Source: Xenophilus sp. E41
Lineage (GTDB): Bacteria; Pseudomonadota; Gammaproteobacteria; Burkholderiales; Burkholderiaceae_C
DNA length: 64,000 nucleotides
Direction of reading: 5' to 3'
Assembly: GCF_003671765.1 (NCBI RefSeq)
Contig: NZ_QPIB01000008.1
Span: 62,001 to 126,000, forward strand
Positions within the stretch are counted from its first letter, which is position 1, and every line of letters begins with the position of its first letter. The translations under genes and the position numbers were made by a program. The notes below the pieces were generated by a model that searched no databases, was not told where the DNA came from, and saw only the letters and a list, made by a program, of their open reading frames with translations. Shown one piece after another: positions 1 through 64,000 of the stretch.

Positions 1-2069
<2,069 letters not shown>

Positions 2070-2077
<8 letters not shown>

Positions 2078-3254
2078 TCGCGGCCTCCGCCTTGTGTTTT
2101 TCCATGAGTGCCGTGAACCGGTCGAACAGGTAGCCGATGTCGTGCGGGCCGGGCGAGGCTTCCGGGTGGCCCTGGAAGCAGAAGGCCGGCCGGTCGGTGC
2201 GGGCGAGGCCCTGCAGCGTGTTGTCGAACAGGCTGACGTGCGTGGGACGCAGGATGGCCGGCAGGGTCTTCTCGTCCACCGCGAAGCCATGGTTCTGGCT
2301 GGTGATGCTCACGCGGCCGTTGTCCAGGTCCTTCACGGGGTGGTTCGCGCCGTGGTGGCCGAACTTCATCTTGAAGGTCTTGGCGCCCGAGGCCAGGGCC
2401 ATGATCTGGTGGCCCAGGCAGATGCCGAAGGTGGGAATGCCCGTCTCGATCAGTTCGGCCACGGCCTTGATCGCGTAGTCGCAGGGCTCCGGGTCGCCGG
2501 GCCCGTTGGCCAGGAAGATGCCGTCGGGCTTGAGCTTGAGCACGTCGGCCGCGGGCGTCTGGGCCGGCACCACGGTGATGCGGGCGCCGCGCTGCGCGAT
2601 CATGCGCAGGATGTTCTTCTTGACGCCGTAGTCGAAGGCGACGACGTGGAACTTCGGCGTGATCTGCACGCCGTAGCCCGCGCCGAGCTTCCACTCGGTC
2701 TGGGTCCACTCGTAGGTCTGCGTCACCGACACCACCTTGGCCAGGTCCAGGCCGGCCATGCTGGGCGCGGCCTTGGCGGCGGCAATCGCCCGGTCGATGA
2801 CGGCTTGCGTGACCGACTCGCCGGCAGCGAGGCCGACGATGGCGCCGTTCTGTGCGCCCTTCGTGCGCAGGTGGCGGGTGAGCCTGCGGGTGTCGATGCC
2901 GGCAATGGCGACGGTCTTGCCCTGGACCAGGTATTCGGAGAGGGTCGCCGTCTTGCGGAAGTTGGAGGCGATGAGCGGCAGGTCCTTGATGATCAGGCCT
3001 GCGGCATGGATCTTGTCAGCCTCGACGTCTTCCTCGTTGACCCCGTAGTTGCCGATGTGCGGATACGTCAGCGTGACGATCTGCTGGCAATAGCTGGGGT
3101 CGGTGAGGATTTCCTGATAGCCGGTGATGGCGGTGTTGAACACCACCTCGCCGACGGTGGTGCCGGTGGCACCGATCGACTTGCCGAGAAAGACCGTGCC
3201 GTCTGCGAGCGCCAGGATGGCGGGCGGGAAGGATCCCTGAAGGGATGAAAGCAC
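2070..3254 (-). CDS. carA: carbamoyl-phosphate synthase small (glutaminase) subunit
   Basis: CarA hydrolyses glutamine and channels ammonia to CarB. The protein is 394 residues with the GTG start chosen here, near the usual 380-390. Its C-terminal class I amidotransferase domain carries the nucleophile motif [13 protein letters not shown] and the late [11 protein letters not shown] histidine/glutamate motif; the N-terminal CarA domain begins [15 protein letters not shown] chose GTG at 3254 because a GGAG sits 7 bases upstream (3262-3265); a TTG at 3284 would add ten residues without a better ribosome site. It is first gene of carAB and has its own promoter about 130 bases upstream. Confidence 0.97.
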
Positions 3255-3385
3255 TGGGGTTCTCCGTTGATGGATGACGCCCAAAGCGGACCCAAGACGC
3301 CCGGCAGTCGGGCAAACGGGTTGCGGCTTTCGTCAGGGATGAGGCTTGCGTGCGCTGTGGGCGGGTGTGAGCGGGAAAGCCTCTG

Positions 3386-3420
3386 ATTATAGCCCGGCCA
3401 CTCGGTACTTTCCCTGTGGG
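3386..3420 (-). promoter_or_regulatory. carAB promoter
   Basis: On the minus strand a perfect TATAAT lies at 3391-3386. The matching -35 region 17 bases upstream (around 3409-3414, GGGAAA) is poor, so an activator or another -35 choice is possible. The start would fall near 3379, giving a leader of about 125 bases before the carA GTG. I saw no clear attenuator in that leader. Confidence 0.6.
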
Positions 3421-3487
3421 TGGCGCGAGTTCGGCACCGATCTGGGGAGTTGGCGGCGGGCCAAGTGCGCAGGCCGCGGCGCGGCAT

Positions 3488-4282
3488 TCAGGCCCTGTCC
3501 GACAACCGCCCCGCCGCGCTCGCATGCAGGCAGATGGCGGCCGCGGCGGCCACGTTCAGCGATTCCTCGCCACCCGGTTGCGCGATGCGGATGTGCTGCG
3601 ACGCGCGCGCCTCCAGCGCCGGCGAGACGCCCTGCCCTTCGTGGCCCAGCAGCCAGGCGCAGGGCATCGGCAACCGGGACTCGTGCAGCCACTCCCCACG
3701 GTGCGAGCTGGTGGCGATCCACGGCATCTGCAGGGCGTCGAGCGCATCGGGCGTCGCACCTTCGACCAGTTGCAAACCGAAATGCGCACCCATGCCGGCC
3801 CGCAGCACCTTGGGCGACCACAGCGCCGCCGTGCCCTTGAGCGCCACCACCTGGCCGAAGCCGAAGGCGGCCGCACTGCGCAGGATGGAGCCCACATTGC
3901 CCGGATCCTGCAGCCGATCGAGCAGGACCGTCGGCACGCTGGGCGACAACGCAGGCGGCGCCGGCAGGTCGAGCACGAAACCCATGGGCGCCGGCGACTC
4001 GAGGCCGCTGCCGGCGGCCAGCAGCGCATCGTCGACCACTACGGTCTTGATAGCAGCCTGCGTCCATCCCGCGGGGGCCCGAGGCCAAAAAGACTCCGAA
4101 AACACCGCCACGGACGGCCGCAGGCCCCGGGAGAGCGCGGCCCGGCACAGGTGGTCGCCCTCGAGCCACACCCGGCCGAGCTTGCGGTAGGCGCCGGGGT
4201 CCTGCGCCAGCTTGCGCAGCTCCTTGAGCAAGGGGTTGTCGCGCGACTGGATGCGCGTCGGCTCGGGCGGGCTCACGGACAC
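3488..4282 (-). CDS. TrmH/SpoU-family RNA 2'-O-methyltransferase
   Basis: Predicted SAM-dependent 2'-O-ribose methyltransferase of tRNA or rRNA with a knotted SPOUT fold. All three family motifs are present: motif 1 at 118-140 (LDRLQDPGNVGSILRSAA), motif 2 at 210-220 (WLLGHEGQGVS) and motif 3 at 232-250 (QPGGEESLNVAAAAA). The 264-residue length and the N-terminal substrate-binding part starting around IQSRDNPLLKELR fit the RlmB/TrmH group, but the target nucleotide cannot be told from sequence. Residues about 64-81 are encoded by a copy of the dispersed GCTAT repeat. The stop is 8 bases from the previous gene rnhB, so it is likely the last gene of the lpx-rnhB run. Confidence 0.9.
   Translation of the reverse strand: MSVSPPEPTRIQSRDNPLLKELRKLAQDPGAYRKLGRVWLEGDHLCRAALSRGLRPSVAVFSESFWPRAPAGWTQAAIKTVVVDDALLAAGSGLESPAPMGFVLDLPAPPALSPSVPTVLLDRLQDPGNVGSILRSAAAFGFGQVVALKGTAALWSPKVLRAGMGAHFGLQLVEGATPDALDALQMPWIATSSHRGEWLHESRLPMPCAWLLGHEGQGVSPALEARASQHIRIAQPGGEESLNVAAAAAICLHASAAGRLSDRA
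4038..4099 (+). repeat. GCTAT repeat copy a (inside the methyltransferase gene)
   Basis: Degenerate head ACTACGGTCTTGATAGC at 4038-4054, then a 20-base spacer starting AGCCTGCG, then a GC-rich tail ending GAGGCCAAAAAG. It lies on the strand opposite to the gene. Read by the gene it gives QAAIKTV, keeping the GCT codon in frame. Confidence 0.55.
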
Positions 4283-4290
4283 GGCGAGAT

Positions 4291-4983
4291 TCAGGCGGCG
4301 GGCTGCGACAGGGCGAGCTCGACAGTCTGCACCTGCACGGAGATGGAAGCCGACATGACGGGTACACGCGCCAGGGCCTCTGCCACAGGCGAGAACGAGC
4401 GCCGGTGATGCACGCAGGCGCCATGCACCTGCAGGGCCGCCAGGTGTTCAGGCGTGCCGTAGCCCTTGTGCCCGGCGAAGCCGTAGGCCGGGAATTCCAC
4501 GTGCAGCTGCTCGCACAGCCGGTCGCGGTGCACCTTGGCCAGGATCGACGCGGCCGAGATCGCCTTCACCAGCGCATCGCCCTTGACCACCGCCTCGGCC
4601 AGCACGTCCAGTGTGGGCAGGCGGTTGCCGTCCACCAGCACCTTGGCCGGCTTGAGCCGCAGCCCGTCGACCGCGCGACGCATGGCCAGCATCGTGGCGC
4701 CGAGGATGTTGTGGGTGTCGATCTCCTCCACGCTGGCCTGTGCGATGGAGCAGCACAGCGCCTTGGCGAGGATCTGGTCGTGCAGCTTCTCGCGCTGCAG
4801 GGCCGTGAGCGTCTTGGAGTCGGCCAGGCCGCGGATGGGTTTCTGGTCGTCCAGGATCACCGCGGCTGCCACGACCGGGCCGGCCAGCGGGCCGCGGCCT
4901 GCTTCGTCCACGCCGGCAAGGAGACCGGGCGCGTCCCAGACCAGACGCGCTTGCTCAGCCTTCAAGAACTTTCTGGATCGCAT
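4291..4983 (-). CDS. rnhB: ribonuclease HII
   Basis: RNase HII cuts the RNA strand of RNA-DNA hybrids and removes misincorporated ribonucleotides. The four metal-binding acidic residues are all present: D26 and E27 in [16 protein letters not shown]118 in [10 protein letters not shown], and D154 in [14 protein letters not shown]. At 230 residues it is slightly longer than the E. coli enzyme because of a tail ending ALSQPAA. The ATG at 4983 makes the gene overlap the end of lpxB by 29 bases, and no shorter ATG precedes the catalytic motif. The lpxB-rnhB order is the same as in E. coli and many proteobacteria. Confidence 0.96.
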
Positions 4984-6109
4984 CGGCGCACAGTGTCGGC
5001 GTATCGCGCTGCAGTTGCACGTGCATGGCGGTGAATTTTCGTTCCACCGCCTGCACCCGGTCCGGATCCTGGAGCCAGGCCAGCGTGGCCTCGGCCAGCG
5101 CCTCCGGGCTGGCCGCGTCCTGCAGGAGTTCGGGCACCACGAACTCGCCGCACAGGATGTTCGGCAAACCCACCCACGGCTGCAGCTGCTGGCGGTGCAT
5201 CAGGTGCCAGGACACACGGTTCATGTTGTAGGCGATCACCATGGGCCGCTTGAACAGCGCCGCCTCCAGCGTCGCCGTGCCGCTGGCGATGAGCGTCGCG
5301 TCGCAGGCCGCCAGCACCGCGTGCGACTGGCCGTCGACCAGACGGACGCGCCCGGCCATCGGGCTGGCGGCCAGCAGCTGCTCGGCCTCCGCGCGCAGGC
5401 TGGGGATCACGGGCGCTATGAATTCCATAGCAGGCTGCGTACGCTGCATGAGCGCTGCAGCTGAAAAGAACCGCGAAGCGAGGTAGCGCAACTCGGAGCG
5501 GCGGCTGCCCGGAAGCAGCGCCACGACGGGTGCCTCCATCGACAGGCCCAGCGCCCGACGCGCCGCGGCCCGGTCGGGCTGCATGGGAATGACGTTGGCC
5601 AGCGGGTGGCCGACGTAGCTGGCCGCGACGCCCTGCTCCGCCAGCAGCGCCGGCTCGAATGGGAAGATGCACAGCACGTGGTCTGCTGCGGCGCGGACTT
5701 TCTCGATGCGGTCGGCGCGCCAAGCCCAGATGGAGGGGCAGACGAAGTGCACGGTCTTGATGCCGCGCCCGCGCAGGCCGGCCTCGAGGTCGAGGTTGAA
5801 GTCGGGCGCATCGACGCCGATGAAGAGCTCGGGCCACTCGCGCAGCAGCCGCGCCTTGAGCTGGCGACGGATAGCGGCGATCTCGGCGTAGTGGCGCAGC
5901 ACCTCGATGTAGCCGCGCACCGCCAGCTTCTCCTGCGGCCACCAGCTCTCGAAGCCGCGCGCGATCATCTGCGGGCCGCCGATGCCGACCGTCTTCACGT
6001 CCGGGAAGCGGCGCTGCAGGCCGTCCAGCAGCAGGCCCGCGAGCAGGTCGCCCGAGGGCTCGCCGGCCACGAGGGCGAACTGTCGTGCCTGCGCGTTCTC
6101 GCCCGTCAT
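4955..6109 (-). CDS. lpxB: lipid-A-disaccharide synthase
   Basis: LpxB is a peripheral inner-membrane GT19 glycosyltransferase that joins UDP-diacylglucosamine and lipid X to form the lipid A disaccharide. Family motifs visible are the N-terminal [21 protein letters not shown], the [12 protein letters not shown] segment, LLPGSRRSE, and [12 protein letters not shown] near the end. I prefer the ATG at 6109 (384 residues) because a GGGG precedes it at suitable distance; an in-frame GTG at 6118 is an alternative. Residues about 214-231 are encoded by a copy of the GCTAT repeat, in a segment between the SGR motif and the UDP-binding part that is variable in the family. Confidence 0.96.
5415..5476 (+). 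repeat. GCTAT repeat copy b (inside lpxB)
   Basis: Head GCTATGAATTCCATAGC at 5415-5431, a spacer of exactly 20 bases, then GCGCTGCAG at 5452-5460 followed by CTGAAAAG. It is antisense to lpxB, which reads it as AAALMQR...PAMEFIAP without any stop. Confidence 0.8.
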
Positions 6110-6182
6110 CGCGTGCACCCCGATGCCGCGTGCCTGGACGTCGACGGCAGGCGGTGGAGGGAGATGTCGCCCCAGCCCCGCA

Positions 6183-6971
6183 TCAGCGCGCGATGCCGCT
6201 GGCCGCCGTGGCGAGGAAGCCGTCCATCAGCGCCACGTCGGCCTCGATGCCGCCGCCGAGCGCGGCCAGGGCCTGGATACCGGAGCGCGCCTCGTCGAGC
6301 GTCTTGCCCTGGCGGTAGAGCAGCTTGTGCATCTCGCGGATTGCCGACAGCCTCTCGGCGGAGAAGTCGCGCCGCCGCAGGCCGACGAGATTGACGCCGC
6401 GCACCGTGAGCGGGTTGCCATCCACCACCATGAAGGGCGGGACGTCCTTGTTGACGTGGCCGGCGAAACCCACCATCGCATGGGCGCCGATGCGCATGCG
6501 CTGCAGCACGCCCACCAGCCCGCCGATGGTGGCCCAGTCGCCCACCTGCACGTGGCCGGCCAGGGTGGTGTTGTTGGCCATGGTGGTCTGGTTGCCGATC
6601 TGGCAGTCGTGCGCGATGTGCACGTAGGCCATGATCCAGTTGTCGTCTCCGATGCGCGTCGCGCCGGCGTCCTGCACCGTCCCGAGGTTGAAGGTGCAGA
6701 ACTCGCGGACCACGTTGCGATCGCCGATCACCAGCTCGGTGTCTTCACCGGCGTACTTCTTGTCCTGCGGAATCGCGCCCAGCGACGCGAACTGGAAGAT
6801 GCGGTTGTCGCGGCCGAGGGTCGTGCGGCCCTCGATCACGCAGTGCGGGCCGACGGTCGTGCCGGCGCCGATGCGCACCTTGGGGCCGATGACCGCATAG
6901 GGCCCGACCGTCACCGTGGCGTCGAGCTCGGCCTTCGGATCGACGAGCGCCGTCGGATGGATCTGCGTCAT
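6183..6971 (-). CDS. lpxA: UDP-N-acetylglucosamine O-acyltransferase
   Basis: LpxA starts lipid A synthesis by moving a 3-hydroxyacyl chain from ACP to the 3-OH of UDP-GlcNAc; it is a cytoplasmic trimer with a left-handed beta helix. Hexapeptide repeats run through the first 180 residues, and the catalytic histidine is H121 in [10 protein letters not shown]140 matches E. coli H144, but E. coli H160 is replaced by L156. The 'hydrocarbon ruler' glycine (E. coli G173) is replaced by F169 in [10 protein letters not shown], which suggests a short acyl chain. The usual length (262) is kept. It follows fabZ by 12 bases and precedes lpxB. Confidence 0.97.
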
Positions 6972-6983
6972 TCGGCCGGCGGC

Positions 6984-7436
6984 TCAGGCGTCGATCCGGC
7001 GCATGGCGCACATCAGGTGCGCCTCGCAAGCGACTTCGGTTCCCACCAGGGCACGGCCCTTGAACTTGGAGATACCGGCCTTCATGCGGTCGATCTCGAC
7101 CTCCAGCGTGAGCTGGTCGCCCGGCTCGACCGGGCGCTTGAAACGCGCGCCGTCGATGGCCGCGAAGTAATAGACCATGTTCTCGTCCGGCACGATGTCC
7201 AGCGACTTGAAGGACAGCAGCGCCGCCGCCTGCGCCATCGCCTCGAGCATGAGTACGCCGGGCATCACCGGGCGGTGCGGGAAGTGGCCGTTGAAGAAGG
7301 GCTCGTTCATCGTCACGTTCTTCAGCGCGGTGATGCGCTTGCCCTTCTCCATGTCCAGCACGCGGTCCACCAGCAGGAAGGGGTAGCGGTGCGGCAGGAG
7401 CTTGAGGATCTGGTGGATGTCGAGCGTCGTCGTCAT
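6984..7436 (-). CDS. fabZ: 3-hydroxyacyl-[ACP] dehydratase
   Basis: FabZ dehydrates 3-hydroxyacyl-ACP to trans-2-enoyl-ACP during fatty acid elongation and so competes with LpxA for the same substrate pool. The 150-residue hot-dog protein begins [20 protein letters not shown]; the catalytic pair is H51 in [12 protein letters not shown] and E65 in LMLEAMAQ. The ATG start at 7436 overlaps the lpxD stop in an ATGA (7433-7436), so coupling is expected. A much longer open frame extends upstream but is only an overlap with lpxD in another frame. Confidence 0.97.
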
Positions 7437-8422
7437 GGTGTCTTGTTGTCCGGCCCCATCGACTTTTCGAGGGCCTTGAGTCGTTCCCGCAGCGTGTGCA
7501 GCTGCTTCAGGGTGGCAGCGTTCTTCTCCCACGCCGCATTGTCGTCGATGGGAAACATGCCGGTGTATTGCCCAGGCTTCAGGATGGAGCGCGTGACCAC
7601 CGTCGCTGCCGAGATGTGCACGCCATCGGCCAGCCGGAGGTGCCCGAGCACGATCGCGCCGCCGCCGATGGTGCAATTCGCGCCGATGTCGGCACTGCCG
7701 GCCACACCCACACAGCCGGCCATCGCGGTGTGCCTGCCGACGCGCACGTTGTGGCCGATCTGGATCAGGTTGTCGAGCTTGACGCCGTCCTCGATGACGG
7801 TGTCCTCCAGCGCGCCGCGGTCGATGCAGGTGTTGGCGCCAATCTCGACGTCGTCGCCGATGCGCACGGCACCGAGCTGCTCGATCTTCACCCAGGCGCC
7901 CTGGTGCGGCGCCAGCCCGAAGCCGTCGGCACCGACCACCACGCCCGGATGCAGCAGGCAGCGGGCGCCGACCACGCAGTCCTCGCTGACGGTGACGCGC
8001 GACTTGAGCACCGTGCCGGCGCCGATGCGGGCGCCGCGCTCGACCACGCACAGCGCACCGATGCGCGCGGTGGGGTCGACCTGCGCGGCCGGGTCGATCA
8101 CCGCCGAGGAATGGATGCGTGGGCCTTCCACGCGCGCATGCCGCGCCTTCCACAGCTGCGTGAGCCGGGCGAAGTACAGGTAGGGGTCGTCGCTGACGAT
8201 GAAGCTGCCGCGCTCGGCGGCTGCCTCGCGCATCGCGGGCGACACAATGACACAGGCCGCCCGGGAGGCGGCCAGTTCCTTGCGGTACTTGGGGTGGCTG
8301 AGGAAGCTCAGCGCATCGGGCCCGGCGGTGGCCAGGGGCGCGAGGCGCCGGACTTCGAAGGCCTCGTCGCCCTGCAGCTCGCCACCGAGCGCATCGACGA
8401 TCTCACCGAGTCGCAGTGCCAC
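7433..8422 (-). CDS. lpxD: UDP-3-O-(3-hydroxyacyl)glucosamine N-acyltransferase
   Basis: LpxD adds the second 3-hydroxyacyl chain (amide-linked) in lipid A synthesis. The 329-residue protein has an N-terminal uridine-binding domain (about 1-100), a left-handed beta helix of hexapeptide repeats (about 105-280), and a short C-terminal helix rich in charged residues that normally binds ACP. The catalytic base is H224 in [11 protein letters not shown]. It starts 13 bases after the skp stop and overlaps fabZ by 4 bases. Confidence 0.97.
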
Positions 8423-8435
8423 GCCAGTCAGGGCG

Positions 8436-8963
8436 TCACTTGCCGTTGCCGGCCGGCGCCGCGTTCAGGGCCTTGATGACCTTCTCGGTGATGTCGTGCT
8501 TCGGATTGACATACACCGCGTCCTGCAGGATCACGTCGTACTTCTCGGCCTCTGCGACCTGCTTGATGGCGCGCTGTGCGCTCTCGTAGACCTTCTGCAG
8601 CTCTTCGCTGCGGCGCAGGTTCAGGTCTTCCTGGAACTCGCGCCGCTTGCGCTGGAAGTCGCGGTCCTGGTCCACCAGCTGGCGCTGGCGGGCGGTGCGC
8701 TGCGACTCGGACAGGGTCGGCGCTTCACGCTCGAACCTGTCCGAAGCGGTCTTCAGCCCGGCTTCCTGGTCCTTGAGGTCCTTCTCGCGCTTGAGGAACT
8801 CCTGCTCGAGACGTGCCTGCGCGGCCTTGGCCGCGGGCGCCTCGCGCATCACGCGGTCGGGGTTGACGACGCCGAAGCGAAATGCTTCCTGCGCCCAGAC
8901 GGGATTGACGGCGGCCGCGCCTGCGAGCGCGGCAGCGGCGACCCATTGATACAGCTGCTTCAT
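8436..8963 (-). CDS. skp: periplasmic OmpH/Skp-family chaperone
   Basis: Skp holds unfolded outer-membrane proteins in the periplasm and hands them to the BAM complex. The 175-residue protein has a signal peptide ending around VWAQ (residues 21-25), a short core strand starting [12 protein letters not shown], and a long charged coiled-coil stretch (about 45-130) typical of the tentacles. It ends with another beta segment ([20 protein letters not shown]). The start codon shares one base with the bamA stop (TGATG). Confidence 0.94.
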
Positions 8964-11515
8964 CAGAAAGAAGTCCCGATCTGGAACTGGACGCGCTGCA
9001 CGCGGTCCGCAGGAATGAGGGGGTAGAAGGGGTTGTCAGGGTTGGTGACTTCCTTCTGCTGGCGGATCGGCACCGCGTACGACAGACGCAGCGGGCCCAG
9101 TGGCGAGATCCAGCTGATGCCGATGCCCGCCGATGCCCGGAACTTGCGCTCGGCCTTGTAGCGGCGCTCGCACTGCTCCGCCGTTTCGCCCGGCAGGCCG
9201 ATGAAGGGATTGGCCACCGCGCAGCTCTTGTCGCCGAACACGTTGCCGGCGTCCAGGAAGGTGTACAGGCGCAGCGTCCGGTCGTTGCCGGCACCGGGGA
9301 ACGGCGTGCTCAGCTCGATGTTGAACACGGCCTTCTTGGTGCCGCCGAGTGCCGCCTGCGTGATGGAGTCGCGCGGGCCAAGCGAGTTCTGCTCGAAGCC
9401 GCGCACGGAGCCCAGGCCACCGGCGTAGAAGTTCTTGAAGATCGGGAATTCCTTGCCGCCGTACGCCTTGGCAGCGCCGATGTCCGCGTTGAGCGCCAGT
9501 GTGTACTGCTTGGACAGCGGGATGAACTGCTGGTACTGGTAGCTCGTCTTGACGTACTTGAAGTCGCCACCGACGCCCACCTCCAGGTTGGCGCGCTGCA
9601 GCCGGCCGCGCGTCGGCACCAGCGCACTGTCGCGGTCGTCGCGTGCCCAGCCCACGGTCAGGGGGATGCCCCACACCGAGTCCTGGCTGCAGCTCAGCGC
9701 GTAGCTGTTGCTCACGGCGTTGAGGTACGCACCGTTGGAGCCGCCGCGGCTGCACCCGAAGTAGTTCAGGTAGGCGCCGGGCACCGAGCGTGCATAGATG
9801 TAGCGGTAGTAATTCGCCGTCGTCGGCTGATTGAGCAGGTCGTAGATGTCGGCCGCGTTGAGCAACGACGACGCACCGGTCTCGAACTTGTAGCGCTCGA
9901 CGCCCGCGCCGAAGAACACCGTGTCGATCTCGCTGAACGGCACACCGAAGCGGATGGAACCTCCTTCGCTGGTCAGCGTGTAATCGCCGTCCTGCGAGTA
10001 GTACGGCGTGGTGCGCTGGTGGAAGACGCTCAGCGTGCGCGAGATGCCGTCCTTGGTGAAGTACGGATCGGTGGTGGTCAGCGAGATCGTGCGGTTGAAC
10101 TTGCTGGTGTTGACCTGCAGGCCCAGATAGTTGCCCGAGCCGAACACGTTCTCCTGCGTGATGCCGAAGTTGAGCGACACCTTCTCCGCGCTCGAGAAGC
10201 CGGCACCGAGCTGCAGCGTGCCCGTCGGCTTTTCCTCGACCTGCACGGTCAGGTCGACCTGGTCCGGCGAGCCCGGCACTTCCTGGGTCTCGACGTTGAC
10301 TTCCTTGAAGTAGCCCAGGCGGTCGACGCGCTCGCGCGACAGCTTGATGCGGTCGCCGTCGTACCAGGAGGCCTCGTACTGGCGGAACTCGCGGCGGATC
10401 ACTTCGTCGCGCGTCTTGTTGTTGCCGGCCACGTTGACCTTGCGAACATAGACCCGGCGCACCGGCTCGGCCTGGAGCACCAGGGTCACGCGATTGTTCT
10501 GGCGGTCGATCTCGGGCTTGGCCTGCACCTTGGCGAAGGCATAGCCGAAGCTGGAGAAGTAGTCGCTGAAGGCCTTCGTGGTTTCGGTGACCTGGTCGCC
10601 GTTGTAGGCCTCACCCGGTTTGATGGTCACGAGCGACTTGAACTCTTCTTCCCGGCCCAGGTAGTTGCCTTCGAGCTTGACGCCCGAGACGACGTACTTC
10701 GGCCCTTCGGTGATGTTCACGGTGATCGACAGGTCCTGGCGGTCGGGGGAGATCGCCACCTGCGTGGAGTCGATTCGGAACTCCATGTAGCCGCGCGTGA
10801 TGTAGTACGAGCGCAGTTGCTCGAGGTCGGCGTTGAGCTTGGTGCGCGAGTACTGGTTGGACTTGGTGTACCAGGCCAGCCAGCCGCCCGTGTCCTGGTC
10901 GAACAGGCCCAGCAGCGTCGATTCGCTGAAGGCCTGGTTGCCCACGACGCGGATGTCCTTGATGCGCGCCGACTCCCCTTCGGTGACGGTGAAGGTGAGG
11001 TTCACGCGATTGCGCTCGATCGGCGTGACCGTGGTGACGACGTCGACGTTGTAGAGGCTGCGCGTGATGTACTGGCGCTTGAGCTCCTGCTCTGCGCGGT
11101 CGGCCAGCGCCTTGTCGTAGGGCCGGCCGTCGGCCAGGCCGATCTCGCGCAGAGCCTTCTGCAGCGCTTCCTTCTCGAACTCCTTGGTGCCCGAGAAGTC
11201 GACGCTCGCGATCGTGGGCCGTTCCTCGACGATCACCACCAGGACGTTGCCGCTGACATCGATGCGCACGTCCTTGAACAGTCCCAGATCGAACAGTGCA
11301 CGGATCGCCGCAGAGCCTCGGTCGTCGGTGTAGGTTTCACCCACGCGCAACGGCATCGACGCAAAGACGGTGCCCGGTTCCACCCGCTGGAGGCCTTCGA
11401 TCCGGATGTCGCGTACCGTGAAAGGTTCGACGGCCCAGGCGGCCGTCGCGGCCAGCGCGCTGGCCACCACCGCTGCCACGCTACGCAGGCGAAAGCGACT
11501 GAAGTGTGTGTTCAT
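8963..11515 (-). CDS. bamA: outer membrane protein assembly factor BamA
   Basis: BamA is the essential core of the BAM complex, an Omp85 barrel that folds and inserts outer-membrane proteins. With the ATG at 11515 it has 850 residues: a signal peptide ending near AAWA (about 28), five POTRA domains over roughly 30-450, and a C-terminal 16-strand barrel ending in the aromatic signature VQFQIGTSF. The barrel contains GLGSVRGFEQNSLG, the family VRGF motif of loop 6. A longer open frame upstream runs through rseP and is spurious. It lies between rseP and skp, the standard order. Confidence 0.97.
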   Translation of the reverse strand: MNTHFSRFRLRSVAAVVASALAATAAWAVEPFTVRDIRIEGLQRVEPGTVFASMPLRVGETYTDDRGSAAIRALFDLGLFKDVRIDVSGNVLVVIVEERPTIASVDFSGTKEFEKEALQKALREIGLADGRPYDKALADRAEQELKRQYITRSLYNVDVVTTVTPIERNRVNLTFTVTEGESARIKDIRVVGNQAFSESTLLGLFDQDTGGWLAWYTKSNQYSRTKLNADLEQLRSYYITRGYMEFRIDSTQVAISPDRQDLSITVNITEGPKYVVSGVKLEGNYLGREEEFKSLVTIKPGEAYNGDQVTETTKAFSDYFSSFGYAFAKVQAKPEIDRQNNRVTLVLQAEPVRRVYVRKVNVAGNNKTRDEVIRREFRQYEASWYDGDRIKLSRERVDRLGYFKEVNVETQEVPGSPDQVDLTVQVEEKPTGTLQLGAGFSSAEKVSLNFGITQENVFGSGNYLGLQVNTSKFNRTISLTTTDPYFTKDGISRTLSVFHQRTTPYYSQDGDYTLTSEGGSIRFGVPFSEIDTVFFGAGVERYKFETGASSLLNAADIYDLLNQPTTANYYRYIYARSVPGAYLNYFGCSRGGSNGAYLNAVSNSYALSCSQDSVWGIPLTVGWARDDRDSALVPTRGRLQRANLEVGVGGDFKYVKTSYQYQQFIPLSKQYTLALNADIGAAKAYGGKEFPIFKNFYAGGLGSVRGFEQNSLGPRDSITQAALGGTKKAVFNIELSTPFPGAGNDRTLRLYTFLDAGNVFGDKSCAVANPFIGLPGETAEQCERRYKAERKFRASAGIGISWISPLGPLRLSYAVPIRQQKEVTNPDNPFYPLIPADRVQRVQFQIGTSF

Positions 11516-11553
11516 CTGAGAAATGGGCCGGCGCGCATGGGGCCGGCGGATAG

Positions 11554-12924
11554 TTAACCAAAGAGCCGGTTCACGTCGTTGAAGAGTGCGATCGACATCA
11601 TGACCAGCAGCAGCGCGACCCCCCCGCGTTGCAACCGATCCATCCAGGCGTCGGAGACGCCCTTGCCGGTCAGGCCCTCCCAAAGATAATACATCAGGTG
11701 CCCCCCATCGAGGACCGGCAAAGGCATGAGGTTCAGCACGCCGAGGCTCACGCTGATGAGGGCGAGAAACACGAGGTACTGGGTCAATCCGAGGCTTGCC
11801 GACTTGCCTGCATAGTCGGCGATCGTGAGCGGTCCGCTGATGTTCTTGATGGACGCCTCGCCGATCAGCATCTTGCCCATCATGCGCACCGTGAGCGCCG
11901 ACACTTCCCAGGTGCGCACCACGCCACGCCAGAGTCCGTCGACCGCACCCTGGCGCACGGTCAGCATCTCGGGCGGGCTGCCCACGTAGGCGGCGACGCG
12001 GCCGACGCGCGCGGCGCCCTCCTCCCGCACGTCGGGCGTCACATCCAAGGTCACGACCCTGCCCTGGCGCTCGATGCGCCATGCCTGCGTGCGCGGTGCA
12101 TTGCCGTCGACCGAGGCACGGATGAGTTCGCGCAACTGCTGGCCGTCGACGACCTCGGCGCTGCCGATCGCGCGCACCACGTCGCCGCGCTGCAGACCTG
12201 CCCTTTCGGCAGCGCCGCCGGCCATGACCTCTCCGATCTCCGGTCGCGTGAAGGGTGCCAGGATGCCGATCTTGCGGAACATCTGCGGATCGGCATCCTT
12301 GGCCCCCATGCGGCCGAGCGGCAGCATGACCTGGTGGGCGCGCGTGCCGTCGGGCTGCGCGAGTTCGAGCGTCAGGTCCCGCCCGTCCAGCGCGCCACGG
12401 GTGATGCGCCAACGAAGATCCTCGAAAGACTGCACGGGCTCCAGGTCACCATCGAAGCCGGCCCGCGTCACCAGCTCGCCGCCACGCAACCCGGCCTCGG
12501 CGGCCAGCGAGCCGGCCACCGGCTGGCCGAGCACGGCCCTGGGCTCCTGCACGCCGATCCAGTTCACGGCGCTGTACAGCAGGACGGCCAGGAGCAGGTT
12601 GGCGATCGGACCCGCAGCCACGATCGCGGCGCGCGCACGAAGCGGCTGGGTGTTGAAGGCACGATGGCGCTCTTCCGGCGGCACCGGCGCCTCGCGTTCG
12701 TCCAGCATCTTCACGTAGCCGCCCAGCGGGAACGCGCCGATGACGAACTCGGTGTCCTGGCCGGGGTGCTGACGCCGCGGCCTCCAGCGCAGCAGCGTCT
12801 TGCCGAAGCCGATGGAGAAGCGCAGCACCCGCACGTTGCATGCGACTGCCACGCGATAGTGCCCGTACTCGTGGACGGCGATGAGCACGCCCAGGGCGAC
12901 GATGAAGGCAACGACGGTGAGCAT
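11554..12924 (-). CDS. rseP: RIP-type zinc metalloprotease RseP
   Basis: RseP is an inner-membrane site-2 protease that cuts anti-sigma factors within the membrane and clears signal-peptide remnants. The M50 zinc motif is H18-E19-x-x-H22 (AVHEYGHYRVA) in the first membrane segment; the third ligand lies in PLPVLDGGHLMYY (D406) in the last third. Between them are two PDZ-like regions, and there are about four membrane segments. The 456-residue length is normal. It sits 38 bases upstream of bamA, where envelope-stress control of outer-membrane assembly makes sense. Confidence 0.96.
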   Translation of the reverse strand: MLTVVAFIVALGVLIAVHEYGHYRVAVACNVRVLRFSIGFGKTLLRWRPRRQHPGQDTEFVIGAFPLGGYVKMLDEREAPVPPEERHRAFNTQPLRARAAIVAAGPIANLLLAVLLYSAVNWIGVQEPRAVLGQPVAGSLAAEAGLRGGELVTRAGFDGDLEPVQSFEDLRWRITRGALDGRDLTLELAQPDGTRAHQVMLPLGRMGAKDADPQMFRKIGILAPFTRPEIGEVMAGGAAERAGLQRGDVVRAIGSAEVVDGQQLRELIRASVDGNAPRTQAWRIERQGRVVTLDVTPDVREEGAARVGRVAAYVGSPPEMLTVRQGAVDGLWRGVVRTWEVSALTVRMMGKMLIGEASIKNISGPLTIADYAGKSASLGLTQYLVFLALISVSLGVLNLMPLPVLDGGHLMYYLWEGLTGKGVSDAWMDRLQRGGVALLLVMMSIALFNDVNRLFG

Positions 12925-12945
12925 GGGAGGCTCCTGTGAGCGGCT

Positions 12946-14142
12946 TCAGGCCGCCAGCCTGATCGCTGCGGCGTTGGCAGCCGCACGCGCGCTGGCGTCG
13001 AGCGCCAGCAGATCCGCCAGCGATCCGGGATTGGACGGCGCCACCGCCTCCAAAGTTTCCAGGTTGACGGCATGGATGCGATCGAAACGCAGACGCCGGT
13101 CGAGGAAGGCAGCGACCGCGACCTCGTTGGCCGCATTGAGGACCGCCGTGGTGCCCGGTGGGGCGCGCAAGGTCTGCCAGGCGAGATCGAGGCCGGGGAA
13201 ACGGCCGGCGTCGGGGACTTCGAAGGTCAGCGCGCCCAGAGTGCGGAAGTCGAGACGGGCGGTGCCGCTCTCGACCCGCGCCGGCCAGGCGAGGCCGCAG
13301 GCGATGGGCACCCGCATGTCGGGCGTGCCCAGTTGCGCCAGCACCGAGCCGTCGACGAACTGCACCATCGAATGGATCACGCTCTGCGGATGGATGACGA
13401 CCTCGATCTGGTCCGGCGATACGCCGAAGAGATGGCGGGCCTCGATCACCTCGAGCGCCTTGTTCATCATGGTCGCCGAGTCCACCGAGATCTTGCGCCC
13501 CATGACCCAGTTGGGGTGGGCGCAGGCCTGCTCGGGGGTGACGGCCGCCAGCGTATGGGCCTCGCGCTCGCGGAAGGGCCCACCGGATGCAGTCAGGACG
13601 ATCTTGTCGATGCGCTGCGGCCAGACCGCCGGGTCTTCGGGCAGGCACTGGAAGATCGCGGAATGCTCGCTGTCGATGGGCAGCAGGGTCGCGCCACCGC
13701 GCCGCACGGCGTCCATGAACAGTTCGCCGCCCACCACCAGCGCTTCCTTGTTGGCCAGCAGCAGGCGCTTGCCGGCACGCGCGGCGGCCAGGCACGGCGC
13801 CAGGCCGGCAGCGCCGACGATGGCGGCCATGACGATGTCGACGTCGTCGTCCGACGCTATGGTTTCAATAGCATCTTGGGCAATGATCACGCGGGTTTCA
13901 AGCCCGTTTTGCTTGAGCTTTTCGACCAGCAGCGCAGCATGGGGTTCGCTCGCCATCGCCGCGAACCGCGGCTTGAACCGCGCGCACTGTGCGAGCAACT
14001 CGTCCACCTTGGTGGCCGCCGACAGCGCGAACACCTCGAAGCGATCCGGGTGACGGGCAATCACGTCCAGCGTGCTGACACCCACCGAGCCGGTCGAGCC
14101 CAGCACGGTGACGCGTTGGCGGGGAACGGAAAGGGTCTTCAC
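12946..14142 (-). CDS. dxr: 1-deoxy-D-xylulose 5-phosphate reductoisomerase
   Basis: Dxr (IspC) makes 2-C-methyl-D-erythritol 4-phosphate with NADPH, the second step of the MEP isoprenoid pathway; ispD and ispF lie 24 kb away in this window. The protein has 398 residues with a GTG start at 14142 that overlaps the cdsA stop by 4 bases. The NADPH site is GSTGSVG at 15-21; further signatures are [28 protein letters not shown], and [16 protein letters not shown]. Residues about 75-96 are encoded by a copy of the GCTAT repeat, with no visible damage to the reading frame. Confidence 0.97.
13856..13917 (+). repeat. GCTAT repeat copy c (inside dxr)
   Basis: Head GCTATGGTTTCAATAGC at 13856-13872, 20-base spacer, then the hairpin-type tail GGGTTTCAAGCCCGTTTTGC followed by TTGAG. 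It is antisense to dxr, which reads the head as DAIETIA in the permissive frame. The tail variant resembles a Rho-independent terminator and is close to that of copy h. Confidence 0.75.
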
Positions 14143-14987
14143 AGGGACGCGAGCATCATCGCGAGCGGCAGCGTCGGCAACAGGGCATCCACCCGGTCGA
14201 GCACGCCACCATGGCCCGGCAGGAGCTGGCTGCTGTCCTTGGCGCCGGCACTGCGCTTGATGAGCGACTCGACCAGGTCGCCCACGACGCTCATTGCCGC
14301 GAGGAACAACGCGCCCAGCACGAGCAGCCACCATCCGCGCCCCGCCAGGTGCGAGTAGAGGCTCGGCACCAGCGCCCCCGCCGCCCGGTCCGCCCAGACC
14401 CAGGCGAAGGCGAGCACCAGCACGCCGATCATGCCGCCCCAGACGCCTTCCCAGCTCTTGCCGGGACTGATTGCCGGCGCCAGCTTGTTGCGCGTGAACT
14501 TGAGGCCGAAGGCACGACCCGCGAAATAGGCGAACACGTCGGCCACCCACACGAGGACCAGGATCGACAGCAGGAAGTTGATGCCGATCATGCGGGCATG
14601 CACCACGGCCAGCCACGCCACCCAGAGTGCCAGCAGCCCGCCCACGAGCCGAAGCGGCTTGGGAATCCGCGGCCATCCGGGCACGGCCACCTTGAGCAAG
14701 GCGCCACCGACCAGCACCCACGCCGCGCCGGCGACGATCCACAACCCGGTCAACCGCAGCTGAAGCAGGCCCAGAACCCAGGACAGGACGCACAGCGCCA
14801 AGGCCTCGAAGCCGATGAACAGCGCCATGCGCGGGCCATAGCCGTTCAGCCGGCCCCACTCCCAGCCGGCCGCTGAGATCATCACCAGCATGATGCAGGC
14901 GAAGGGGACGTGAGATCCGGGATAGAACAGCGCCGGCAGCAGGATCGCGAGCAGGACGAGCGCGGTGATGATGCGTTGCTTGAGCAT
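14139..14987 (-). CDS. cdsA: phosphatidate cytidylyltransferase
   Basis: CdsA makes CDP-diacylglycerol from CTP and phosphatidate in the inner membrane, the branch point for all phospholipids. The 282-residue protein has about eight hydrophobic segments and the C-terminal family signature with [20 protein letters not shown], plus [13 protein letters not shown] earlier. It begins 8 bases after the uppS stop and overlaps dxr by 4 bases (GTGA). Confidence 0.97.
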
Positions 14988-14995
14988 GCGCGCCG

Positions 14996-15739
14996 TCAGG
15001 CTGTTTGTTGCTGGGGAGCCGCCGGGGCGGCAGCGCCATCGAGCTGGGCGGAGGTCTGGCCGAAACGCCGTTCGCGTCGGCCGAAGGCGGCGATCGCCTC
15101 GTCCAGCGCGGCCTCGTCGAAATCGGGCCAGAGGCGGTCGCTGAAGAACAGCTCCGCGTAGGCGCTCTGCCAGAGAAGGAAATTGGACAGTCGCTGCTCA
15201 CCGCCGGTGCGGATGAACAGGTCCGGGTCCGGCACGTGGGCGAGCGCCATCGCGCGGTCGAGGTTGAGCTCGGTCGGCGGCAGGCCCTGGGCTGCCAGCG
15301 TGGCCGCCGCCTGTGCGATGTCCCAGCGTCCGCCATAGTTGAAGCAGACGTTGAGCACCAGCCGCCCATTGTGCGCCGTGGCAGCCTCTGCCTGCGCGAG
15401 GCCGTTGCGGATCCGCTCCGACAGCCCCTGACGCTCGCCGACGAAATGCAGCCGCACGCCGTCTGCCTGAAGCTGCGGCACCTCGCGGCCGAGCGCCACG
15501 ACGAGGAGTTCCATCAGGCCCGACACCTCGTCCTGGGGCCGGTTCCAGTTCTCCGACGAGAAGGCGAACACGGTCAGCACCGCCACGCCCCGGTCGGCAC
15601 AGGCCTTGACGCAGCGACGCAGCGACTCGACGCCCTGCTTGTGGCCCGCCACCCGCGGGAGAAAACGGCGGGTGGCCCAACGGCCGTTGCCATCCATCAC
15701 GATGGCGATGTGATGCGGGACGGTGCGCGAGGCACTCAT
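14996..15739 (-). CDS. uppS: isoprenyl (undecaprenyl) diphosphate synthase
   Basis: UppS is the cis-prenyltransferase that builds the undecaprenyl carrier lipid for peptidoglycan and other envelope polymers. The catalytic aspartate is D16 in [10 protein letters not shown]; further motifs are [11 protein letters not shown], the mid-protein [12 protein letters not shown], and [20 protein letters not shown] chose ATG 15739 (247 residues, [10 protein letters not shown]); a TTG at 15754 would add five residues. A three-hairpin element separates it from frr, so its transcription may be partly uncoupled from the upstream translation genes. Confidence 0.96.
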
Positions 15740-15766
15740 CGAAGGTCGGCGCAAGCGATGGCCACG

Positions 15767-15857
15767 GGCGCCGCCGAGCGGCGCCGGGCCGCCCCAAGCC
15801 GCGAGCGATCCCCCGGGGGGCAGCGACCCACGCGCAGCGGGCGGAGCGTGGGGGCCA
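15767..15857. repeat. three-hairpin intercistronic element between frr and uppS
   Basis: Three adjacent inverted repeats fill the gap: GGCGCCGC/GCGGCGCC (15767-15774 and 15778-15785, loop of 3), CCCCCGGGGG (15810-15819), and CCCACGC/GCGTGGG (15827-15833 and 15846-15852, loop of 12). No T-run follows on the minus strand, so it is not a standard intrinsic terminator. It resembles a REP-type element; I have seen similar strings in related genomes but cannot cite a name. Confidence 0.6.
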
Positions 15858-15860
15858 GGG

Positions 15861-16421
15861 TCATACGGCCATGATCTCCGCCTCTTTGGCGGTGACCAGC
15901 TTGTCGATCTCGGCGATGTAGCGGTCGGTGACCTTCTGGATGTCGGCCTCGGCGCGCTTCTGGTCGTCCTCGGAGGCCTGCTTGTCCTTGACCAGCTTCT
16001 TCACGGCCTCGTTGGCATCGCGGCGCAGGTTCCGGGTGGCGATCTTGGCGTTCTCGCCCTCGTTGCGCGCCAGCTTGGTCATCTCCTTGCGGCGCTCCTC
16101 GCTCATCGGCGGCATCGGCACACGGATGAGGTCGCCCATGCTGGCGGGGTTCAGGCCCAGGTCGCTTTCGCGGATGGCCTTCTCGATCTTGGCGCCCATG
16201 CCCTTTTCCCAGGGCTGCACGCTGATCGTGCGTGCATCGATCAGCGCCACGTTCGCGACCTGCGACAGCGGCACCTGCGAGCCGTAATATTCCACGTGCA
16301 CGGCATCGAGCAGCGCCGGGTTGGCACGGCCGGTGCGGATCTTCGACAGGTTGTTCTGGAAGGCCGCGATCGACTGTTTCATCTTCGCTTCGGCCTGGTT
16401 GCGGATATCTGCAATGGTCAT
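15861..16421 (-). CDS. frr: ribosome recycling factor
   Basis: RRF works with EF-G to split post-termination ribosomes. It has 186 residues, the normal length, and is nearly all helix; typical segments are [17 protein letters not shown], the [20 protein letters not shown] turn, and [16 protein letters not shown]. The ATG at 16421 has GGAG 8 bases upstream and shares one base with the pyrH stop (TGATG). A longer upstream frame exists but lacks support. Confidence 0.97.
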
Positions 16422-17155
16422 CAGTGAGTCTCCTGGGCATGCACCAGCGTGCCTTCGTCCTCGCCCATCACGACGCGCTTGAGGGCGCCGTTCTTGAAGA
16501 TCGAGAACACCTTGATCGGCAGGTTCTGATCGCGGCACAGCGCGAACGCGGTCGCATCCATGATGCCGAGGTTCTGCGCGATGGCCTCGTCGAAACTGAG
16601 CTTCGAATAGCGCGTCGCCGACGGGTCCTTCTTGGGATCGGCGCTGTAGACGCCGTCGACCTTGGTGGCCTTGAGCACCAGTTCGGCACCGATCTCGGCG
16701 CCGCGCAGTGCGGCCGCGGTGTCGGTGGTGAAGAACGGGTTGCCGGTGCCGGCCGCGAAGACCACCACCTTGCCTTCCTCGAGGTACTGCAGCGCCTTGG
16801 GCCGCACGTAGGGCTCGACCACCTGCTCGATCGCAATGGCCGACATCACGCGTGCCGTGAGCCCTTGCTTGTTCATGGCATCGGCCAGCGCCAGCGAGTT
16901 CATCACCGTGGCCAGCATGCCCATGTAGTCGGCGGTGGCGCGGTCCATGCCGACGGAACCGCCCGCGACGCCGCGGAAGATGTTGCCGCCGCCGATGACG
17001 ACGGCCACCTCGACGCCGAGGTTCACCACCTCCGCCACCTCCTCCACCATGCGCACGATCGTCGCGCGGTTGATGCCGAAGGCATCGTCACCCATCAGCG
17101 CCTCACCCGACAGCTTCAACAAGATTCGCTTGTGGGCTGGGCGGGCGTCGGGCAT
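16421..17155 (-). CDS. pyrH: UMP kinase
   Basis: PyrH phosphorylates UMP to UDP and is a hexameric amino-acid-kinase-fold enzyme regulated by GTP and UTP. The 244-residue protein starts [20 protein letters not shown]; the nucleotide-binding [11 protein letters not shown] and the [18 protein letters not shown] segments are present. The ATG at 17155 has AGAGGA upstream at about 9 bases. The in-frame extension to 17224 is unlikely. It is coupled to frr by the TGATG overlap. Confidence 0.97.
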
Positions 17156-17250
17156 GGGCAAGGTCCTCTGGAGGTTGGCGGTGGGAGTGTAAGTCGTGGA
17201 GGAGTCAGGACGGGGCGGCGCCACGACGGCGCGCGCCCCGGCGGGCGGGC

Positions 17251-18174
17251 TCAGGCGGCGGCCTTGGCGGCAGCGACCTGGGCGGCCACTTCGGCCGCGA
17301 AGTCGTCGACCTTCTTCTCGATGCCCTCGCCGACCACGAAGAGCGTGAAGCCCTTGATGGTGGTGCCTTTTTCCTTGAGCATCTGCTCGACGGTCTGCTT
17401 GTCGTTCTTCACGAAAGCCTGGTTGTGCAGCGAGACTTCCTTGAGGAACTTCTGCACGCCGCCTTCGATGCGCTTGGCAACGATGTCGGCCGGCTGCGGC
17501 TGCTTGCCCGCGGCTTCGGCGGCCTTGCGGTCTTCCTCGGCCTTGCCGGCGGCGACCGAACGTTCCTTCTCGATCAGCTCGGCGGGCACGTCGGCCGACG
17601 TCAGCGCGACCGGCTTCATGGCGGCGACGTGCATCGCCACGTCCTTGGCGGCCGTGTCGTCACCTTCGAACTCGACCACCACGCCGATGCGCGTGCCGTG
17701 CAGGTACGAGGCCAGCTTGGCATCCGACGCGAAGCGCTTGAAGCGGCGGAAGCTCATGTTCTCGCCGATCTTGCCGATCAGGCCTTTGCGCACGTCTTCC
17801 AGCGTGGGGCCGAAGCTGTCCTGGGAATAGGGCAGCGCGCCCAGCGCGGCCAGGTCGGCCGGGTTGTGCTTGGCGACCAGCTCGGCCGCGGCCTGGGCCA
17901 TGGCGATGAACGAGTCGTTCTTGCTCACGAAGTCGGTTTCGCTGTTGACTTCGACCATGGCGCCGGTCTTGCCGTCGAGGTACGCGGCGACCACGCCTTC
18001 GGCCGTGACGCGGGCGGCGGCCTTGCCGGCCTTGTTGCCCAGCTTGACGCGCAGGATCTCCTCGGCCTTTTCCATGTTGCCTTCGGCCTCGGTCAGGGCC
18101 TTCTTGCATTCCATCATCGGCGCGTCGGTCTTGGCGCGCAGTTCGGCGACCATGCTAGCGGTGATTGCAGCCAT
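17251..18174 (-). CDS. tsf: translation elongation factor Ts
   Basis: EF-Ts is the guanine-nucleotide exchange factor for EF-Tu. It has 307 residues, slightly above E. coli (283). The N-terminal module includes [20 protein letters not shown]; the core carries the family segment [20 protein letters not shown] that contacts EF-Tu. A GGAG lies about 8 bases before the ATG. The hairpin between rpsB and tsf suggests that its level is set partly by read-through from rpsB. Confidence 0.98.
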
Positions 18175-18208
18175 TTGATTACTCCGTCCGTTATCTCAAA
18201 TTCAGATT

Positions 18209-18236
18209 AAAAAAAAGGGGCAACGAAGCCCCTTCT
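18209..18236 (-). terminator. rpsB-tsf intercistronic terminator or attenuator
   Basis: On the minus strand a GGGGC/GCCCC stem (18217-18232, extended by A-T pairs) is followed by eight T residues (18216-18209). It lies between the rpsB stop and the tsf start, so partial termination would give more rpsB than tsf transcript. Confidence 0.8.
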
Positions 18237-18257
18237 TCAGGCTCGCGCAGCGCCAGC

Positions 18258-19013
18258 TCAGGCGGACGCGCCCTCTTCGACTTCGACGAATTCGTCGCTG
18301 CCTTCGGCGGCCACGGCCTTGACCACGTCGGCGGCCGCGTTGTTACGGCCTTCGATCACGGCGTCGGCCATGCCACGGGCGTACAGCGCCACGGCCTTGG
18401 ACGAGTCGTCGTTGCCGGGGATCACGTAATCGATGCCTTCGGGCGAGTGGTTGGAGTCGACCACGCCGATCAGCGGAATGCCGAGCTTCTTGGCTTCAGC
18501 CACGGCGATCTTGTGGAAGCCCACGTCGATCACGAAGATGGCGTCGGGCAGTGCAGCCATGTCCTGGATGCCGCCGATGTCCTTCTCGAGCTTCTCGATC
18601 TCGCGGGTGAAGGTCAGCTGTTCCTTCTTCGACATGCTGTCGAGGCCGGCTTCCTGCTGGGCCTTCATGTCCTTCAGGCGCTTGATGGAGGTCTTGACCG
18701 TCTTGAAGTTGGTCAGCATGCCACCGAGCCAGCGGGTGTCGACGTAGGGCATGCCGGCACGGCGGGCCTCGTCGGCGACGAGTTCACGGGCCTGGCGCTT
18801 GGTGCCCACGAACAGGATGGTGCCGCGGTTGGCGGTCAGCTGCTTGGCGTACTTCTGCGCCTCCTGGAACATCGGCAGCGATTTTTCCAGGTTGATGATG
18901 TGGATCTTGTTACGGCTGCCGAAAATGAACGGCGCCATCTTGGGGTTCCAGAAGCGGGTTTGGTGACCGAAGTGGACACCGGCTTCCAGCATTTCACGCA
19001 TGGTGGTGGACAT
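18258..19013 (-). CDS. rpsB: 30S ribosomal protein S2
   Basis: S2 binds the body-head junction of the small subunit together with S1. The 251-residue protein begins [20 protein letters not shown] and contains the family segments [20 protein letters not shown] and [19 protein letters not shown]. It ends in an acidic tail [11 protein letters not shown]. The ATG at 19013 has GGAG 7 bases upstream (TTGGAGCAATTCA). The open frame continues upstream to 19142 but this is leader. First gene of the large minus-strand block. Confidence 0.98.
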
Positions 19014-19200
19014 TGAATTGCTCCAAAGGTTGGGTCTTGAATCCAGCCCGCTTCCGGACATCGCCTGGACTGCGTACGCACTGAACGTGCTGCAGACCGG
19101 CCATGCACCGGACACCTTGAAAGGGCTGGTTCGCGGATGCATCCCGCCGCTGGCTCATCACTCGAGGAAAGGGCCTGCAGCGGAACCCAAAGAGTATAGC
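19014..19200 (-). promoter_or_regulatory. rpsB promoter and long 5' leader
   Basis: A TATACT -10 lies at 19198-19193 on the minus strand; the -35 region 17 bases upstream is weak. The leader to the rpsB ATG is about 175 bases. Long rpsB leaders in gammaproteobacteria are used for feedback by S2; whether this one folds similarly was not tested. The region also separates rpsB from the divergent amidase gene. Confidence 0.5.
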
Positions 19201-19296
19201 ATGCGCAGGCGATTTTCAGCCGGGTGATTCACCTCCGGTTGCATGCCCGGGTGGTGCAGGCCGCCCGTGGTCCCTGACCTCGACCCCGTCCCGCCG

Positions 19297-20649
19297 ATGC
19301 CCTCGATGCCCGAACCCGCCGCCCTCCCCGATCTCGTCACCACCCGCGAGGCCCTGCAGGCGGGCCGCACCGACGCCCGCACCGAACTGGAACGCGCCAT
19401 CGCCGCGGCCGAGTCGCCCGCCAACGCCCGAACCTTCCTGCACACCGACTTCGACGGCGCCCGCGCCGCCGCTGCCGCCGCGCGCACCGAGCAGCCCTTG
19501 GCTGGCCTGGCGGTGTCGGTCAAGGACCTGTTCGACATCGCCGGCCAGCCCACGCCGGCCGGCTCGGTGGTGCTGGCCCATTCGCCAGCTGCCAGATCCC
19601 ATGCGCCCGCAGTCGCGCGCCTGCTGGCGGCCGGCGGTGCACTGATCGGCCGCACCAACATGACCGAGTTCGCCTTCTCTGGCGTGGGCGTGAACCCGCA
19701 CCACGGCACGCCGGTCAACGTCGCCGATGCCCGGACCCCGCGCGTGCCGGGCGGCTCCTCGTCGGGCGCCGCGATCTCGGTGGCGACCGGCGCGGCCTTC
19801 GTCGGCCTGGGTTCGGACACCGGCGGCTCGATCCGCATCCCCGCCGCGCTGAACGGCATCGTCGGCTTCAAGAACACCGCGCGCCTGGTGCCCACGGCCG
19901 GCGCCGTGCCGCTGTCGACCACGCTCGACACCGCGTGCGCCATGACGCGCTCGGTGCGCGATGCCGTGCTGGTCCATGAAATCCTGGCCGATCGCCGCGT
20001 CCAGCTCGCCCCTACGCCGCTCGCGCAGCGCCGCCTCGCCGTGGTGAAGGACCTTTTCCTCGACGGCCTCGACGCCACGGTGGCCGCCGCCTTCGATCGC
20101 ACCCTGCGCCAACTGCGTGCAGGCGGTGCCGTGATCGACGAGATCGCCCTGCCCCCGCTGGCCGACCTGCCGGCCATCAACGCCACCGGCGGCTTCTCGG
20201 CGGCCGAGGCCTATGCCTGGCACCGCCTGCCGCTCGAGCGCAGCGCAGCAGGCTACGACCCGCGCGTGGCACAGCGCATCCTCAAGGGCGCGGCCATGAA
20301 GGCGTACGAATACATCGACCTGGTCCACGCGCGCGCCGCCTGGATCGGTCGCATGGAAGCGGCGCTCGCGCCCTATGACGCGATCCTTTCGCCCACGGTG
20401 CCCATCGTCGCGCCGCCGCTGGCGGACGTCGCGCCCGGCGAGGACCGCGATGCCGAGTTCTTCCGCGTCAATGCGCTGCTGCTGCGCAACCCATCGGTCG
20501 TGAACATGCTCGACGGCTGCGCCATCTCGATCCCCTGCCATGCGCCCGGCGAGCTGCCGGTGGGCCTGATGCTGTGGCATGCCGCGCTGCGCGACGACGC
20601 CGTGCTCGCCATCGCCGCGCAGGTCGAGCAGATGCTACGAAATCGATAG
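19297..20649 (+). CDS. amidase-signature family amidase
   Basis: Predicted amide hydrolase of the amidase-signature family; the substrate is unknown. The Ser-cisSer-Lys machinery is visible: K in AVSVKDLFDIAG, the PGGSSSGAA loop, and the nucleophile in GLGSDTGGSIRIPAALNG. With ATG 19297 it has 450 residues; an earlier ATG at 19243 would add 18 residues, and neither has a clear ribosome site. It is not one of the GatA types by context, since no gatB or gatC is nearby. The last codons and the TAG stop are made by the head of GCTAT repeat copy g, so the natural C-terminus may have been altered. Confidence 0.88.
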   Translation: MPSMPEPAALPDLVTTREALQAGRTDARTELERAIAAAESPANARTFLHTDFDGARAAAAAARTEQPLAGLAVSVKDLFDIAGQPTPAGSVVLAHSPAARSHAPAVARLLAAGGALIGRTNMTEFAFSGVGVNPHHGTPVNVADARTPRVPGGSSSGAAISVATGAAFVGLGSDTGGSIRIPAALNGIVGFKNTARLVPTAGAVPLSTTLDTACAMTRSVRDAVLVHEILADRRVQLAPTPLAQRRLAVVKDLFLDGLDATVAAAFDRTLRQLRAGGAVIDEIALPPLADLPAINATGGFSAAEAYAWHRLPLERSAAGYDPRVAQRILKGAAMKAYEYIDLVHARAAWIGRMEAALAPYDAILSPTVPIVAPPLADVAPGEDRDAEFFRVNALLLRNPSVVNMLDGCAISIPCHAPGELPVGLMLWHAALRDDAVLAIAAQVEQMLRNR

Positions 20650-20695
20650 CGGTCTGCGCAGGTGCGGCGCGCGCTGCAGCCCGATGGGGCCTGCA
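20634..20695 (+). repeat. GCTAT repeat copy g (spans the amidase stop codon)
   Basis: Head GCTACGAAATCGATAGC at 20634-20650, 20-base spacer, GCGCTGCAG at 20671-20679. The amidase enters it in a different frame from the other coding copies and stops at the TAG inside the head. Confidence 0.75.
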
Positions 20696-20883
20696 TCTCC
20701 GGCGCGCGACCCGGTGCCAGCGCGCGCGGAACGGGGGCACTTCGGCGCTGCGGCAGCGCACGGTGGCGCCTGTGCAACGCCCGGGGACGGTGAAGGTGTA
20801 AGCGACAGGGCAGGCGTCGGCGGCTCGTCTATCCTCGGACGTCCGGCGCGCCGCTGACGCGCCCTGCTGCACTCTCTCGTTCC
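20650..20883. other. intergenic region upstream of the dadA-like gene
   Basis: About 230 bases without a credible gene. The first third is the remainder of repeat copy g. I see no convincing promoter elements; a TATCCT at about 20829 could be a weak -10. Confidence 0.4.
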
Positions 20884-22140
20884 ATGAAAATCGCCATCGT
20901 GGGCGCCGGCATCATCGGCGTGACCACTGCCTGGGAGCTGGCCTGCGACGGCCACGAGGTCCACGTCTTCGATCGCCGCGGCGCCGCCGCCGAGGAATCC
21001 AGTTTCGCCAACGCCGGCGTGGTCGCGCCGGGCTACGTCACTCCCTGGGCCGCCCCGGGCATGCGCATGAAGGTGCTGCGCTCGCTGCTGTCCTCGCACG
21101 GCGCCATCAAGCTGCGCTGGCCGCTGAAGGCGCGCGACATCGGCTGGATGCGCCAGTGGCAGCGCGCCTGCCAGCTCGAGACCTACCTCGCCAACCGCGC
21201 GCGCATGCAGCGCCTGGCCTTCTACAGCCGCGCGCGCCTGCACGAGATCGTCCAGGCGCGCGAGCTGAGCTACGAACGCAGCGACGGCTATCTGGTGCTG
21301 CTGCGCGGCAAGCGCGAGAAGAAGCTCGTGCAGCCCGGCCTGGACGTGCTGCGCGAGGCCGGCAGCGTGTTCCGCGAGGTCGACGCCGACGAGGCACGCC
21401 GCATCGAACCGGCCCTGTCGGCCGACAGCAAGCTCGTGGGTGCCATCCACCTGCCCGAGGACGAGGTCGGCAACTGCCGGCAGTTCGCGATGCTGCTCAA
21501 GCGCGAGGCCGAAGACCTTGGCGTGCAGTTCTTCTTCAACTGCGACATCGCGCCGCTGTCGCGCGCGGCGCCGCGCGCGCTGCAGTTGGCGGGCGGCTCC
21601 GAGGCCGTTCCCTACGACGCCGTGGTGGTGTGCGCCGGCGTGGCCTCGGCGGCGCTGCTCAGGCCACTGGGCGTGCGCATTCCGATCGCGCCCGTGTATG
21701 GCCACTCGATCAGTGCCGCCATCCGCGAGCCGCTCAACGCGCCGCGCAGCGCCGTCATGGACGAGCGCTACAAGGTCGCCATCAGCCGGCTGGGCCTGCG
21801 CGTGCGCGTGGCCGGCAGTGCAGAACTGGGCGGCGACCCCGCCACGCTGCACCCGGCGGCGCTGCAGACGCTCTACAAGGTGCTGCACGACTGGTTCCCC
21901 GGCGCCGCACAGCTGAGCTCGGGTGTGCAGCAATGGAAAGGCGCGCGCCCCATGCTGCCCGACGGCCCGCCCGTCATCGGCCCGAGCGGCGTGCCGGGCG
22001 TGTGGCTCAACCTCGGCCACGGCTCCAGCGGCTGGGCGCTCTCGTGCGGCAGCGCGCGCGTGCTGGCCGACATGGTGGGCGGCCGCGCGTCCGAGATCGA
22101 CCTCGACGGGCTCGGGCTGGAGCGGCTGCTGCGCGCCTGA
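20884..22140 (+). CDS. dadA: D-amino-acid dehydrogenase-like FAD oxidoreductase
   Basis: Predicted membrane-associated flavoprotein that oxidises D-amino acids to 2-oxo acids and passes electrons to the respiratory chain. The 418-residue protein opens with a Rossmann FAD motif (MKIAIVGAGIIGVTTAWELA) and ESSFANAGVVAPGYVTPWAAPG, which is typical of DadA. It ends with the family block GVWLNLGHGSSGWALSCGSA that closes over the flavin. Length fits DadA (about 430). No racemase or lrp gene is adjacent, so the substrate is inferred only from family. The ATG at 20884 has no strong ribosome site. Confidence 0.88.
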   Translation: MKIAIVGAGIIGVTTAWELACDGHEVHVFDRRGAAAEESSFANAGVVAPGYVTPWAAPGMRMKVLRSLLSSHGAIKLRWPLKARDIGWMRQWQRACQLETYLANRARMQRLAFYSRARLHEIVQARELSYERSDGYLVLLRGKREKKLVQPGLDVLREAGSVFREVDADEARRIEPALSADSKLVGAIHLPEDEVGNCRQFAMLLKREAEDLGVQFFFNCDIAPLSRAAPRALQLAGGSEAVPYDAVVVCAGVASAALLRPLGVRIPIAPVYGHSISAAIREPLNAPRSAVMDERYKVAISRLGLRVRVAGSAELGGDPATLHPAALQTLYKVLHDWFPGAAQLSSGVQQWKGARPMLPDGPPVIGPSGVPGVWLNLGHGSSGWALSCGSARVLADMVGGRASEIDLDGLGLERLLRA

Positions 22141-22192
22141 GAAGCTGAGCCACGACATGCCGCCCGCGCGCGGCCGGCCTCAGAATCGGCGC

Positions 22193-23659
22193 ATGCAGCG
22201 CATCCATCCCGACCGCATTCCTGCCCCGCTGCCACTGTTCGGCACGCAGGCCACTCGCCGGCTCGAGCAGGCCGCGGCGGCCGCCCTGCCCCCGCACACG
22301 CTGATGCAGCGGGCGGGCCTGGCCGTGGCGCGGCTGGCGATGGCCATCGCGCCGAATGCGCGGTCGGTGTGGGTCGCCTGCGGCCCGGGCAACAACGGTG
22401 GGGACGGCTTCGAGGCGGCCATGCACCTGCAGCAGCGCGGCTACGCCCCGACCGCGACCTGGATCGGCGACCCCGCGCGCCTGCCGCCCGATGCGCAGGC
22501 GTCGCTGCGCCGTGCGCAGGCGGCCGGCGTCACGATCACGGACGAGCCGCAGGCCGCGCCCGACCTGGTCGTCGACGCCCTGCTCGGCCTGGGCAGCACG
22601 CGCGCGCCGGAAGGCCGCATGGCCCAGTGGCTGCAGCGCATGCACGAGGGCGCGGCGCCGGTGCTGGCGGTCGACCTGCCCTCGGGCCTGGATGCCGACA
22701 CCGGCCGCCATGCTATGGATTTCATAGCTGCTCGCGCCCGCCCCACGGGCGCTGCAGCCGCATTTTGCTTGAGCCTTCTGAGCCTGAAGCCGGGCCTCTT
22801 CACCGCCGAGGGCCGCGACTGGGCCGGCGAGGTCTGGTTCGACGACCTGGGTTGCGCGCCCGTGCCGGGCATCGAAGCCGATGCGGAACTGGGCGCTACC
22901 CTGGTCGATGCGCCGCGCGCCCATGCCTCGCACAAGGGCAGCTACGGCGACGTCGCCGTGCTCGGCGGCGCGCCGGGCATGTCAGGCGCCGCGGTGCTGG
23001 CCGCCACGGCCGCGCTGCACGCCGGCGCCGGGCGAGTTTTCGTCGGCCTGCTGGGCGCCGAGGTGGCCTGGGACATCACCCAGCCGGAGCTGATGTTCCG
23101 CGATGCCGCGTCGCTGCCCGTTGCCGGGCAGACGCTGGTCTGCGGCTGCGGCGGCGGCGAGGCGGTGCGCGCCGTGCTGCCGCGCGCGCTGGCCCATGAA
23201 GGGCCGCTGGTGCTGGATGCGGATGCGCTCAACGCGCTGGCGGGGGACGCGCAGTTGCAGGCCCTTGTCGCTGCGCGCGAGGCCGCCACGGTGATGACGC
23301 CACATCCGCTCGAGGCGGCGCGGCTGCTCGGCAGCGACACGCGCGGCGTGCAGGCCGACCGGCTGGCCGCGGCGCAGGCGCTGGCCGATCGGCACCGTTG
23401 CACGGTGGTACTCAAGGGCTCGGGCAGCGTGGTCGCGCATCCGGCTGCCCGCCCATCGATCAACCCCACCGGCAATGCGCGGCTGGCGACGGCGGGAACG
23501 GGCGACGTGCTGGCCGGCATGGTGGGCGCCGCCCTTGCCTCAGGCCGACCGCCGCGCGAGGCGGCGATCGCGGCCGTGTGGCATCACGGCGCGCTGGCCG
23601 ATCGCTGGCCGGCCGACCTGCCGCTGACGGCTTCCGCCCTGGCACGCGGCGGCTTCTAA
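22193..23659 (+). CDS. nnr: bifunctional NAD(P)HX epimerase / ADP-dependent dehydratase
   Basis: This enzyme repairs hydrated NADH and NADPH. The N-terminal half (about 1-215) is the NnrE epimerase, with WVACGPGNNGGDGFEAA and VLAVDLPSGLDADTG. The C-terminal half is the ribokinase-like NnrD dehydratase, with GDVAVLGGAPGMSGAA and the nucleotide motif RLATAGTGDVLAGMVGAAL. At 488 residues it matches the fused form. I chose ATG 22193 (MQRIHPDR); ATG 22157 is an alternative. Residues about 174-195 (AMDFIAARARPTGAAAAF) come from repeat copy d, right after the epimerase DLPSG motif, where the fold normally continues with a beta strand. Confidence 0.94.
   Translation: MQRIHPDRIPAPLPLFGTQATRRLEQAAAAALPPHTLMQRAGLAVARLAMAIAPNARSVWVACGPGNNGGDGFEAAMHLQQRGYAPTATWIGDPARLPPDAQASLRRAQAAGVTITDEPQAAPDLVVDALLGLGSTRAPEGRMAQWLQRMHEGAAPVLAVDLPSGLDADTGRHAMDFIAARARPTGAAAAFCLSLLSLKPGLFTAEGRDWAGEVWFDDLGCAPVPGIEADAELGATLVDAPRAHASHKGSYGDVAVLGGAPGMSGAAVLAATAALHAGAGRVFVGLLGAEVAWDITQPELMFRDAASLPVAGQTLVCGCGGGEAVRAVLPRALAHEGPLVLDADALNALAGDAQLQALVAAREAATVMTPHPLEAARLLGSDTRGVQADRLAAAQALADRHRCTVVLKGSGSVVAHPAARPSINPTGNARLATAGTGDVLAGMVGAALASGRPPREAAIAAVWHHGALADRWPADLPLTASALARGGF
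22712..22773 (+). repeat. GCTAT repeat copy d (inside nnr)
   Basis: Head GCTATGGATTTCATAGC at 22712-22728, 20-base spacer, then GCGCTGCAGCCGCATTTTGC and TTGAG. It is in the sense orientation of the gene and read from its first base as GCT ATG GAT, giving AMDFIAA. This is one of the two best full-length copies. Confidence 0.85.
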
Positions 23660-23717
23660 AGCGAAAACGGGCCCGAAGGCCCGTCCTGCCTGCGTCAACA
23701 GCTATCGAAAAGATATC
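23656..23717 (-). repeat. GCTAT repeat copy h (nnr-SDR convergent gap, carries terminator)
   Basis: On the minus strand: head GATATCTTTTCGATAGC (23717-23701), 20-base spacer, then a tail of 25 bases that is a GGGCC/GGCCC hairpin with TTTT. The far end of the tail overlaps the nnr stop codon. The tail aligns with that of copy c. Confidence 0.65.
23664..23684 (-). terminator. intrinsic terminator of the SDR gene
   Basis: CGGGCC-CGAA-GGCCCG stem (23668-23683) followed on the minus strand by TTTT (23667-23664). On the plus strand no T-run follows, so it acts mainly on the minus-strand SDR gene. It coincides with the tail of repeat copy h. Confidence 0.75.
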
Positions 23718-23738
23718 GGTCGCGTGGTGCCGCGACGT

Positions 23739-24500
23739 TCAGCCGCGCCCGACGAAAGGCATCTTGGTCGCCATCACCGTGTGGAAGAGCACGTTGGCCT
23801 CCAGCGGCAGGTTGGCCATGTAGAGCACGGACTGCCCCACCAATGCGACGTCCATCGTCGGCTCCGTCGCGACCTCGCCGTTGGCCTGCGGCACGCCCTT
23901 CTGGAAGCGCGCGGCCAGCTCGGTCAGCGCATTGCCGACGTCGATCTGCCCCACCGCGATGTCCCACTTGCGGCCATCGAGCGCAGCGGTCTTGGTCAGG
24001 CCCTGCACCGCATGCTTGGTCGAGGTGTAGGCGGCCGAGTTGGGGCGTGGCGTGGTGGCCGAGATCGAGCCGTTGTTGATGATGCGCCCGCCCTGCGGCG
24101 TCTGCGCCTTCATCGTGCGGAAGGCCTGCTGCAGGCAATAGAACATGCCGTTGAGGTTGATGTCGACCACCCCCTTCCACTGCTCGGGTGTCCAGTCCTC
24201 GAACGGACCCGGCGGATTGCCCACGCCGGCGTTGTTGAAGAGCAGGTCGACGCGGCCGAAGCGCTCGACCACGGCGGCGAACAGCGCCGCCACCGATTCG
24301 GGATTCGACACGTCGGTCGGCACGGTGAAGGCGCGCTCGCCGGCGCCGGATTCGTCGGCCACCGCGTCGAGCGGGTCGGGCCGGCGGCCGGCCAGCGCCA
24401 CGCGCCAGCCGTCGTTCAGAAGGGCCAGCGCCGCCGCGCGGCCGATGCCGGTGCCGGCGCCGGTGACGATGGCGACGCCTCTCGAAGTCTTTTCGGTCAT
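23739..24500 (-). CDS. short-chain dehydrogenase/reductase
   Basis: Classical SDR of 253 residues, probably NAD(P)-dependent; substrate unknown. The cofactor motif TGAGTGIG is at 13-20, NNAG follows in [15 protein letters not shown], and the active site has the Ser in [11 protein letters not shown] and the Tyr/Lys pair in [10 protein letters not shown]. The ATG at 24500 has GGAG 8 bases upstream, better than the in-frame extension to 24530. It lies between nnr (convergent) and rnr (46 bases upstream on the same strand), which gives no functional hint. Confidence 0.9.
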
Positions 24501-24545
24501 GGGTTCAATCTCCAGGGAAAGCGCGAACACGGCCAGGCATGTGCC

Positions 24546-26840
24546 TCAGGGCCGCGGCGTCTTGCGTTTCTTCTTCATCTTGCCGGCCGCCTTCTTGACG
24601 GCCGACCGGAGCGCCTGGATCGGCGACGAGGGCGTGCGCTCCGCGCGCTCGCCCCGCTCGGCCGACTTGGCCGCGGCCTTGCGCGACTGGCGCTTGTCCG
24701 AGGCCTTGGCCGGCACGCCGGACGCGCCCGCGATGCCCTTGTCCTTGAGCGCACGCGCCGTGAGCTCCTCGCCTTCGCGCACCAGGCGGAAGTCGATCTT
24801 GCGGCCGTCCAGGTCGACGCGGCTGACCTGCACCCGCACCCGGCTGCCGATGGCGTAGCGGATGCCGGTGCGTTCGCCGCGCAGCTCCTGCCGCGCCTCG
24901 TCGAACTTGAAGTACTCGCCGCCGAGCTCGGTGATGTGCACCAGGCCCTCGACGTACATCGCATCGAGCGTGACGAAGATGCCGAAGGTGGTGACGGCCG
25001 TGACCACGCCGCCGTATTCCTCGCCCAGGTGCTCGCGCATGTACTTGCACTTGAGCCAGGCCTCGACGTCGCGGCTGGCCTCGTCGGCGCGCCGTTCGTT
25101 GGCGCTGCAATGCAGGCCTGCGGCTTCCCAGCCCTGCAGTTCCTTCGTGGGCACCACAGTGGCCTTCGCAGGCTTGCTGGTCGGCGCCTTCACACGCGCT
25201 GCGAGGCGCTTGGCCAGCTTGGCCTGCGCCTCGCCCGGCGTCGGCAGCAGGGGCAGCTGGTACTTGGTGTTGCCCAGGATCGCCTTGATCACGCGGTGCA
25301 CCAGCAGGTCGGGATAGCGCCGGATCGGGCTGGTGAAGTGCGTGTAGGCCTCGTAGGCCAGGCCGAAGTGGCCGCTGTTGATGGGCGTGTAGATGGCCTG
25401 CTGCATCGAGCGAAGCAGCATGGTGTGGATCTGCTGCGCGTCGGGACGCTCCTTGGTCGCCGCGGCGATCGCCTGGAACTCCGAGGGATGCGGCTCGTCG
25501 CTGATCGACATGCCCACGCCCATGGCCTTGAGGTAGCTGCGCAGGATTTCCTTCTTCTCGGGCGTGGGGCCTTCGTGCACGCGGTACAGGCCCGGATGCT
25601 TGCCCTGCGCGATGAAGTCGGCACTGCACACGTTGGCCGCGAGCATCGCCTCTTCGATCAGGCGGTGCGCCTCGTTGCGCACGCGCGGCACGATCTTCTC
25701 GATGCGGCCGGCCTCGTCGCAGATGATCTGGGTTTCGGTGGTCTCGAAGTCGACCGCGCCGCGCTTGCCGCGCTGCTTGAGCAGTGCGCGGTACACGTCG
25801 GCGAGGTTGAGGAGGTCCTGCACCCGCTCCTTGCGCTTGGCCGCCTCGGGCCCGCGCGTGTTGGCGAGGATGGCCGCCACCTCGGTGTAGGTGAAGCGGG
25901 CATGGCTGAACATCACCGCCGGATAGAACTGGTAGGCGTAGATCTCGCCTTCGGCCGTCACCAGCATGTCGCAAACCATGCACAGGCGCTCGACCTCGGG
26001 GTTGAGCGAACACAGACCGTTGCTGAGCTTCTCGGGCAGCATCGGGATCACGCGGCGCGGGAAGTACACGCTGGTCGCGCGGTCGTAGGCATCGATGTCG
26101 ATGGCCGAGCCGGTCTTCACATAGGCACTCACGTCGGCAATGGCCACCAGCAGGCGCCAGCCGTTGTTGCCGCGCGAACGGCCGATCTTCGCGGGCTCGC
26201 AGTACACGGCATCGTCGAAGTCGCGCGCGTCCTCGCCGTCGATGGTGACCAGTGGCACGTCGGTGAGGTCGATGCGTCCCTTCTTGTCGGCGGCGCGGAC
26301 CTTGTCGGGCAGCGCCCTGGCCTCGGCCAGGCAGGCATCGGAGAACACGTGCGGCACGCCGTACTTGCGCACGGCGATCTCGATCTCCATGCCGGGGTCG
26401 TCGATCTCGCCGAGCACCTCCGTCACGCGGCCCACGGGCTGGCCGAAGAGCGCGGGCGGCTCGGTCAGTTGAACCACCACGACCTGCCCGGTCTTGGCGG
26501 TGCCGGTCGCGCCCTTGGGGATCAGCACGTCCTGGCCGTAGCGCTTGTCCTCGGGCGCGACGAGCCAGATGCCGCCCTCGTGCAGCAGGCGGCCGATGAT
26601 GGGTTGTTCGGGTCGCTCGACGATCTCCACCACGCGGCCTTCCGGGCGACCGCGGCGGTCGAGCCGCACGATGCGCGCCTTGACGCGGTCCTTGTGCAGC
26701 ACCGCGCGCATCTCGTTGGGCGGCAGATAGATGTCGGCTTCGCCATCGTCGCGCTGCACGAAGCCGTGTCCGTCGCGATGGCCTTGGACTGTTCCTTCAA
26801 TTTCTTCCAGCAAGGTGCCGGAGGGGCCTGTATTTTTGAT
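24546..26840 (-). CDS. rnr: ribonuclease R (non-canonical or uncertain start)
   Basis: RNase R is a processive 3'-5' exoribonuclease that degrades structured RNA and rescues stalled ribosomes. The order is cold-shock/OB domains (EGTVQGHRDGHGFVQ), the RNB catalytic domain with TIDGEDARDFDDAVYC, an S1 domain (YGGVVTAVTTFGIFVTL), and a basic lysine/arginine-rich tail. It lacks the N-terminal helix-turn-helix of E. coli RNase R. The start is a problem: a strong GAAGGAG (26852-26846) points to an ATC codon at 26840, with no ATG, GTG or TTG at the right distance. In-frame TTG codons at 26867 and 26813 lack ribosome sites. About 764 residues from the ATC. Confidence 0.93.
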   Translation of the reverse strand: MKNTGPSGTLLEEIEGTVQGHRDGHGFVQRDDGEADIYLPPNEMRAVLHKDRVKARIVRLDRRGRPEGRVVEIVERPEQPIIGRLLHEGGIWLVAPEDKRYGQDVLIPKGATGTAKTGQVVVVQLTEPPALFGQPVGRVTEVLGEIDDPGMEIEIAVRKYGVPHVFSDACLAEARALPDKVRAADKKGRIDLTDVPLVTIDGEDARDFDDAVYCEPAKIGRSRGNNGWRLLVAIADVSAYVKTGSAIDIDAYDRATSVYFPRRVIPMLPEKLSNGLCSLNPEVERLCMVCDMLVTAEGEIYAYQFYPAVMFSHARFTYTEVAAILANTRGPEAAKRKERVQDLLNLADVYRALLKQRGKRGAVDFETTETQIICDEAGRIEKIVPRVRNEAHRLIEEAMLAANVCSADFIAQGKHPGLYRVHEGPTPEKKEILRSYLKAMGVGMSISDEPHPSEFQAIAAATKERPDAQQIHTMLLRSMQQAIYTPINSGHFGLAYEAYTHFTSPIRRYPDLLVHRVIKAILGNTKYQLPLLPTPGEAQAKLAKRLAARVKAPTSKPAKATVVPTKELQGWEAAGLHCSANERRADEASRDVEAWLKCKYMREHLGEEYGGVVTAVTTFGIFVTLDAMYVEGLVHITELGGEYFKFDEARQELRGERTGIRYAIGSRVRVQVSRVDLDGRKIDFRLVREGEELTARALKDKGIAGASGVPAKASDKRQSRKAAAKSAERGERAERTPSSPIQALRSAVKKAAGKMKKKRKTPRP

Positions 26841-26845
26841 ATGAT
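26837..26845 (+). promoter_or_regulatory. tRNA-Leu promoter, extended -10
   Basis: TGA followed by TATGAT (26840-26845) is an extended -10 (TGn-TATnnT). No -35 is recognisable 17 bases upstream. The start would be near 26852, 55 bases before the mature tRNA. The element overlaps the 5' end of rnr on the other strand. Confidence 0.55.
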
Positions 26846-26869
26846 CTCCTTCGTTCCTGAAATTCAAAA

Positions 26870-26903
26870 CATAACTGCAGCGCCGAACGGTACAGCAGTT
26901 ATG
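26870..26903 (+). other. inverted repeat in tRNA-Leu 5' leader
   Basis: CATAACTGC (26870-26878) and GCAGTTATG (26895-26903) form a perfect 9-base stem with a 16-base loop, ending 3 bases before the mature tRNA. It may be a leader stem for RNase P processing or an operator for the divergent rnr. Confidence 0.5.
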
Positions 26904-26906
26904 AGG

Positions 26907-26991
<85 letters not shown>

Positions 26992-27001
26992 ACAACAGAT
27001 G

Positions 27002-27031
27002 AAGCCACCGGCCAACCCGGTGGCTTTTTTC
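27002..27031 (+). terminator. terminator downstream of tRNA-Leu
   Basis: GCCACCGG (27004-27011), loop CCAAC, CCGGTGGC (27017-27024), then six T residues. A strong intrinsic terminator 12 bases after the tRNA CCA end. Confidence 0.9.
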
Positions 27032-27146
27032 TTGGGCGAACGCAGCCTCGATCACCGCGCCGTGACGACGACGCGACCCGGCCCGTGGGCCCATCGCATC
27101 GGCGGATCGCAAGGCGGCAGTCACTCGGCGGGTCGTTCGCACCTTC

Positions 27147-28535
27147 TCAGATCGGCACGCCGATCAGGTCGTGGCCCTCGGTCCCGACAATGCGGGCGCG
27201 CGTGAATTCACCGACCTTGAGCTGCTTGCTGATCTTCTCGGGTGGCAGCAGCCGCACGATGCCGTCGATCTCCGGCGCGTCGGCATAGCTGCGGCCCAGG
27301 CCGCCCTTGCGGCCGAGCGCCGGTGCCGAATCGACCAACACCTGCATCGTGGCGCCGATGCGCCGCGTGAGCCGCGCGGTCGATACCGCCTCGGCCACTT
27401 CCATGAAGCGCGCACGCCGTGCCTCGCGTTCGGCCTCGGGCAGCATGCCGGGCAACTCGTTCGCGGTGGCGCCATCGACCGGGCTGTAGGCAAAGCAGCC
27501 CGCGCGGTCGATGCCTGCTTCGCGGATGAAATCGAGCAGATGCTCGAACTCCTCTTCCGTCTCGCCGGGGAAGCCGGCAATGAAGGTGCTGCGAATCACG
27601 AGCTGCGGGCACATGTCGCGCCAGCGCGCGATGCGCTCGAGGTTCTTCTCGCCACTGGCAGGCCGCTTCATGCGACGCAGCACGTCGGGGTGGCTGTGCT
27701 GCAGCGGCACGTCCAGGTACGGCAGCACCTTGCCTTCGGCCATCAGCGGGATGATCTCGTCCACACTTGGGTACGGGTACACATAATGCAAGCGGACCCA
27801 CGCGCCATAGGGCTCGGCGATTTCGCCGAGCGTGCGCACCAACTCGAGCATGCGCGTCTTGACTGGCTTGCCGTCCCAGAAGCCGGTGCGGTACTTCACG
27901 TCGACGCCGTAGGCCGAGGTGTCCTGGCTGATGACCAGCAGTTCCTTCACGCCTCCCTCGAACAGCGCCCTCGCCTCCTTGAGCACATCGCCCACCGGCC
28001 GCGACACCAGGTCGCCGCGCATCGAAGGGATGATGCAGAAGGTGCAGCGGTGGTTGCAGCCTTCGCTGATCTTCAGATAGGCGTAGTGCTTGGGCGTGAG
28101 CTTGATACCCATGGGCGGCACGAGATCGAAGAAGGGGTCGTGCGGCTTCGGCAGGTTGGCATGCACGGCATCCATCACCTCCTGCGTCGCGTGAGGGCCG
28201 GTGACGGCGAGCACGCTGGGATGCATCTGCCGCACCAGGTTGCCACCGGCATCGCCCGACTTCGCGCCGAGGCAACCCGTGACGATCACGCGCCCGTTCT
28301 CGGCCAGCGCCTCGCCGATGGTGTCGAGGCTCTCCTTCACGGCGTCGTCGATGAAGCCACAGGTGTTGACGATCACCAGATCGGCGCCTTCGAAGGTCTT
28401 CGCGGTCTGGTAGCCCTCGGCGCTCAGCTGGGTAAGGATGAGTTCGGAATCGGTGAGGGCCTTGGGGCAGCCCAGGCTGACGAAGCCGACCTTGGGGGCG
28501 GCCACGCTTCGTTCGGGGGAGACAACTTCGCTCAT
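27147..28535 (-). CDS. rimO: ribosomal protein S12 methylthiotransferase RimO
   Basis: RimO is a radical-SAM enzyme that adds a methylthio group to Asp of ribosomal protein S12. The N-terminal UPF0004 domain has three cluster cysteines (C23 in [12 protein letters not shown]59 in NTCGF, C88 in VTGCLG). The radical-SAM triad is C160-x3-C164-x2-C167 ([11 protein letters not shown]), and a C-terminal TRAM domain runs from about 395. The [12 protein letters not shown] signature separates it from MiaB. 462 residues, normal length. It is a single gene upstream of the tRNA-Leu terminator on the opposite strand. Confidence 0.97.
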
Positions 28536-28586
28536 GCGCCTATTGTCCCAGTTCTGCGGCCGAGGGGCCGCGGGGCGAAGCGGCGC

Positions 28587-29120
28587 TCAGGGGCGCTTCA
28601 GGCCGAAGGCGCCGAGGACCTGTTCGGTGTTCTTCTGCATCTGCTCCTGCATCTGCACGAACACGTTCTTCGACTGTTCGACGTAGCTTCCCATGAGCCC
28701 CTGCAGCATCGGCGACTGCATGGTCATGAAGTGCGACCACATCTCCGGCGTCAGCGTCTGCGCCTTCTCGGCCAGCTGTGCCTGCACCTCGGTCATCGCC
28801 TGGATGTTCTTCTCGAGGTACGGCCCCATGAAGCCCTGCATGGCCTGGCCATAGAAGCGGATGATGCTGGCCAGCACCTGCTCGGTGAACATCGGCGCAC
28901 CGCCCGCTTCCTCTTCGAGGATGATCTGCAGCAGGATGCTGCGCGTCAGGTCGTCGCCGCTCTTGGCGTCGCGCACGACGAAGCTGGCGCCTTCGATCAC
29001 GAGTTGCTTGACCTCCGCCAGCGTGATGTACGCGGAGGTATCGGTGTCGTACAGGCGGCGGTTCGGATACTTCTTGATCACTCGCTGCGGCGACTTGGAA
29101 GCAACCTTCTTGCTCTGCAC
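28587..29120 (-). CDS. phaR: polyhydroxyalkanoate synthesis repressor
   Basis: PhaR binds DNA and polyhydroxybutyrate granules, repressing phasin genes until polymer accumulates. The 177-residue protein has the N-terminal DNA-binding domain with VIKKYPNRRLYDTDTSAYIT and two acidic-hydrophobic PHB accumulation regulatory repeats after it. The C-terminal half is rich in Met and Gln (TPEMWSHFMTMQSPM...), as in the family. It lies apart from any phaC here, which also occurs in related genomes. A 3-hydroxybutyrate dehydrogenase is found 4 kb away. Confidence 0.95.
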   Translation of the reverse strand: MQSKKVASKSPQRVIKKYPNRRLYDTDTSAYITLAEVKQLVIEGASFVVRDAKSGDDLTRSILLQIILEEEAGGAPMFTEQVLASIIRFYGQAMQGFMGPYLEKNIQAMTEVQAQLAEKAQTLTPEMWSHFMTMQSPMLQGLMGSYVEQSKNVFVQMQEQMQKNTEQVLGAFGLKRP

Positions 29121-29237
29121 TGCGGACTCCTTCAGATGGCGCGCCCCGATGAGGGCTCAGGGCATTCTAGGGAGACGTTTTGTTGCACCGCGCCAAGGTT
29201 TACCCTCACGGCCGCTCGGGCGCAGCGACGCGAGCCA

Positions 29238-29612
29238 TCAGACACTGACGCTGGCGTATTCCGCACCGCAGTTGCGGCACTTGGCGGTCTCCACGGTGCC
29301 ATCCTCGCTGTCGTGAAAGCTCAGCAAGGTCTTGGTGCCGCTGAACACCCAGCACCGCGGGCAATGCTCGTGGCCTGCCACGGGAAGGTAGCCGCGTGCG
29401 CGCTGCTCTGCACGCTCCCGTGTCACCGTCATGCCGTGCAGGCGCTCGGCAAGCGCCACGTCCTCGGCCGCCATCGAATGGTGGCGGCCCGCTGCGCGGT
29501 CGTTGATGCCGTACACCACACGGGCGAATTCCAGCGGCGCCTGGCGCAACAAGGCGGCCAGCCGCTGTTCGGTGCGCGTGGCGTCGACGGGGATTTCGGT
29601 CGGGCTGATCAC
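29238..29612 (-). CDS. small zinc-ribbon protein of unknown function
   Basis: 124-residue soluble protein that I do not recognise. The C-terminal third has two CxxC pairs, CPRC (around 86) and CRNCG (around 113), spaced like a zinc ribbon. The N-terminal part is alpha-helical and rich in Ala and Arg. Zinc binding is inferred from the cysteines only. It is downstream of tRNA-Val on the same strand, with about 190 bases between, and no operon partner is evident. Codon use looks like its neighbours. Confidence 0.75.
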   Translation of the reverse strand: MISPTEIPVDATRTEQRLAALLRQAPLEFARVVYGINDRAAGRHHSMAAEDVALAERLHGMTVTRERAEQRARGYLPVAGHEHCPRCWVFSGTKTLLSFHDSEDGTVETAKCRNCGAEYASVSV

Positions 29613-29755
29613 GTGGGAACTTCAAAGACGCCGGCCCTTGCGGCCAGACTCCACGGCAAGGTAACACAACCCCACCGCCGCCGCCATCGACCCGATGGGC
29701 GATGCATGCCAGCCGGATGACCGAAGCGTGCGACTCGCACGGCGAAAGTCACACG

Positions 29756-29778
29756 GCTGCGGCACGAAGCGCCGCAGC
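29756..29778 (-). terminator. hairpin downstream of tRNA-Val (possible terminator)
   Basis: GCTGCGGC (29756-29763) and GCCGCAGC (29771-29778) form a perfect 8-base stem with a 7-base loop, 22 bases beyond the tRNA 3' end on the minus strand. No T-run follows, so it may be a Rho-assisted or processing hairpin. Confidence 0.35.
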
Positions 29779-29800
29779 GGCATGGACGACAAAGGAAAAT

Positions 29801-29877
29801 TGGTAGGCGCGATTGGACTCGAACCAACGACCCCCACCATGTCAAGGTGGTGCTCTAACCAGCTGAGCTACGCGCCT
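29801..29877 (-). tRNA. tRNA-Val (anticodon GAC)
   Basis: On the minus strand the acceptor AGGCGCG pairs with CGCGCCT and CCA is encoded. The anticodon stem CCACC/GGTGG holds TTGACAT, giving anticodon GAC (codons GUC and GUU). D-arm TAGCTCAGCTGGTTAGAGC and the T-arm GGTTCGAGTCC are present. 77 bases. Confidence 0.97.
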
Positions 29878-29897
29878 AGGTTGTATTCGAGACCGCA

Positions 29898-29903
29898 AGT
29901 ATA
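29898..29903 (-). promoter_or_regulatory. tRNA-Val promoter -10
   Basis: TATACT on the minus strand, 21 bases before the mature tRNA and just inside the gap after the relA stop. The -35 17 bases upstream (TGAGAG, within the relA 3' end) is weak. Confidence 0.5.
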
Positions 29904-29923
29904 GCGCGAATTCGCACGCACTC

Positions 29924-32107
29924 TCATCGGCGGCGTGCAGAACGCACGCCGGCCACGCCGGTGACGATCCCCAGCACGTGCGCGAGCCGCGCGGTGTCGG
30001 CGATCTCGACGGTGAAGGTCATCCACGCCGTCCCCTTCACAGACTGGGTCTGGACGCCGATCACGTTCATCTTCTCGCGCGCGAACACGTCGGAGATGTC
30101 GCGCAGCAGCCCCTGCCGATCGGCCGCCTCCACCGACACGTCGACGGCATAGACCGAGTCGCCCGCGGCCTTCGGCCGCCCCCATTCGACGTCGATGACA
30201 CGTTCCGCATCGCGCACGGCCATCGTGCGGAAGTTGCTGCAGTCGGCGCGGTGGATGCTGACCCCATGGCCTCGCGTCACGAAGCCGCGGATCGCGTCGG
30301 GCGGTGCGGGCCGGCAGCACTTGGCCAGTTGCGTCATCAGCGACGAGACGCCCACCACCAGCACCCCGCCCTTGCCACCGTCGTTCACGCGCGGCTTGCG
30401 GATGAGCGGTGCCTCCTCCGCCGGCGTCGCCTCCTGCGGCCGCAGCAGGTTCTCGATGTTGCGCAGCGAGAACTCGTCCTTGCCCACCACCTCAAAGAGA
30501 TGGTCGGCCGAGCGGAAGCCCAGCTGGGACGCCAGGTCCTCAAGCTTGAGCGCCGTCTTGCCCTCGCGCTGCAGCAGCCGCTCCACGGCCTCGCGGCCGC
30601 GGGCGATCGTCTCGTGCGTGGCCTGCGCGTTGAACCAGGCGCGCACCTTCGCCCGCGCGCGGTGGCTGGCCAGGTAGCCCAGTTCGGGGTTCAGCCAGTC
30701 GCGTGAGGGGCCGCCTTCCTTCGCGGCAATGATCTCGACGGTCTGGCCGTTCTGCAGCGGCGTGTTCAGCGGCACCATCGCACCGTCGATGCGCGCGCCG
30801 CGGCAGCGGTGGCCGAGCGTGGTGTGGACGGTGTAGGCGAAGTCCACCGCCGTCGCGCCCTGCGGCAACTCGACGATGGCCGCATCGGGCGTCAGCACGT
30901 AGATGCGGTCGTCGAACAGGCCCTGGCCCTGCTGGCCGCTGAGGTCGCGCTCCCAGGCCAGGAGCTGGCGCAGCACGGCGATCTTGGCGTCGTATTCGCC
31001 GCCCGCCCACACGCCCGCGTACCCGCGCGGGCCCGCTTCCTTGTAGGCCCAGTGCGCCGCCACGCCATGCTCGGCATGGTCGTGCATCTCCTCGGTGCGG
31101 ATCTGGATCTCGATCGGCTTGTCGGCCCGGCCGCCCACCGCATCGCGCACCACGGTGTGCAAGGACTGGTAGCCATTGGCCTTCGGGCGTGCGATGTAGT
31201 CGTCGAATTCCTCGACGATGGGCTGGAAATGCGAATGCACCCAGGCCAGCACGGCGTAGCAATCCTTCACGTCGGGCACGATCACGCGCAGCGCCAGGAT
31301 GTCGAACACCTGGTCGAAGTCCAGCGACTTGCCGCGCATCTTCTTGACGATGCTGTAGATGTTCTTGGGCCGGCCCTGCACGGTGGCATGGATGCCCTCG
31401 CGCTCCAGTCCCTGCTCCAGCCGTTCGCGCAACTGCGCGACGTAGCCTTCGCGCTCGATGCGCTTCTCGTCGAGCAGGCGCGCGATCAGCTTGTAGGTCT
31501 CGGGCTCGAGGAAGCGGAACGACAGGTCCTCGATCTCCCACTTCACCTGCCAGATGCCCAGGCGGTTGGCCAGCGGTGCGAAGACCTGCAGGGACTCGCG
31601 CGCCAGGCTCTCGGGCACCGGCTGCCGGGTCGCAGCCGCGTGGCGCAGCGTTTGCAGCCGCGATGCCAGCCGTAGCATGACCACCCGCAGGTCGCGCGAG
31701 AACGCGAGCAGCATCTTGCGCACGTTCTCGGTCTGGCCGGCGGCGCCTTCGTGCAGGTGCACGGCGCTGCGCGTCTGCTTCTGCACCTGCACGAGCTTGG
31801 TGGTCTCCACCGCCAACGATGCGAAGTTGTCGCCGAAGACCTTGGCGATGACCTCTTGCGGCCGATTCAGGTGCTGGCACGAGTACACGAGATAGGTGGC
31901 CGCCTGCATCGCCTCCGAGCCGCCCATCGAGGCCACGATCGCGGCCACCGCGTCGGCATGCGCAAGGGTGTTCTCGCCGGTGTCGAGCACCTCGTCGGCG
32001 ATCAGCGGGGCCGCAAAGAGGCGTGCGCGCTCCAGCATGTTCGCCATCGCGGGCGCCTGCGCTGTGGCGGCCGACAAGGCGTGGTCGGCAAGGGCGGGCT
32101 CGGACAC
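29924..32107 (-). CDS. relA: (p)ppGpp synthetase RelA
   Basis: Long RelA/SpoT-family alarmone enzyme of 727 residues. The pseudo-hydrolase region has lost the HD pair (TYLVYSCQHLNRP where SpoT has its HD motif), and the synthetase domain has the RelA-type EFDDYIARPKANGYQSLHT (around 299) rather than the SpoT-type RFKD. Both point to a monofunctional, ribosome-activated synthetase. The TGS domain (RIYVLTPDAAIVELPQGATA), a CCRPAPPD zinc-finger region and a C-terminal ACT domain follow. I chose GTG 32107 with AGAGAG upstream; TTG 32113 is also possible. It is 29 bases downstream of the hydrolase gene. Confidence 0.95.
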   Translation of the reverse strand: MSEPALADHALSAATAQAPAMANMLERARLFAAPLIADEVLDTGENTLAHADAVAAIVASMGGSEAMQAATYLVYSCQHLNRPQEVIAKVFGDNFASLAVETTKLVQVQKQTRSAVHLHEGAAGQTENVRKMLLAFSRDLRVVMLRLASRLQTLRHAAATRQPVPESLARESLQVFAPLANRLGIWQVKWEIEDLSFRFLEPETYKLIARLLDEKRIEREGYVAQLRERLEQGLEREGIHATVQGRPKNIYSIVKKMRGKSLDFDQVFDILALRVIVPDVKDCYAVLAWVHSHFQPIVEEFDDYIARPKANGYQSLHTVVRDAVGGRADKPIEIQIRTEEMHDHAEHGVAAHWAYKEAGPRGYAGVWAGGEYDAKIAVLRQLLAWERDLSGQQGQGLFDDRIYVLTPDAAIVELPQGATAVDFAYTVHTTLGHRCRGARIDGAMVPLNTPLQNGQTVEIIAAKEGGPSRDWLNPELGYLASHRARAKVRAWFNAQATHETIARGREAVERLLQREGKTALKLEDLASQLGFRSADHLFEVVGKDEFSLRNIENLLRPQEATPAEEAPLIRKPRVNDGGKGGVLVVGVSSLMTQLAKCCRPAPPDAIRGFVTRGHGVSIHRADCSNFRTMAVRDAERVIDVEWGRPKAAGDSVYAVDVSVEAADRQGLLRDISDVFAREKMNVIGVQTQSVKGTAWMTFTVEIADTARLAHVLGIVTGVAGVRSARRR

Positions 32108-32136
32108 GGACAAACTCTCTGAAACCAAACGAACAC

Positions 32137-33093
32137 TCAATCCAGAAGAAAGGACACCACGACGCCGGACTGGCGCGGGTCGACGAAGGTCGGCGCATGG
32201 CCGACGCCGGCAAATTCCACCAGCCTCGCCTTCGGCCCCCGCTCGGTCATCTGCCGGGCGGTCGCCGCGGACAGCAGGTCGGACTCGGCGCCGCGCGTGA
32301 GCAAGGTGGGGGCACGGATGCCGTCGTAAAGGGCCCAGGTCGCCGCTTCGGCCTGGGCGGCGATCTCGGGCGTGATGGCACGGATCGCAACGGCGATGGC
32401 CGGGTCGTAGTGCAGCACCACGGTGCCATCGCCGGGCACTGCCGCGGCTTCGTCGACCTTGGCCCGTCCATCGGCGCTGCGCGCGTTCGCCGGCACCACC
32501 ATCGGCGCCGACAAGGCCAGCCACTGCTGCGCGGTATGCGGGCCGAAGGTGGTGGAGAGCTGCCACATGGCATCGGCCGCGGCCTGCACGCTGGCATAGC
32601 GGCCGCCCTGCCCCACGTAGCTCGCGATCCGCGCGATCGCCCCGGCCTCGATGGTGGGGCCCACATCGTTGAGCACCAGCCTGCGCACCGGCGCCGCCAA
32701 GGGGAGTTCGGCATGGCCGGCGAGCACCATGCCGATGAGGCCGCCCATGCTGGTGCCCACCACATCGAGCCGCTCGACCGGCTGCGCCGCATGCAGTTGC
32801 GCGAGCAGTGCGACCATGTCGGCCGCGTACTGCGGCACCTGGTAGCCCATGGGATCGACCAGCCAGTCGCTGCGGCCGCGGCCCACCACGTCGGGGCACA
32901 CCACCCGCAGGCCGCCGTCGGCGCGCGCCAGCAGCGCCTGCGCGAGCACATCGAAATCGCGCCCCTGCCGCGTGAGCCCGTGCAGGCACAGCACGACATG
33001 CGCGGCAGCCGGGTCGCCCCATTGCCAATAGGCCATGCGGTGGCTGCCTTTGGCATCGGCGCAAGCCACGAATTCGAGTGCCGGTTGGGTCAT
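32137..33093 (-). CDS. alpha/beta hydrolase
   Basis: Predicted serine hydrolase of the alpha/beta fold, 318 residues, no signal peptide. The oxyanion region is LCLHGLTRQGRDFD, the nucleophile elbow GTSMGGLIGM, and the catalytic histidine is near the end in FAGVGHAPTF. Substrate unknown; similar proteins are often called esterases or 2-hydroxymuconate semialdehyde hydrolases. It lies 29 bases upstream of relA on the same strand and is divergent from the 3-hydroxybutyrate dehydrogenase, so a depolymerase-like role in PHB turnover is possible but unproven. Confidence 0.9.
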   Translation of the reverse strand: MTQPALEFVACADAKGSHRMAYWQWGDPAAAHVVLCLHGLTRQGRDFDVLAQALLARADGGLRVVCPDVVGRGRSDWLVDPMGYQVPQYAADMVALLAQLHAAQPVERLDVVGTSMGGLIGMVLAGHAELPLAAPVRRLVLNDVGPTIEAGAIARIASYVGQGGRYASVQAAADAMWQLSTTFGPHTAQQWLALSAPMVVPANARSADGRAKVDEAAAVPGDGTVVLHYDPAIAVAIRAITPEIAAQAEAATWALYDGIRAPTLLTRGAESDLLSAATARQMTERGPKARLVEFAGVGHAPTFVDPRQSGVVVSFLLD

Positions 33094-33160
33094 GTCCTGG
33101 GGTCCGTCTTGCTGCGGATAATCGCGCGGTTCATCCTAATTGATCCGGAGATCGCTCATC

Positions 33161-33931
33161 ATGCTCAAAGGCAAAACTGCCCTCGTGACAGGGTCCACCA
33201 GCGGCATCGGCCTCGGCATCGCCAAGGCCCTCGCGCAGCAGGGCGCCAACATCGTCCTCAACGGCTTCGGGGATGCCAAGGGCCCGCAGGCCGAGGTCGA
33301 AGCGCTGGGCGTGGCAAGTGCCTATCACGGCGCCGACATGAGCAAGCCCTCCGAGATCGAGGACATGATGAAGTTCGCGGCCTCGAAGTTCGGCCGCGTC
33401 GACGTGCTGGTCAACAACGCCGGCATCCAGCACGTGGCGAAGGTCGAGGACTTCCCGGTCGAGAAGTGGGACGCGGTCATTGCCATCAACCTCACCAGCG
33501 CCTTCCACACCACGCGCCTCGCGATCCCTGCGATGCGCGAAGCCAACTGGGGCCGCGTGATCAACATCGCGTCGGCACACGGCCTGGTGGCCTCGGCGCA
33601 GAAGTCGGCCTACGTCGCAGCCAAGCACGGCATCGTCGGGCTGACCAAGGCCGTGGCGCTCGAGACGGCGACCACGGGCGTGACCTGCAACGCCATCTGC
33701 CCCGGCTGGGTGCTGACGCCACTGGTGCAGAAGCAGATCGACGACCGCGCCGCCCGCGAAGGCATCAGCGTCGCGCAGGCGCAGATCGACCTGCTGGGCG
33801 AGAAGCAGCCGTCGCTGCAGTTCACCACCGTCGACCAGCTCGGAGGCCTGGCGGTGTTCCTGTGTTCGGCAGCGGCCGATCAGGTGCGCGGCGTCGCGTG
33901 GCAAGTGGACGGCGGCTGGACGGCGCAGTAG
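33161..33931 (+). CDS. bdhA: D-3-hydroxybutyrate dehydrogenase
   Basis: NAD-dependent SDR that interconverts 3-hydroxybutyrate and acetoacetate during PHB breakdown. The 256-residue protein opens MLKGKTALVTGSTSGIGLGI, with NNAGIQHVAKVEDFP, the Ser in NIASAHGLVAS, and SAYVAAKHGIVG. The C-terminal lid WVLTPLVQKQI and the ending VAWQVDGGWTAQ match 3-hydroxybutyrate dehydrogenases closely. ATG 33161 has GGAG 10 bases upstream. phaR 4 kb away fits a PHB-using organism. Confidence 0.93.
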   Translation: MLKGKTALVTGSTSGIGLGIAKALAQQGANIVLNGFGDAKGPQAEVEALGVASAYHGADMSKPSEIEDMMKFAASKFGRVDVLVNNAGIQHVAKVEDFPVEKWDAVIAINLTSAFHTTRLAIPAMREANWGRVINIASAHGLVASAQKSAYVAAKHGIVGLTKAVALETATTGVTCNAICPGWVLTPLVQKQIDDRAAREGISVAQAQIDLLGEKQPSLQFTTVDQLGGLAVFLCSAAADQVRGVAWQVDGGWTAQ

Positions 33932-33986
33932 CCAGGGCCTTCCTGTCCATGGCGCGGGCCACCTGCTGGCGGCCCTGCGCGTCTGC

Positions 33987-34694
33987 TTACTTGAGCTGAA
34001 CCGATCCCGAGACGTTGACCACCACCGTGGTCTTGCCGGCCTCGACCGGGATCGGCGCGTCGGCGGCCGAGAAGGATTTCGCTTCCGCCGCCATCATGCG
34101 CGGGCGGATCGGACCGCCCTCGTTCGCGTTGACCGACACCTCGCGCAGCGTGTAGCTGCCGAAACCGAAGTCCTTGGCCAGCTCGCCCGCCTTGCGCTTG
34201 AAGTTCTCGATCGCCTGGGTCTGCGCCTCGCCCTCGGACTTCAGGCGCTGCTCGCGGCTGAGCGCGAATCCCACGTTGCCCACGCTCAGCGTGGTGATGC
34301 GGCCCGCCGCGCGGGTGATGCGCGGGAAATCGCGCCCTTCCAGCACCAGTTCGGCGCTGCCCTGCCAACCGTTGATCTTGCCGTCGCGCGTGTAGCGCGG
34401 CGACAGGCTGAAGTTGCCGGTGCGCACGTCCATCTGGCCGGGCTGCGCGTCCTTCTTGGCCTCGGCAAGCGCGGCGTCGATGGCGCTGCGCAGCTGGTTC
34501 TGCACCGTCGCCGCATCGGTGGCGTCACGCGTCGTGACCAGCGTCATGTTGAGCAGGTCCTGCTGCACCTCGACCGTGCCGTTGGCCGACAGCTGCAGCA
34601 CGTTCTGCGGCTGCGCGGGCCCGCTATTCTGAGCAAATGCGGCGCCGGCGCCCGCCAATACTGCGCATGCAGCTATCAATTTAATAGCATTCAA
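33987..34694 (-). CDS. periplasmic SIMPL-domain (DUF541) protein
   Basis: Exported 235-residue protein with one SIMPL/DUF541 domain (from about 30 to the end: LQLSANGTVEVQQDLLNMTL, TGNFSLSPRYTRDGKINGW, VVVNVSGSVQLK). The family is periplasmic or surface-associated and linked to oxidative stress in some bacteria; the function here is unknown. The signal peptide (about 1-22, ending AAFAQ) is encoded almost entirely by repeat copy i. It is convergent with bdhA and downstream of another exported protein gene. Confidence 0.9.
   Translation of the reverse strand: MNAIKLIAACAVLAGAGAAFAQNSGPAQPQNVLQLSANGTVEVQQDLLNMTLVTTRDATDAATVQNQLRSAIDAALAEAKKDAQPGQMDVRTGNFSLSPRYTRDGKINGWQGSAELVLEGRDFPRITRAAGRITTLSVGNVGFALSREQRLKSEGEAQTQAIENFKRKAGELAKDFGFGSYTLREVSVNANEGGPIRPRMMAAEAKSFSAADAPIPVEAGKTTVVVNVSGSVQLK
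34627..34688 (-). repeat. GCTAT repeat copy i (encodes a signal peptide)
   Basis: On the minus strand: head GCTATTAAATTGATAGC (34688-34672), 20-base spacer, then GCGCCGGCGCCGCATTTGCT followed by CAG. It starts at codon 3 of the SIMPL gene and is read in the permissive frame as AIKLIAACAVLAGAGAAFAQ, which is a functional-looking signal peptide core. Confidence 0.8.
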
Positions 34695-34766
34695 GACAAT
34701 GATCTCCCGTCGAGTGGATGAATGGAAAAGCGCCGACTCCGGCGCTGCGGATGCGTGCGCCCGCGG

Positions 34767-35147
34767 CTACTGCCGCGAGCCGACCCAGGGAAAGAGCGCC
34801 CGCCAGCCGCCCCCGGCATTTTGCGGGGTCGGGCCGTGCTGTCCCGGTGCAGCGGACTCGGCCGTCTGCGTCGCGTCAGTCCGCGCGGGCCACTGGCTGC
34901 GGACCTGTTCGCGCAGCTGTGCCCGCTCGGCGGGCGTCAGGCGGCGGCCCGCCACGGCTTCGTCCTGCCGGATCGCTTCGCGCTGTTCGGCGCGATGGGC
35001 GGCGACCGCGGCACGGACCTCGTCGCGGCGCGGACCGCCGACCTTCAGGAATTCGGCCGAAGCGGCCAGCGGCAACGCCGCGCCCAGCGCCAGGACGAAG
35101 GAGAACAGGGGCCGCGCAGCCAGGGGCATCGGAGGGTGTCGGTGCAT
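34767..35147 (-). CDS. small exported protein of unknown function
   Basis: 126-residue protein with an N-terminal signal peptide (MHRHPPMPLAARPLFSF..., cleavage near AASA) and a highly charged helical body (RRDEVRAAVAAHRAEQREA, RLTPAERAQLREQVRSQW). The tail is Gly/Pro/Gln-rich and ends FPWVGSRQ. I do not recognise a family. The start is uncertain: ATG 35147 and ATG 35129 are both possible and neither has a good ribosome site. It is divergent from ompR and precedes the SIMPL gene on the same strand by 72 bases. Confidence 0.65.
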   Translation of the reverse strand: MHRHPPMPLAARPLFSFVLALGAALPLAASAEFLKVGGPRRDEVRAAVAAHRAEQREAIRQDEAVAGRRLTPAERAQLREQVRSQWPARTDATQTAESAAPGQHGPTPQNAGGGWRALFPWVGSRQ

Positions 35148-35213
35148 CAAGGAGTCCGACTGTGCCACCGCCACGTATCGCCACGGCGTCGCGTCCGCGA
35201 GCCCAGGCAAGTT

Positions 35214-35289
35214 TTGTAACTTAGTGTCAGACAACGTCCTTTTCGGCCGGGATGAGGACACAACGCCTTCAGAATCGCCGCTGTTACAA
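35214..35289 (+). promoter_or_regulatory. pair of OmpR-like boxes upstream of ompR
   Basis: TTTTGTAAC (35212-35220) and its inverse GTTACAAAT (35283-35291) lie 62 bases apart in the ompR upstream region. They resemble the TTTTTGTAAC core of E. coli OmpR sites. Autoregulation of ompR-envZ, and control of the divergent exported protein, would fit; this is by similarity only. Confidence 0.45.
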
Positions 35290-35315
35290 ATTCATCCCTG
35301 GGAACTGTTGCTCAA

Positions 35316-36047
35316 ATGACTCAAGCACCCGCCCGTACCGACAAGATCGTCATCGTCGATGACGACGCCCGCATCCGTGACCTCCTGCGCCGCTACCTCA
35401 CGCAAGAGGGCTTCGAGGTCATCGTGGCGGAAGACGGCAAGGCGCTGAACCGGATCCTTCTGCGCGACACCGTCGACCTGATCGTGCTCGACCTCATGAT
35501 GCCGGGCGAGGATGGCCTGTCCGTCTGCCGCCGCCTGCGCGCCGCCAACGACCGCACACCCATCATCATGCTCACGGCCAAGGGCGAGGACGTCGATCGC
35601 ATCGTCGGCCTGGAGGTCGGCGCCGATGATTACCTGGGCAAGCCCTTCAACCCGCGCGAACTGCTGGCGCGCGTGCACGCCGTGCTGCGACGCCGCCCGC
35701 CGCAGGAGGCACCGGGCGCCCCGTCCACCGAGAACGAGACCGTGAGCTTCGGCCCCTTCGAGTTCGACCTGGGCTCGCGCACCCTCAAGAAGGACGGCGA
35801 GGAGCTGTCCCTCACGACCGGCGAGTTCGCGATGCTCAAGGCACTGGTGCGCCACCCGCGCCAGCCGCTGTCGCGCGAGAAGCTGGCCCAGCTGGCGCGT
35901 GGCCGCGAGTTCGAGCCCTTCGACCGCAGCCTGGACGTGCAGATCTCGCGCCTTCGCAAGCTGATCGAGTCGGACGCCGCGGCACCGCGCTACATCCAGA
36001 CGGTGTGGGGCGTCGGCTACGTCTTCGTGCCGGACGGAGCCGCCTGA
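35316..36047 (+). CDS. ompR: response regulator OmpR
   Basis: DNA-binding response regulator of 243 residues. The receiver domain has the acidic pocket IVIVDDD (14-17), phospho-acceptor D59 in IVLDLMMPGEDG, the conserved Thr in IIMLTAKGED, and K in DDYLGKPFNP. The C-terminal winged helix carries REFEPFDRSLDVQISRLRKL and the ending QTVWGVGYVFVPDG, as in OmpR. It is paired with envZ 4 bases downstream. In E. coli this pair controls porins according to osmolarity; targets here are unknown. Confidence 0.95.
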   Translation: MTQAPARTDKIVIVDDDARIRDLLRRYLTQEGFEVIVAEDGKALNRILLRDTVDLIVLDLMMPGEDGLSVCRRLRAANDRTPIIMLTAKGEDVDRIVGLEVGADDYLGKPFNPRELLARVHAVLRRRPPQEAPGAPSTENETVSFGPFEFDLGSRTLKKDGEELSLTTGEFAMLKALVRHPRQPLSREKLAQLARGREFEPFDRSLDVQISRLRKLIESDAAAPRYIQTVWGVGYVFVPDGAA

Positions 36048-36051
36048 TCCC

Positions 36052-37545
36052 GTGGCGGCCCACGCAGGATCGCGCGGCCCCGACACGACGCAACCCAGTC
36101 CCTTCGGCGAGGAGGGTGCGTCGGTCACGATGCCCAGCCCGCTGGAGCTGACGGAGCGCGTTCGCCGTCGCAACCGGCTCAGGCTGGGCTTCAGCCTTTT
36201 CTGGCGCACCTTCTTCCTGCTGTCGCTGCTGCTGATGGTCTGCATCTTCGGCTGGCTGCAGACCTTCCGCGCCTTCGAGGACGAGCCGCGCGCCGTGCAG
36301 ACGGCGCACCAGATCGCGTCGCTCGTGAACCTGACCCGCGCCGCGCTCGTGTACTCGGACGCCATCACCCGCGTGTCGCTCATCAAGACGCTGGCCGACC
36401 AGGAAGGCGTGCGCATCCTGCCGCGCGAGCCGAACGACCGTTTCGAGGCGTACACCAGCGGCACGCTGGACCGCCGCGTGACCGAGGAACTGATGGACCG
36501 CCTGGGCGAAGGCACCACCATCGCCAGCCGCGTGAACGACGACGCCGGCCTGTGGATCGGCTTCACCATCGACACCGACAACTACTGGCTGCTGCTCGAT
36601 CCGACGCGTTTCTCGCGCGTCGGCGGGCGCACCTGGCTCACCTGGCTGATCACCGCCGTGGCGCTGTCGCTCGCCGGGTCGGCCATCATTGCGCGCTTCA
36701 TCAACCGGCCGCTCAAGCAGCTGTCTCGCGCCACCTCGCAGGTGCGCGAGGGCGAATACGAGGCCAACCGCCTCGACGAGCATGCGCGCACCGCCGAAAT
36801 CCGCGCGGTGAACATCGGCTTCAACCGCATGGCCGACCAGCTCGCCAAGATCGAGCAGGACCGCGCCGTGATGCTGGCCGGCATCTCGCACGACCTGCGC
36901 ACGCCGCTGGCCCGGCTGCGGCTCGAGACCGAGATGAGCGTGGCAGACGAGGACGCGCGCGCCCACATGGCGGCCGACATCTCGCAGCTCGACGCCATCA
37001 TCGACAAGTTCCTCGACTACGCGCGGCCCGACCATGTGCAGTTCAAGCCCGTGCTGCTGCGCGACGTGATAGACGCCTGCACCTACGCCGTGCAGGACTA
37101 CGAGGACGTCGAGATCAAGGTCGACGTCGCCAAGGACCTGGCCGTGATGGCCGACGACGTGGAGCTCACCCGCGTGATCTCCAACCTGCTGGAGAACGCG
37201 CGCCGCTACGGCAAGACGCCCGGCAAGGACGTGGCGCAGATCAACATCCAGGCCCAGGCGCACAACGATGCCGTGCTGCTCAAGGTGCGCGACCACGGCG
37301 CCGGCGTGGCGCCCGCCCTGCTCTCGCAGCTGACCAAGCCCTTCTTCCGCGGCGACGTCGCGCGCACCTCGGCCGCGGGGGCCGGACTGGGCCTGTCGAT
37401 CGTGGCCAAGAACATCGAGCGCATGGGCGGCACCTTCGCCCTCACCAGCACGCCCGGCCGCGGCTTCGCGGCGCACATCCGCATGCAGCGCGCCTCCAGC
37501 CAGGCCGCGACCGCCAACAAGGACGAGCCGGCCGAGACGGCCTGA
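36052..37545 (+). CDS. envZ: osmosensor histidine kinase EnvZ
   Basis: Inner-membrane sensor kinase of 497 residues, partner of OmpR. Two membrane segments (about 47-68 and 197-216) flank a periplasmic domain; HAMP follows (INRPLKQLSRATSQVREGEY), then the DHp helix with H280 in LAGISHDLRTPLARLRLE, and an ATPase domain with N in NLLENARRYG and GAGLGLSIVAKNIERMGG. The GTG at 36052 follows the ompR stop closely; an alternative ATG at 36130 would drop 26 residues that have no domain. The short Gln/Ala tail is unremarkable. Confidence 0.95.
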   Translation: MAAHAGSRGPDTTQPSPFGEEGASVTMPSPLELTERVRRRNRLRLGFSLFWRTFFLLSLLLMVCIFGWLQTFRAFEDEPRAVQTAHQIASLVNLTRAALVYSDAITRVSLIKTLADQEGVRILPREPNDRFEAYTSGTLDRRVTEELMDRLGEGTTIASRVNDDAGLWIGFTIDTDNYWLLLDPTRFSRVGGRTWLTWLITAVALSLAGSAIIARFINRPLKQLSRATSQVREGEYEANRLDEHARTAEIRAVNIGFNRMADQLAKIEQDRAVMLAGISHDLRTPLARLRLETEMSVADEDARAHMAADISQLDAIIDKFLDYARPDHVQFKPVLLRDVIDACTYAVQDYEDVEIKVDVAKDLAVMADDVELTRVISNLLENARRYGKTPGKDVAQINIQAQAHNDAVLLKVRDHGAGVAPALLSQLTKPFFRGDVARTSAAGAGLGLSIVAKNIERMGGTFALTSTPGRGFAAHIRMQRASSQAATANKDEPAETA

Positions 37546-37592
37546 GTTCGAAGGTAAATCTGCCCGCATCCCAAGTGGGACATGGGCCATCA

Positions 37593-37609
37593 GCTATCGA
37601 TTCGATAGC
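37593..37609. repeat. GCTAT repeat, head only (copy j)
   Basis: GCTATCGATTCGATAGC, an almost perfect palindrome between the convergent envZ and ispF genes. Neither flank shows a convincing 20-base spacer plus GCGCTGCAG tail. It may be a decayed copy. Confidence 0.5.
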
Positions 37610-37620
37610 ACCCGTGCCAA

Positions 37621-38124
37621 TCAGCGGTGCAGCAGCACCGCGGCGCGCGCCTCCATGGCGCGGCCCTCGCCCACCGGCCCGAGCTTCTCGGCCGTCTTCG
37701 CCTTGACGTTGACCTGCGACGCATCGAGTTCCAGCAGTTGCGCGATGCGCGCGCACATGGCCGGGATGTGCGGCGCCAGCTTGGGCGCCTGCGCGACGAT
37801 GGTGCTGTCGACGTTGCCGACCTGCCAGCCCGCTGCGCGCACGCGCCGCGCCGCCTCGGCCAGCAGCACCCCGGAGTCGGCGCCGCGGAACTGCGGGTCG
37901 GTGTCGGGGAAGTGGCGCCCGATATCGCCCAGCGCCGCCGCGCCCAGCAGCGCATCGGTGATCGCATGCAGCAGCACGTCGGCATCGGAATGGCCGAGCA
38001 GGCCGGTCGTGTGCGGGATCTCGATGCCGCCGAGCACGAGCCGCCTGCCGGCCATGAGCTGGTGGACGTCCCAGCCCTCGCCGATGCGGAAGGGGAAGCT
38101 TTGGGGTGCGGAAGAAGTGTTCAT
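37621..38124 (-). CDS. ispF: 2-C-methyl-D-erythritol 2,4-cyclodiphosphate synthase
   Basis: IspF is the trimeric zinc enzyme that forms MEcPP in the MEP isoprenoid pathway. The 167-residue protein has the metal ligands D19 and H21 ([11 protein letters not shown]) and H in [17 protein letters not shown], followed by [13 protein letters not shown]. The end of the family signature is [16 protein letters not shown]. The ATG at 38124 overlaps the ispD stop by 4 bases. The flat in-frame extension upstream lies within ispD and is not coding. Confidence 0.97.
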
Positions 38125-38831
38125 GGCGGTGTGACGCGGCTCGCCAGCACGGCGGCGGCCAGCGCAAAGTCCTCGGGATAGGTCACCTTGAAGTTCCGGG
38201 CGCTGCCGCGTACCAGCCGCGGTGCGACGCCCGTCGCCTCCATCGCGCTGGCCTCGTCGGTCACCCCCTCGCCCGCCCGGTCGATGGCCGATGCCAATGC
38301 GCCGATGCGGAACATCTGCGGCGTCTGCGCGAGCCATTTGTCGCCGCGCTCGAGCGTGGTCTGCACGCGGCCCTCGGGCGTCGCGGCCTTGAGCGTGTCG
38401 GGCAGCGGCAGCGCGAGCAGGCCGCCGACGGCGTCGCCCTCGCAAGCGGCGATCAGCGCCTCGATCTGCGCCGGGGTGACGAGGCAGCGGGCGGCGTCGT
38501 GCACCAGCACCCAGTCGTCCTCATCGGCGCCCTCTGCCAGCAGCGCAGCGAGGCCATGGCGCACGCTGGCCGCGCGCGTGGCACCGCCGACGCGCAGCAG
38601 GCGCTCGCCCGCACGGGGGAACTCCGGCAGCACGCGCTCCACCAGCACGTCCTCGGGCGCCACCACCAGCGCGATCGTCGCAAACCGGGCGCCGAGTGCC
38701 CGGAAGGCGTCGAGCGTGTGTGCGACCAGCGCCTGCCCGGCCAGCGGCTCGTACTGCTTGGGCCCCGCGACGCCCGCCCGGCTGCCGATGCCGGCCGAGG
38801 GGATGAGGACGTGAAAGCGCGGGGACGGCAT
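38121..38831 (-). CDS. ispD: 2-C-methyl-D-erythritol 4-phosphate cytidylyltransferase
   Basis: IspD links MEP to CTP, giving CDP-methylerythritol, just before IspE and IspF. The 236-residue protein has the N-terminal nucleotide motif [20 protein letters not shown], the conserved [14 protein letters not shown], and [13 protein letters not shown]. Its order ispD-ispF with ATGA overlap is widespread in proteobacteria. It is divergent from mfd with about 130 bases between. Confidence 0.97.
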
Positions 38832-38892
38832 GGGGTGGTGAACACGGCGGCGGGCCGTGACGGCAGCGCCAGCGAAGAAAGGGGCGCCATTC

Positions 38893-38898
38893 TAAAAT
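38893..38898 (+). promoter_or_regulatory. probable mfd promoter -10
   Basis: TAAAAT, five of six matches to the -10 consensus, 62 bases before the mfd ATG. No clear -35 at 16-18 bases upstream. Confidence 0.4.
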
Positions 38899-38959
38899 CG
38901 TGCCCTTCGACACCCCTCGCCATGCGGCGCGGGGTGTTTCGCATTGCCTGGCTTCCTGC

Positions 38960-41900
38960 ATGGACCTCCCCACCCTTCCCTCCGGCAAGCGCTTCACGCT
39001 GCCGCGCCCGCCCGCGTCGAGCGACGCCCTGCTGCTCGCGCGGCTGGCCGAACGCGAGAAGGCCGCCGGCCGCGTGACGGCCGTGTTCGCCGCCGATGCC
39101 ACCGACACCCAACGCCTGGTCGACGAGCTGGCCTTCTTCGCGCCCGAACTGCGCACCGCCGTCTTCCCCGACTGGGAGACGCTGCCCTACGACGCCTTCT
39201 CGCCGCACCAGGACCTCATCAGCGAGCGCCTGGCCACGCTGTGGCGCATCCTGCAGCGCGACCAGACGGACGGCGTCGACGTGGTCCTGGTCCCCGCGAC
39301 CACGGCGCTGTACCGCGTGGCGCCGCCGGGCTTCATGGCCGGCTACACCTTCCAGTTCAAGACCGGCCAGAAGCTGGACGAGGCGAAGTTCAAGGCCCAG
39401 CTCACGCTGGCCGGCTACAGCCACGTCACGCAGGTCGTGAGCCCGGGCGAGTACGCGGTGCGCGGCGGGCTGATCGACCTGTTTCCGATGGGCTCGCCGC
39501 AGCCCTTCCGCGTCGACCTGTTCGACGACGAGATCGATTCCATCCGCACCTTCGACCCCGACAGCCAGCGCAGCCTGTACCCGGTGCCGGAGGTGCGGCT
39601 GCTGCCGGGCCGCGAGTTCCCGATGGACGACGAGGCACGGGCGCGCTTTCGCAGTCGCTGGCGCGAGCTGCTCGAGGGCGACCCGACCAAGAGCCGCATC
39701 TACAAGGACATGGGCAACGGCGTCGCCACGGCCGGCATCGAGTACTACCTGCCGCTGTTCTTCGACGAGACGGCCACGGTGTTCGACTACCTGGGCGCCG
39801 ATGCAACGCTGGTGCTGCACGGTGACCTGGAAGCTGCGTTCCAGCATTTCTGGCAGGACACCCGCGAGCGCTTTCGCCTGGTGCAGGGCGACCCGGAGCG
39901 GCCGGCGCTGCCGCCCGATGCGCTGTTCCTGTCGGCCGAACAGTTCTATGCGAAGACCAAGGCGCATCCGCAGCTGGCGATACGTCCCACCCCACCTGTT
40001 CGCGCTGAGCCTGTCGAAGCGCGGGCCCCGGCTTCCACAAGCTCAGCCCGAACGGAAACGGATGATTCGCGAGCCTCGGCCTACCCCGAATTCGACACCC
40101 TGCCCCAACTGGCCGTGGTGCGCGGCGCCGAAGACCCGCTCACGCGCCTGAAGGACCACATCCGCAACACCCAGCACCGCGTTCTGGTGCTGGCCGAGAG
40201 CGAGGGCCGGCGCGAAAGCCTGCTGGACTTCCTGCGCGCCAGCGGCGTCAACCCGCCGGCCTTCGATTCGCTCGCCGAGTTCGAAGGCGCGGCCGACGAG
40301 AAGGTCGGCATCGCGACCGCGGCGCTCGCAGCCGGCTTCGTCTGGCTCGAAACGGGCATCGACTTCGTCACCGAGACCGAGCTCTTCGCCACCCAGCCCA
40401 CCACGCGCCGCCGTGGCAAGCGGCAGGAGCAGACCAGCGACGTCGATGCGCTGATCAAGGATCTGTCGGAGCTCAACGTCGGCGACCCGGTGGTGCACAG
40501 CGCGCACGGCATCGGCCGCTACCGCGGGCTGATCAACATGGACCTCGGCTCGAAGAATGCCGACGGCACACCCGCCCTGCAGGAGATGCTGCACCTGGAG
40601 TACGCCGACAAGGCCACGCTCTACGTGCCCGTGTCGCAGCTGCACCTCATCAGCCGCTACACCGGCGTCAGCGCCGACGAGGCGCCGCTGCACAAGCTCG
40701 GCTCCGGCCAGTGGGAGAAGGCCAAGCGCAAGGCCGCCGAGCAGGTGCGCGACGCCGCCGCCGAGCTGCTGAACATCTACGCCCGCCGCGCCGCGCGCGA
40801 GGGCCATGCCTTCCGCTTCTCGGCCGCCGACTACGAGGTCTTCGCCAACGACTTCGGCTTCGAGGAGACGGCCGACCAGAAGGCCGCGATCCACGCGGTG
40901 ATCCAGGACATGATCTCGCCGCGCCCGATGGACCGCCTGGTGTGCGGCGACGTCGGCTTCGGCAAGACCGAGGTGGCCCTGCGCGCTGCCTTCGTGGCCG
41001 TGACCGGCGGCAAGCAGGTCGCCTTCCTGGCGCCGACCACGCTGCTGGCCGAGCAGCACTACCAGACCCTGGTCGACCGCTTCTCCAAGTGGCCCGTCAA
41101 GGTGGCCGAGATGAGCCGCTTCCGCTCGGCCAAGGAAATCACCGCGGCGGGCAAGGGCCTTGCCGACGGCAGCGTGGACATCGTGGTCGGCACGCACAAG
41201 CTGCTCAGCGAATCGGTCAAGTTCAAGAACCTGGGCCTGCTCATCATCGACGAGGAGCACCGCTTCGGCGTGCGCCACAAGGAGGCGATGAAGGCGCTGC
41301 GCGCCGAGGTGGACGTGCTCACGCTCACCGCCACGCCGATCCCGCGCACGCTGGGCATGGCGCTCGAAGGCCTGCGCGACCTGTCGGTCATCGCCACCGC
41401 GCCGCAGCGTCGCCTGGCGATCAAGACCTTCGTGCGCAACGAGGGCACCGGCGTGATCCGCGAGGCCGTGCTGCGCGAGCTCAAACGTGGCGGGCAGGTC
41501 TACTTCCTGCACAACGAGGTCGAGACCATCGAGAACCGGCGCCAGAAGCTGCAGGAGATCCTGCCCGAGGCGCGCATCGCCGTGGCCCACGGCCAGATGC
41601 CCGAGCGCGAGCTGGAACGCGTGATGCGCGACTTCGTGGCGCAGCGTTTCAACCTGCTGCTGTGCTCGACCATCATCGAGACCGGCATCGACGTGCCCAG
41701 CGCCAACACCATCGTCATCAGCCGCGCCGACAAGTTCGGCCTGGCGCAGCTGCACCAGCTGCGCGGACGCGTGGGCCGCAGCCACCACCAGGCCTACGCC
41801 TACCTCATGGTGCCCGACACCGAGGGCCTGACCAAGCAGGCGGCGCAGCGCCTGGACGCCATCCAGCAGATGGAAGAGCTGGGCAGCGGCTTCTACCTGG

Positions 41901-42517
41901 CGATGCACGACCTGGAGATCCGCGGCGCCGGCGAGGTGCTGGGCGAGAACCAGAGCGGCAACATGATGGAGATCGGCTTCCAGCTCTACAACGAGATGCT
42001 GTCCGAAGCGGTGAACTCGCTCAAGGCCGGCAAGGAGCCTGACCTGCTCTCGCCACTGTCCGTGACGACCGAGATCAACCTGCATGCGCCCGCGCTGCTG
42101 CCCGACGACTACTGCGGCGACGTCCACCTGCGCCTGTCCTTCTACAAAAAACTGGCTACGGCCAAGACCTCCGACCAGATCGACACGCTGCTGGAGGAAC
42201 TGGTCGACCGCTTCGGCAAGCTGCCGCCGCAGGCGCAGACGCTCATCGACGTGCACCGCCTGCGCGTGCTGGCGCGGCCCTACGGCGTGGCCAAGGTCGA
42301 TGCCGCGCCGGGCATCATCACCATCAGCTTCCGCCCGAACCCGCCGGTGGACCCGATGGCCATCATCCAGCTCATCCAGAAGAACAAGCACATCAAGCTG
42401 GCGGGCAACGAGAAGCTGCGCATCGAGCGCGAACTGAAGGAACCGCGCGACCGGGCCCAGATGGTGCGCGACGTGCTGCGATCGCTGGGGCAGCCCAAGG
42501 CGGTGGAGACGGCCTGA
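38960..42517 (+). CDS. mfd: transcription-repair coupling factor
   Basis: Mfd removes RNA polymerase stalled at lesions and recruits UvrA. The 1,185-residue protein has an N-terminal UvrB-like part (PDWETLPYDAFSPHQDLISE), an RNA polymerase interaction domain (GDPVVHSAHGIGRYRGL, about 507), and a RecG-like motor with Walker A GDVGFGKTEVAL (about 662) and IIDEEHRFGV (about 763). A TRCF C-terminal domain closes the protein. I chose ATG 38960 (MDLPTLPSGKRF) over 38900. Residues about 340-374 are a palindromic DNA element inserted in frame; it lies between the UvrB-like part and the next domain. Confidence 0.96.
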   Translation: MDLPTLPSGKRFTLPRPPASSDALLLARLAEREKAAGRVTAVFAADATDTQRLVDELAFFAPELRTAVFPDWETLPYDAFSPHQDLISERLATLWRILQRDQTDGVDVVLVPATTALYRVAPPGFMAGYTFQFKTGQKLDEAKFKAQLTLAGYSHVTQVVSPGEYAVRGGLIDLFPMGSPQPFRVDLFDDEIDSIRTFDPDSQRSLYPVPEVRLLPGREFPMDDEARARFRSRWRELLEGDPTKSRIYKDMGNGVATAGIEYYLPLFFDETATVFDYLGADATLVLHGDLEAAFQHFWQDTRERFRLVQGDPERPALPPDALFLSAEQFYAKTKAHPQLAIRPTPPVRAEPVEARAPASTSSARTETDDSRASAYPEFDTLPQLAVVRGAEDPLTRLKDHIRNTQHRVLVLAESEGRRESLLDFLRASGVNPPAFDSLAEFEGAADEKVGIATAALAAGFVWLETGIDFVTETELFATQPTTRRRGKRQEQTSDVDALIKDLSELNVGDPVVHSAHGIGRYRGLINMDLGSKNADGTPALQEMLHLEYADKATLYVPVSQLHLISRYTGVSADEAPLHKLGSGQWEKAKRKAAEQVRDAAAELLNIYARRAAREGHAFRFSAADYEVFANDFGFEETADQKAAIHAVIQDMISPRPMDRLVCGDVGFGKTEVALRAAFVAVTGGKQVAFLAPTTLLAEQHYQTLVDRFSKWPVKVAEMSRFRSAKEITAAGKGLADGSVDIVVGTHKLLSESVKFKNLGLLIIDEEHRFGVRHKEAMKALRAEVDVLTLTATPIPRTLGMALEGLRDLSVIATAPQRRLAIKTFVRNEGTGVIREAVLRELKRGGQVYFLHNEVETIENRRQKLQEILPEARIAVAHGQMPERELERVMRDFVAQRFNLLLCSTIIETGIDVPSANTIVISRADKFGLAQLHQLRGRVGRSHHQAYAYLMVPDTEGLTKQAAQRLDAIQQMEELGSGFYLAMHDLEIRGAGEVLGENQSGNMMEIGFQLYNEMLSEAVNSLKAGKEPDLLSPLSVTTEINLHAPALLPDDYCGDVHLRLSFYKKLATAKTSDQIDTLLEELVDRFGKLPPQAQTLIDVHRLRVLARPYGVAKVDAAPGIITISFRPNPPVDPMAIIQLIQKNKHIKLAGNEKLRIERELKEPRDRAQMVRDVLRSLGQPKAVETA
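39996..40055. repeat. palindromic element inserted in frame in mfd
   Basis: Arms 39996-40020 (begins CTGTTCGCGCTGAGCC) and 40031-40055 (ends GCTCAGCCCGAACGG) are inverted repeats of 25 bases with few mismatches and a 10-base loop. It encodes PVRAEPVEA...STSSARTE. Similar peptide strings recur in many alpha- and betaproteobacterial proteins by my recollection, so it is likely a mobile REP-type palindrome. Confidence 0.8.
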
Positions 42518-42596
42518 CAGCGGTGTCGGCACAAGCTTGCTGGGCACAAGCCTTGCTATTTCCTTGCCACCCCGAACCACGACAGACAAGGAAAGC

Positions 42597-43574
42597 ATGC
42601 AGAGCCGACGCCAAGCCATCATCTTCACGGGCGCGCTGGGTGCGATGGCCGCCACCGGGCGCGCCCTCGCGCAGGCCAGGTACCCCGACCGGCCGGTGAA
42701 GGTCATCGTGGGACTGCCGGCCGGCGGAAGCGCCGACATGATCGCGCGCGAGCTGAGCCAGAAGCTCGCCGCGGCGCTCGGCCAGCCCTTCGTGGTGGAC
42801 AACCGCGCGGGCGCCTCGGGTCAGATCGGCATGCCGGCAGTGGCCCGTTCCGCGCCGGACGGCTACACGCTCACCGTCTCGCCCGCATCCTTCCTCACGA
42901 CCAACAAGAGCGTCTTCAAGACCCTGCCCTACGACCCCGAGGCCGACTTCGCGCCGATCTCGCGGCTGGTGAATCAGCCGATGGTGCTGATCGTGAAGGA
43001 CCGGGCCAAGTACCCCACGGTGGCCGCCTTCCTGGCAGCCGCCAAGGCCGAGCCGGGCAAGCTCAGCTACGCCTCGTCGGGCGACGGCAGCCCGCAGCAC
43101 CTGGGTGCGCTCATGTTCGAGACCCGCACCGGCGCGAAGATGCTGCACGTGCCCTACAAGGGCGGCGCGCCTGCCATCAACGACACGCTCGCCGGCAGCG
43201 TCGACTGCATGTTCGCCGTCATGCCCGAAGCCATGCCGCACGTGCAGGCAGGCAAGCTCTTCGCGCTGGGCGTGATGAGCCCGCAACGCTCGCCCGTGCT
43301 GCCCGCCGTGCCGACCATGGCCGAAAGCGGCCTTCGCGACCTGAACCTCTCCGCCTGGGTCGGCCTCCTCGCGCCGGCCAGAACGCCCAGGCCCGTCATC
43401 GACCAGCTCAACGCCGCCGTGCGCACCGCGCTGGATGCGGAGCTCAAGTCCAAGCTGGCGACCAACGGCATCGAGGTCGCGCCGAGTTCGCCCGAGGAAT
43501 TGCAGCGCATCATCGCGGCCGACCTCAAGCTGCATGCGGAGCTGGTGAAGGCGGCGGGATTGGTGCCCCAGTAG
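42597..43574 (+). CDS. Bug/TctC-family tripartite tricarboxylate transporter substrate-binding protein
   Basis: Periplasmic binding protein of the Bug family, 325 residues, the class that is greatly expanded in Burkholderiales. The signal peptide contains twin arginines and ends near RALAQ (MQSRRQAIIFTGALGAM...), so Tat export is possible. The mature part opens YPDRPVKVIVGLPAGGSAD and includes VPYKGGAPAINDTLAG. No tctA or tctB membrane genes are nearby, which is usual for orphan Bug proteins. The ligand is unknown. ATG 42597 has AAGGAAAG upstream. Confidence 0.93.
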   Translation: MQSRRQAIIFTGALGAMAATGRALAQARYPDRPVKVIVGLPAGGSADMIARELSQKLAAALGQPFVVDNRAGASGQIGMPAVARSAPDGYTLTVSPASFLTTNKSVFKTLPYDPEADFAPISRLVNQPMVLIVKDRAKYPTVAAFLAAAKAEPGKLSYASSGDGSPQHLGALMFETRTGAKMLHVPYKGGAPAINDTLAGSVDCMFAVMPEAMPHVQAGKLFALGVMSPQRSPVLPAVPTMAESGLRDLNLSAWVGLLAPARTPRPVIDQLNAAVRTALDAELKSKLATNGIEVAPSSPEELQRIIAADLKLHAELVKAAGLVPQ

Positions 43575-43620
43575 GGCCGCGCCTCGGCCTCCGGGTGGGG
43601 GCGATGAGAAAATCGGCCCC

Positions 43621-44346
43621 ATGACTGCAGCCGTCTCCACGCCAGGGTTCGCGCCGGGCCTCGTCGTCCGCCACATCACGCCGCCGCTGAAGCTCGCCGA
43701 CTTCAAGCTCATCGCCTTCGACATGGACTCGACGCTCATCAACATCGAGTGCATCGACGAGATCGCCGACGCCGTGGGCAAGAAGGCGGAGGTGGCGGCG
43801 ATCACCGAAGCCACCATGCGCGGCGAGATCAAGGATTTCAAGGAGAGCCTGCGCCGGCGCGTCGCCCTGCTCGAGGGCGTGCCGACCACCGCGCTGCAGC
43901 AGGTCTACGACGAGCGCCTGCGCCTGAACCCGGGCGCCGACACGCTGGTGGCTGCCTGCAAGGCCGCAGGGCTCAAAGTGCTGCTGGTGTCGGGCGGCTT
44001 CACCTTCTTCGCCGACCGCGTGAAGCAGTGCCTGGGCATCGACTTTGCGCGCTCGAATCTGCTCGAGGAGGCCGGCGGCCAGCTCACCGGCCGGGTGGTC
44101 ACGCAGTCGTGGGGCGACATCTGCGACGGTGCGGAAAAGCGCCGCACGATGCTGGAGGTCGCATCGCTGATCGGTGCCTCGCCTGTGCAGTGCATTGCCG
44201 TGGGCGATGGCGCCAACGACCTCCCGATGATGGGCGAAGCCGGCCTCTCGGTGGCCTACCACGCGAAGCCCAAGGTGCGCGAGCAGGCCATGGTGGCGAT
44301 CGACGAAGGGGGGCTGGATCGGCTGCTGGAAGTGATGCGAGCCTGA
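43621..44346 (+). CDS. serB: phosphoserine phosphatase
   Basis: SerB removes phosphate from phosphoserine, the last step of serine synthesis. The 241-residue HAD-family protein has the nucleophile D34 and acid D36 in FDMDSTLINIEC, motif II SGGFTFFADR, and the acidic motif VGDGANDLPMMGEAG. It lacks the N-terminal ACT-like domain seen in longer SerB proteins, as E. coli-type enzymes carry extra sequence there. It is a single gene followed by repeat copy e. Confidence 0.95.
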   Translation: MTAAVSTPGFAPGLVVRHITPPLKLADFKLIAFDMDSTLINIECIDEIADAVGKKAEVAAITEATMRGEIKDFKESLRRRVALLEGVPTTALQQVYDERLRLNPGADTLVAACKAAGLKVLLVSGGFTFFADRVKQCLGIDFARSNLLEEAGGQLTGRVVTQSWGDICDGAEKRRTMLEVASLIGASPVQCIAVGDGANDLPMMGEAGLSVAYHAKPKVREQAMVAIDEGGLDRLLEVMRA

Positions 44347-44364
44347 GGCCCCAGCCACCGCTTT

Positions 44365-44426
44365 GCTATCGTTTTCGTAGCTGCTTGCGCAGGCGGGGCG
44401 GGCGCTGCAGCCAGATTCCCCTTTAG
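44365..44426 (+). repeat. GCTAT repeat copy e (intergenic, after serB)
   Basis: Head GCTATCGTTTTCGTAGC at 44365-44381, 20-base spacer beginning TGCTTGCGCA, GCGCTGCAG at 44402-44410, then CCAGATTCCCC. It lies in the convergent gap after serB; the far end touches the stop of the next minus-strand gene. A GCTGCTTGCGC/GCGCTGCAGC stem can form. Confidence 0.85.
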
Positions 44427-44743
44427 ATATTGTCTTCGGCGGCGTCCTCGCTCCCGGCCGGTGCCGCATGCCGCGCCGCCGGCCGCGCCGTGAACTCCAC
44501 GTAGATCTGGGGCTGTTGCGTGCGCGCCGCCTCGTCGATCAGCGCGTTGAGCGAGGCCAGGTTCACGGCCTGCGCCTCCTCGGCGCTGGGGCCGAAGCGG
44601 CAATCGAATTCCCAGTGGTGGGCGCCCTCGGGCAGCGGATGGCGGCGGTCGCGCTTGAGCGCCTTGCGGATGTCGTGGCGGATCGCGTCGAGCACACGGT
44701 CCGGGTGCCGGCCCTCGATCTGCAGGGGAAAGGTTTTTCTCAT
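44423..44743 (-). CDS. small conserved cytoplasmic protein of unknown function
   Basis: 106-residue protein beginning MRKTFPLQIEGRHPDRVLDA, with a basic helical segment (IRHDIRKALKRDRRHPLP) and HHWEFDCRFGPSAEEA. I recall a DUF family with this opening in many proteobacteria (possibly DUF6172), but I cannot confirm the number. Basic face plus acidic tail (GSEDAAEDNI) could suggest nucleic-acid or protein binding. ATG 44743 is chosen; the frame extends upstream without support. Divergent from the next small gene. Confidence 0.8.
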   Translation of the reverse strand: MRKTFPLQIEGRHPDRVLDAIRHDIRKALKRDRRHPLPEGAHHWEFDCRFGPSAEEAQAVNLASLNALIDEAARTQQPQIYVEFTARPAARHAAPAGSEDAAEDNI

Positions 44744-44835
44744 GCGCGATCGTATCGCGCTGCCCTTCTCGCACGGCACGAAGGGGCGGACCTGCGTACA
44801 GTCGACCCCTCGACGACACCGCAGGAGATCAGGAC

Positions 44836-45063
44836 ATGGCGCGCGCAAACGACTGGGCAAGCAAGGTGATGGCGCTGGTCCACGGCGGCAACACCGCTGC
44901 GGCCATCGCGCAGATCAAGGTCGCGCCGAGCGTGAAGGACCTGCAGGCGCTGGCGACGATCATGAAACTGTCGAAGCTGACGGGCAAATACCGGCAACTC
45001 GACGCGGCGATCGAAGACAACCTCGCCCTGCTCTCGGCGCCCAGGCTGCATCGCTCGCCCTGA
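44836..45063 (+). CDS. small hypothetical protein
   Basis: 75-residue protein beginning MARANDWASKVMALVHGGNT, mostly helical, moderately basic, no signal peptide. A good AGGAG lies 9 bases before the ATG, which supports translation. No family is recognised. It lies 38 bases before the MFS exporter on the same strand and may share its transcript. Confidence 0.65.
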   Translation: MARANDWASKVMALVHGGNTAAAIAQIKVAPSVKDLQALATIMKLSKLTGKYRQLDAAIEDNLALLSAPRLHRSP

Positions 45064-45101
45064 TCCGGGCATCCACTGCCTGGAACTGCGCACCCACGGA
45101 C

Positions 45102-46664
45102 GTGACTTCGCCCGAGCCAGCGACAGCGACAGCGCAACCCGCGCGCGTCCAGCGTGCCGTGCTCATCGTGGCCATCCTCGGCTCGAGCATGGCGTTCATG
45201 GACGGCACGGTGGTCAACGTCGCGCTGCCGGCCATCCAGCGCGACCTGCAGGCCACCGCGTTCCAGGCCCAATGGGTGGTGGAGTCCTATGCGCTCTTTC
45301 TGGCGGCGCTCCTGCTCGCCGGCGGCGCACTCGGCGACCGGCTCGGGCGCCGCAAGGTCTTCGCGACCGGCGTGGCGATCTTCGCCCTGGCGTCCGTCGC
45401 CTGCGGCCTGGCCGCAAGCATCCAGCAACTGATCGCCGCGCGCGCCGTTCAAGGCGTCGGCGCGGCCCTGCTGGTGCCGGGCAGCCTCGCGCTGATCAGC
45501 GCCAACTTCGGCGAGCAGGAGCGCGGTCAGGCCATCGGCACCTGGTCCGGCTTCAGCGGCATCACCGCGGCGATCGGGCCGGTGCTGGGCGGCTGGCTGG
45601 TCGACCACTGGAGCTGGCATTGGGCGTTCCTGCTGAATGTCCCGCTGGCCGCCGCCGTGCTCTGGCTGGTATGGCGCCACGTTCCGGAAAGCCGTGACCC
45701 GTCGGCGCGTGGCACCCCGCTGGATGGATGGGGCGCCCTCTGGGCCACCGCCGCGCTGGGTGGCATCGTCTACGCCTTCGTCGAAGCGCCGACGCAGGGC
45801 TGGCAGGCGGCAGCAGTGCTGGGCAGCCTGCTCGGTGGCCTAGTGGCGTGCGCCGCGTTCGTGTTCACCGAAGCGCGCGCGACGGTGCCGATGATGCCGC
45901 TTCACCTGTTCCGCAACCGGAACTTCACCGGTGCGAACCTGGTGACTCTGCTGCTCTACAGCGCGCTCGGGGGCAGCCTCTATTTCTTTCCGCTCGCGCT
46001 GATCCAGGTGCAGGGCTACTCCGCCACGGCGGCGGGTGCGGCGCTGCTTCCTTTCGTGCTGATTCTTTTCGCCTTCTCGCGCCCGGCCGGCCGGTTGGTC
46101 GACCGTTTCGGTCCGCGCGGGCCGCTCGTCGTCGGCCCGCTGGTGGCGGCCGCTGCCTTCGCGCTCTTCGCGCTTCCCGGCGTCGGCGGCGCGTACTGGC
46201 GCACCTACCTGCCCGCCGTGGTGCTGCTCGGGATCGGGATGACGATCACCATCGCGCCACTCACGACGACGGTGATGAACGCCGTGGACGTGGAGCACTC
46301 GGGCACGGCCTCGGGGGTCAACAACGCGGTGTCGCGGGTGGCGGGCGTGCTGGCGATCGCGGTCCTGGGCCTGCTGATGGCCTGGGTCTTCGGCCAGCAC
46401 CTGCGCAATGCGCTGGACGCGCTCGCCCTGCCCGTCGCCGCGAGAGACGCCATGCTGGCGCAGGAGAGCCGCCTGGCCGGGGCGGCGATTCCCGCCGGAC
46501 TCGATGCGGCGCTGGCCGAGCGGCTGCATCGCGCCATCGGCGAGGCCTACATCGCGGGCTTCCGCTGGGTGATGGGTGCGGCCGCGGCGCTCGCCGTTCT
46601 CGGCGCGGGCTGCGCGTGGGTGTGGATCGACCGCACGCCCCCTTCCTCGCCATTTCGACCTTAG
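45102..46664 (+). CDS. DHA2-family MFS drug exporter
   Basis: Inner-membrane proton-driven multidrug exporter, 520 residues with about 14 hydrophobic segments, the DHA2 (14-TM) layout. The first helix carries MAFMDGTVVNVALPAIQRDL, and the loop between helices 2 and 3 has the motif GALGDRLGRRKVF. Motif C-type sequence (SGITAAIGPVLGGWLVD) marks an antiporter. I chose GTG 45102 because the open frame upstream has no other good start and hydrophobic sequence begins 20 residues later; an earlier start cannot be excluded. No regulator gene is adjacent. Substrate unknown. Confidence 0.9.
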   Translation: MTSPEPATATAQPARVQRAVLIVAILGSSMAFMDGTVVNVALPAIQRDLQATAFQAQWVVESYALFLAALLLAGGALGDRLGRRKVFATGVAIFALASVACGLAASIQQLIAARAVQGVGAALLVPGSLALISANFGEQERGQAIGTWSGFSGITAAIGPVLGGWLVDHWSWHWAFLLNVPLAAAVLWLVWRHVPESRDPSARGTPLDGWGALWATAALGGIVYAFVEAPTQGWQAAAVLGSLLGGLVACAAFVFTEARATVPMMPLHLFRNRNFTGANLVTLLLYSALGGSLYFFPLALIQVQGYSATAAGAALLPFVLILFAFSRPAGRLVDRFGPRGPLVVGPLVAAAAFALFALPGVGGAYWRTYLPAVVLLGIGMTITIAPLTTTVMNAVDVEHSGTASGVNNAVSRVAGVLAIAVLGLLMAWVFGQHLRNALDALALPVAARDAMLAQESRLAGAAIPAGLDAALAERLHRAIGEAYIAGFRWVMGAAAALAVLGAGCAWVWIDRTPPSSPFRP

Positions 46665-46723
46665 GGCGGGCGGCACCGTCGCGCCTGGTGCGCTCGCTCG
46701 ACGCCGCGGCTCGCCCCGCCAGA

Positions 46724-47911
46724 TCAGAGCGCCTGGCCCAGCCGCGCGATGCCTTCGCGGATCTTGTCGACGTTGGCCGTCGCGAAGCTCAGGCGCAGCG
46801 TCGCCAGATCGGGCTTCTCGGCGAAGAACGGCGCGCCGGGCACGAAGGCGACGCCCTTTTCGATCGCCTTCTTGGCGAAGGCGTTGGCATCCTTCTCCTT
46901 GCCGCGCGCGCCGGTGAGCGCGGCCCAGAAGAACAGGCCGCCGTGGGGCTGGGTGAAGCTGATCGCGTCGCCCAGTTCGCGCTGAAGCGCCTCGCCCATC
47001 GCCTGCGCGCGGCCCGCGTAGACCTCGCGCACGTGGGCCAGCGTGGCCGGCATGCGGCCGCTCTTGAGGTACTGCGCCGCCGTGGCCTGCGCGAAGGTGC
47101 TGGTGTGCGCATCGCTGAACTGCTTGCACATGGTGGCCTTGGCCAGCAGCTCGGCCGGCGCGATCATCCAGCCGATGCGCAGGCCGGGGCTGAGCACCTT
47201 GCTGAGCGAGCCGCAGTGCACCAGCAGTTCGCGGCTGCCGGGGACCTGGTCGCTCAGGGCCATGATCGACGGCGGCGGCGCCTCGCCGAAGTAGAGGTCG
47301 CCGTAGGGGTCGTCCTCGACGATCACGGTGTTGTGCTTCACCGCCATCTCCAGCACCTTCTTGCGGCGCTCCAGGCTCAGCATCGCGCCGCTGGGGTTGC
47401 CGAAGGTGGGAATCAGGTAGACGAACTTGGGCTTGTGCTCGGCGATGAGCTGCTCGAGCCGCTCGGTGTCGACGCCGTTCGCGTCGACCGGCGCGCTGAC
47501 GAGTTGCGCGCCGTAAAGGCGGAAGCACTGGATGGTGGCCAGGAAGGTCGGGCCCTCGACGATCACCTTGTCGCCGGGCGAGATCAGCGTCTTGCCCAGC
47601 AGGTCGAGCGCCTGCTGGCTGCCGGTGGTGACGATCAGGCCCGACGGGTCGACCGTCACGCCCTTGGTCTTCATGAAAGCCGACAGTTGCTGGCGCAGCG
47701 GGTCGTAGCCCTCGGTCGCACCGTACTGCAGTGCGCCGCCCGGCTCCTGGGCGAGGGCCTTGCCGGCCGCCTCCTTCAGGCCCTCGACGTCGAACATCGC
47801 GCTGTCGGGGAAGCCGCCCGCGAAGCTGATGATGCCGGGCTTGCCCAGCAGCTTGAAGAGTTCGCGGATGGCGGAGGTTTCGACGTTGTCGAGGCGGGAG
47901 GCGAATTGCAT
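46724..47911 (-). CDS. PLP-dependent aminotransferase (class I/II, LysN-like)
   Basis: 395-residue fold-type I aminotransferase starting MQFASRLDNVETSAIRELFK. The PLP lysine is in HCGSLSKVLSPGLRIGW, with YLIPTFGNPSG and VIVEDDPYGDLYFGE upstream of it. The sequence is nearest to 2-aminoadipate aminotransferase/LysN and MocR-free aromatic aminotransferase groups; the physiological substrate is uncertain. ATG 47911 replaces a longer frame to 48037 that runs into the hipBA operator region. It is divergent from hipBA. Confidence 0.9.
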   Translation of the reverse strand: MQFASRLDNVETSAIRELFKLLGKPGIISFAGGFPDSAMFDVEGLKEAAGKALAQEPGGALQYGATEGYDPLRQQLSAFMKTKGVTVDPSGLIVTTGSQQALDLLGKTLISPGDKVIVEGPTFLATIQCFRLYGAQLVSAPVDANGVDTERLEQLIAEHKPKFVYLIPTFGNPSGAMLSLERRKKVLEMAVKHNTVIVEDDPYGDLYFGEAPPPSIMALSDQVPGSRELLVHCGSLSKVLSPGLRIGWMIAPAELLAKATMCKQFSDAHTSTFAQATAAQYLKSGRMPATLAHVREVYAGRAQAMGEALQRELGDAISFTQPHGGLFFWAALTGARGKEKDANAFAKKAIEKGVAFVPGAPFFAEKPDLATLRLSFATANVDKIREGIARLGQAL

Positions 47912-47998
47912 GGTGGTGTCCGGGGAAGTGCGCGGCGAGGCGCGGGAGCAGGCCAACATTGTGGCCAATGCCGCCAGGTAATGCGCACTATCCCGGAG

Positions 47999-48059
47999 TA
48001 GTAACTTGAATTTACTATTCCAAGATGGTAAATTCAATTCACTACTTCAAAGTGGTAAA
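47999..48059 (+). promoter_or_regulatory. hipBA operator region with repeated palindromes
   Basis: Two 22-base near-palindromes of form TTnAC-N12-GTAAA lie at 48011-48032 and 48038-48059, 27 bases apart. A third, TAGTAA-N7-TTACTA (47999-48017), overlaps the first. This is what is expected for cooperative autorepression by HipB. The area also separates hipBA from the divergent aminotransferase. Confidence 0.6.
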
Positions 48060-48062
48060 TGC

Positions 48063-48320
48063 ATGCACTACCCCCTTGAAACCGGCCAGCAACTTGCCGC
48101 AGTGCTGAAAGCTCTGCGGCAATCGCGCGGCCTGACGCAAGCCGAGCTCGGTGAGCGTCTGGGCGTCAACCAGAAGCGCGTGGCACGCATCGAAGCAACA
48201 CCGGGTGTGACCAGCTTCGACCAGATCGCGCGTATCGCGGCACTGATGGGCTGCCGGCTGGTCCTCGAGGAACTGCCCAAGCCCGCGCCGGCCGTTCACG
48301 ACACCGATCCACCATGGTGA
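48063..48320 (+). CDS. hipB: HipB-type antitoxin / transcriptional regulator
   Basis: 85-residue DNA-binding protein with one helix-turn-helix (residues about 23-42, GLTQAELGERLGVNQKRVAR). It is followed by a short Pro-rich tail. In HipBA systems this protein neutralises HipA kinase and represses the operon. I chose ATG 48063; the frame is open upstream to 48006, but that part lies in the operators. It overlaps hipA by 7 bases. Confidence 0.85.
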   Translation: MHYPLETGQQLAAVLKALRQSRGLTQAELGERLGVNQKRVARIEATPGVTSFDQIARIAALMGCRLVLEELPKPAPAVHDTDPPW

Positions 48321-49666
48321 GCCGCCGCACGCCCGCCACGGACGCGACGCTCGTGGTGTGGACCAACGGCCAACGCGTGGGCGAATGGTCGACGGTCGGC
48401 AACGAGCACCGCTTCCGTTACGCCGACGAATGGCTGGCCTCGCCGATGGTGCGACGACTTTCGCTGTCGCTGCCCCTCACGCCCGGCAACGCGGTGCACC
48501 GCGGAACCGTGGTCGAGAACTTCTTCGACAACCTGCTTCCGGACAACGACAGCATCCGCCGCCGACTGCAGGGTAAATTCGCGACAGCAGGCACTGACCC
48601 CTTCTCGCTCCTGAGCGCTATCGGGCGCGACTGCGTCGGGGCCATCCAGCTCCTGCCGCCGGGAGCCGAGCCCGTCGGCTTCGACCGGATCGATGCCCAC
48701 CCGCTGAACGACGCCGGCGTCGAGCAGCTGATCGACGCGTCGCTTTCCGCCGGAAGGGTGCTGGGCCAGCAGGACGACGACAAGTTTCGCATCTCGATCG
48801 CAGGCGCCCAGGAAAAAACCGCGCTGCTCAAGTGGCAGGGCGTGTGGGGCCGCCCTGTGCACGCCACGCCGACGACACACATCCTGAAGTTGCCACTGGG
48901 TCTGGTCGGCAACATGCGGGCCGACATGCACAGCTCGGTCGAGAACGAGTGGCTCTGCATGCAACTGCTCGCCGCCTACGGACTGCCGGTCGCCCGGTGC
49001 GAGATCGTCACTTTCGGCAGGCGCAAGGTGCTTGCGGTCGAACGCTTCGACCGCGCCGGCGTGCAGCCGAACGACGCGCCGCCCTGGATCGCGCGCCTGC
49101 CGCAGGAGGACTTCTGCCAGGCGCTGGGCGTGGCCGGCGCGATGAAATACGAGTCCGATGGCGGCCCCGGCATGCGCGACATCCTGCGCGTGCTCGACGC
49201 CAGCACCCGTGCCGACGAGGACAAGCGCAACTTCGTCAAGGCCCAGATGCTGTTCTGGATGCTGGCCGCCACCGACGGCCATGCCAAGAACTTCTCGATC
49301 TTTCTCGAGCGTGGGGGCGGCTATCGTCTCACCCCCTTCTACGACGTGCTGTCGGCCTGGCCCATCATCGGCCGCGGCCCCAACCAGATCGTCCACCAGA
49401 AGGCCAAGCTCGCGATGGCCGTGCGCAGCAAGAATCCGCACTGGCGACTGGTCGATATCCTGCCGCGGCACTGGGACGTCGTCGCAAGACTGGCCGGGCT
49501 GGGCAATGCCGACGGATTGCGCCAAGAGTTGATCGAACACACGCCCGAGGTGATCGAGCGCATGCAGAGCGCGTTGCCCGCGGGCTTTCCACAGCCGGTG
49601 GCAGAGGTGATCTTCCAGGGCCTGCGCGAGAGCGCGCGCCGCCTGGGCCGGCCCTTGCATTCCTGA
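48314..49666 (+). CDS. hipA: HipA-type serine/threonine kinase toxin
   Basis: 450-residue HipA-family kinase; E. coli HipA stops growth by phosphorylating glutamyl-tRNA synthetase. The autophosphorylated serine is S161 in the loop FRISIAGAQEKTALL, the catalytic aspartate is D321 in AATDGHAKNFSIFL, and metal-binding D344 is in PFYDVLSAW, so all key residues are intact. N-terminal HipA_N domain is about 12-115. Length is near 440. The start overlaps the hipB stop, which ties synthesis of toxin to antitoxin. Its true target is unknown. Confidence 0.93.
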   Translation: MVSRRTPATDATLVVWTNGQRVGEWSTVGNEHRFRYADEWLASPMVRRLSLSLPLTPGNAVHRGTVVENFFDNLLPDNDSIRRRLQGKFATAGTDPFSLLSAIGRDCVGAIQLLPPGAEPVGFDRIDAHPLNDAGVEQLIDASLSAGRVLGQQDDDKFRISIAGAQEKTALLKWQGVWGRPVHATPTTHILKLPLGLVGNMRADMHSSVENEWLCMQLLAAYGLPVARCEIVTFGRRKVLAVERFDRAGVQPNDAPPWIARLPQEDFCQALGVAGAMKYESDGGPGMRDILRVLDASTRADEDKRNFVKAQMLFWMLAATDGHAKNFSIFLERGGGYRLTPFYDVLSAWPIIGRGPNQIVHQKAKLAMAVRSKNPHWRLVDILPRHWDVVARLAGLGNADGLRQELIEHTPEVIERMQSALPAGFPQPVAEVIFQGLRESARRLGRPLHS

Positions 49667-49692
49667 AGAGCAATCGTCCGCTCCCCCGTCCG

Positions 49693-50334
49693 ATGAAAAA
49701 AGACACCATCGTCGCCTTCTTCACCACCCTGCAGGCCGCCAATCCCGCGCCCAAGACCGAGCTCGAATACACCACGCCCTTCGAGCTGCTGGCCGCGGTG
49801 CTGCTGTCGGCGCAGGCGACCGACGTGGGCGTGAACAAGGCCACGCGCAAGCTCTACCCGGTGGCGAACACGCCGCAGGCCATCCTCGACCTCGGGCTGG
49901 AAGGGCTGGAGGGCTACATCAAGACCATCGGCCTGTACCGCAGCAAGGCCAGGCACCTGATGGAGACCTGCCGCATCCTGGTCGAGGAGCACGGCGGCGA
50001 GGTGCCGCGCTCGCGCGAGGCGCTCGAGGCGTTGCCCGGCGTGGGCCGCAAGACGGCCAACGTGGTGCTCAACGTCGCCTTCGGCGAGCCGACCATCGCG
50101 GTGGACACGCACATCTTCCGCGTGAGCAACCGCACCGGCCTCGCGCCCGGCAAGACGCCGCTGGAGGTCGAGCTGAAGCTGGAGAAGCGGGTGCCGAAGG
50201 AATTCGTGCAGCACGCGCACCACTGGCTGATCCTGCACGGCCGCTACATCTGCGTGGCGCGCAAGCCCAGATGCTGGGAATGCGCCGTGCACACGATGTG
50301 CCGCTTCAAACCGAAGACGCCGCCACCGGCCTGA
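49693..50334 (+). CDS. nth: endonuclease III
   Basis: Base-excision-repair glycosylase/AP lyase for oxidised pyrimidines. The 213-residue protein has the helix-hairpin-helix LPGVGRKTANVVLN with K120 and the catalytic D138 in IAVDTHIFRVSNR, both at E. coli positions. The [4Fe-4S] cluster is C-x6-C-x2-C-x5-C near the end (CVARKPRCWECAVHTMC). It begins 27 bases after hipA and could be read from the same transcript, though no functional link is evident. Confidence 0.97.
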   Translation: MKKDTIVAFFTTLQAANPAPKTELEYTTPFELLAAVLLSAQATDVGVNKATRKLYPVANTPQAILDLGLEGLEGYIKTIGLYRSKARHLMETCRILVEEHGGEVPRSREALEALPGVGRKTANVVLNVAFGEPTIAVDTHIFRVSNRTGLAPGKTPLEVELKLEKRVPKEFVQHAHHWLILHGRYICVARKPRCWECAVHTMCRFKPKTPPPA

Positions 50335-50399
50335 GGACGACTGCGCCCCTGCCGAGGCCGTCGTTGCAGCCCCACGCAACGCGGGAGCCGCAGCGGTGA

Positions 50400-50972
50400 T
50401 CAATCCAGGTCGATATCGACGCAGCGGCGCGCACTGAAGGCCATCGGTGCCGACGGCCAGTCCGCCGCGCTGGCCGGCACGCGCACGCCGCGCGCGATCA
50501 GCTCCACCGCCCGCATCACGCCCGAATGCGTGACCCACGCGGCGTCGGCGCCCACGGCGCGCCAGTCGTCCCAGGCGCCGGCCACGCGGGCCATGAACTG
50601 GCGCGTGCTCTCGCCGTGGCCGCCTGGCCGCGCGTCGGCGAAGTCGGCGGTCCAGGCGTCGAACTCGCCGCGGGCAATGGCGTGCCAGGGCTGGCCCTCC
50701 CAGGCGCCGAAGTCCATCTCGGCCAGGCGCGGGTCGATGCGCACGGGCGGCAGGTCGGGCCGCAGCGCGGCGAGCGCCTGCGCCAGCGCGAGGCAGCGGA
50801 CGAGCGGCGAACTCCACAGCGCCACGCCGGCAGGCAGTTCGGCCGCCAGTGCCGCCGCCGCGGCGTGCGTCGCCGCGTCCTCGGCCGCGTGGTCGGTGGC
50901 GCCGTAGCACAGGCCCGGCGCGCACAGCACGGGCGCATGGCGCTGCAGCCAGAGCCTCAGGCGAGTTGCCAT
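50400..50972 (-). CDS. cobC: histidine phosphatase, probable alpha-ribazole phosphatase
   Basis: 190-residue phosphoglycerate-mutase-like phosphatase at the end of the cobalamin cluster. The phosphohistidine is H12 in LWLQRHAPV (RHA instead of the usual RHG), with RxxRT-like SSPLVRCLALAQ, EMDFGAWEGQ and the second catalytic histidine in WVTHSGVMRAV. By context next to cobS it would remove the 5'-phosphate of alpha-ribazole phosphate or adenosylcobalamin phosphate. The name rests on neighbourhood. ATG 50972 is chosen, overlapping cobS by 16 bases; a longer frame lies upstream in cobS. Confidence 0.82.
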   Translation of the reverse strand: MATRLRLWLQRHAPVLCAPGLCYGATDHAAEDAATHAAAAALAAELPAGVALWSSPLVRCLALAQALAALRPDLPPVRIDPRLAEMDFGAWEGQPWHAIARGEFDAWTADFADARPGGHGESTRQFMARVAGAWDDWRAVGADAAWVTHSGVMRAVELIARGVRVPASAADWPSAPMAFSARRCVDIDLD

Positions 50973-51748
50973 GCCAGCACCCCGTACATCGCCAGCTCGC
51001 ACACCTGCTGCGTGGCGCCCAGGCCATCGCCCGTGAAACCCTGCAGCCGCCGGCGGAACAGGCGGGCCATCCACAGCGCGGCGAATGCGCACGCGGCCAG
51101 CATTGCTCCTGTTTTCATAGCGCCTTGCGCAAGCAGGACGAGCGCTGCAGCCGGAATCGACCACAAGATGCCAACCGCCAGCGCGCCGCCACCGATGGCA
51201 TCGGCCAGCGGCTTGGACTTGCTCGCCCCGCTGTCGCCCACGTAGGGCAGGAAGCGGATCAGGAACAGCGGCGCCAAGCGCGACAGCACGTGCCCCGCGA
51301 AGAGCACCGCCACGACCGCCGACACGCCCTGCAGCGCAATGGCCGCCAGCAATGCCACCTTGAGCCCCAGCGCCAGCACCAGCGCAATGGCTCCGAAGGC
51401 GCCGATGCGCGAATCCTTCATGATCTCCAGCGCCCGCTCGCGCTGCGCGCTGCCGCCCAGCCCGTCGGCGACATCGGCCAGGCCGTCCTCATGGAAGGCG
51501 CCGGTCAGCCATACGGTGGCGACGGTGCTCAGCACTGCGGCCACCAGCGGCGGCAGCCCCTGCGACGCCAGCACGAACACGGCCGCAGCCACGCCGCCCA
51601 CGATCCAGCCCACGCCCGGGAAATGCGCCGCGCTGGCACGCAGCATCTGCGGGCTGTACCCGACCCAAGCGGCCAGCCGCCCGGTGACGGGCACGCGGGT
51701 GAAGAACTGCAGCGCGAGCAGGAAGTGGCGCAAAGGGTTCACGCTCAT
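50957..51748 (-). CDS. cobS: adenosylcobinamide-GDP ribazoletransferase
   Basis: CobS is the inner-membrane cobalamin (5'-phosphate) synthase that joins AdoCbi-GDP and alpha-ribazole. The 263-residue protein has about six membrane segments and the family motifs LQFFTRVPV, TGAFHEDGLADVADGLGG, and MKDSRIGAFGAIAL. Residues about 196-214 (SIPAAALVLLAQGAMKTG) come from repeat copy f, which falls in a predicted membrane segment and keeps it hydrophobic. The ATG at 51748 overlaps the hydrolase stop by 4 bases (ATGA). Confidence 0.94.
   Translation of the reverse strand: MSVNPLRHFLLALQFFTRVPVTGRLAAWVGYSPQMLRASAAHFPGVGWIVGGVAAAVFVLASQGLPPLVAAVLSTVATVWLTGAFHEDGLADVADGLGGSAQRERALEIMKDSRIGAFGAIALVLALGLKVALLAAIALQGVSAVVAVLFAGHVLSRLAPLFLIRFLPYVGDSGASKSKPLADAIGGGALAVGILWSIPAAALVLLAQGAMKTGAMLAACAFAALWMARLFRRRLQGFTGDGLGATQQVCELAMYGVLAWQLA
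51105..51166 (+). repeat. GCTAT repeat copy f (inside cobS)
   Basis: Head GCTCCTGTTTTCATAGC at 51105-51121 (left half degenerate), 20-base spacer beginning GCCTTGCGCA, GCGCTGCAG at 51142-51150, then CCGGAATCG. It is antisense to cobS, which reads it in the permissive frame. Confidence 0.75.
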
Positions 51749-52953
51749 CGCAGCGGCTGCGCCGCCTCGGCGTCGACCGCCCGCTGCGCGGCGCGGAAGA
51801 AGGACTCGCGCGCGGCCGCGGCCTGGGCGTCCTGCGCGGACGGCCAGTCGGCATTGAAGACGATCACCAGTTGCCGCTTCGGGTCGATGAAGATGCCCTG
51901 GCCGAAGATGCCGCGTGCGCCGAAGCTGCCGTCGTCGCGCGTCCACCATTGGTAGCCGTAGCCGCTGCCGGGGCGGCCGATGTCGGCCTGCCGGGTGGTG
52001 GCATTCGCCAGCCAGTCGTCGGGCACGATGGGCTGGCCGTTCACGCGCGCGCCGTCGAGGATGAACTGGCCGAAGCGCGCGAAGTCGCGCGGCGCGGCCT
52101 GCAGGCAGCAGCCGCTGATCTCCTGCCCGGTCTTGCTCAGCAGCCAGGTGGCGGGGCGCTCCATGCCGGCGGGCTGCCACACCTTCTCCTGCAGGTATTG
52201 CGCGAGCGGCTTGCCGGTCGCGCGCGAGACGAGGATGCCGACCAGGTTGGTCTCGCCCGTGCTGTAGTGCCAGCGCGTGCCGGCCGGCGCCTCGCGCGGC
52301 AGCGTGCGCATGTAGCTCACCAGCGCGTCCACGCCCGGCTCGGGCTTGTGGTTGTTGAAGCGGGCGACGTCGGAGTTCGGGTTGCCGTAGTCCTCGTTCC
52401 AGCGCACGCCCGAGGTCATGGTGAGCAGCTGCCGCACGCTCACCTCGTCGTAGGCCGAGCCCTTCATCTCCGGGATGTAGCGGCTGAGCTTGTCGTCGAG
52501 GCTGTGGATGAAGCCGTCGCGCACCGCTGCGCCCGCCAGCGTGGAGGTGAAGGATTTGGCGACGGAGAAGCTGGTCCAGCGGCCCTCCGCGTCGAAGCCC
52601 AGCCCGTAGCGCTCCAGCCGCAGGCGGCCGCCCTGGACGATGAGCAGTGCCGAGCTGCGCTGGCCCGCCATGAAGGCATCGGCGTCCACGCCCAGCGCCA
52701 GCGGCGGGCCGGGCGGCAGCGGCCGGGGCGTGGCACTGGGCGCGATGGTGTGCCAGCGTGCCAGCACCGGGATGCGGTCCATTGCGCGGAAGGCGGCGTC
52801 GCGCTGCGCCTGGGTCCAGAACAGCACGTCGCGGTTGGTGGGCAGCGCCCGCAGCAAGCCGCGCGTTTCCTTGTCGAGGTTGAACCACAGGGCGGCTGCG
52901 CCGACGGCCAGCACCGCCAGTGCGCCGAGGACGACCCTGGTTGCGGTCCTCAT
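51745..52953 (-). CDS. beta-lactamase-family serine hydrolase
   Basis: 402-residue penicillin-binding/beta-lactamase-like hydrolase anchored or exported by an N-terminal hydrophobic segment (about 7-24). The active-site motif is S130-V-A-K133 (TSFSVAKSFTS), followed by a YSTGETN motif in the second active-site position. The class C/EstB-like fold suggests an esterase or peptidase rather than antibiotic resistance. It is embedded between cobT and cobS with 4-base ATGA overlaps on both sides, so it is translated with the cobalamin genes; why is unknown. Confidence 0.9.
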   Translation of the reverse strand: MRTATRVVLGALAVLAVGAAALWFNLDKETRGLLRALPTNRDVLFWTQAQRDAAFRAMDRIPVLARWHTIAPSATPRPLPPGPPLALGVDADAFMAGQRSSALLIVQGGRLRLERYGLGFDAEGRWTSFSVAKSFTSTLAGAAVRDGFIHSLDDKLSRYIPEMKGSAYDEVSVRQLLTMTSGVRWNEDYGNPNSDVARFNNHKPEPGVDALVSYMRTLPREAPAGTRWHYSTGETNLVGILVSRATGKPLAQYLQEKVWQPAGMERPATWLLSKTGQEISGCCLQAAPRDFARFGQFILDGARVNGQPIVPDDWLANATTRQADIGRPGSGYGYQWWTRDDGSFGARGIFGQGIFIDPKRQLVIVFNADWPSAQDAQAAAARESFFRAAQRAVDAEAAQPLR

Positions 52954-54026
52954 GCGCTGGCTCCTCGAGACACGGTGGACTCACCCTCCTTGCGCGAGAT
53001 CCCCGCCGACTCGAAGCTCGCCATCTCGCGCAGGATGCGGCAGGCCGATTCGAGCAGCGGCCAGGCCAGCGCCGCGCCGCTGCCCTCGCCCAGGCGCAGG
53101 TCCAGCCGCAGCAGCGGATCGAGCCCCAGCGAGCGCAGCAACAGGGCATGGCCCGGCTCGGCCGACACATGCGCGGCGATGCAGCGCTGCACCACCGCCG
53201 GTTGCAGGGCCTGCGCGACCAGCGCGGCCACGCTGGCGATGAAGCCGTCGAGCACGATCACGCGCCGTTCCTGCGCGGCCTGCAGCACCGCGCCCACCAG
53301 CGTGGCGATCTCGAAGCCGCCGAGGGCGGCCAGCGCGTCGAGCGGCGCGCTGGCCTGCGCATGGCGTTCGAGCACCGCCCGCAGCACCGCGCGCTTGCGC
53401 GCCAGACCCGCCGCGTCGAGCCCGGTGCCGGCGCCCGTGCAGGCGTCGATGTCTTCGCCCGTGAGCCGTGCGAGCAGCATCGCCGCGGCCGAGCTGTTGC
53501 CGATGCCCATCTCGCCGAGCAGCAACGCGTTGCCCGGTAGCGTGCGCACGATCTCGCTTCCATTGGCGATCGCTTCGTGGCACTGGGCGGCGCTCATGGC
53601 GGGGCCGGCCGCGGCGTCGGCGGTGCCGGCGCCCAGCCGGCGTGCCACCAGGCCCGGCTGCGGCGGCAGCTCGCGCGCCACCCCGCAATCGACCACCGTG
53701 AGCGCGAGCCCGTGCTGGCGCGCCAGCACGCTCACGGCCGCGCCGCCCGCCAGGAAGTTCTGCACCATCTGCCAGGTCACGTCGCTCGGGTAGGCCGACA
53801 CGCCGCGCGCGGCCAGCCCATGGTCAGCCGCACAGACGAGCATCTGCGCGTGCTGCAACTGGGGCGCCTCGTGGCCCAGGATCAGGCCGATGCGCAGGGC
53901 CATCGCCTCCAGGCGGCCAAGGGCACCGAGGGGCTTCGTCTTGTTGTCGAGCGCGTGCTGCAGCCGCTGCGCCAGCGCAGCATCGTGCAGGTCGTCGACG
54001 GGCGAAAGGAAGGAGAGGTTGTTCAT
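52950..54026 (-). CDS. cobT: nicotinate-nucleotide--dimethylbenzimidazole phosphoribosyltransferase
   Basis: CobT activates dimethylbenzimidazole to alpha-ribazole phosphate for the lower ligand of cobalamin. The 358-residue protein has NKTKPLGALGRLE near the start, the AADHGLAARGVSAYP and GEMGIGNSSAAA motifs, and the catalytic glutamate in DLRLGEGSGAAL. ATG 54026 is used; the earlier in-frame TTG at 54038 is unlikely. It overlaps the hydrolase gene by 4 bases and lies 133 bases downstream of cobQ. Confidence 0.96.
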   Translation of the reverse strand: MNNLSFLSPVDDLHDAALAQRLQHALDNKTKPLGALGRLEAMALRIGLILGHEAPQLQHAQMLVCAADHGLAARGVSAYPSDVTWQMVQNFLAGGAAVSVLARQHGLALTVVDCGVARELPPQPGLVARRLGAGTADAAAGPAMSAAQCHEAIANGSEIVRTLPGNALLLGEMGIGNSSAAAMLLARLTGEDIDACTGAGTGLDAAGLARKRAVLRAVLERHAQASAPLDALAALGGFEIATLVGAVLQAAQERRVIVLDGFIASVAALVAQALQPAVVQRCIAAHVSAEPGHALLLRSLGLDPLLRLDLRLGEGSGAALAWPLLESACRILREMASFESAGISRKEGESTVSRGASA

Positions 54027-54080
54027 GACATGGGACAAGAGGCAAGCCGCCGTGCACCGGCGGCGCCACGAGGCTTCGAG

Positions 54081-54114
54081 AAAAACGCGCAGGCCCGGCC
54101 TTGCACGGCCGGGG
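54081..54114 (-). terminator. possible terminator or attenuator between cobQ and cobT
   Basis: CCCGGCC (54094-54100) and GGCCGGG (54107-54113) form a 7-base stem on either strand. On the minus strand a TTTTT (54085-54081) follows 8 bases later, further than in a standard terminator. No cobalamin riboswitch was found nearby. Confidence 0.35.
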
Positions 54115-54159
54115 CACGATGCGCTTTCGGTACGCCACGCGGACCTGGCACTGCGTGCG

Positions 54160-55629
54160 TCACTCGATCAGGCCTTGCAGCACGCCGGGCGCGAAGTGCC
54201 GGTCGATGAAATCGGCCAGGCCTTCGAAGGTGGCGTCCAGCGTGGGCACCGCGGCGCCGAAGAGCGCGCGCAGCACCGCGGCGTCTTCGAACAGGCCGTG
54301 CAGGTACACGCCCAGCACGTTGCCGCGGGCGTTCTGCCAGGCCAGGCCGTCGGACATGACCGCGCCGCCGTCGCCCTTGAGCTGCGGATGCTCGGCCGTC
54401 TGGCCGTGATGGATCTCGTAGCCAGCCACCTCGACGCCCGAGAGCGCGGCCCAGGCGCCCTGCAACCCGGCGAAACGCGCCCGGCGATGCCGCACGGTCT
54501 TCCCCCGTGCGAAGACTGTCACCAGCGGCAGCAGGCCCAGGCCGGGCGCGTTGCCGTCGATGCCGTGCGGATCGACCAGCGCCTCGCCCAGCATCTGCAG
54601 GCCGCCGCAGATGCCCAGCACCGGGCCGCCCGCCGCCGCGTGTGCGGCCACGGCGCGGTCCAGCCCCTGGGCGCGCAGCCATTGCAGATCGCTGCTCGTG
54701 TGCTTGGAGCCCGGCAGCACGATCCAGTCCTGCGGGCCGAGCGTGGCCAGTGCGGCGGCGCTGCGAACCCACACCAGACGCAGGCCGGGCACGCGCTTGA
54801 GCGGCTGGAACTCGTCGAGGTTGCTGATGCGCGGACAGGCCACGACCGCGACCGTGCGCACCGCCTTGCCCGCACCCGGCGTGCCGCCATCGTCGAAGAC
54901 ACCGTCTTCCTCGGGCAGGCCATGCTGCCACCACACGGGCAGCGTGGCCACGGTGGGCACGCCAGTCAGCGCCTGCAGTTGCTCGGGCCCCGGCGCGAGC
55001 AGCGAAGCGTCGCCGCGGAACTTGTTGAGCACGAAGCCGGCGAGCAGCGCGCGGTCTTCCTCAGGCAGCAAGGCCCAGGTGCCGTACAGATGCGCGAAGG
55101 CGCCGCCACGGTCGATGTCGGTCACGAGCAGGCAGCGCGCCCGGGCGCGCTGCGCCGTGCGCATGTTGACGAAATCGCTCTCGCGCAGATTGATCTCGGC
55201 CGGCGAGCCGGCGCCCTCGATCACGACCACTTCGTTCTCGGCCACCAGCTCGTCCAGGGCCTGCGCGATGCGCGGCCACACGGCAGCGCTGCGGGCGCGC
55301 CAGGGCATGCGCGACAGGGCCTCGTCGACCTGGCCCAGCATCACCACCTGGCTGGCGGTGTCACGTTCGGGCTTGAGCAGCAGCGGGTTCATGCGCACCT
55401 CGGGCACGGCACGCGCCGCGAGGGCCTGGAAGTACTGGGCGCTGCCGATCTCGCCACCGGGTTCATCCGAGCCGCTGGCGACAACCCTTGCGTTGTTGCT
55501 CATGTTCTGGGCCTTGAAGGGCGCCACCTTCAAGCCCTGCCGTGCGTACAGGCGGCACAGGGCCGTGGCCAGCCAGCTCTTGCCGGCACCGCTGGTGGTG
55601 CCGAGGACCATCACGCAGCGGGCGGGCAT
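54160..55629 (-). CDS. cobQ: cobyric acid synthase
   Basis: CobQ amidates four carboxyl groups of adenosylcobyrinic a,c-diamide using glutamine and ATP. The 489-residue protein has a P-loop-like GTTSGAGKS at 10-18 in the N-terminal dethiobiotin-synthetase-like domain, with FKAQNMSNNARV and VVIEGAGSPAEINL. The C-terminal glutamine amidotransferase has the nucleophile in LGICGGLQMLGEA and histidine in GVYLHGLFED. It is the first gene of the minus-strand cobalamin run and divergent from the dehydratase. Confidence 0.96.
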   Translation of the reverse strand: MPARCVMVLGTTSGAGKSWLATALCRLYARQGLKVAPFKAQNMSNNARVVASGSDEPGGEIGSAQYFQALAARAVPEVRMNPLLLKPERDTASQVVMLGQVDEALSRMPWRARSAAVWPRIAQALDELVAENEVVVIEGAGSPAEINLRESDFVNMRTAQRARARCLLVTDIDRGGAFAHLYGTWALLPEEDRALLAGFVLNKFRGDASLLAPGPEQLQALTGVPTVATLPVWWQHGLPEEDGVFDDGGTPGAGKAVRTVAVVACPRISNLDEFQPLKRVPGLRLVWVRSAAALATLGPQDWIVLPGSKHTSSDLQWLRAQGLDRAVAAHAAAGGPVLGICGGLQMLGEALVDPHGIDGNAPGLGLLPLVTVFARGKTVRHRRARFAGLQGAWAALSGVEVAGYEIHHGQTAEHPQLKGDGGAVMSDGLAWQNARGNVLGVYLHGLFEDAAVLRALFGAAVPTLDATFEGLADFIDRHFAPGVLQGLIE

Positions 55630-55771
55630 CAGCGGACCGGGCTCGAAGCGGGATGACGGTGGGCGAGGCGCATCGAAAAATCATAGCCGCGGCCGCGGCA
55701 CCGCTGTTTCGCATGCAGGAGGCCGCATCTGTACACGCCGGCCATGGCGCCGCCATGGCATGCTCGGCCGC

Positions 55772-56743
55772 ATGAACGCCCCCGCCCTCCCCCCCTCCGA
55801 CGACGTGGCCGCCGCGGCCGAGCGACTGCAAGGCCACGCCCACCGCACGCCGGTGATGACCTCGCGCACCGTGAACGCCGAACTCGGCGCCGAGGTCTTC
55901 TTCAAGTGCGAGAACCTGCAGCGCATGGGCGCCTTCAAGTTCCGCGGTGCCTTCAACGCCCTGTCCAGGTTCACGCCCGAACAGCGCCGCGCCGGCGTCG
56001 TCGCCTTCTCGTCCGGCAACCACGCCCAGGCCATCGCGCTGTCGGCCCGGCTGCTGGGCATGCCGGCGACCATCGTGATGCCGCACGATGCGCCGGAGAT
56101 GAAGGTGGCGGCGACGCGCGGCTATGGCGCGCAGGTGGTGATCTACGACCGCTACAACGACGACCGCGAGCAGATCGGCCGCGACCTGGCCACCAGGCAC
56201 GGCTACACCCTCATCCCGCCCTACGACCACCCGGACGTGATCGCCGGCCAGGGCACCGCGGCCAAGGAGCTGTTCGAGGAGGTCGGCCCGCTCGACGCCT
56301 TCTTCGTCTGCCTGGGCGGCGGCGGCCTGCTGTCGGGCTCGGCGCTGGCGACGCGCGCGCTGTCGCCGGCCTGCAGGCTCTACGGCGTCGAGCCCGAAGC
56401 CGGCAACGACGGCCAGCAGTCCTTCCGCAGTGGCGCCATCGTGCGCATCGACACGCCCAAGACGATCGCCGACGGCGCGCAGACGCAATACCTCGGAGAG
56501 CTGACCTTCGCGATCATCCGGCGCGACGTCGACGACATCCTGACCGCCACCGATGCACAGCTGGTGGACGCCATGCGCTTCATGGCCTCCCGCATGAAGC
56601 TGATCGCCGAGCCGACGGGCTGCCTGGGTTTCGCCGCCGCGCGCGCCATGGGCGAGCAACTGCGTGGCCAGCGGGTGGGGGTGCTGATCAGCGGCGGCAA
56701 CGTCGACATCGCCCGCTTCTGCGAATTGATGGCCGCGCACTGA
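55772..56743 (+). CDS. threonine/serine dehydratase-like PLP enzyme
   Basis: 323-residue fold-type II PLP enzyme. The cofactor lysine is K56 in QRMGAFKFRGAFN, the phosphate loop is LGGGGLLSG, and FSSGNHAQAIALSA is the substrate loop. It lacks the C-terminal ACT-like regulatory domain of biosynthetic IlvA, so it is a catabolic threonine dehydratase, a serine racemase, or a threo-3-hydroxyaspartate ammonia-lyase; sequence alone does not decide. ATG 55772 is chosen; ATG 55760 is possible. It is divergent from cobQ with 142 bases between. Confidence 0.9.
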   Translation: MNAPALPPSDDVAAAAERLQGHAHRTPVMTSRTVNAELGAEVFFKCENLQRMGAFKFRGAFNALSRFTPEQRRAGVVAFSSGNHAQAIALSARLLGMPATIVMPHDAPEMKVAATRGYGAQVVIYDRYNDDREQIGRDLATRHGYTLIPPYDHPDVIAGQGTAAKELFEEVGPLDAFFVCLGGGGLLSGSALATRALSPACRLYGVEPEAGNDGQQSFRSGAIVRIDTPKTIADGAQTQYLGELTFAIIRRDVDDILTATDAQLVDAMRFMASRMKLIAEPTGCLGFAAARAMGEQLRGQRVGVLISGGNVDIARFCELMAAH

Positions 56744-56787
56744 GCACGCTCGCAGGCGCCGAGCGCCGGGGGTCGCGGCGGCGGTAC

Positions 56788-56982
56788 TCAGCCGCCCATA
56801 CCGGTGTCGTAGCGGGTGAGCGCTCCGCCCTTGCTTGCCTCGATGCCGCGGCCCGCGCGCACCGAGAACGCGCACAGCGCGAACACGACGAGCGCGCAGC
56901 CGACCAGCGACCACCAGCCGAAGGCATAGACCAGGCCCGCCGGCAGTGCCAGCGAGACCAACAGCAAGAGAACGAGTCGCAT
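56788..56982 (-). CDS. small two-helix membrane protein
   Basis: 64-residue hydrophobic protein beginning MRLVLLLLVSLALPAG, with two membrane segments (about 3-20 and 23-43) and a polar end containing ASKGGALTRYDTGMGG. No family recognised. The ATG at 56982 has no good ribosome site, but the hydrophobic pattern and codon use look genuine. It is convergent with the dehydratase, with 44 bases between the stops. Confidence 0.55.
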   Translation of the reverse strand: MRLVLLLLVSLALPAGLVYAFGWWSLVGCALVVFALCAFSVRAGRGIEASKGGALTRYDTGMGG

Positions 56983-57091
56983 GGGGTTCGGCAATCCTAT
57001 GGGTGAAGGCCACTCCCTCGGGCCTGGGACCAAGGCTAAGGGGGCAGACGGCCCGCAGCAAGGAACTACGCCCGCGTCCTCGAACCCCATC

Positions 57092-57145
57092 GTCGCACCC
57101 GATCGTGACGTTGCTCCGAAGCACGGCGTTGCACCGGCACCACGT
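57092..57145. repeat. three degenerate 18-base tandem repeats
   Basis: GTCGCACCCGATCGTGAC, GTTGCTCCGAAGCACGGC and GTTGCACCGGCACCACGT follow each other without gap. They fall in the 274-base stretch between the two small genes. A plus-strand reading gives VAPxxx repeats, but I see no ribosome site or family and do not call a gene. Confidence 0.5.
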
Positions 57146-57256
57146 ATTCCAACGGAACAAGAGCACAGGACGCGGTCCCGGCGCCGTCCTACCACGAAAT
57201 GGAGATGGCCAGCGGCATGCTCGGTCCACACAATGCATTGAACCGAGGATCTGCCC

Positions 57257-57523
57257 ATGACGACCGCCGATGACCTGGACCTGCTGACCGACGGCGCGCT
57301 GGCCGAGATGGCCAGCGCCGAACGCCAGCGCGCCCTGCGCGGCGACCGCAGCGCCTTCGGTCGTGCCCATGTGCTGGAGTGCGAACTGCGTCGGCGCGCC
57401 GGCACCATCAGCAGCTTCGGCCCGCCGCTGGATTTCACCGTCGCCCGCTCGCCGAGGCCCTGGTGGCGCTTCTGGGGGCGCACCTCGGGCGCCGCGGGTG
57501 CCAGCATGGGACTGCCGTCCTGA
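57257..57523 (+). CDS. small hypothetical protein
   Basis: 88-residue cytoplasmic protein beginning MTTADDLDLLTDGALAEMAS, helical in the first half (LRGDRSAFGRAHVLECELRR) with a Trp-rich segment (RPWWRFWGR) later. No family recognised. A GAGGA lies 8 bases before the ATG and a strong terminator follows the stop by 10 bases, which both support a real gene. Confidence 0.7.
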   Translation: MTTADDLDLLTDGALAEMASAERQRALRGDRSAFGRAHVLECELRRRAGTISSFGPPLDFTVARSPRPWWRFWGRTSGAAGASMGLPS

Positions 57524-57533
57524 GCCGGCCGAC

Positions 57534-57562
57534 AAAAAAAGGCGCCTCTGGCGCCTTTTTTT
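57534..57562. terminator. bidirectional terminator between convergent genes
   Basis: GGCGCC-TCT-GGCGCC stem (57541-57555) with seven A residues before and seven T residues after. It serves the small plus-strand gene and the efflux operon on the minus strand. Confidence 0.92.
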
Positions 57563-57649
57563 GTTGGCGCAGCGGCTTGAAAACGCGCGCTGCGCGCCAA
57601 GTGCAATCGGCCTGCAGTTCCCGCCGGGCGTGGGCTGCAGCCGAATTCG

Positions 57650-59155
57650 TCACGAACGTGACGATCGCTCGGCCGGCGTCGCCGCAGCGCCGACGCTGGC
57701 CGGTGCCTCCCACCCGCCGCCCAGGGCGCGAACCAGCCCCACCGCCGCCTGGTACTGCGCGGCCTTCACCTGCAGTGCCTGCCGCTGGTTGCGCAGTTCG
57801 CTGCGGCGCGCATCGAGCAGGTCGAGCTGGCTGATGTAGCCGTTGCGGTAGCGCGTGTCCGACAGCTGGGTCGCGCGGCGCGCCGAGTCGACAGCCGTCT
57901 GCTGCACCTGCGCCTGCTGCTGCAGCAGGCGGATCGCCGAGAGCTGGTCCTCCACGTCCTTGAAGGCGTTCAGCACCTGCGCCCGGTAGTCGGCCAGGGC
58001 CTCGTCGAGCTGGCCGGAGGCGTTCTGCACCCCAGCCTCGCGCCGCCCGCCGTCCAGGATGGGCAAGGACAGCAGCGCGCCGATGCCCCAGGAACGGGCC
58101 GACCACTTGAACAGGTCGCCGATCTCCGGCGACGCGAAGCCGCCGCCGGCCGTCAGCGAGATGTCGGGGAAGTACGCCGCCTGTGCGGCGCCCACGCGCG
58201 CCTGTGCCGCCAGCACGGCCGCCTGCGAGGCGGCGACGTCCGGGCGCCGCGTCAGCACCGTGGCCGGCACGCCGGCCGGGATGCTCGGCAGCGTGGTGGT
58301 CCAGTTCTCGGGACGGATCTCGAAGCTGGCCGGTGCCTCACCGGTCAGCACCGCCAACGCGTGTTCGAGTTCCGCACGGCGGCGATCGAGGGCGATGGCG
58401 TCGGATTCCGTGGCCGACACCTCGGTCTGCACCCGCGCCACGTCGAGGTCCGCGACGTCGCCCGCCTGCTGGCGGCGCTGCGTCAGGCGCAGCGTGTCGC
58501 GGTACGCCTCGACGTTGTCGCGCACCAGCACGCGTTCGGCGTCGACGGCGCGCAAAGCCAGGTAGGTCTGCGCCACCTCGGCCTGCACCAGCAGGCGCGT
58601 GCTCTGCAGCAGCGCCTCGCGCTGCTGCGCATCGAGACGCGCGGCCTCGCTGGTGCGAGACAGGCGCCCGAACAGGTCCAGTTCGTACGAGGCGGTGAGG
58701 CCGGCGTTGACGAGGGTCGACGGCCGGTTGCTCTGGTTCCGATCCAGCCCCTGCTGGCGCGTGGCGCCGGCGCCCGCACCGAGCTGCAGCGAGCGGTCGG
58801 CGTCGGTGATGCGGGCCAGCGCCCGCGCCTGGCGCACGCGGGCCACGGCCTGCTGGATGCTGGTGTTGCCGCCCTCGTCACGCACCGCACGCTCGACCAG
58901 GCTGTCGAGGATGGGGTCGCGGAAGGCGCGCCACCATTCGCCGCGCGGTTGCGACTCGGCGGGCACGGCGCGTGTCCACTGCCCTTCGCGCGGCGCCGCC
59001 TGCGCCGTCGGCGCTTCCTTGAATCGGGCCGGCGTGGCCACCTCGGGCAGGCCCGAGGGCGCCGTCGCACAGCCGGCCAGCACCAGGGCGGCCATCAGCG
59101 GGGCCAGCGCCGCGCGCAGCGGTTGGCGCAGGCGGGTTGCTATCGAAGCATGCAT
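57650..59155 (-). CDS. RND efflux outer-membrane lipoprotein (OprM/OprN family)
   Basis: Outer-membrane channel of a tripartite efflux pump, 501 residues. A lipoprotein signal with lipobox LVLAGC (C29) is followed by the two OEP repeats (about 75-270 and 290-480), with typical ASYELDLFGRLSR and ARVGAAQAAYFPDISLTAGG. The ATG at 59155 has a strong AAGGAG 7 bases upstream. It is the last gene of the adaptor-pump-channel operon, separated from the pump gene by 29 bases. Confidence 0.94.
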   Translation of the reverse strand: MHASIATRLRQPLRAALAPLMAALVLAGCATAPSGLPEVATPARFKEAPTAQAAPREGQWTRAVPAESQPRGEWWRAFRDPILDSLVERAVRDEGGNTSIQQAVARVRQARALARITDADRSLQLGAGAGATRQQGLDRNQSNRPSTLVNAGLTASYELDLFGRLSRTSEAARLDAQQREALLQSTRLLVQAEVAQTYLALRAVDAERVLVRDNVEAYRDTLRLTQRRQQAGDVADLDVARVQTEVSATESDAIALDRRRAELEHALAVLTGEAPASFEIRPENWTTTLPSIPAGVPATVLTRRPDVAASQAAVLAAQARVGAAQAAYFPDISLTAGGGFASPEIGDLFKWSARSWGIGALLSLPILDGGRREAGVQNASGQLDEALADYRAQVLNAFKDVEDQLSAIRLLQQQAQVQQTAVDSARRATQLSDTRYRNGYISQLDLLDARRSELRNQRQALQVKAAQYQAAVGLVRALGGGWEAPASVGAAATPAERSSRS

Positions 59156-59184
59156 GGTTCTTCTCCTTCGCTTCGTTGCTTCAT

Positions 59185-62100
59185 TCACTCGTGACGACCC
59201 ACCGGGGCCGCAGGCTGCGGCAACAGGCCGCCGCCATGGCCGCCGCCAGCGCCCGGGGCGGGATGGCTGGCGGAGACGAAGTCCTCGCCGTGCGGCACCT
59301 CGCCATGCAGCTTGAGCGGCCGGTTGCCGGTGAGCCGGCGCAGCGCGACGTAGAACACCGGCGTCAGGAACAGGCCGAAGGCCGTCACGCCGATCATCCC
59401 GGCGAACACCGCCACGCCCATGGCCGTGCGCATCTCGGCGCCGGCACCCGTGGCCAGCACCAGGGGCAGCACGCCCATCACGAAGGCCAGCGAGGTCATC
59501 AGGATCGGGCGCAGCCGCAGGCGGCTGGCCTCGATGGCAGCCTGCACCGGCGTGCGGCCGGCGAACTCCAGCTCCCGGGCGAACTCCACGATCAGGATCG
59601 CGTTCTTCGCGCTCAGCCCCACCAGCACGATGAGCCCGATCTGGGTGAAGACGTTGTTGTCCCCGCCCGAGATCCACACGCCCGTCATGGCGGCCAGCAG
59701 GCCCATCGGCACGATCAGGATGATCGACAGCGGCAGCGTCAGGCTCTCGTACTGCGCGGCCAGTACCAGGAACACCAGCAGGATCGCCAGCGGGAACACG
59801 ACCACCGCCGAGTTGCCGGCCAGGATCTCCTGGTAGGTCAGGTCGGTCCACTCGAAGCTCACGCCCTTGGGCAGCGTCTCGGCCGCGATGCGCTTGATCG
59901 CGTCCTGCGCCTGGCCCGACGAGAAGCCGGGCGCGGCGCCGCCGTTGATGTCGGCCGTGAGGTAGCCGTTGTAGCGCATGGCGCGCTCGGGGCCGAAGCT
60001 GGACTGCACTTTCAGCAGTGCCGACAGCGGGATCATCTCGCCCGAGGACGAGCGCACCTTGAGCATGCCGATGTCCTCGGCCCGCGCCCGGTACGGTGCA
60101 TCGGCCTGCACGCGCACGCTGTAGGTGCGGCCGAACTTGTTGAAGTCGTTCGCGTACAGGCTGCCCAGGTAGATCTGCATGGTGTCGAAGATGTCCGTCA
60201 CCGGCACGCCGAGCTGGCGCGCCTTGGTACGGTCGACGTCGGCATAAAGCTGCGGCACGTTGACCTGCCAGCTCGTGAACATGCCCGTGAGCTCCGGCGC
60301 CTGGTAGGCCTTGGCCATGAAGGCCTTGACCGCCGCGTCCATCTGGTCGTAACCGACCGAGGCACGGTCTTCCAACTGCAGCTTGAAGCCCCCCGTGGTG
60401 CCCAGGCCCGCCACCGGCGGCGGCGGGAACATCACGATGAACGCGTCCTGGATGCCGGCGAAGGCCTGGTTGAGCTGGCCTGCCACGGCACCGCCCGACT
60501 GGTCGGCGCGCTTGCGCTGGTCGAAGGGCTTGAGCGTCGCGAAGACGATGCCCGAGTTGGAGCTGTTGGTGAAGCCGTTGATCGACAGGCCCGGGAAGGC
60601 AAGCGTCTCCTCGACGTTCGGGTTCTTCTTCATGATCTCGCCCATGCGGCGGATCACCTCGTCGGTGCGGTCCAGCGTGGCGCCGTCGGGCAGCTGGGCG
60701 AAGCCGATCAGGTACTGCTTGTCCTGCGTCGGCACGAAGCCGCTGGGCACAGCCTTGAAGAGACCGAAGGTCACGCCCACCAGCGCGAGGTAGATCACGA
60801 ACATGATCGTCTTGCGCGAGATGACGCTCTTCACGCCGCCGCTGTAGGCGTCCGAGCCCCGCTGGAACAGGCGGTTGAAGCCGCGGAACAGCCAGCCCAG
60901 TGCCTTGTCCATGCCGCGCGTGAGCGCGTCCTTGGGTGCATCGTGGCCGCGCAGCAGCAGCGCCGCGAGCGCTGGCGACAGCGTCAGCGAGTTGATGGCC
61001 GAGATCACCGTCGAGATGGCGATCGTCACCGCGAACTGGCGGTAGAACTGGCCCGTGAGGCCGCTGATGAAGGCCAGCGGCACGAACACGGCCACCAGCA
61101 CCAGCGCGATCGCGATGATCGGGCCCGAGACCTCGCGCATGGCGCGGTAGGTCGCCTCGCGCGGCGTGAGCCCGGCCTCGATGTTGCGCTCGACGTTCTC
61201 GACCACCACGATCGCGTCGTCCACCACGATGCCGATGGCCAGCACCAGCCCGAAGAGCGACAGCGCGTTGATCGAGAAGCCCAGCAGGTGCAGCACCGCG
61301 AAGGTGCCGATCACCGACACCGGCACGGCCAGCAGCGGGATGATCGACGCGCGCCAGGTCTGCAGGAACAGGATCACCACCAGCACCACCAGCATGATGG
61401 CTTCGAGCAGGGTGTGGATCACCGATTCGATCGACGCCCGCACGAACTGCGTCGGGTCGTAGGCGATGCGGTATTCCAGCCCTTCGGGCATGTTCTTGTT
61501 GAGCTCGACCATGGTCTTGCGCACGTTGGACGAGATGTCCAGCGCGTTCGAGCCCGGGGCCTGGAACACGCCCATGCCCACCGCGGGGTTGTTGTTGAGC
61601 AGCGAGCGCAGCGAGTAGTCGGCCGCGCCGAGCTCGATGCGCGACACGTCGCGCAGCCGCACCACCTGGCCGTCGGCACCGCTCTTGACGATGATGTCGC
61701 CGAATTCCTCCTCGGTGCTCAGGCGCCCCTGCGCGTTGACCGACAGCTGCACGTCGATGCCCGACAGCCCCGGCGAGGCGCCGATCACGCCAGCCGCCGC
61801 CTGCACGTTCTGGCCGCGGATGGCCGCGACCACGTCGGCGGCCGACAGCCCGCGCTGGGCCACCTTCTGCGGGTCGAGCCAGATGCGCATCGAATAGTCG
61901 CCGCCGCCGAAGACCTGGACCTGGCCCACGCCCTCGATGCGCGCCAGCTGGTCCTTGACGTTGAGCACCGCGTAGTTGCGCAGGTAGTCGATGCCGTAGC
62001 GCCCGTTGGGCGACACCAGGTGCACCACCATCGTGAGGTCGGGCGCGCTCTTGACCGTGGTCACGCCCAGGCGGCGCACTTCCTCGGGCAGGCGCGGCTC

Positions 62101-62448
62101 GGCCTGCGAAACGCGGTTCTGCACCAGCTGCTGCGCCTTGTCGGGGTCGGTGCCCAGGCGGAAGGTGACGGTGAGCGTCATCACGCCGTCGGTCGTCGCC
62201 TGGCTGCCCATGTAGAGCATGCCCTCGACGCCGTTGATCTGCTCTTCGAGCGGCGTGGCCACCGTCTCGGCAATCACCTTGGGGTTCGCGCCCGGGTACT
62301 GGGCGCGCACCACCACCTGCGGCGGTGCGACCTCGGGGTATTCCGAGATCGGCAGCCCGCGCAGTGCGATCAGGCCGGCGATCAGCATGAGCAGCGACAG
62401 CACGCCGGCAAAGATCGGCCGGTCGATGAAGAATTTGGAGAGGTTCAT
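59185..62448 (-). CDS. RND efflux pump, HAE1 family (MexF-like)
   Basis: Inner-membrane proton-driven pump of 1,087 residues, trimeric in the family. The N-terminus MNLSKFFIDRPIFAGVLSLL and VATPLEEQINGVEGMLYMGS resemble MexF more than AcrB. The proton-relay aspartates are in GIVVDDAIVVVENVER (AcrB D407/D408), and twelve membrane segments flank two large periplasmic loops. The C-terminus has a Gly/His-rich tail (GAGGGHGGGLLPQP) that is unusual but not disruptive. Likely substrates by family are chloramphenicol, quinolones and similar hydrophobic drugs; not testable from sequence. Confidence 0.95.
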   Translation of the reverse strand: MNLSKFFIDRPIFAGVLSLLMLIAGLIALRGLPISEYPEVAPPQVVVRAQYPGANPKVIAETVATPLEEQINGVEGMLYMGSQATTDGVMTLTVTFRLGTDPDKAQQLVQNRVSQAEPRLPEEVRRLGVTTVKSAPDLTMVVHLVSPNGRYGIDYLRNYAVLNVKDQLARIEGVGQVQVFGGGDYSMRIWLDPQKVAQRGLSAADVVAAIRGQNVQAAAGVIGASPGLSGIDVQLSVNAQGRLSTEEEFGDIIVKSGADGQVVRLRDVSRIELGAADYSLRSLLNNNPAVGMGVFQAPGSNALDISSNVRKTMVELNKNMPEGLEYRIAYDPTQFVRASIESVIHTLLEAIMLVVLVVILFLQTWRASIIPLLAVPVSVIGTFAVLHLLGFSINALSLFGLVLAIGIVVDDAIVVVENVERNIEAGLTPREATYRAMREVSGPIIAIALVLVAVFVPLAFISGLTGQFYRQFAVTIAISTVISAINSLTLSPALAALLLRGHDAPKDALTRGMDKALGWLFRGFNRLFQRGSDAYSGGVKSVISRKTIMFVIYLALVGVTFGLFKAVPSGFVPTQDKQYLIGFAQLPDGATLDRTDEVIRRMGEIMKKNPNVEETLAFPGLSINGFTNSSNSGIVFATLKPFDQRKRADQSGGAVAGQLNQAFAGIQDAFIVMFPPPPVAGLGTTGGFKLQLEDRASVGYDQMDAAVKAFMAKAYQAPELTGMFTSWQVNVPQLYADVDRTKARQLGVPVTDIFDTMQIYLGSLYANDFNKFGRTYSVRVQADAPYRARAEDIGMLKVRSSSGEMIPLSALLKVQSSFGPERAMRYNGYLTADINGGAAPGFSSGQAQDAIKRIAAETLPKGVSFEWTDLTYQEILAGNSAVVVFPLAILLVFLVLAAQYESLTLPLSIILIVPMGLLAAMTGVWISGGDNNVFTQIGLIVLVGLSAKNAILIVEFARELEFAGRTPVQAAIEASRLRLRPILMTSLAFVMGVLPLVLATGAGAEMRTAMGVAVFAGMIGVTAFGLFLTPVFYVALRRLTGNRPLKLHGEVPHGEDFVSASHPAPGAGGGHGGGLLPQPAAPVGRHE

Positions 62449-62479
62449 GACGAACTTTCAGCGAAGCGCTCGCGCGCGT

Positions 62480-63766
62480 TCAGGGGTTCGAGGCCAGCTT
62501 GCCGGCCTTGGCGTTGCCGCTCTGTGCGGTCGCGTCCATCGGCACCGGCTTGGGGTCCACCAATACGCCGGGGCGCACGTGCTGCAGGCCGTTGACCACG
62601 ATCCGCTCGCCCGGCTTGAGTCCGCTGGCCACCACGCGCAGGCCGTTGATCGGGGCGCCCAGGGTCACCTCGCGGTACTCGGCCTTGTTGTCGGCATTGA
62701 CGACCATCACGAACTTCTTGTTCTGGTCGGTGCCCACGGCGCGTTCGGCCACCAGCAGGGCCTTGCTCTCCTGCGCCTGGCCCATGCGGATGCGGGCGAA
62801 CTGGCCGGGGATGAGGGCGCCGTCCTTGTTCTCGAAGGTGGCGCGCACGCGAACGGTGCCGTTCCTGGCATCGACCTGGTTGTCGATCAGCTGCAGCTTG
62901 CCTTCGAAGGGCGTGCCCTCGGTGGCGGCGGTGCCCATCTGCACGGGGATTTGGCCGATGAGCGAGCGGGCGCTGGCGCCGCCGGGCATGCCCTGCAGGG
63001 CGCGGCCGATGACCTGCTCGTCGGCGTCGAAGCTGGCGTAGATCGGGCTCACCGACACCAGCGTGGTCAGCACCGGCGCGCCGGGGCCGGCCGCGACGAG
63101 GTTGCCCACCGTGACTTCGAGCTTGCCGATGCGGCCGGCGACCGGTGCACGCACCTGGGTGTACGACAGGTTGAGCTTCGCGCTCTGCAGCGAGGCCTGC
63201 GCGGCGCGCAGGTTCGCTTCGGCCTCGTTGCCGGCGTTCAGGCGCTCGTCCAGCTCGCGCTGGGCGATGGCCTGCTCGGCGTAAAGGCGCCGCGCGCGCT
63301 CCTGCTCGCTGCGGGTGTAGGCGGCACGCGCCTTCGCCGACGCGACCTGCGCCTCGGCGCGGTCCACCTCGGCCTTGTAGGGCGCCGGGTCGATGGTCAC
63401 GAGCAGGTCGCCCTGCTTGACCAGCGTGCCCTCGCGGAAATGCACGCTCTGCACGGCACCGGCGACGCGCGAGCGCACGTCGACCCGCTCCACCGCTTCC
63501 AGCCGGCCGGAGAACTCGTCCCAGGCGTTGACCTCTGTTTCCGTGACGGTCGCCACCGACACCGGCGTGGCCTGCGGCTGCTGCTGCGCCGGCGGGTTGC
63601 TGGCCTCGGCCTTGAAGCTGTGCATGCCGAAGAAGCCGGCGGCGACGGCCAGCACCGCCGTCACGCCGGTGACGGTCGGCCACACGCTGCGGCGTGCCAG
63701 CGAAGGAGTTTCGGACCCGGCACCTTCGGAGCGGTCGGGCGTGTTGTTGTTGCTTGGGTTCGACAT
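62480..63766 (-). CDS. RND efflux periplasmic adaptor (MexE-like)
   Basis: Membrane fusion protein of 428 residues linking pump and channel. An N-terminal membrane segment (about 29-48) has no lipobox cysteine, so it is anchored by the helix. A lipoyl/barrel-sandwich part (VDVRSRVAGAVQSVHFREGT), a helical hairpin (SEQERARRLYAEQAIAQREL) and beta-barrel/membrane-proximal domains follow. The ATG at 63766 is clear. It is the first gene of the operon; no regulator gene is seen in the remaining 230 bases. Confidence 0.94.
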   Translation of the reverse strand: MSNPSNNNTPDRSEGAGSETPSLARRSVWPTVTGVTAVLAVAAGFFGMHSFKAEASNPPAQQQPQATPVSVATVTETEVNAWDEFSGRLEAVERVDVRSRVAGAVQSVHFREGTLVKQGDLLVTIDPAPYKAEVDRAEAQVASAKARAAYTRSEQERARRLYAEQAIAQRELDERLNAGNEAEANLRAAQASLQSAKLNLSYTQVRAPVAGRIGKLEVTVGNLVAAGPGAPVLTTLVSVSPIYASFDADEQVIGRALQGMPGGASARSLIGQIPVQMGTAATEGTPFEGKLQLIDNQVDARNGTVRVRATFENKDGALIPGQFARIRMGQAQESKALLVAERAVGTDQNKKFVMVVNADNKAEYREVTLGAPINGLRVVASGLKPGERIVVNGLQHVRPGVLVDPKPVPMDATAQSGNAKAGKLASNP

Positions 63767-64000
63767 GGTTCGTCCTTGTGGGTACTTCGGGGATGCGACA
63801 ACCCTCCGGGCGCGGGTGGCGCCCGTCGGGAACGGAATGGGTGAAAGCGGTGTGCCGCCAGCGCGCCGGCTCAGGGCGCTCGGGCCCCGTCGGCGTTCGT
63901 CAGGCGAAAACTCCCTCCGGACGGCGGTCTCCGCGCCGTCTCGTGCCTTGTTCTGATGTGCGCCCCTCTGCGGAGGCCGATGCGTCGGGCGCCTTCGCGC
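63767..64000. other. upstream region of the efflux operon, right edge
   Basis: About 230 bases that should hold the efflux promoter. Short open frames exist on both strands, but none has a ribosome site or recognisable product. A neighbouring regulator may lie just outside the window. Confidence 0.4.

Follow-up and report, generated by a model that had tools for sequence, protein, structure and literature searches.

The 64-kb window of Xenophilus sp. E41 analysed here (the whole stretch of 64,000 nucleotides) carries a short repeat that lies both between genes and inside them, which raises the question of what it is and how it came to be there. The initial annotation had listed nine copies in 64 kb of a ~62-base repeat, and all nine are present where it placed them. 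The conserved block, however, comprises 64 bases in register, in one ungapped 64-bp frame, and a site at 37593 that had been taken for a head-only copy is a full copy on the minus strand, which brings the total in the window to ten:

4037..4100, plus strand: within a SpoU-type rRNA methylase gene (3488-4282, minus; Pfam); 37.1 bits; outgroups of equal length and motif-free
5414..5477, plus strand: within lpxB (4955-6109, minus; Pfam); 43.4 bits; outgroups motif-free; ungapped against solved LpxB
13855..13918, plus strand: within dxr (12946-14106, minus; Pfam); 43.7 bits; outgroups motif-free; ungapped against solved DXR
20633..20696, plus strand: columns 15-17 (TAG) are the stop codon of gene 19267-20649, with an overlap of 17; 59.1 bits
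22711..22774, plus strand: within a YjeF_N/Carb_kinase gene (22193-23659; Pfam), in the interdomain linker; 74.9 bits
23655..23718, minus strand: convergent gap, 5-bp overlap with a gene end, terminator-like core; 54.8 bits
34626..34689, minus strand: in frame at the signal-peptide end of a SIMPL-domain ORF (33987-34694, minus; Pfam), tallied as intergenic because the gene caller places the gene start later; 63.7 bits
37547..37610, minus strand: between convergent genes, adjoining a YgbB-family gene (Pfam); full copy, 52.5 bits
44364..44427, plus strand: convergent gap, 5-bp overlap with the end of gene 44423-44743; 74.4 bits
51104..51167, plus strand: within a CobS-family gene (50957-51748, minus; Pfam); 56.8 bits

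Two split ORFs fell outside the Pfam searches of the study.

Layout and abundance of the motif

The motif consists of a 17-bp palindrome (GCTAT-N7-ATAGC) with an A-tract at its centre, a GCGC...CGGGCGC inverted repeat and a TT...GAAA tail, held at fixed spacing. The A-tract avoids TpA steps, TA occurring at columns 9-10 in 2 of 127 copies. Thirty-eight copies (30 of the 62 genome core matches and 8 of the 10 window copies) aligned without a gap, which confirms the fixed two-part geometry proposed initially, here for a DNA element found family-wide. With up to one mismatch allowed, the 15-base core gave 62 matches in the genome, compared with one for the reversed pattern. A PWM trained on the Xenophilus sp. 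E41 genome itself found 127 copies at our copy threshold (at least 24 bits) in a 1.264-Mb sample, while a Markov-3 shuffle and reversed sequence gave no match at 10 bits or above; the predicted genome-wide excess over shuffled sequence was therefore found. The distribution of scores in this genome is bimodal. Extrapolation from the sample gives ~600 copies per genome. The sample has ~1 copy per 10 kb, and the density rises to 1 per 6.4 kb within the window.

The 127 copies use both strands equally (63 plus, 64 minus), and thus show no orientation bias. Their spacing is over-dispersed, with no pair closer than 818 bp where 7.1 +- 2.5 such pairs were expected, and none is tandem or clustered. 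In the column linkage test, linkage was local, with none over long range, and subfamilies of copies were rejected on this ground. The motif holds 56.7 bits of information, compared with the roughly 14 bits that would be enough to single out the sites. Among sister species, its strongest columns were 0.945-0.987 identical within the clade, compared with 0.87-0.90 in the flanks, whereas columns of 0.8-1.5 bits were not conserved above the flanks (0.857-0.871).

Tested coding copies arose by base substitution

Copies favour convergent gaps and the neighbourhoods of stop codons, the latter holding 40 copies compared with 28.4 +- 2.7 expected. Intergenic gaps with a copy are no longer than others (133.5 vs 130.5). 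Inside genes lie 38 of the 127 copies, 18 sense and 20 antisense, and 33 of these 38 share a single codon register, a preference that also appears in other genera (13 of 16). One low-GC stretch of 44.7 kb carries no copy, and motif density showed no significant correlation with codon typicality (Spearman 0.12, P 0.17). With a single copy as query, 72,556 plasmid records gave one weak match and 50,697 phage records none. The copies at window position 34626 and at locus L019 serve as signal-peptide-like starts. An origin of the motif as a signal peptide was rejected since most copies are not such starts, and the role of these few looks like a by-product.

At three coding sites of the window (the SpoU-type methylase gene, lpxB and dxr), MAFFT alignments showed same-genus outgroups to be of equal length and motif-free. 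These outgroups were six of nine same-genus genomes (G001, G007 and G010 left out), and five at dxr (G009 also out). When a pairwise aligner with a low gap cost was used, 12 of the 18 outgroup pairs came out gapped, and in 11 of these the gaps cancelled to a net length of zero; lengths being equal, we relied on MAFFT. In a search for PDB homologues that took in 6 of the 38 coding copies, the motif segments of DXR, LpxB, PurK and CoaBC aligned ungapped with solved homologues, as did that of MiaA, with a one-residue offset beside the segment. The tested coding copies therefore arose by base substitution in pre-existing sequence, without insertion. In-frame insertion of the kind known for Rickettsia palindromic elements was rejected for them by both the relatives and the solved homologues, and the initial suggestion of mobilisation in trans fails at these sites, where nothing has been inserted.

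Coding orthologue pairs were ungapped throughout, 25 of 25 within the clade and 14 of 14 with G008, a species with a part-way complement of copies. These counts rest on 29 sites, and gapped pairs were dropped before columns were counted: 5 of 10 intergenic and 4 of 11 edge pairs within the clade, and 3 of 7 and 5 of 5, respectively, with G008. G008 and the clade show large multi-base differences at equal length. One intergenic copy lies within 98 bp missing from G008, with no evident target duplication. In the YjeF_N/Carb_kinase gene, outgroup linkers are 15-24 bp shorter than the linker holding the copy, and several Pfam domains are also longer. Across six countable pairs, identity to the outgroup was higher at a copy's own non-consensus columns (101/157) than at its consensus columns (125/227), so native bases persist inside copies.

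Distribution among relatives and known systems

The presence of the motif varies strongly between relatives, mostly without an empty site; of the presence/absence polymorphism foreseen in the initial annotation, the differences thus stand and the empty sites mostly do not. Six of 13 same-genus species have no copy, and within one genus some species have the full set of copies, G008 is part-way and others are motif-free. In a family survey of 250 genomes, cross-tabulated by hand, Y1_Tnp was present in 50 of the 57 genomes that were motif-rich by our own cut and in 117 of the 193 others (Fisher P about 1e-4, uncorrected for relatedness). The Xenophilus sp. E41 genome has one Y1_Tnp gene, on a contig other than the window's; a weak copy (19.5 bits) sits at the stop codon of this gene. 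Twenty RAYT loci from motif-rich genomes (~74 kb) contained 8 copies of at least 12 bits, which is background level, and 6 of the 20 had any copy. The survey thus gave an association between genomes, which leans toward the initial idea of a co-occurring RAYT-like transposase, but no excess at the loci, and G011 has Y1_Tnp without the motif.

Among known systems, the motif appears to work most like a DNA uptake sequence. According to passages of PMC1939737, DUS grow through point mutations and not through insertions and have no preferred orientation, and DUS (Neisseriaceae) and USS (Pasteurellaceae) occur within ORFs but are over-represented in non-coding DNA; likewise, the tested coding copies of the motif formed in existing sequence, and the motif has ORF and non-coding copies and lacks orientation bias. 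Passages of PMC2397512 argue instead that many new DUS come via recombination, not point mutation. Even spacing is a further likeness. Unlike DUS/USS, with cores of 9-10 bp, the motif is 64 bp long with about 57 bits, and it has a palindromic head; DUS show a core-genome bias, whereas codon typicality revealed no significant one here. DUS are also much denser in genomes than the ~1 per 10 kb of the motif.

As described in PMC3110155, BRE is a dispersed Comamonadaceae repeat that is usually intergenic, with some copies wholly within coding sequences, and in this the motif resembles it; by this description BRE is 75-91 bp long, often tandem, a VNTR and common in Bordetella, whereas the motif is 64 bp long with copies never closer than 818 bp in the sample. 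The texts searched did not contain ATAGCTGCTTGCGC or an earlier description of the motif other than the possibly related BRE, although letters printed in figures would escape them. With REP/RAYT the motif shares hairpin-capable dispersed repeats and a Y1 transposase gene in the genome, but not clustering, an excess at RAYT loci or insertion at the tested coding sites. The empty sites and target duplications of MITE insertion were likewise not found at these ungapped coding sites. Rickettsia palindromic elements, in-frame insertions that lengthen the protein, are similarly palindromic and prefer one frame inside protein genes; in contrast, the tested segments of DXR, PurK, CoaBC and LpxB replace native residues at unchanged length.

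Candidate explanations and their meaning

We tentatively favour reading the motif as a 64-bp double-stranded DNA recognition motif that may be spread by preferential uptake and recombination of motif-bearing DNA. Driving and maintaining it would be a DNA-recognition system that acts in trans, works in many Comamonadaceae and has been lost or has fallen idle in others. Uptake and recombination, as a molecular drive comparable to that of DUS/USS, would be the most likely such system and would pull near-matches toward the consensus where protein or intergenic context allows. The absence of insertion at the tested coding sites, the codon register shared with other genera, the conservation of the strongest columns, the bimodal scores, the over-dispersed spacing, the equal strand use and the lack of long-range linkage all point this way, as does the precedent of DUS growth by point mutation in passages of PMC1939737. 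The excess of ~57 bits over the ~14 needed is probably better predicted by drive than by simple binding. Several observations argue against this reading: the recombination argued for many new DUS in passages of PMC2397512, a length far beyond any DUS/USS, the ordinary conservation of the 0.8-1.5-bit columns, a density that does not track codon typicality, the longer YjeF linker and Pfam domains, the intergenic copy in 98 bp missing from G008, and the association with Y1_Tnp.

More speculatively, the motif could belong to an undescribed genome-wide DNA address system of Comamonadaceae, written letter by letter, with copies kept spaced, a sister motif that shares hairpin and tail under another palindromic head, and a recognition machinery of its own, acquired and lost from genus to genus. 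If so, no longer motif is, to our knowledge, known to spread by substitution.

It is possible, if doubtful, that the copies are binding sites of a chromosomal protein (a nucleoid organiser, a segregation or a gene-end factor), retained because spaced sites are under ordinary selection. A 17-bp palindrome would be typical of a dimer site, and the A-tract free of TpA steps, the over-dispersion, the tendency to lie in convergent gaps and near stop codons and the conserved strongest columns all fit; however, such a protein would need far less information than 56.7 bits, and the absence or near absence of the motif in same-genus species would make its function dispensable. Templated overwriting, in which single-stranded motif copies pair with partly matching sequence, at replication forks or through ectopic gene conversion, and take the place of host sequence of the same length, would explain replacement at unchanged length, the multi-base G008 differences and the link with Y1_Tnp; we consider it improbable, as block copying should leave long-range linkage, which is absent, and native bases persist inside copies. 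Very improbable is an element of REP/RAYT or MITE type inserted in trans, with the coding copies as exceptions: it would account for the REP-like foot and hairpin look, the Y1_Tnp gene with its weak copy, the Y1_Tnp association and the 98 bp missing from G008, but insertion is already refuted at the tested coding sites, intergenic gaps that hold a copy show no extra length, and neither clustering nor an excess at RAYT loci is seen. A structured RNA or terminator acting in transcripts can practically be dismissed despite hairpin-capable parts, the excess near stop codons and the one terminator-like core (23655), because RNAalifold predicted 2 pairs on the aligned copies, none compensatory, covariation in the two stems proposed initially was 0.071 vs 0.093 shuffled (each of the five measures put the stems under the mean of the shuffles), Rfam at gathering scores matched no window copy, and strands are alike inside genes.

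For point changes to have built a motif of ~57 bits within core genes such as dxr, lpxB, purK and coaBC, and in a single codon register, the driver must be both strong and specific. Motif-directed transformation is established in two families; if the driver is DNA uptake, a large environmental family would join them, and the genus with full, part-way (G008) and motif-free species would let drive be separated from selection. If the copies are binding sites, they would point to a new chromosome-organising protein. Either way, such intragenic repeats should not be taken for insertions: the intragenic copies that could be checked formed in place, much like the DNA 'address tags' found in some transformable bacteria, which are far shorter.

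Copy number and anatomy of the 64-bp motif

All nine copies listed in the initial annotation were found at their positions in the window, and the site it had described as head-only (37593) is in fact a complete minus-strand copy, bringing the window total to 10. The fixed two-part geometry was borne out, since 38 copies, 8 (of 10) from the window and 30 from the 62 core matches in the rest of the genome, aligned over 64 columns with zero gaps. In the 5.92-Mb genome, a 15-base core with at most one mismatch occurred 62 times, compared with once for the reversed pattern, and a sequence-only model gave at least 150 matches, all with E ≤1.4e-10. Using an iterated PWM, we identified 127 copies at ≥24 bits and 134 at ≥10 bits in a 1.264-Mb sample, comprising the window and the first 400 kb each of contigs C43, C35 and C41; Markov-3 and reversed-sequence controls gave 0 motif matches at ≥10 bits. 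Own-genome scores were bimodal, with none from 24 to 32 bits. Scaling from this sample suggests a whole-genome total of about 600. Contigs C39 and C40 of the same genome showed motif matches of identical score at a constant offset, perhaps reflecting a duplicated or redundant assembly stretch.

The consensus of the intergenic copies is TGCTATcgAATtGATAGCTGCtcGCGCacGCgGGACGGGCGCTGCAGCCCgATTTgGCTtGAAA. Its strong columns are GCTAT (2-6), ATAGC (14-18), GCGC (24-27), CGGGCGCT (36-43), G47, C49 and TT (53-54), and the information totals 56.7 bits (without small-sample correction). Columns 9-11 contain AA, AT or TT, with TA in only 2/127 and 1/127 copies at the two steps; rigid A-tracts likewise avoid TA steps. 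Columns are linked only to those close by; beyond a separation of 12 columns, linkage is at the null level. The stems of a structured RNA, as initially envisaged, did not hold up: 80.8% of cells pair, yet they score below shuffles on 5/5 measures, and RNAalifold predicts just two pairs. The 64-bp motif is a feature of the DNA and not an RNA.

Placement relative to genes

According to our own gene caller, which can place gene starts late, 64 of the 127 copies are intergenic, 25 lie across a gene edge and 38 wholly within genes; the window copy at 34626 was counted as intergenic, yet it is in frame within a SIMPL-domain ORF. Copy centres fall in intergenic DNA in 84/127 cases, though such DNA constitutes 10% of the sequence. 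A copy is present in 15/67 convergent, 43/352 tandem and 6/145 divergent gaps, and gaps with a copy are no longer than those without (medians 133.5 vs 130.5). Compared with random placement, 40 copies lie ≤20 bp from a stop (28.4 ± 2.7 expected) and 15 near a start (18.3 ± 2.6 expected). The strands are balanced, with 63 and 64 copies. The minimum distance between two copies is 818 bp, and 8 pairs are under 2 kb apart; simulated placement within the same classes gave 7.1 ± 2.5 and 21.8 ± 3.8 such pairs below the respective distances.

Inside genes, registers 2, 0 and 1 are occupied by 16, 2 and 0 sense copies and by 17, 3 and 0 antisense copies; sense register 1 of the consensus contains TGA TAG. 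In other genera, 13/16 coding copies (among 80 loci) are in the same register. At gene edges, the TAG of the motif is the gene's stop in 6 copies, and the ATG at column 57 is its start in 4. One register reads A-I-x-L-I-A-A-C-A, which is lipobox- and signal-peptide-like, and at two copies, window 34626-34689 and locus L019, a protein predicted to be secreted begins with the motif.

Motif density in the 1.264-Mb sample did not track GC, nor did it track codon typicality (Spearman 0.12, P 0.17). One 44.7-kb region, C43:128436-173146 (loci L067-L069), combines low GC (0.584) with atypical codon usage, carries zero copies and is perhaps an acquired island.

Distribution, origin and conservation

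Among 13 same-genus genomes (E 1e-3), the clade members G002, G012 and G013 gave at least 150 matches each, the part-way genome G008 122, G005 9, G004 2, G007 1 and six genomes 0. In the family, 86/250 genomes and 58/141 genera had a match at E 1e-4. Across the order (120 genomes, strict filters), our genome and one same-family and one other-family genome matched, the latter two with 1 hit each, at a threshold (E 1e-6) that is harsh, the same-family genome having had 16 matches at 1e-4. Carriers among the matches listed were Giesbergeria, Rhodoferax, Ottowia and Polaromonas, all four Comamonadaceae by taxonomy look-up, and Acidovorax, Curvibacter, Simplicispira, Diaphorobacter, Ramlibacter and Paenacidovorax, which we take to be Comamonadaceae as well.

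The three clade genomes (~90% identical) have a copy at most orthologous sites, and G008 has equal-length, low-scoring sequence at most of them. Coding copies aligned ungapped in 25/25 clade pairs and 14/14 G008 pairs. At three coding sites in window 1-20000, same-genus outgroups (six of the nine available; five at dxr) were of equal length and scored -17 to -55, G008 5.6, 16.8 and 28.3, and the clade 37-54. Since random coding positions have a mean score of about -80 (SD 16), the outgroup sequences are somewhat motif-like, through either predisposition or old decay.

Because an old insertion might be common to the whole genus, distant proteins were compared. The motif segment was ungapped against solved DXR, PurK, CoaBC and LpxB, and also against a solved MiaA homologue, where a one-residue gap adjoins it; PGI was ambiguous, its motif lying in a variable loop. 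By Pfam length, a test uninformative for the further copies that lie in linkers or tails, the motif-bearing domains of PurK, NIF3, RsmB, CoaBC, DXR, LpxB, ComEC and SpoU (the last matching its substrate domain weakly) were within six residues of the profile. In the opposite direction, the LysE, AIRS_C, SDR, HemD, MiaA, UDG and CobS domains were 5-38 residues over profile length, as were TPR_20 and Aldedh, with the motif at the domain edge, and the PGI domain was 13 residues under. The YjeF linker measures 64 bp with the motif vs 40-49 bp in nine motif-free relatives, and also 64 bp, without the motif, in G008; the copy C43:98061 lies within 98 bp missing from G008 and present in G002. We therefore limit an in-place origin to the tested coding copies and do not extend it to intergenic ones.

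For the 11 columns carrying ≥1.5 bits, identity among clade members was 0.945 inside genes, 0.964 in intergenic copies and 0.987 at edges; the corresponding values were 0.900, 0.872 and 0.903 in the flanks and 0.818, 0.800 and 0.636 in the lowest-information columns. Columns of 0.8-1.5 bits (0.857-0.871) were not better conserved than the flanks, so that maintenance is seen only in the strongest columns, most of which are A/T. Inside genes of G008 the order was reversed (strongest columns 0.70, weakest 0.77, flank 0.887). Where our genome and G008 differ at columns of ≥0.8 bits, the consensus is in ours 97 times, in G008 22 times and in neither 23 times; against the clade, it is in ours 49 times, in the relative 67 times and in neither 10 times. 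Across 294 kb of G008, most above-background sites had scores in the range 6-40, and two reached ≥65. Either the driver has been lost from G008 or the motif was never completed there; drift back to GC-rich codons could have contributed further to the losses in this genome.

Related repeats and candidate drivers

A second repeat has AATCGG-CTGCAGCGCCCG and the hairpin in common with the 64-bp motif, its head being, instead of GCTAT-N7-ATAGC, the palindrome CGTCACG-AA-CGTGACG. One copy lies in the window:

57592-57679: copy of the second repeat, sharing hairpin and tail with the 64-bp motif, with the other palindromic head

Its 20 copies in 1.264 Mb (reversed control 0) comprise 17 intergenic, 2 edge and 1 inside a gene, and it is missing from G008 at 4/4 sites compared (two of near-equal length, one 16 bp shorter, one 68 bp shorter). 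A shared body that can take different heads would be compatible with a recognition module. A further dispersed repeat of ~120 bp (locus L070:4106-4225) has 10 matches in 1.264 Mb and is also present in G002, G008, G012 and G013. At window 59828-59917, ARAGORN calls a tRNA-Val (cac) and Rfam none at gathering score; the call is possibly spurious.

In the literature searched, BRE (PMC3110155) was the sole published relative found, described there as 75-91 bp, often tandem, VNTR, sometimes inside genes, and occurring in Bordetella and Comamonadaceae. The 64-bp motif lacks the length and tandem habit of BRE, which would be better matched by another dispersed repeat, at window 15772-15857 (84-86 bp; 10 matches in 1.264 Mb of our genome), with tandem copies in the same-genus genomes G003 and G004.

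As to what drives the motif, we rank an uptake-like driver first, albeit tentatively, as a form of molecular drive acting on a motif that is recognised. DNA uptake sequences (DUS/USS) are the known case of such drive; DUS are reported to grow through point mutation without orientation bias (PMC1939737), and many new DUS are argued to arrive by recombination (PMC2397512). A chromosome-binding protein, ranked second, is a less probable candidate, and templated overwriting, ranked third, seems improbable.

A RAYT co-occurrence had initially been suggested as a check. A match to Y1_Tnp, the RAYT domain, was present in 50/57 genomes with ≥8 copies vs 117/193 others (Fisher P ~1e-4, kinship uncorrected), without a local excess of copies: around 20 Y1_Tnp genes in motif-rich genomes, we found 8 copies of ≥12 bits in ~74 kb, at or below own-genome density. 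In our genome there is a single Y1_Tnp gene, and a weak copy (19.5 bits) sits at the stop codon of that gene. A RAYT may have a role of some kind; insertion by RAYT fails to account for the copies inside genes.

The in-place formation, the even use of both strands, the spacing, the filtering by frame and the surplus of information (57 bits vs about 14 needed) are what would be expected if a recognised motif were under molecular drive, of which an uptake-like driver would be one form.
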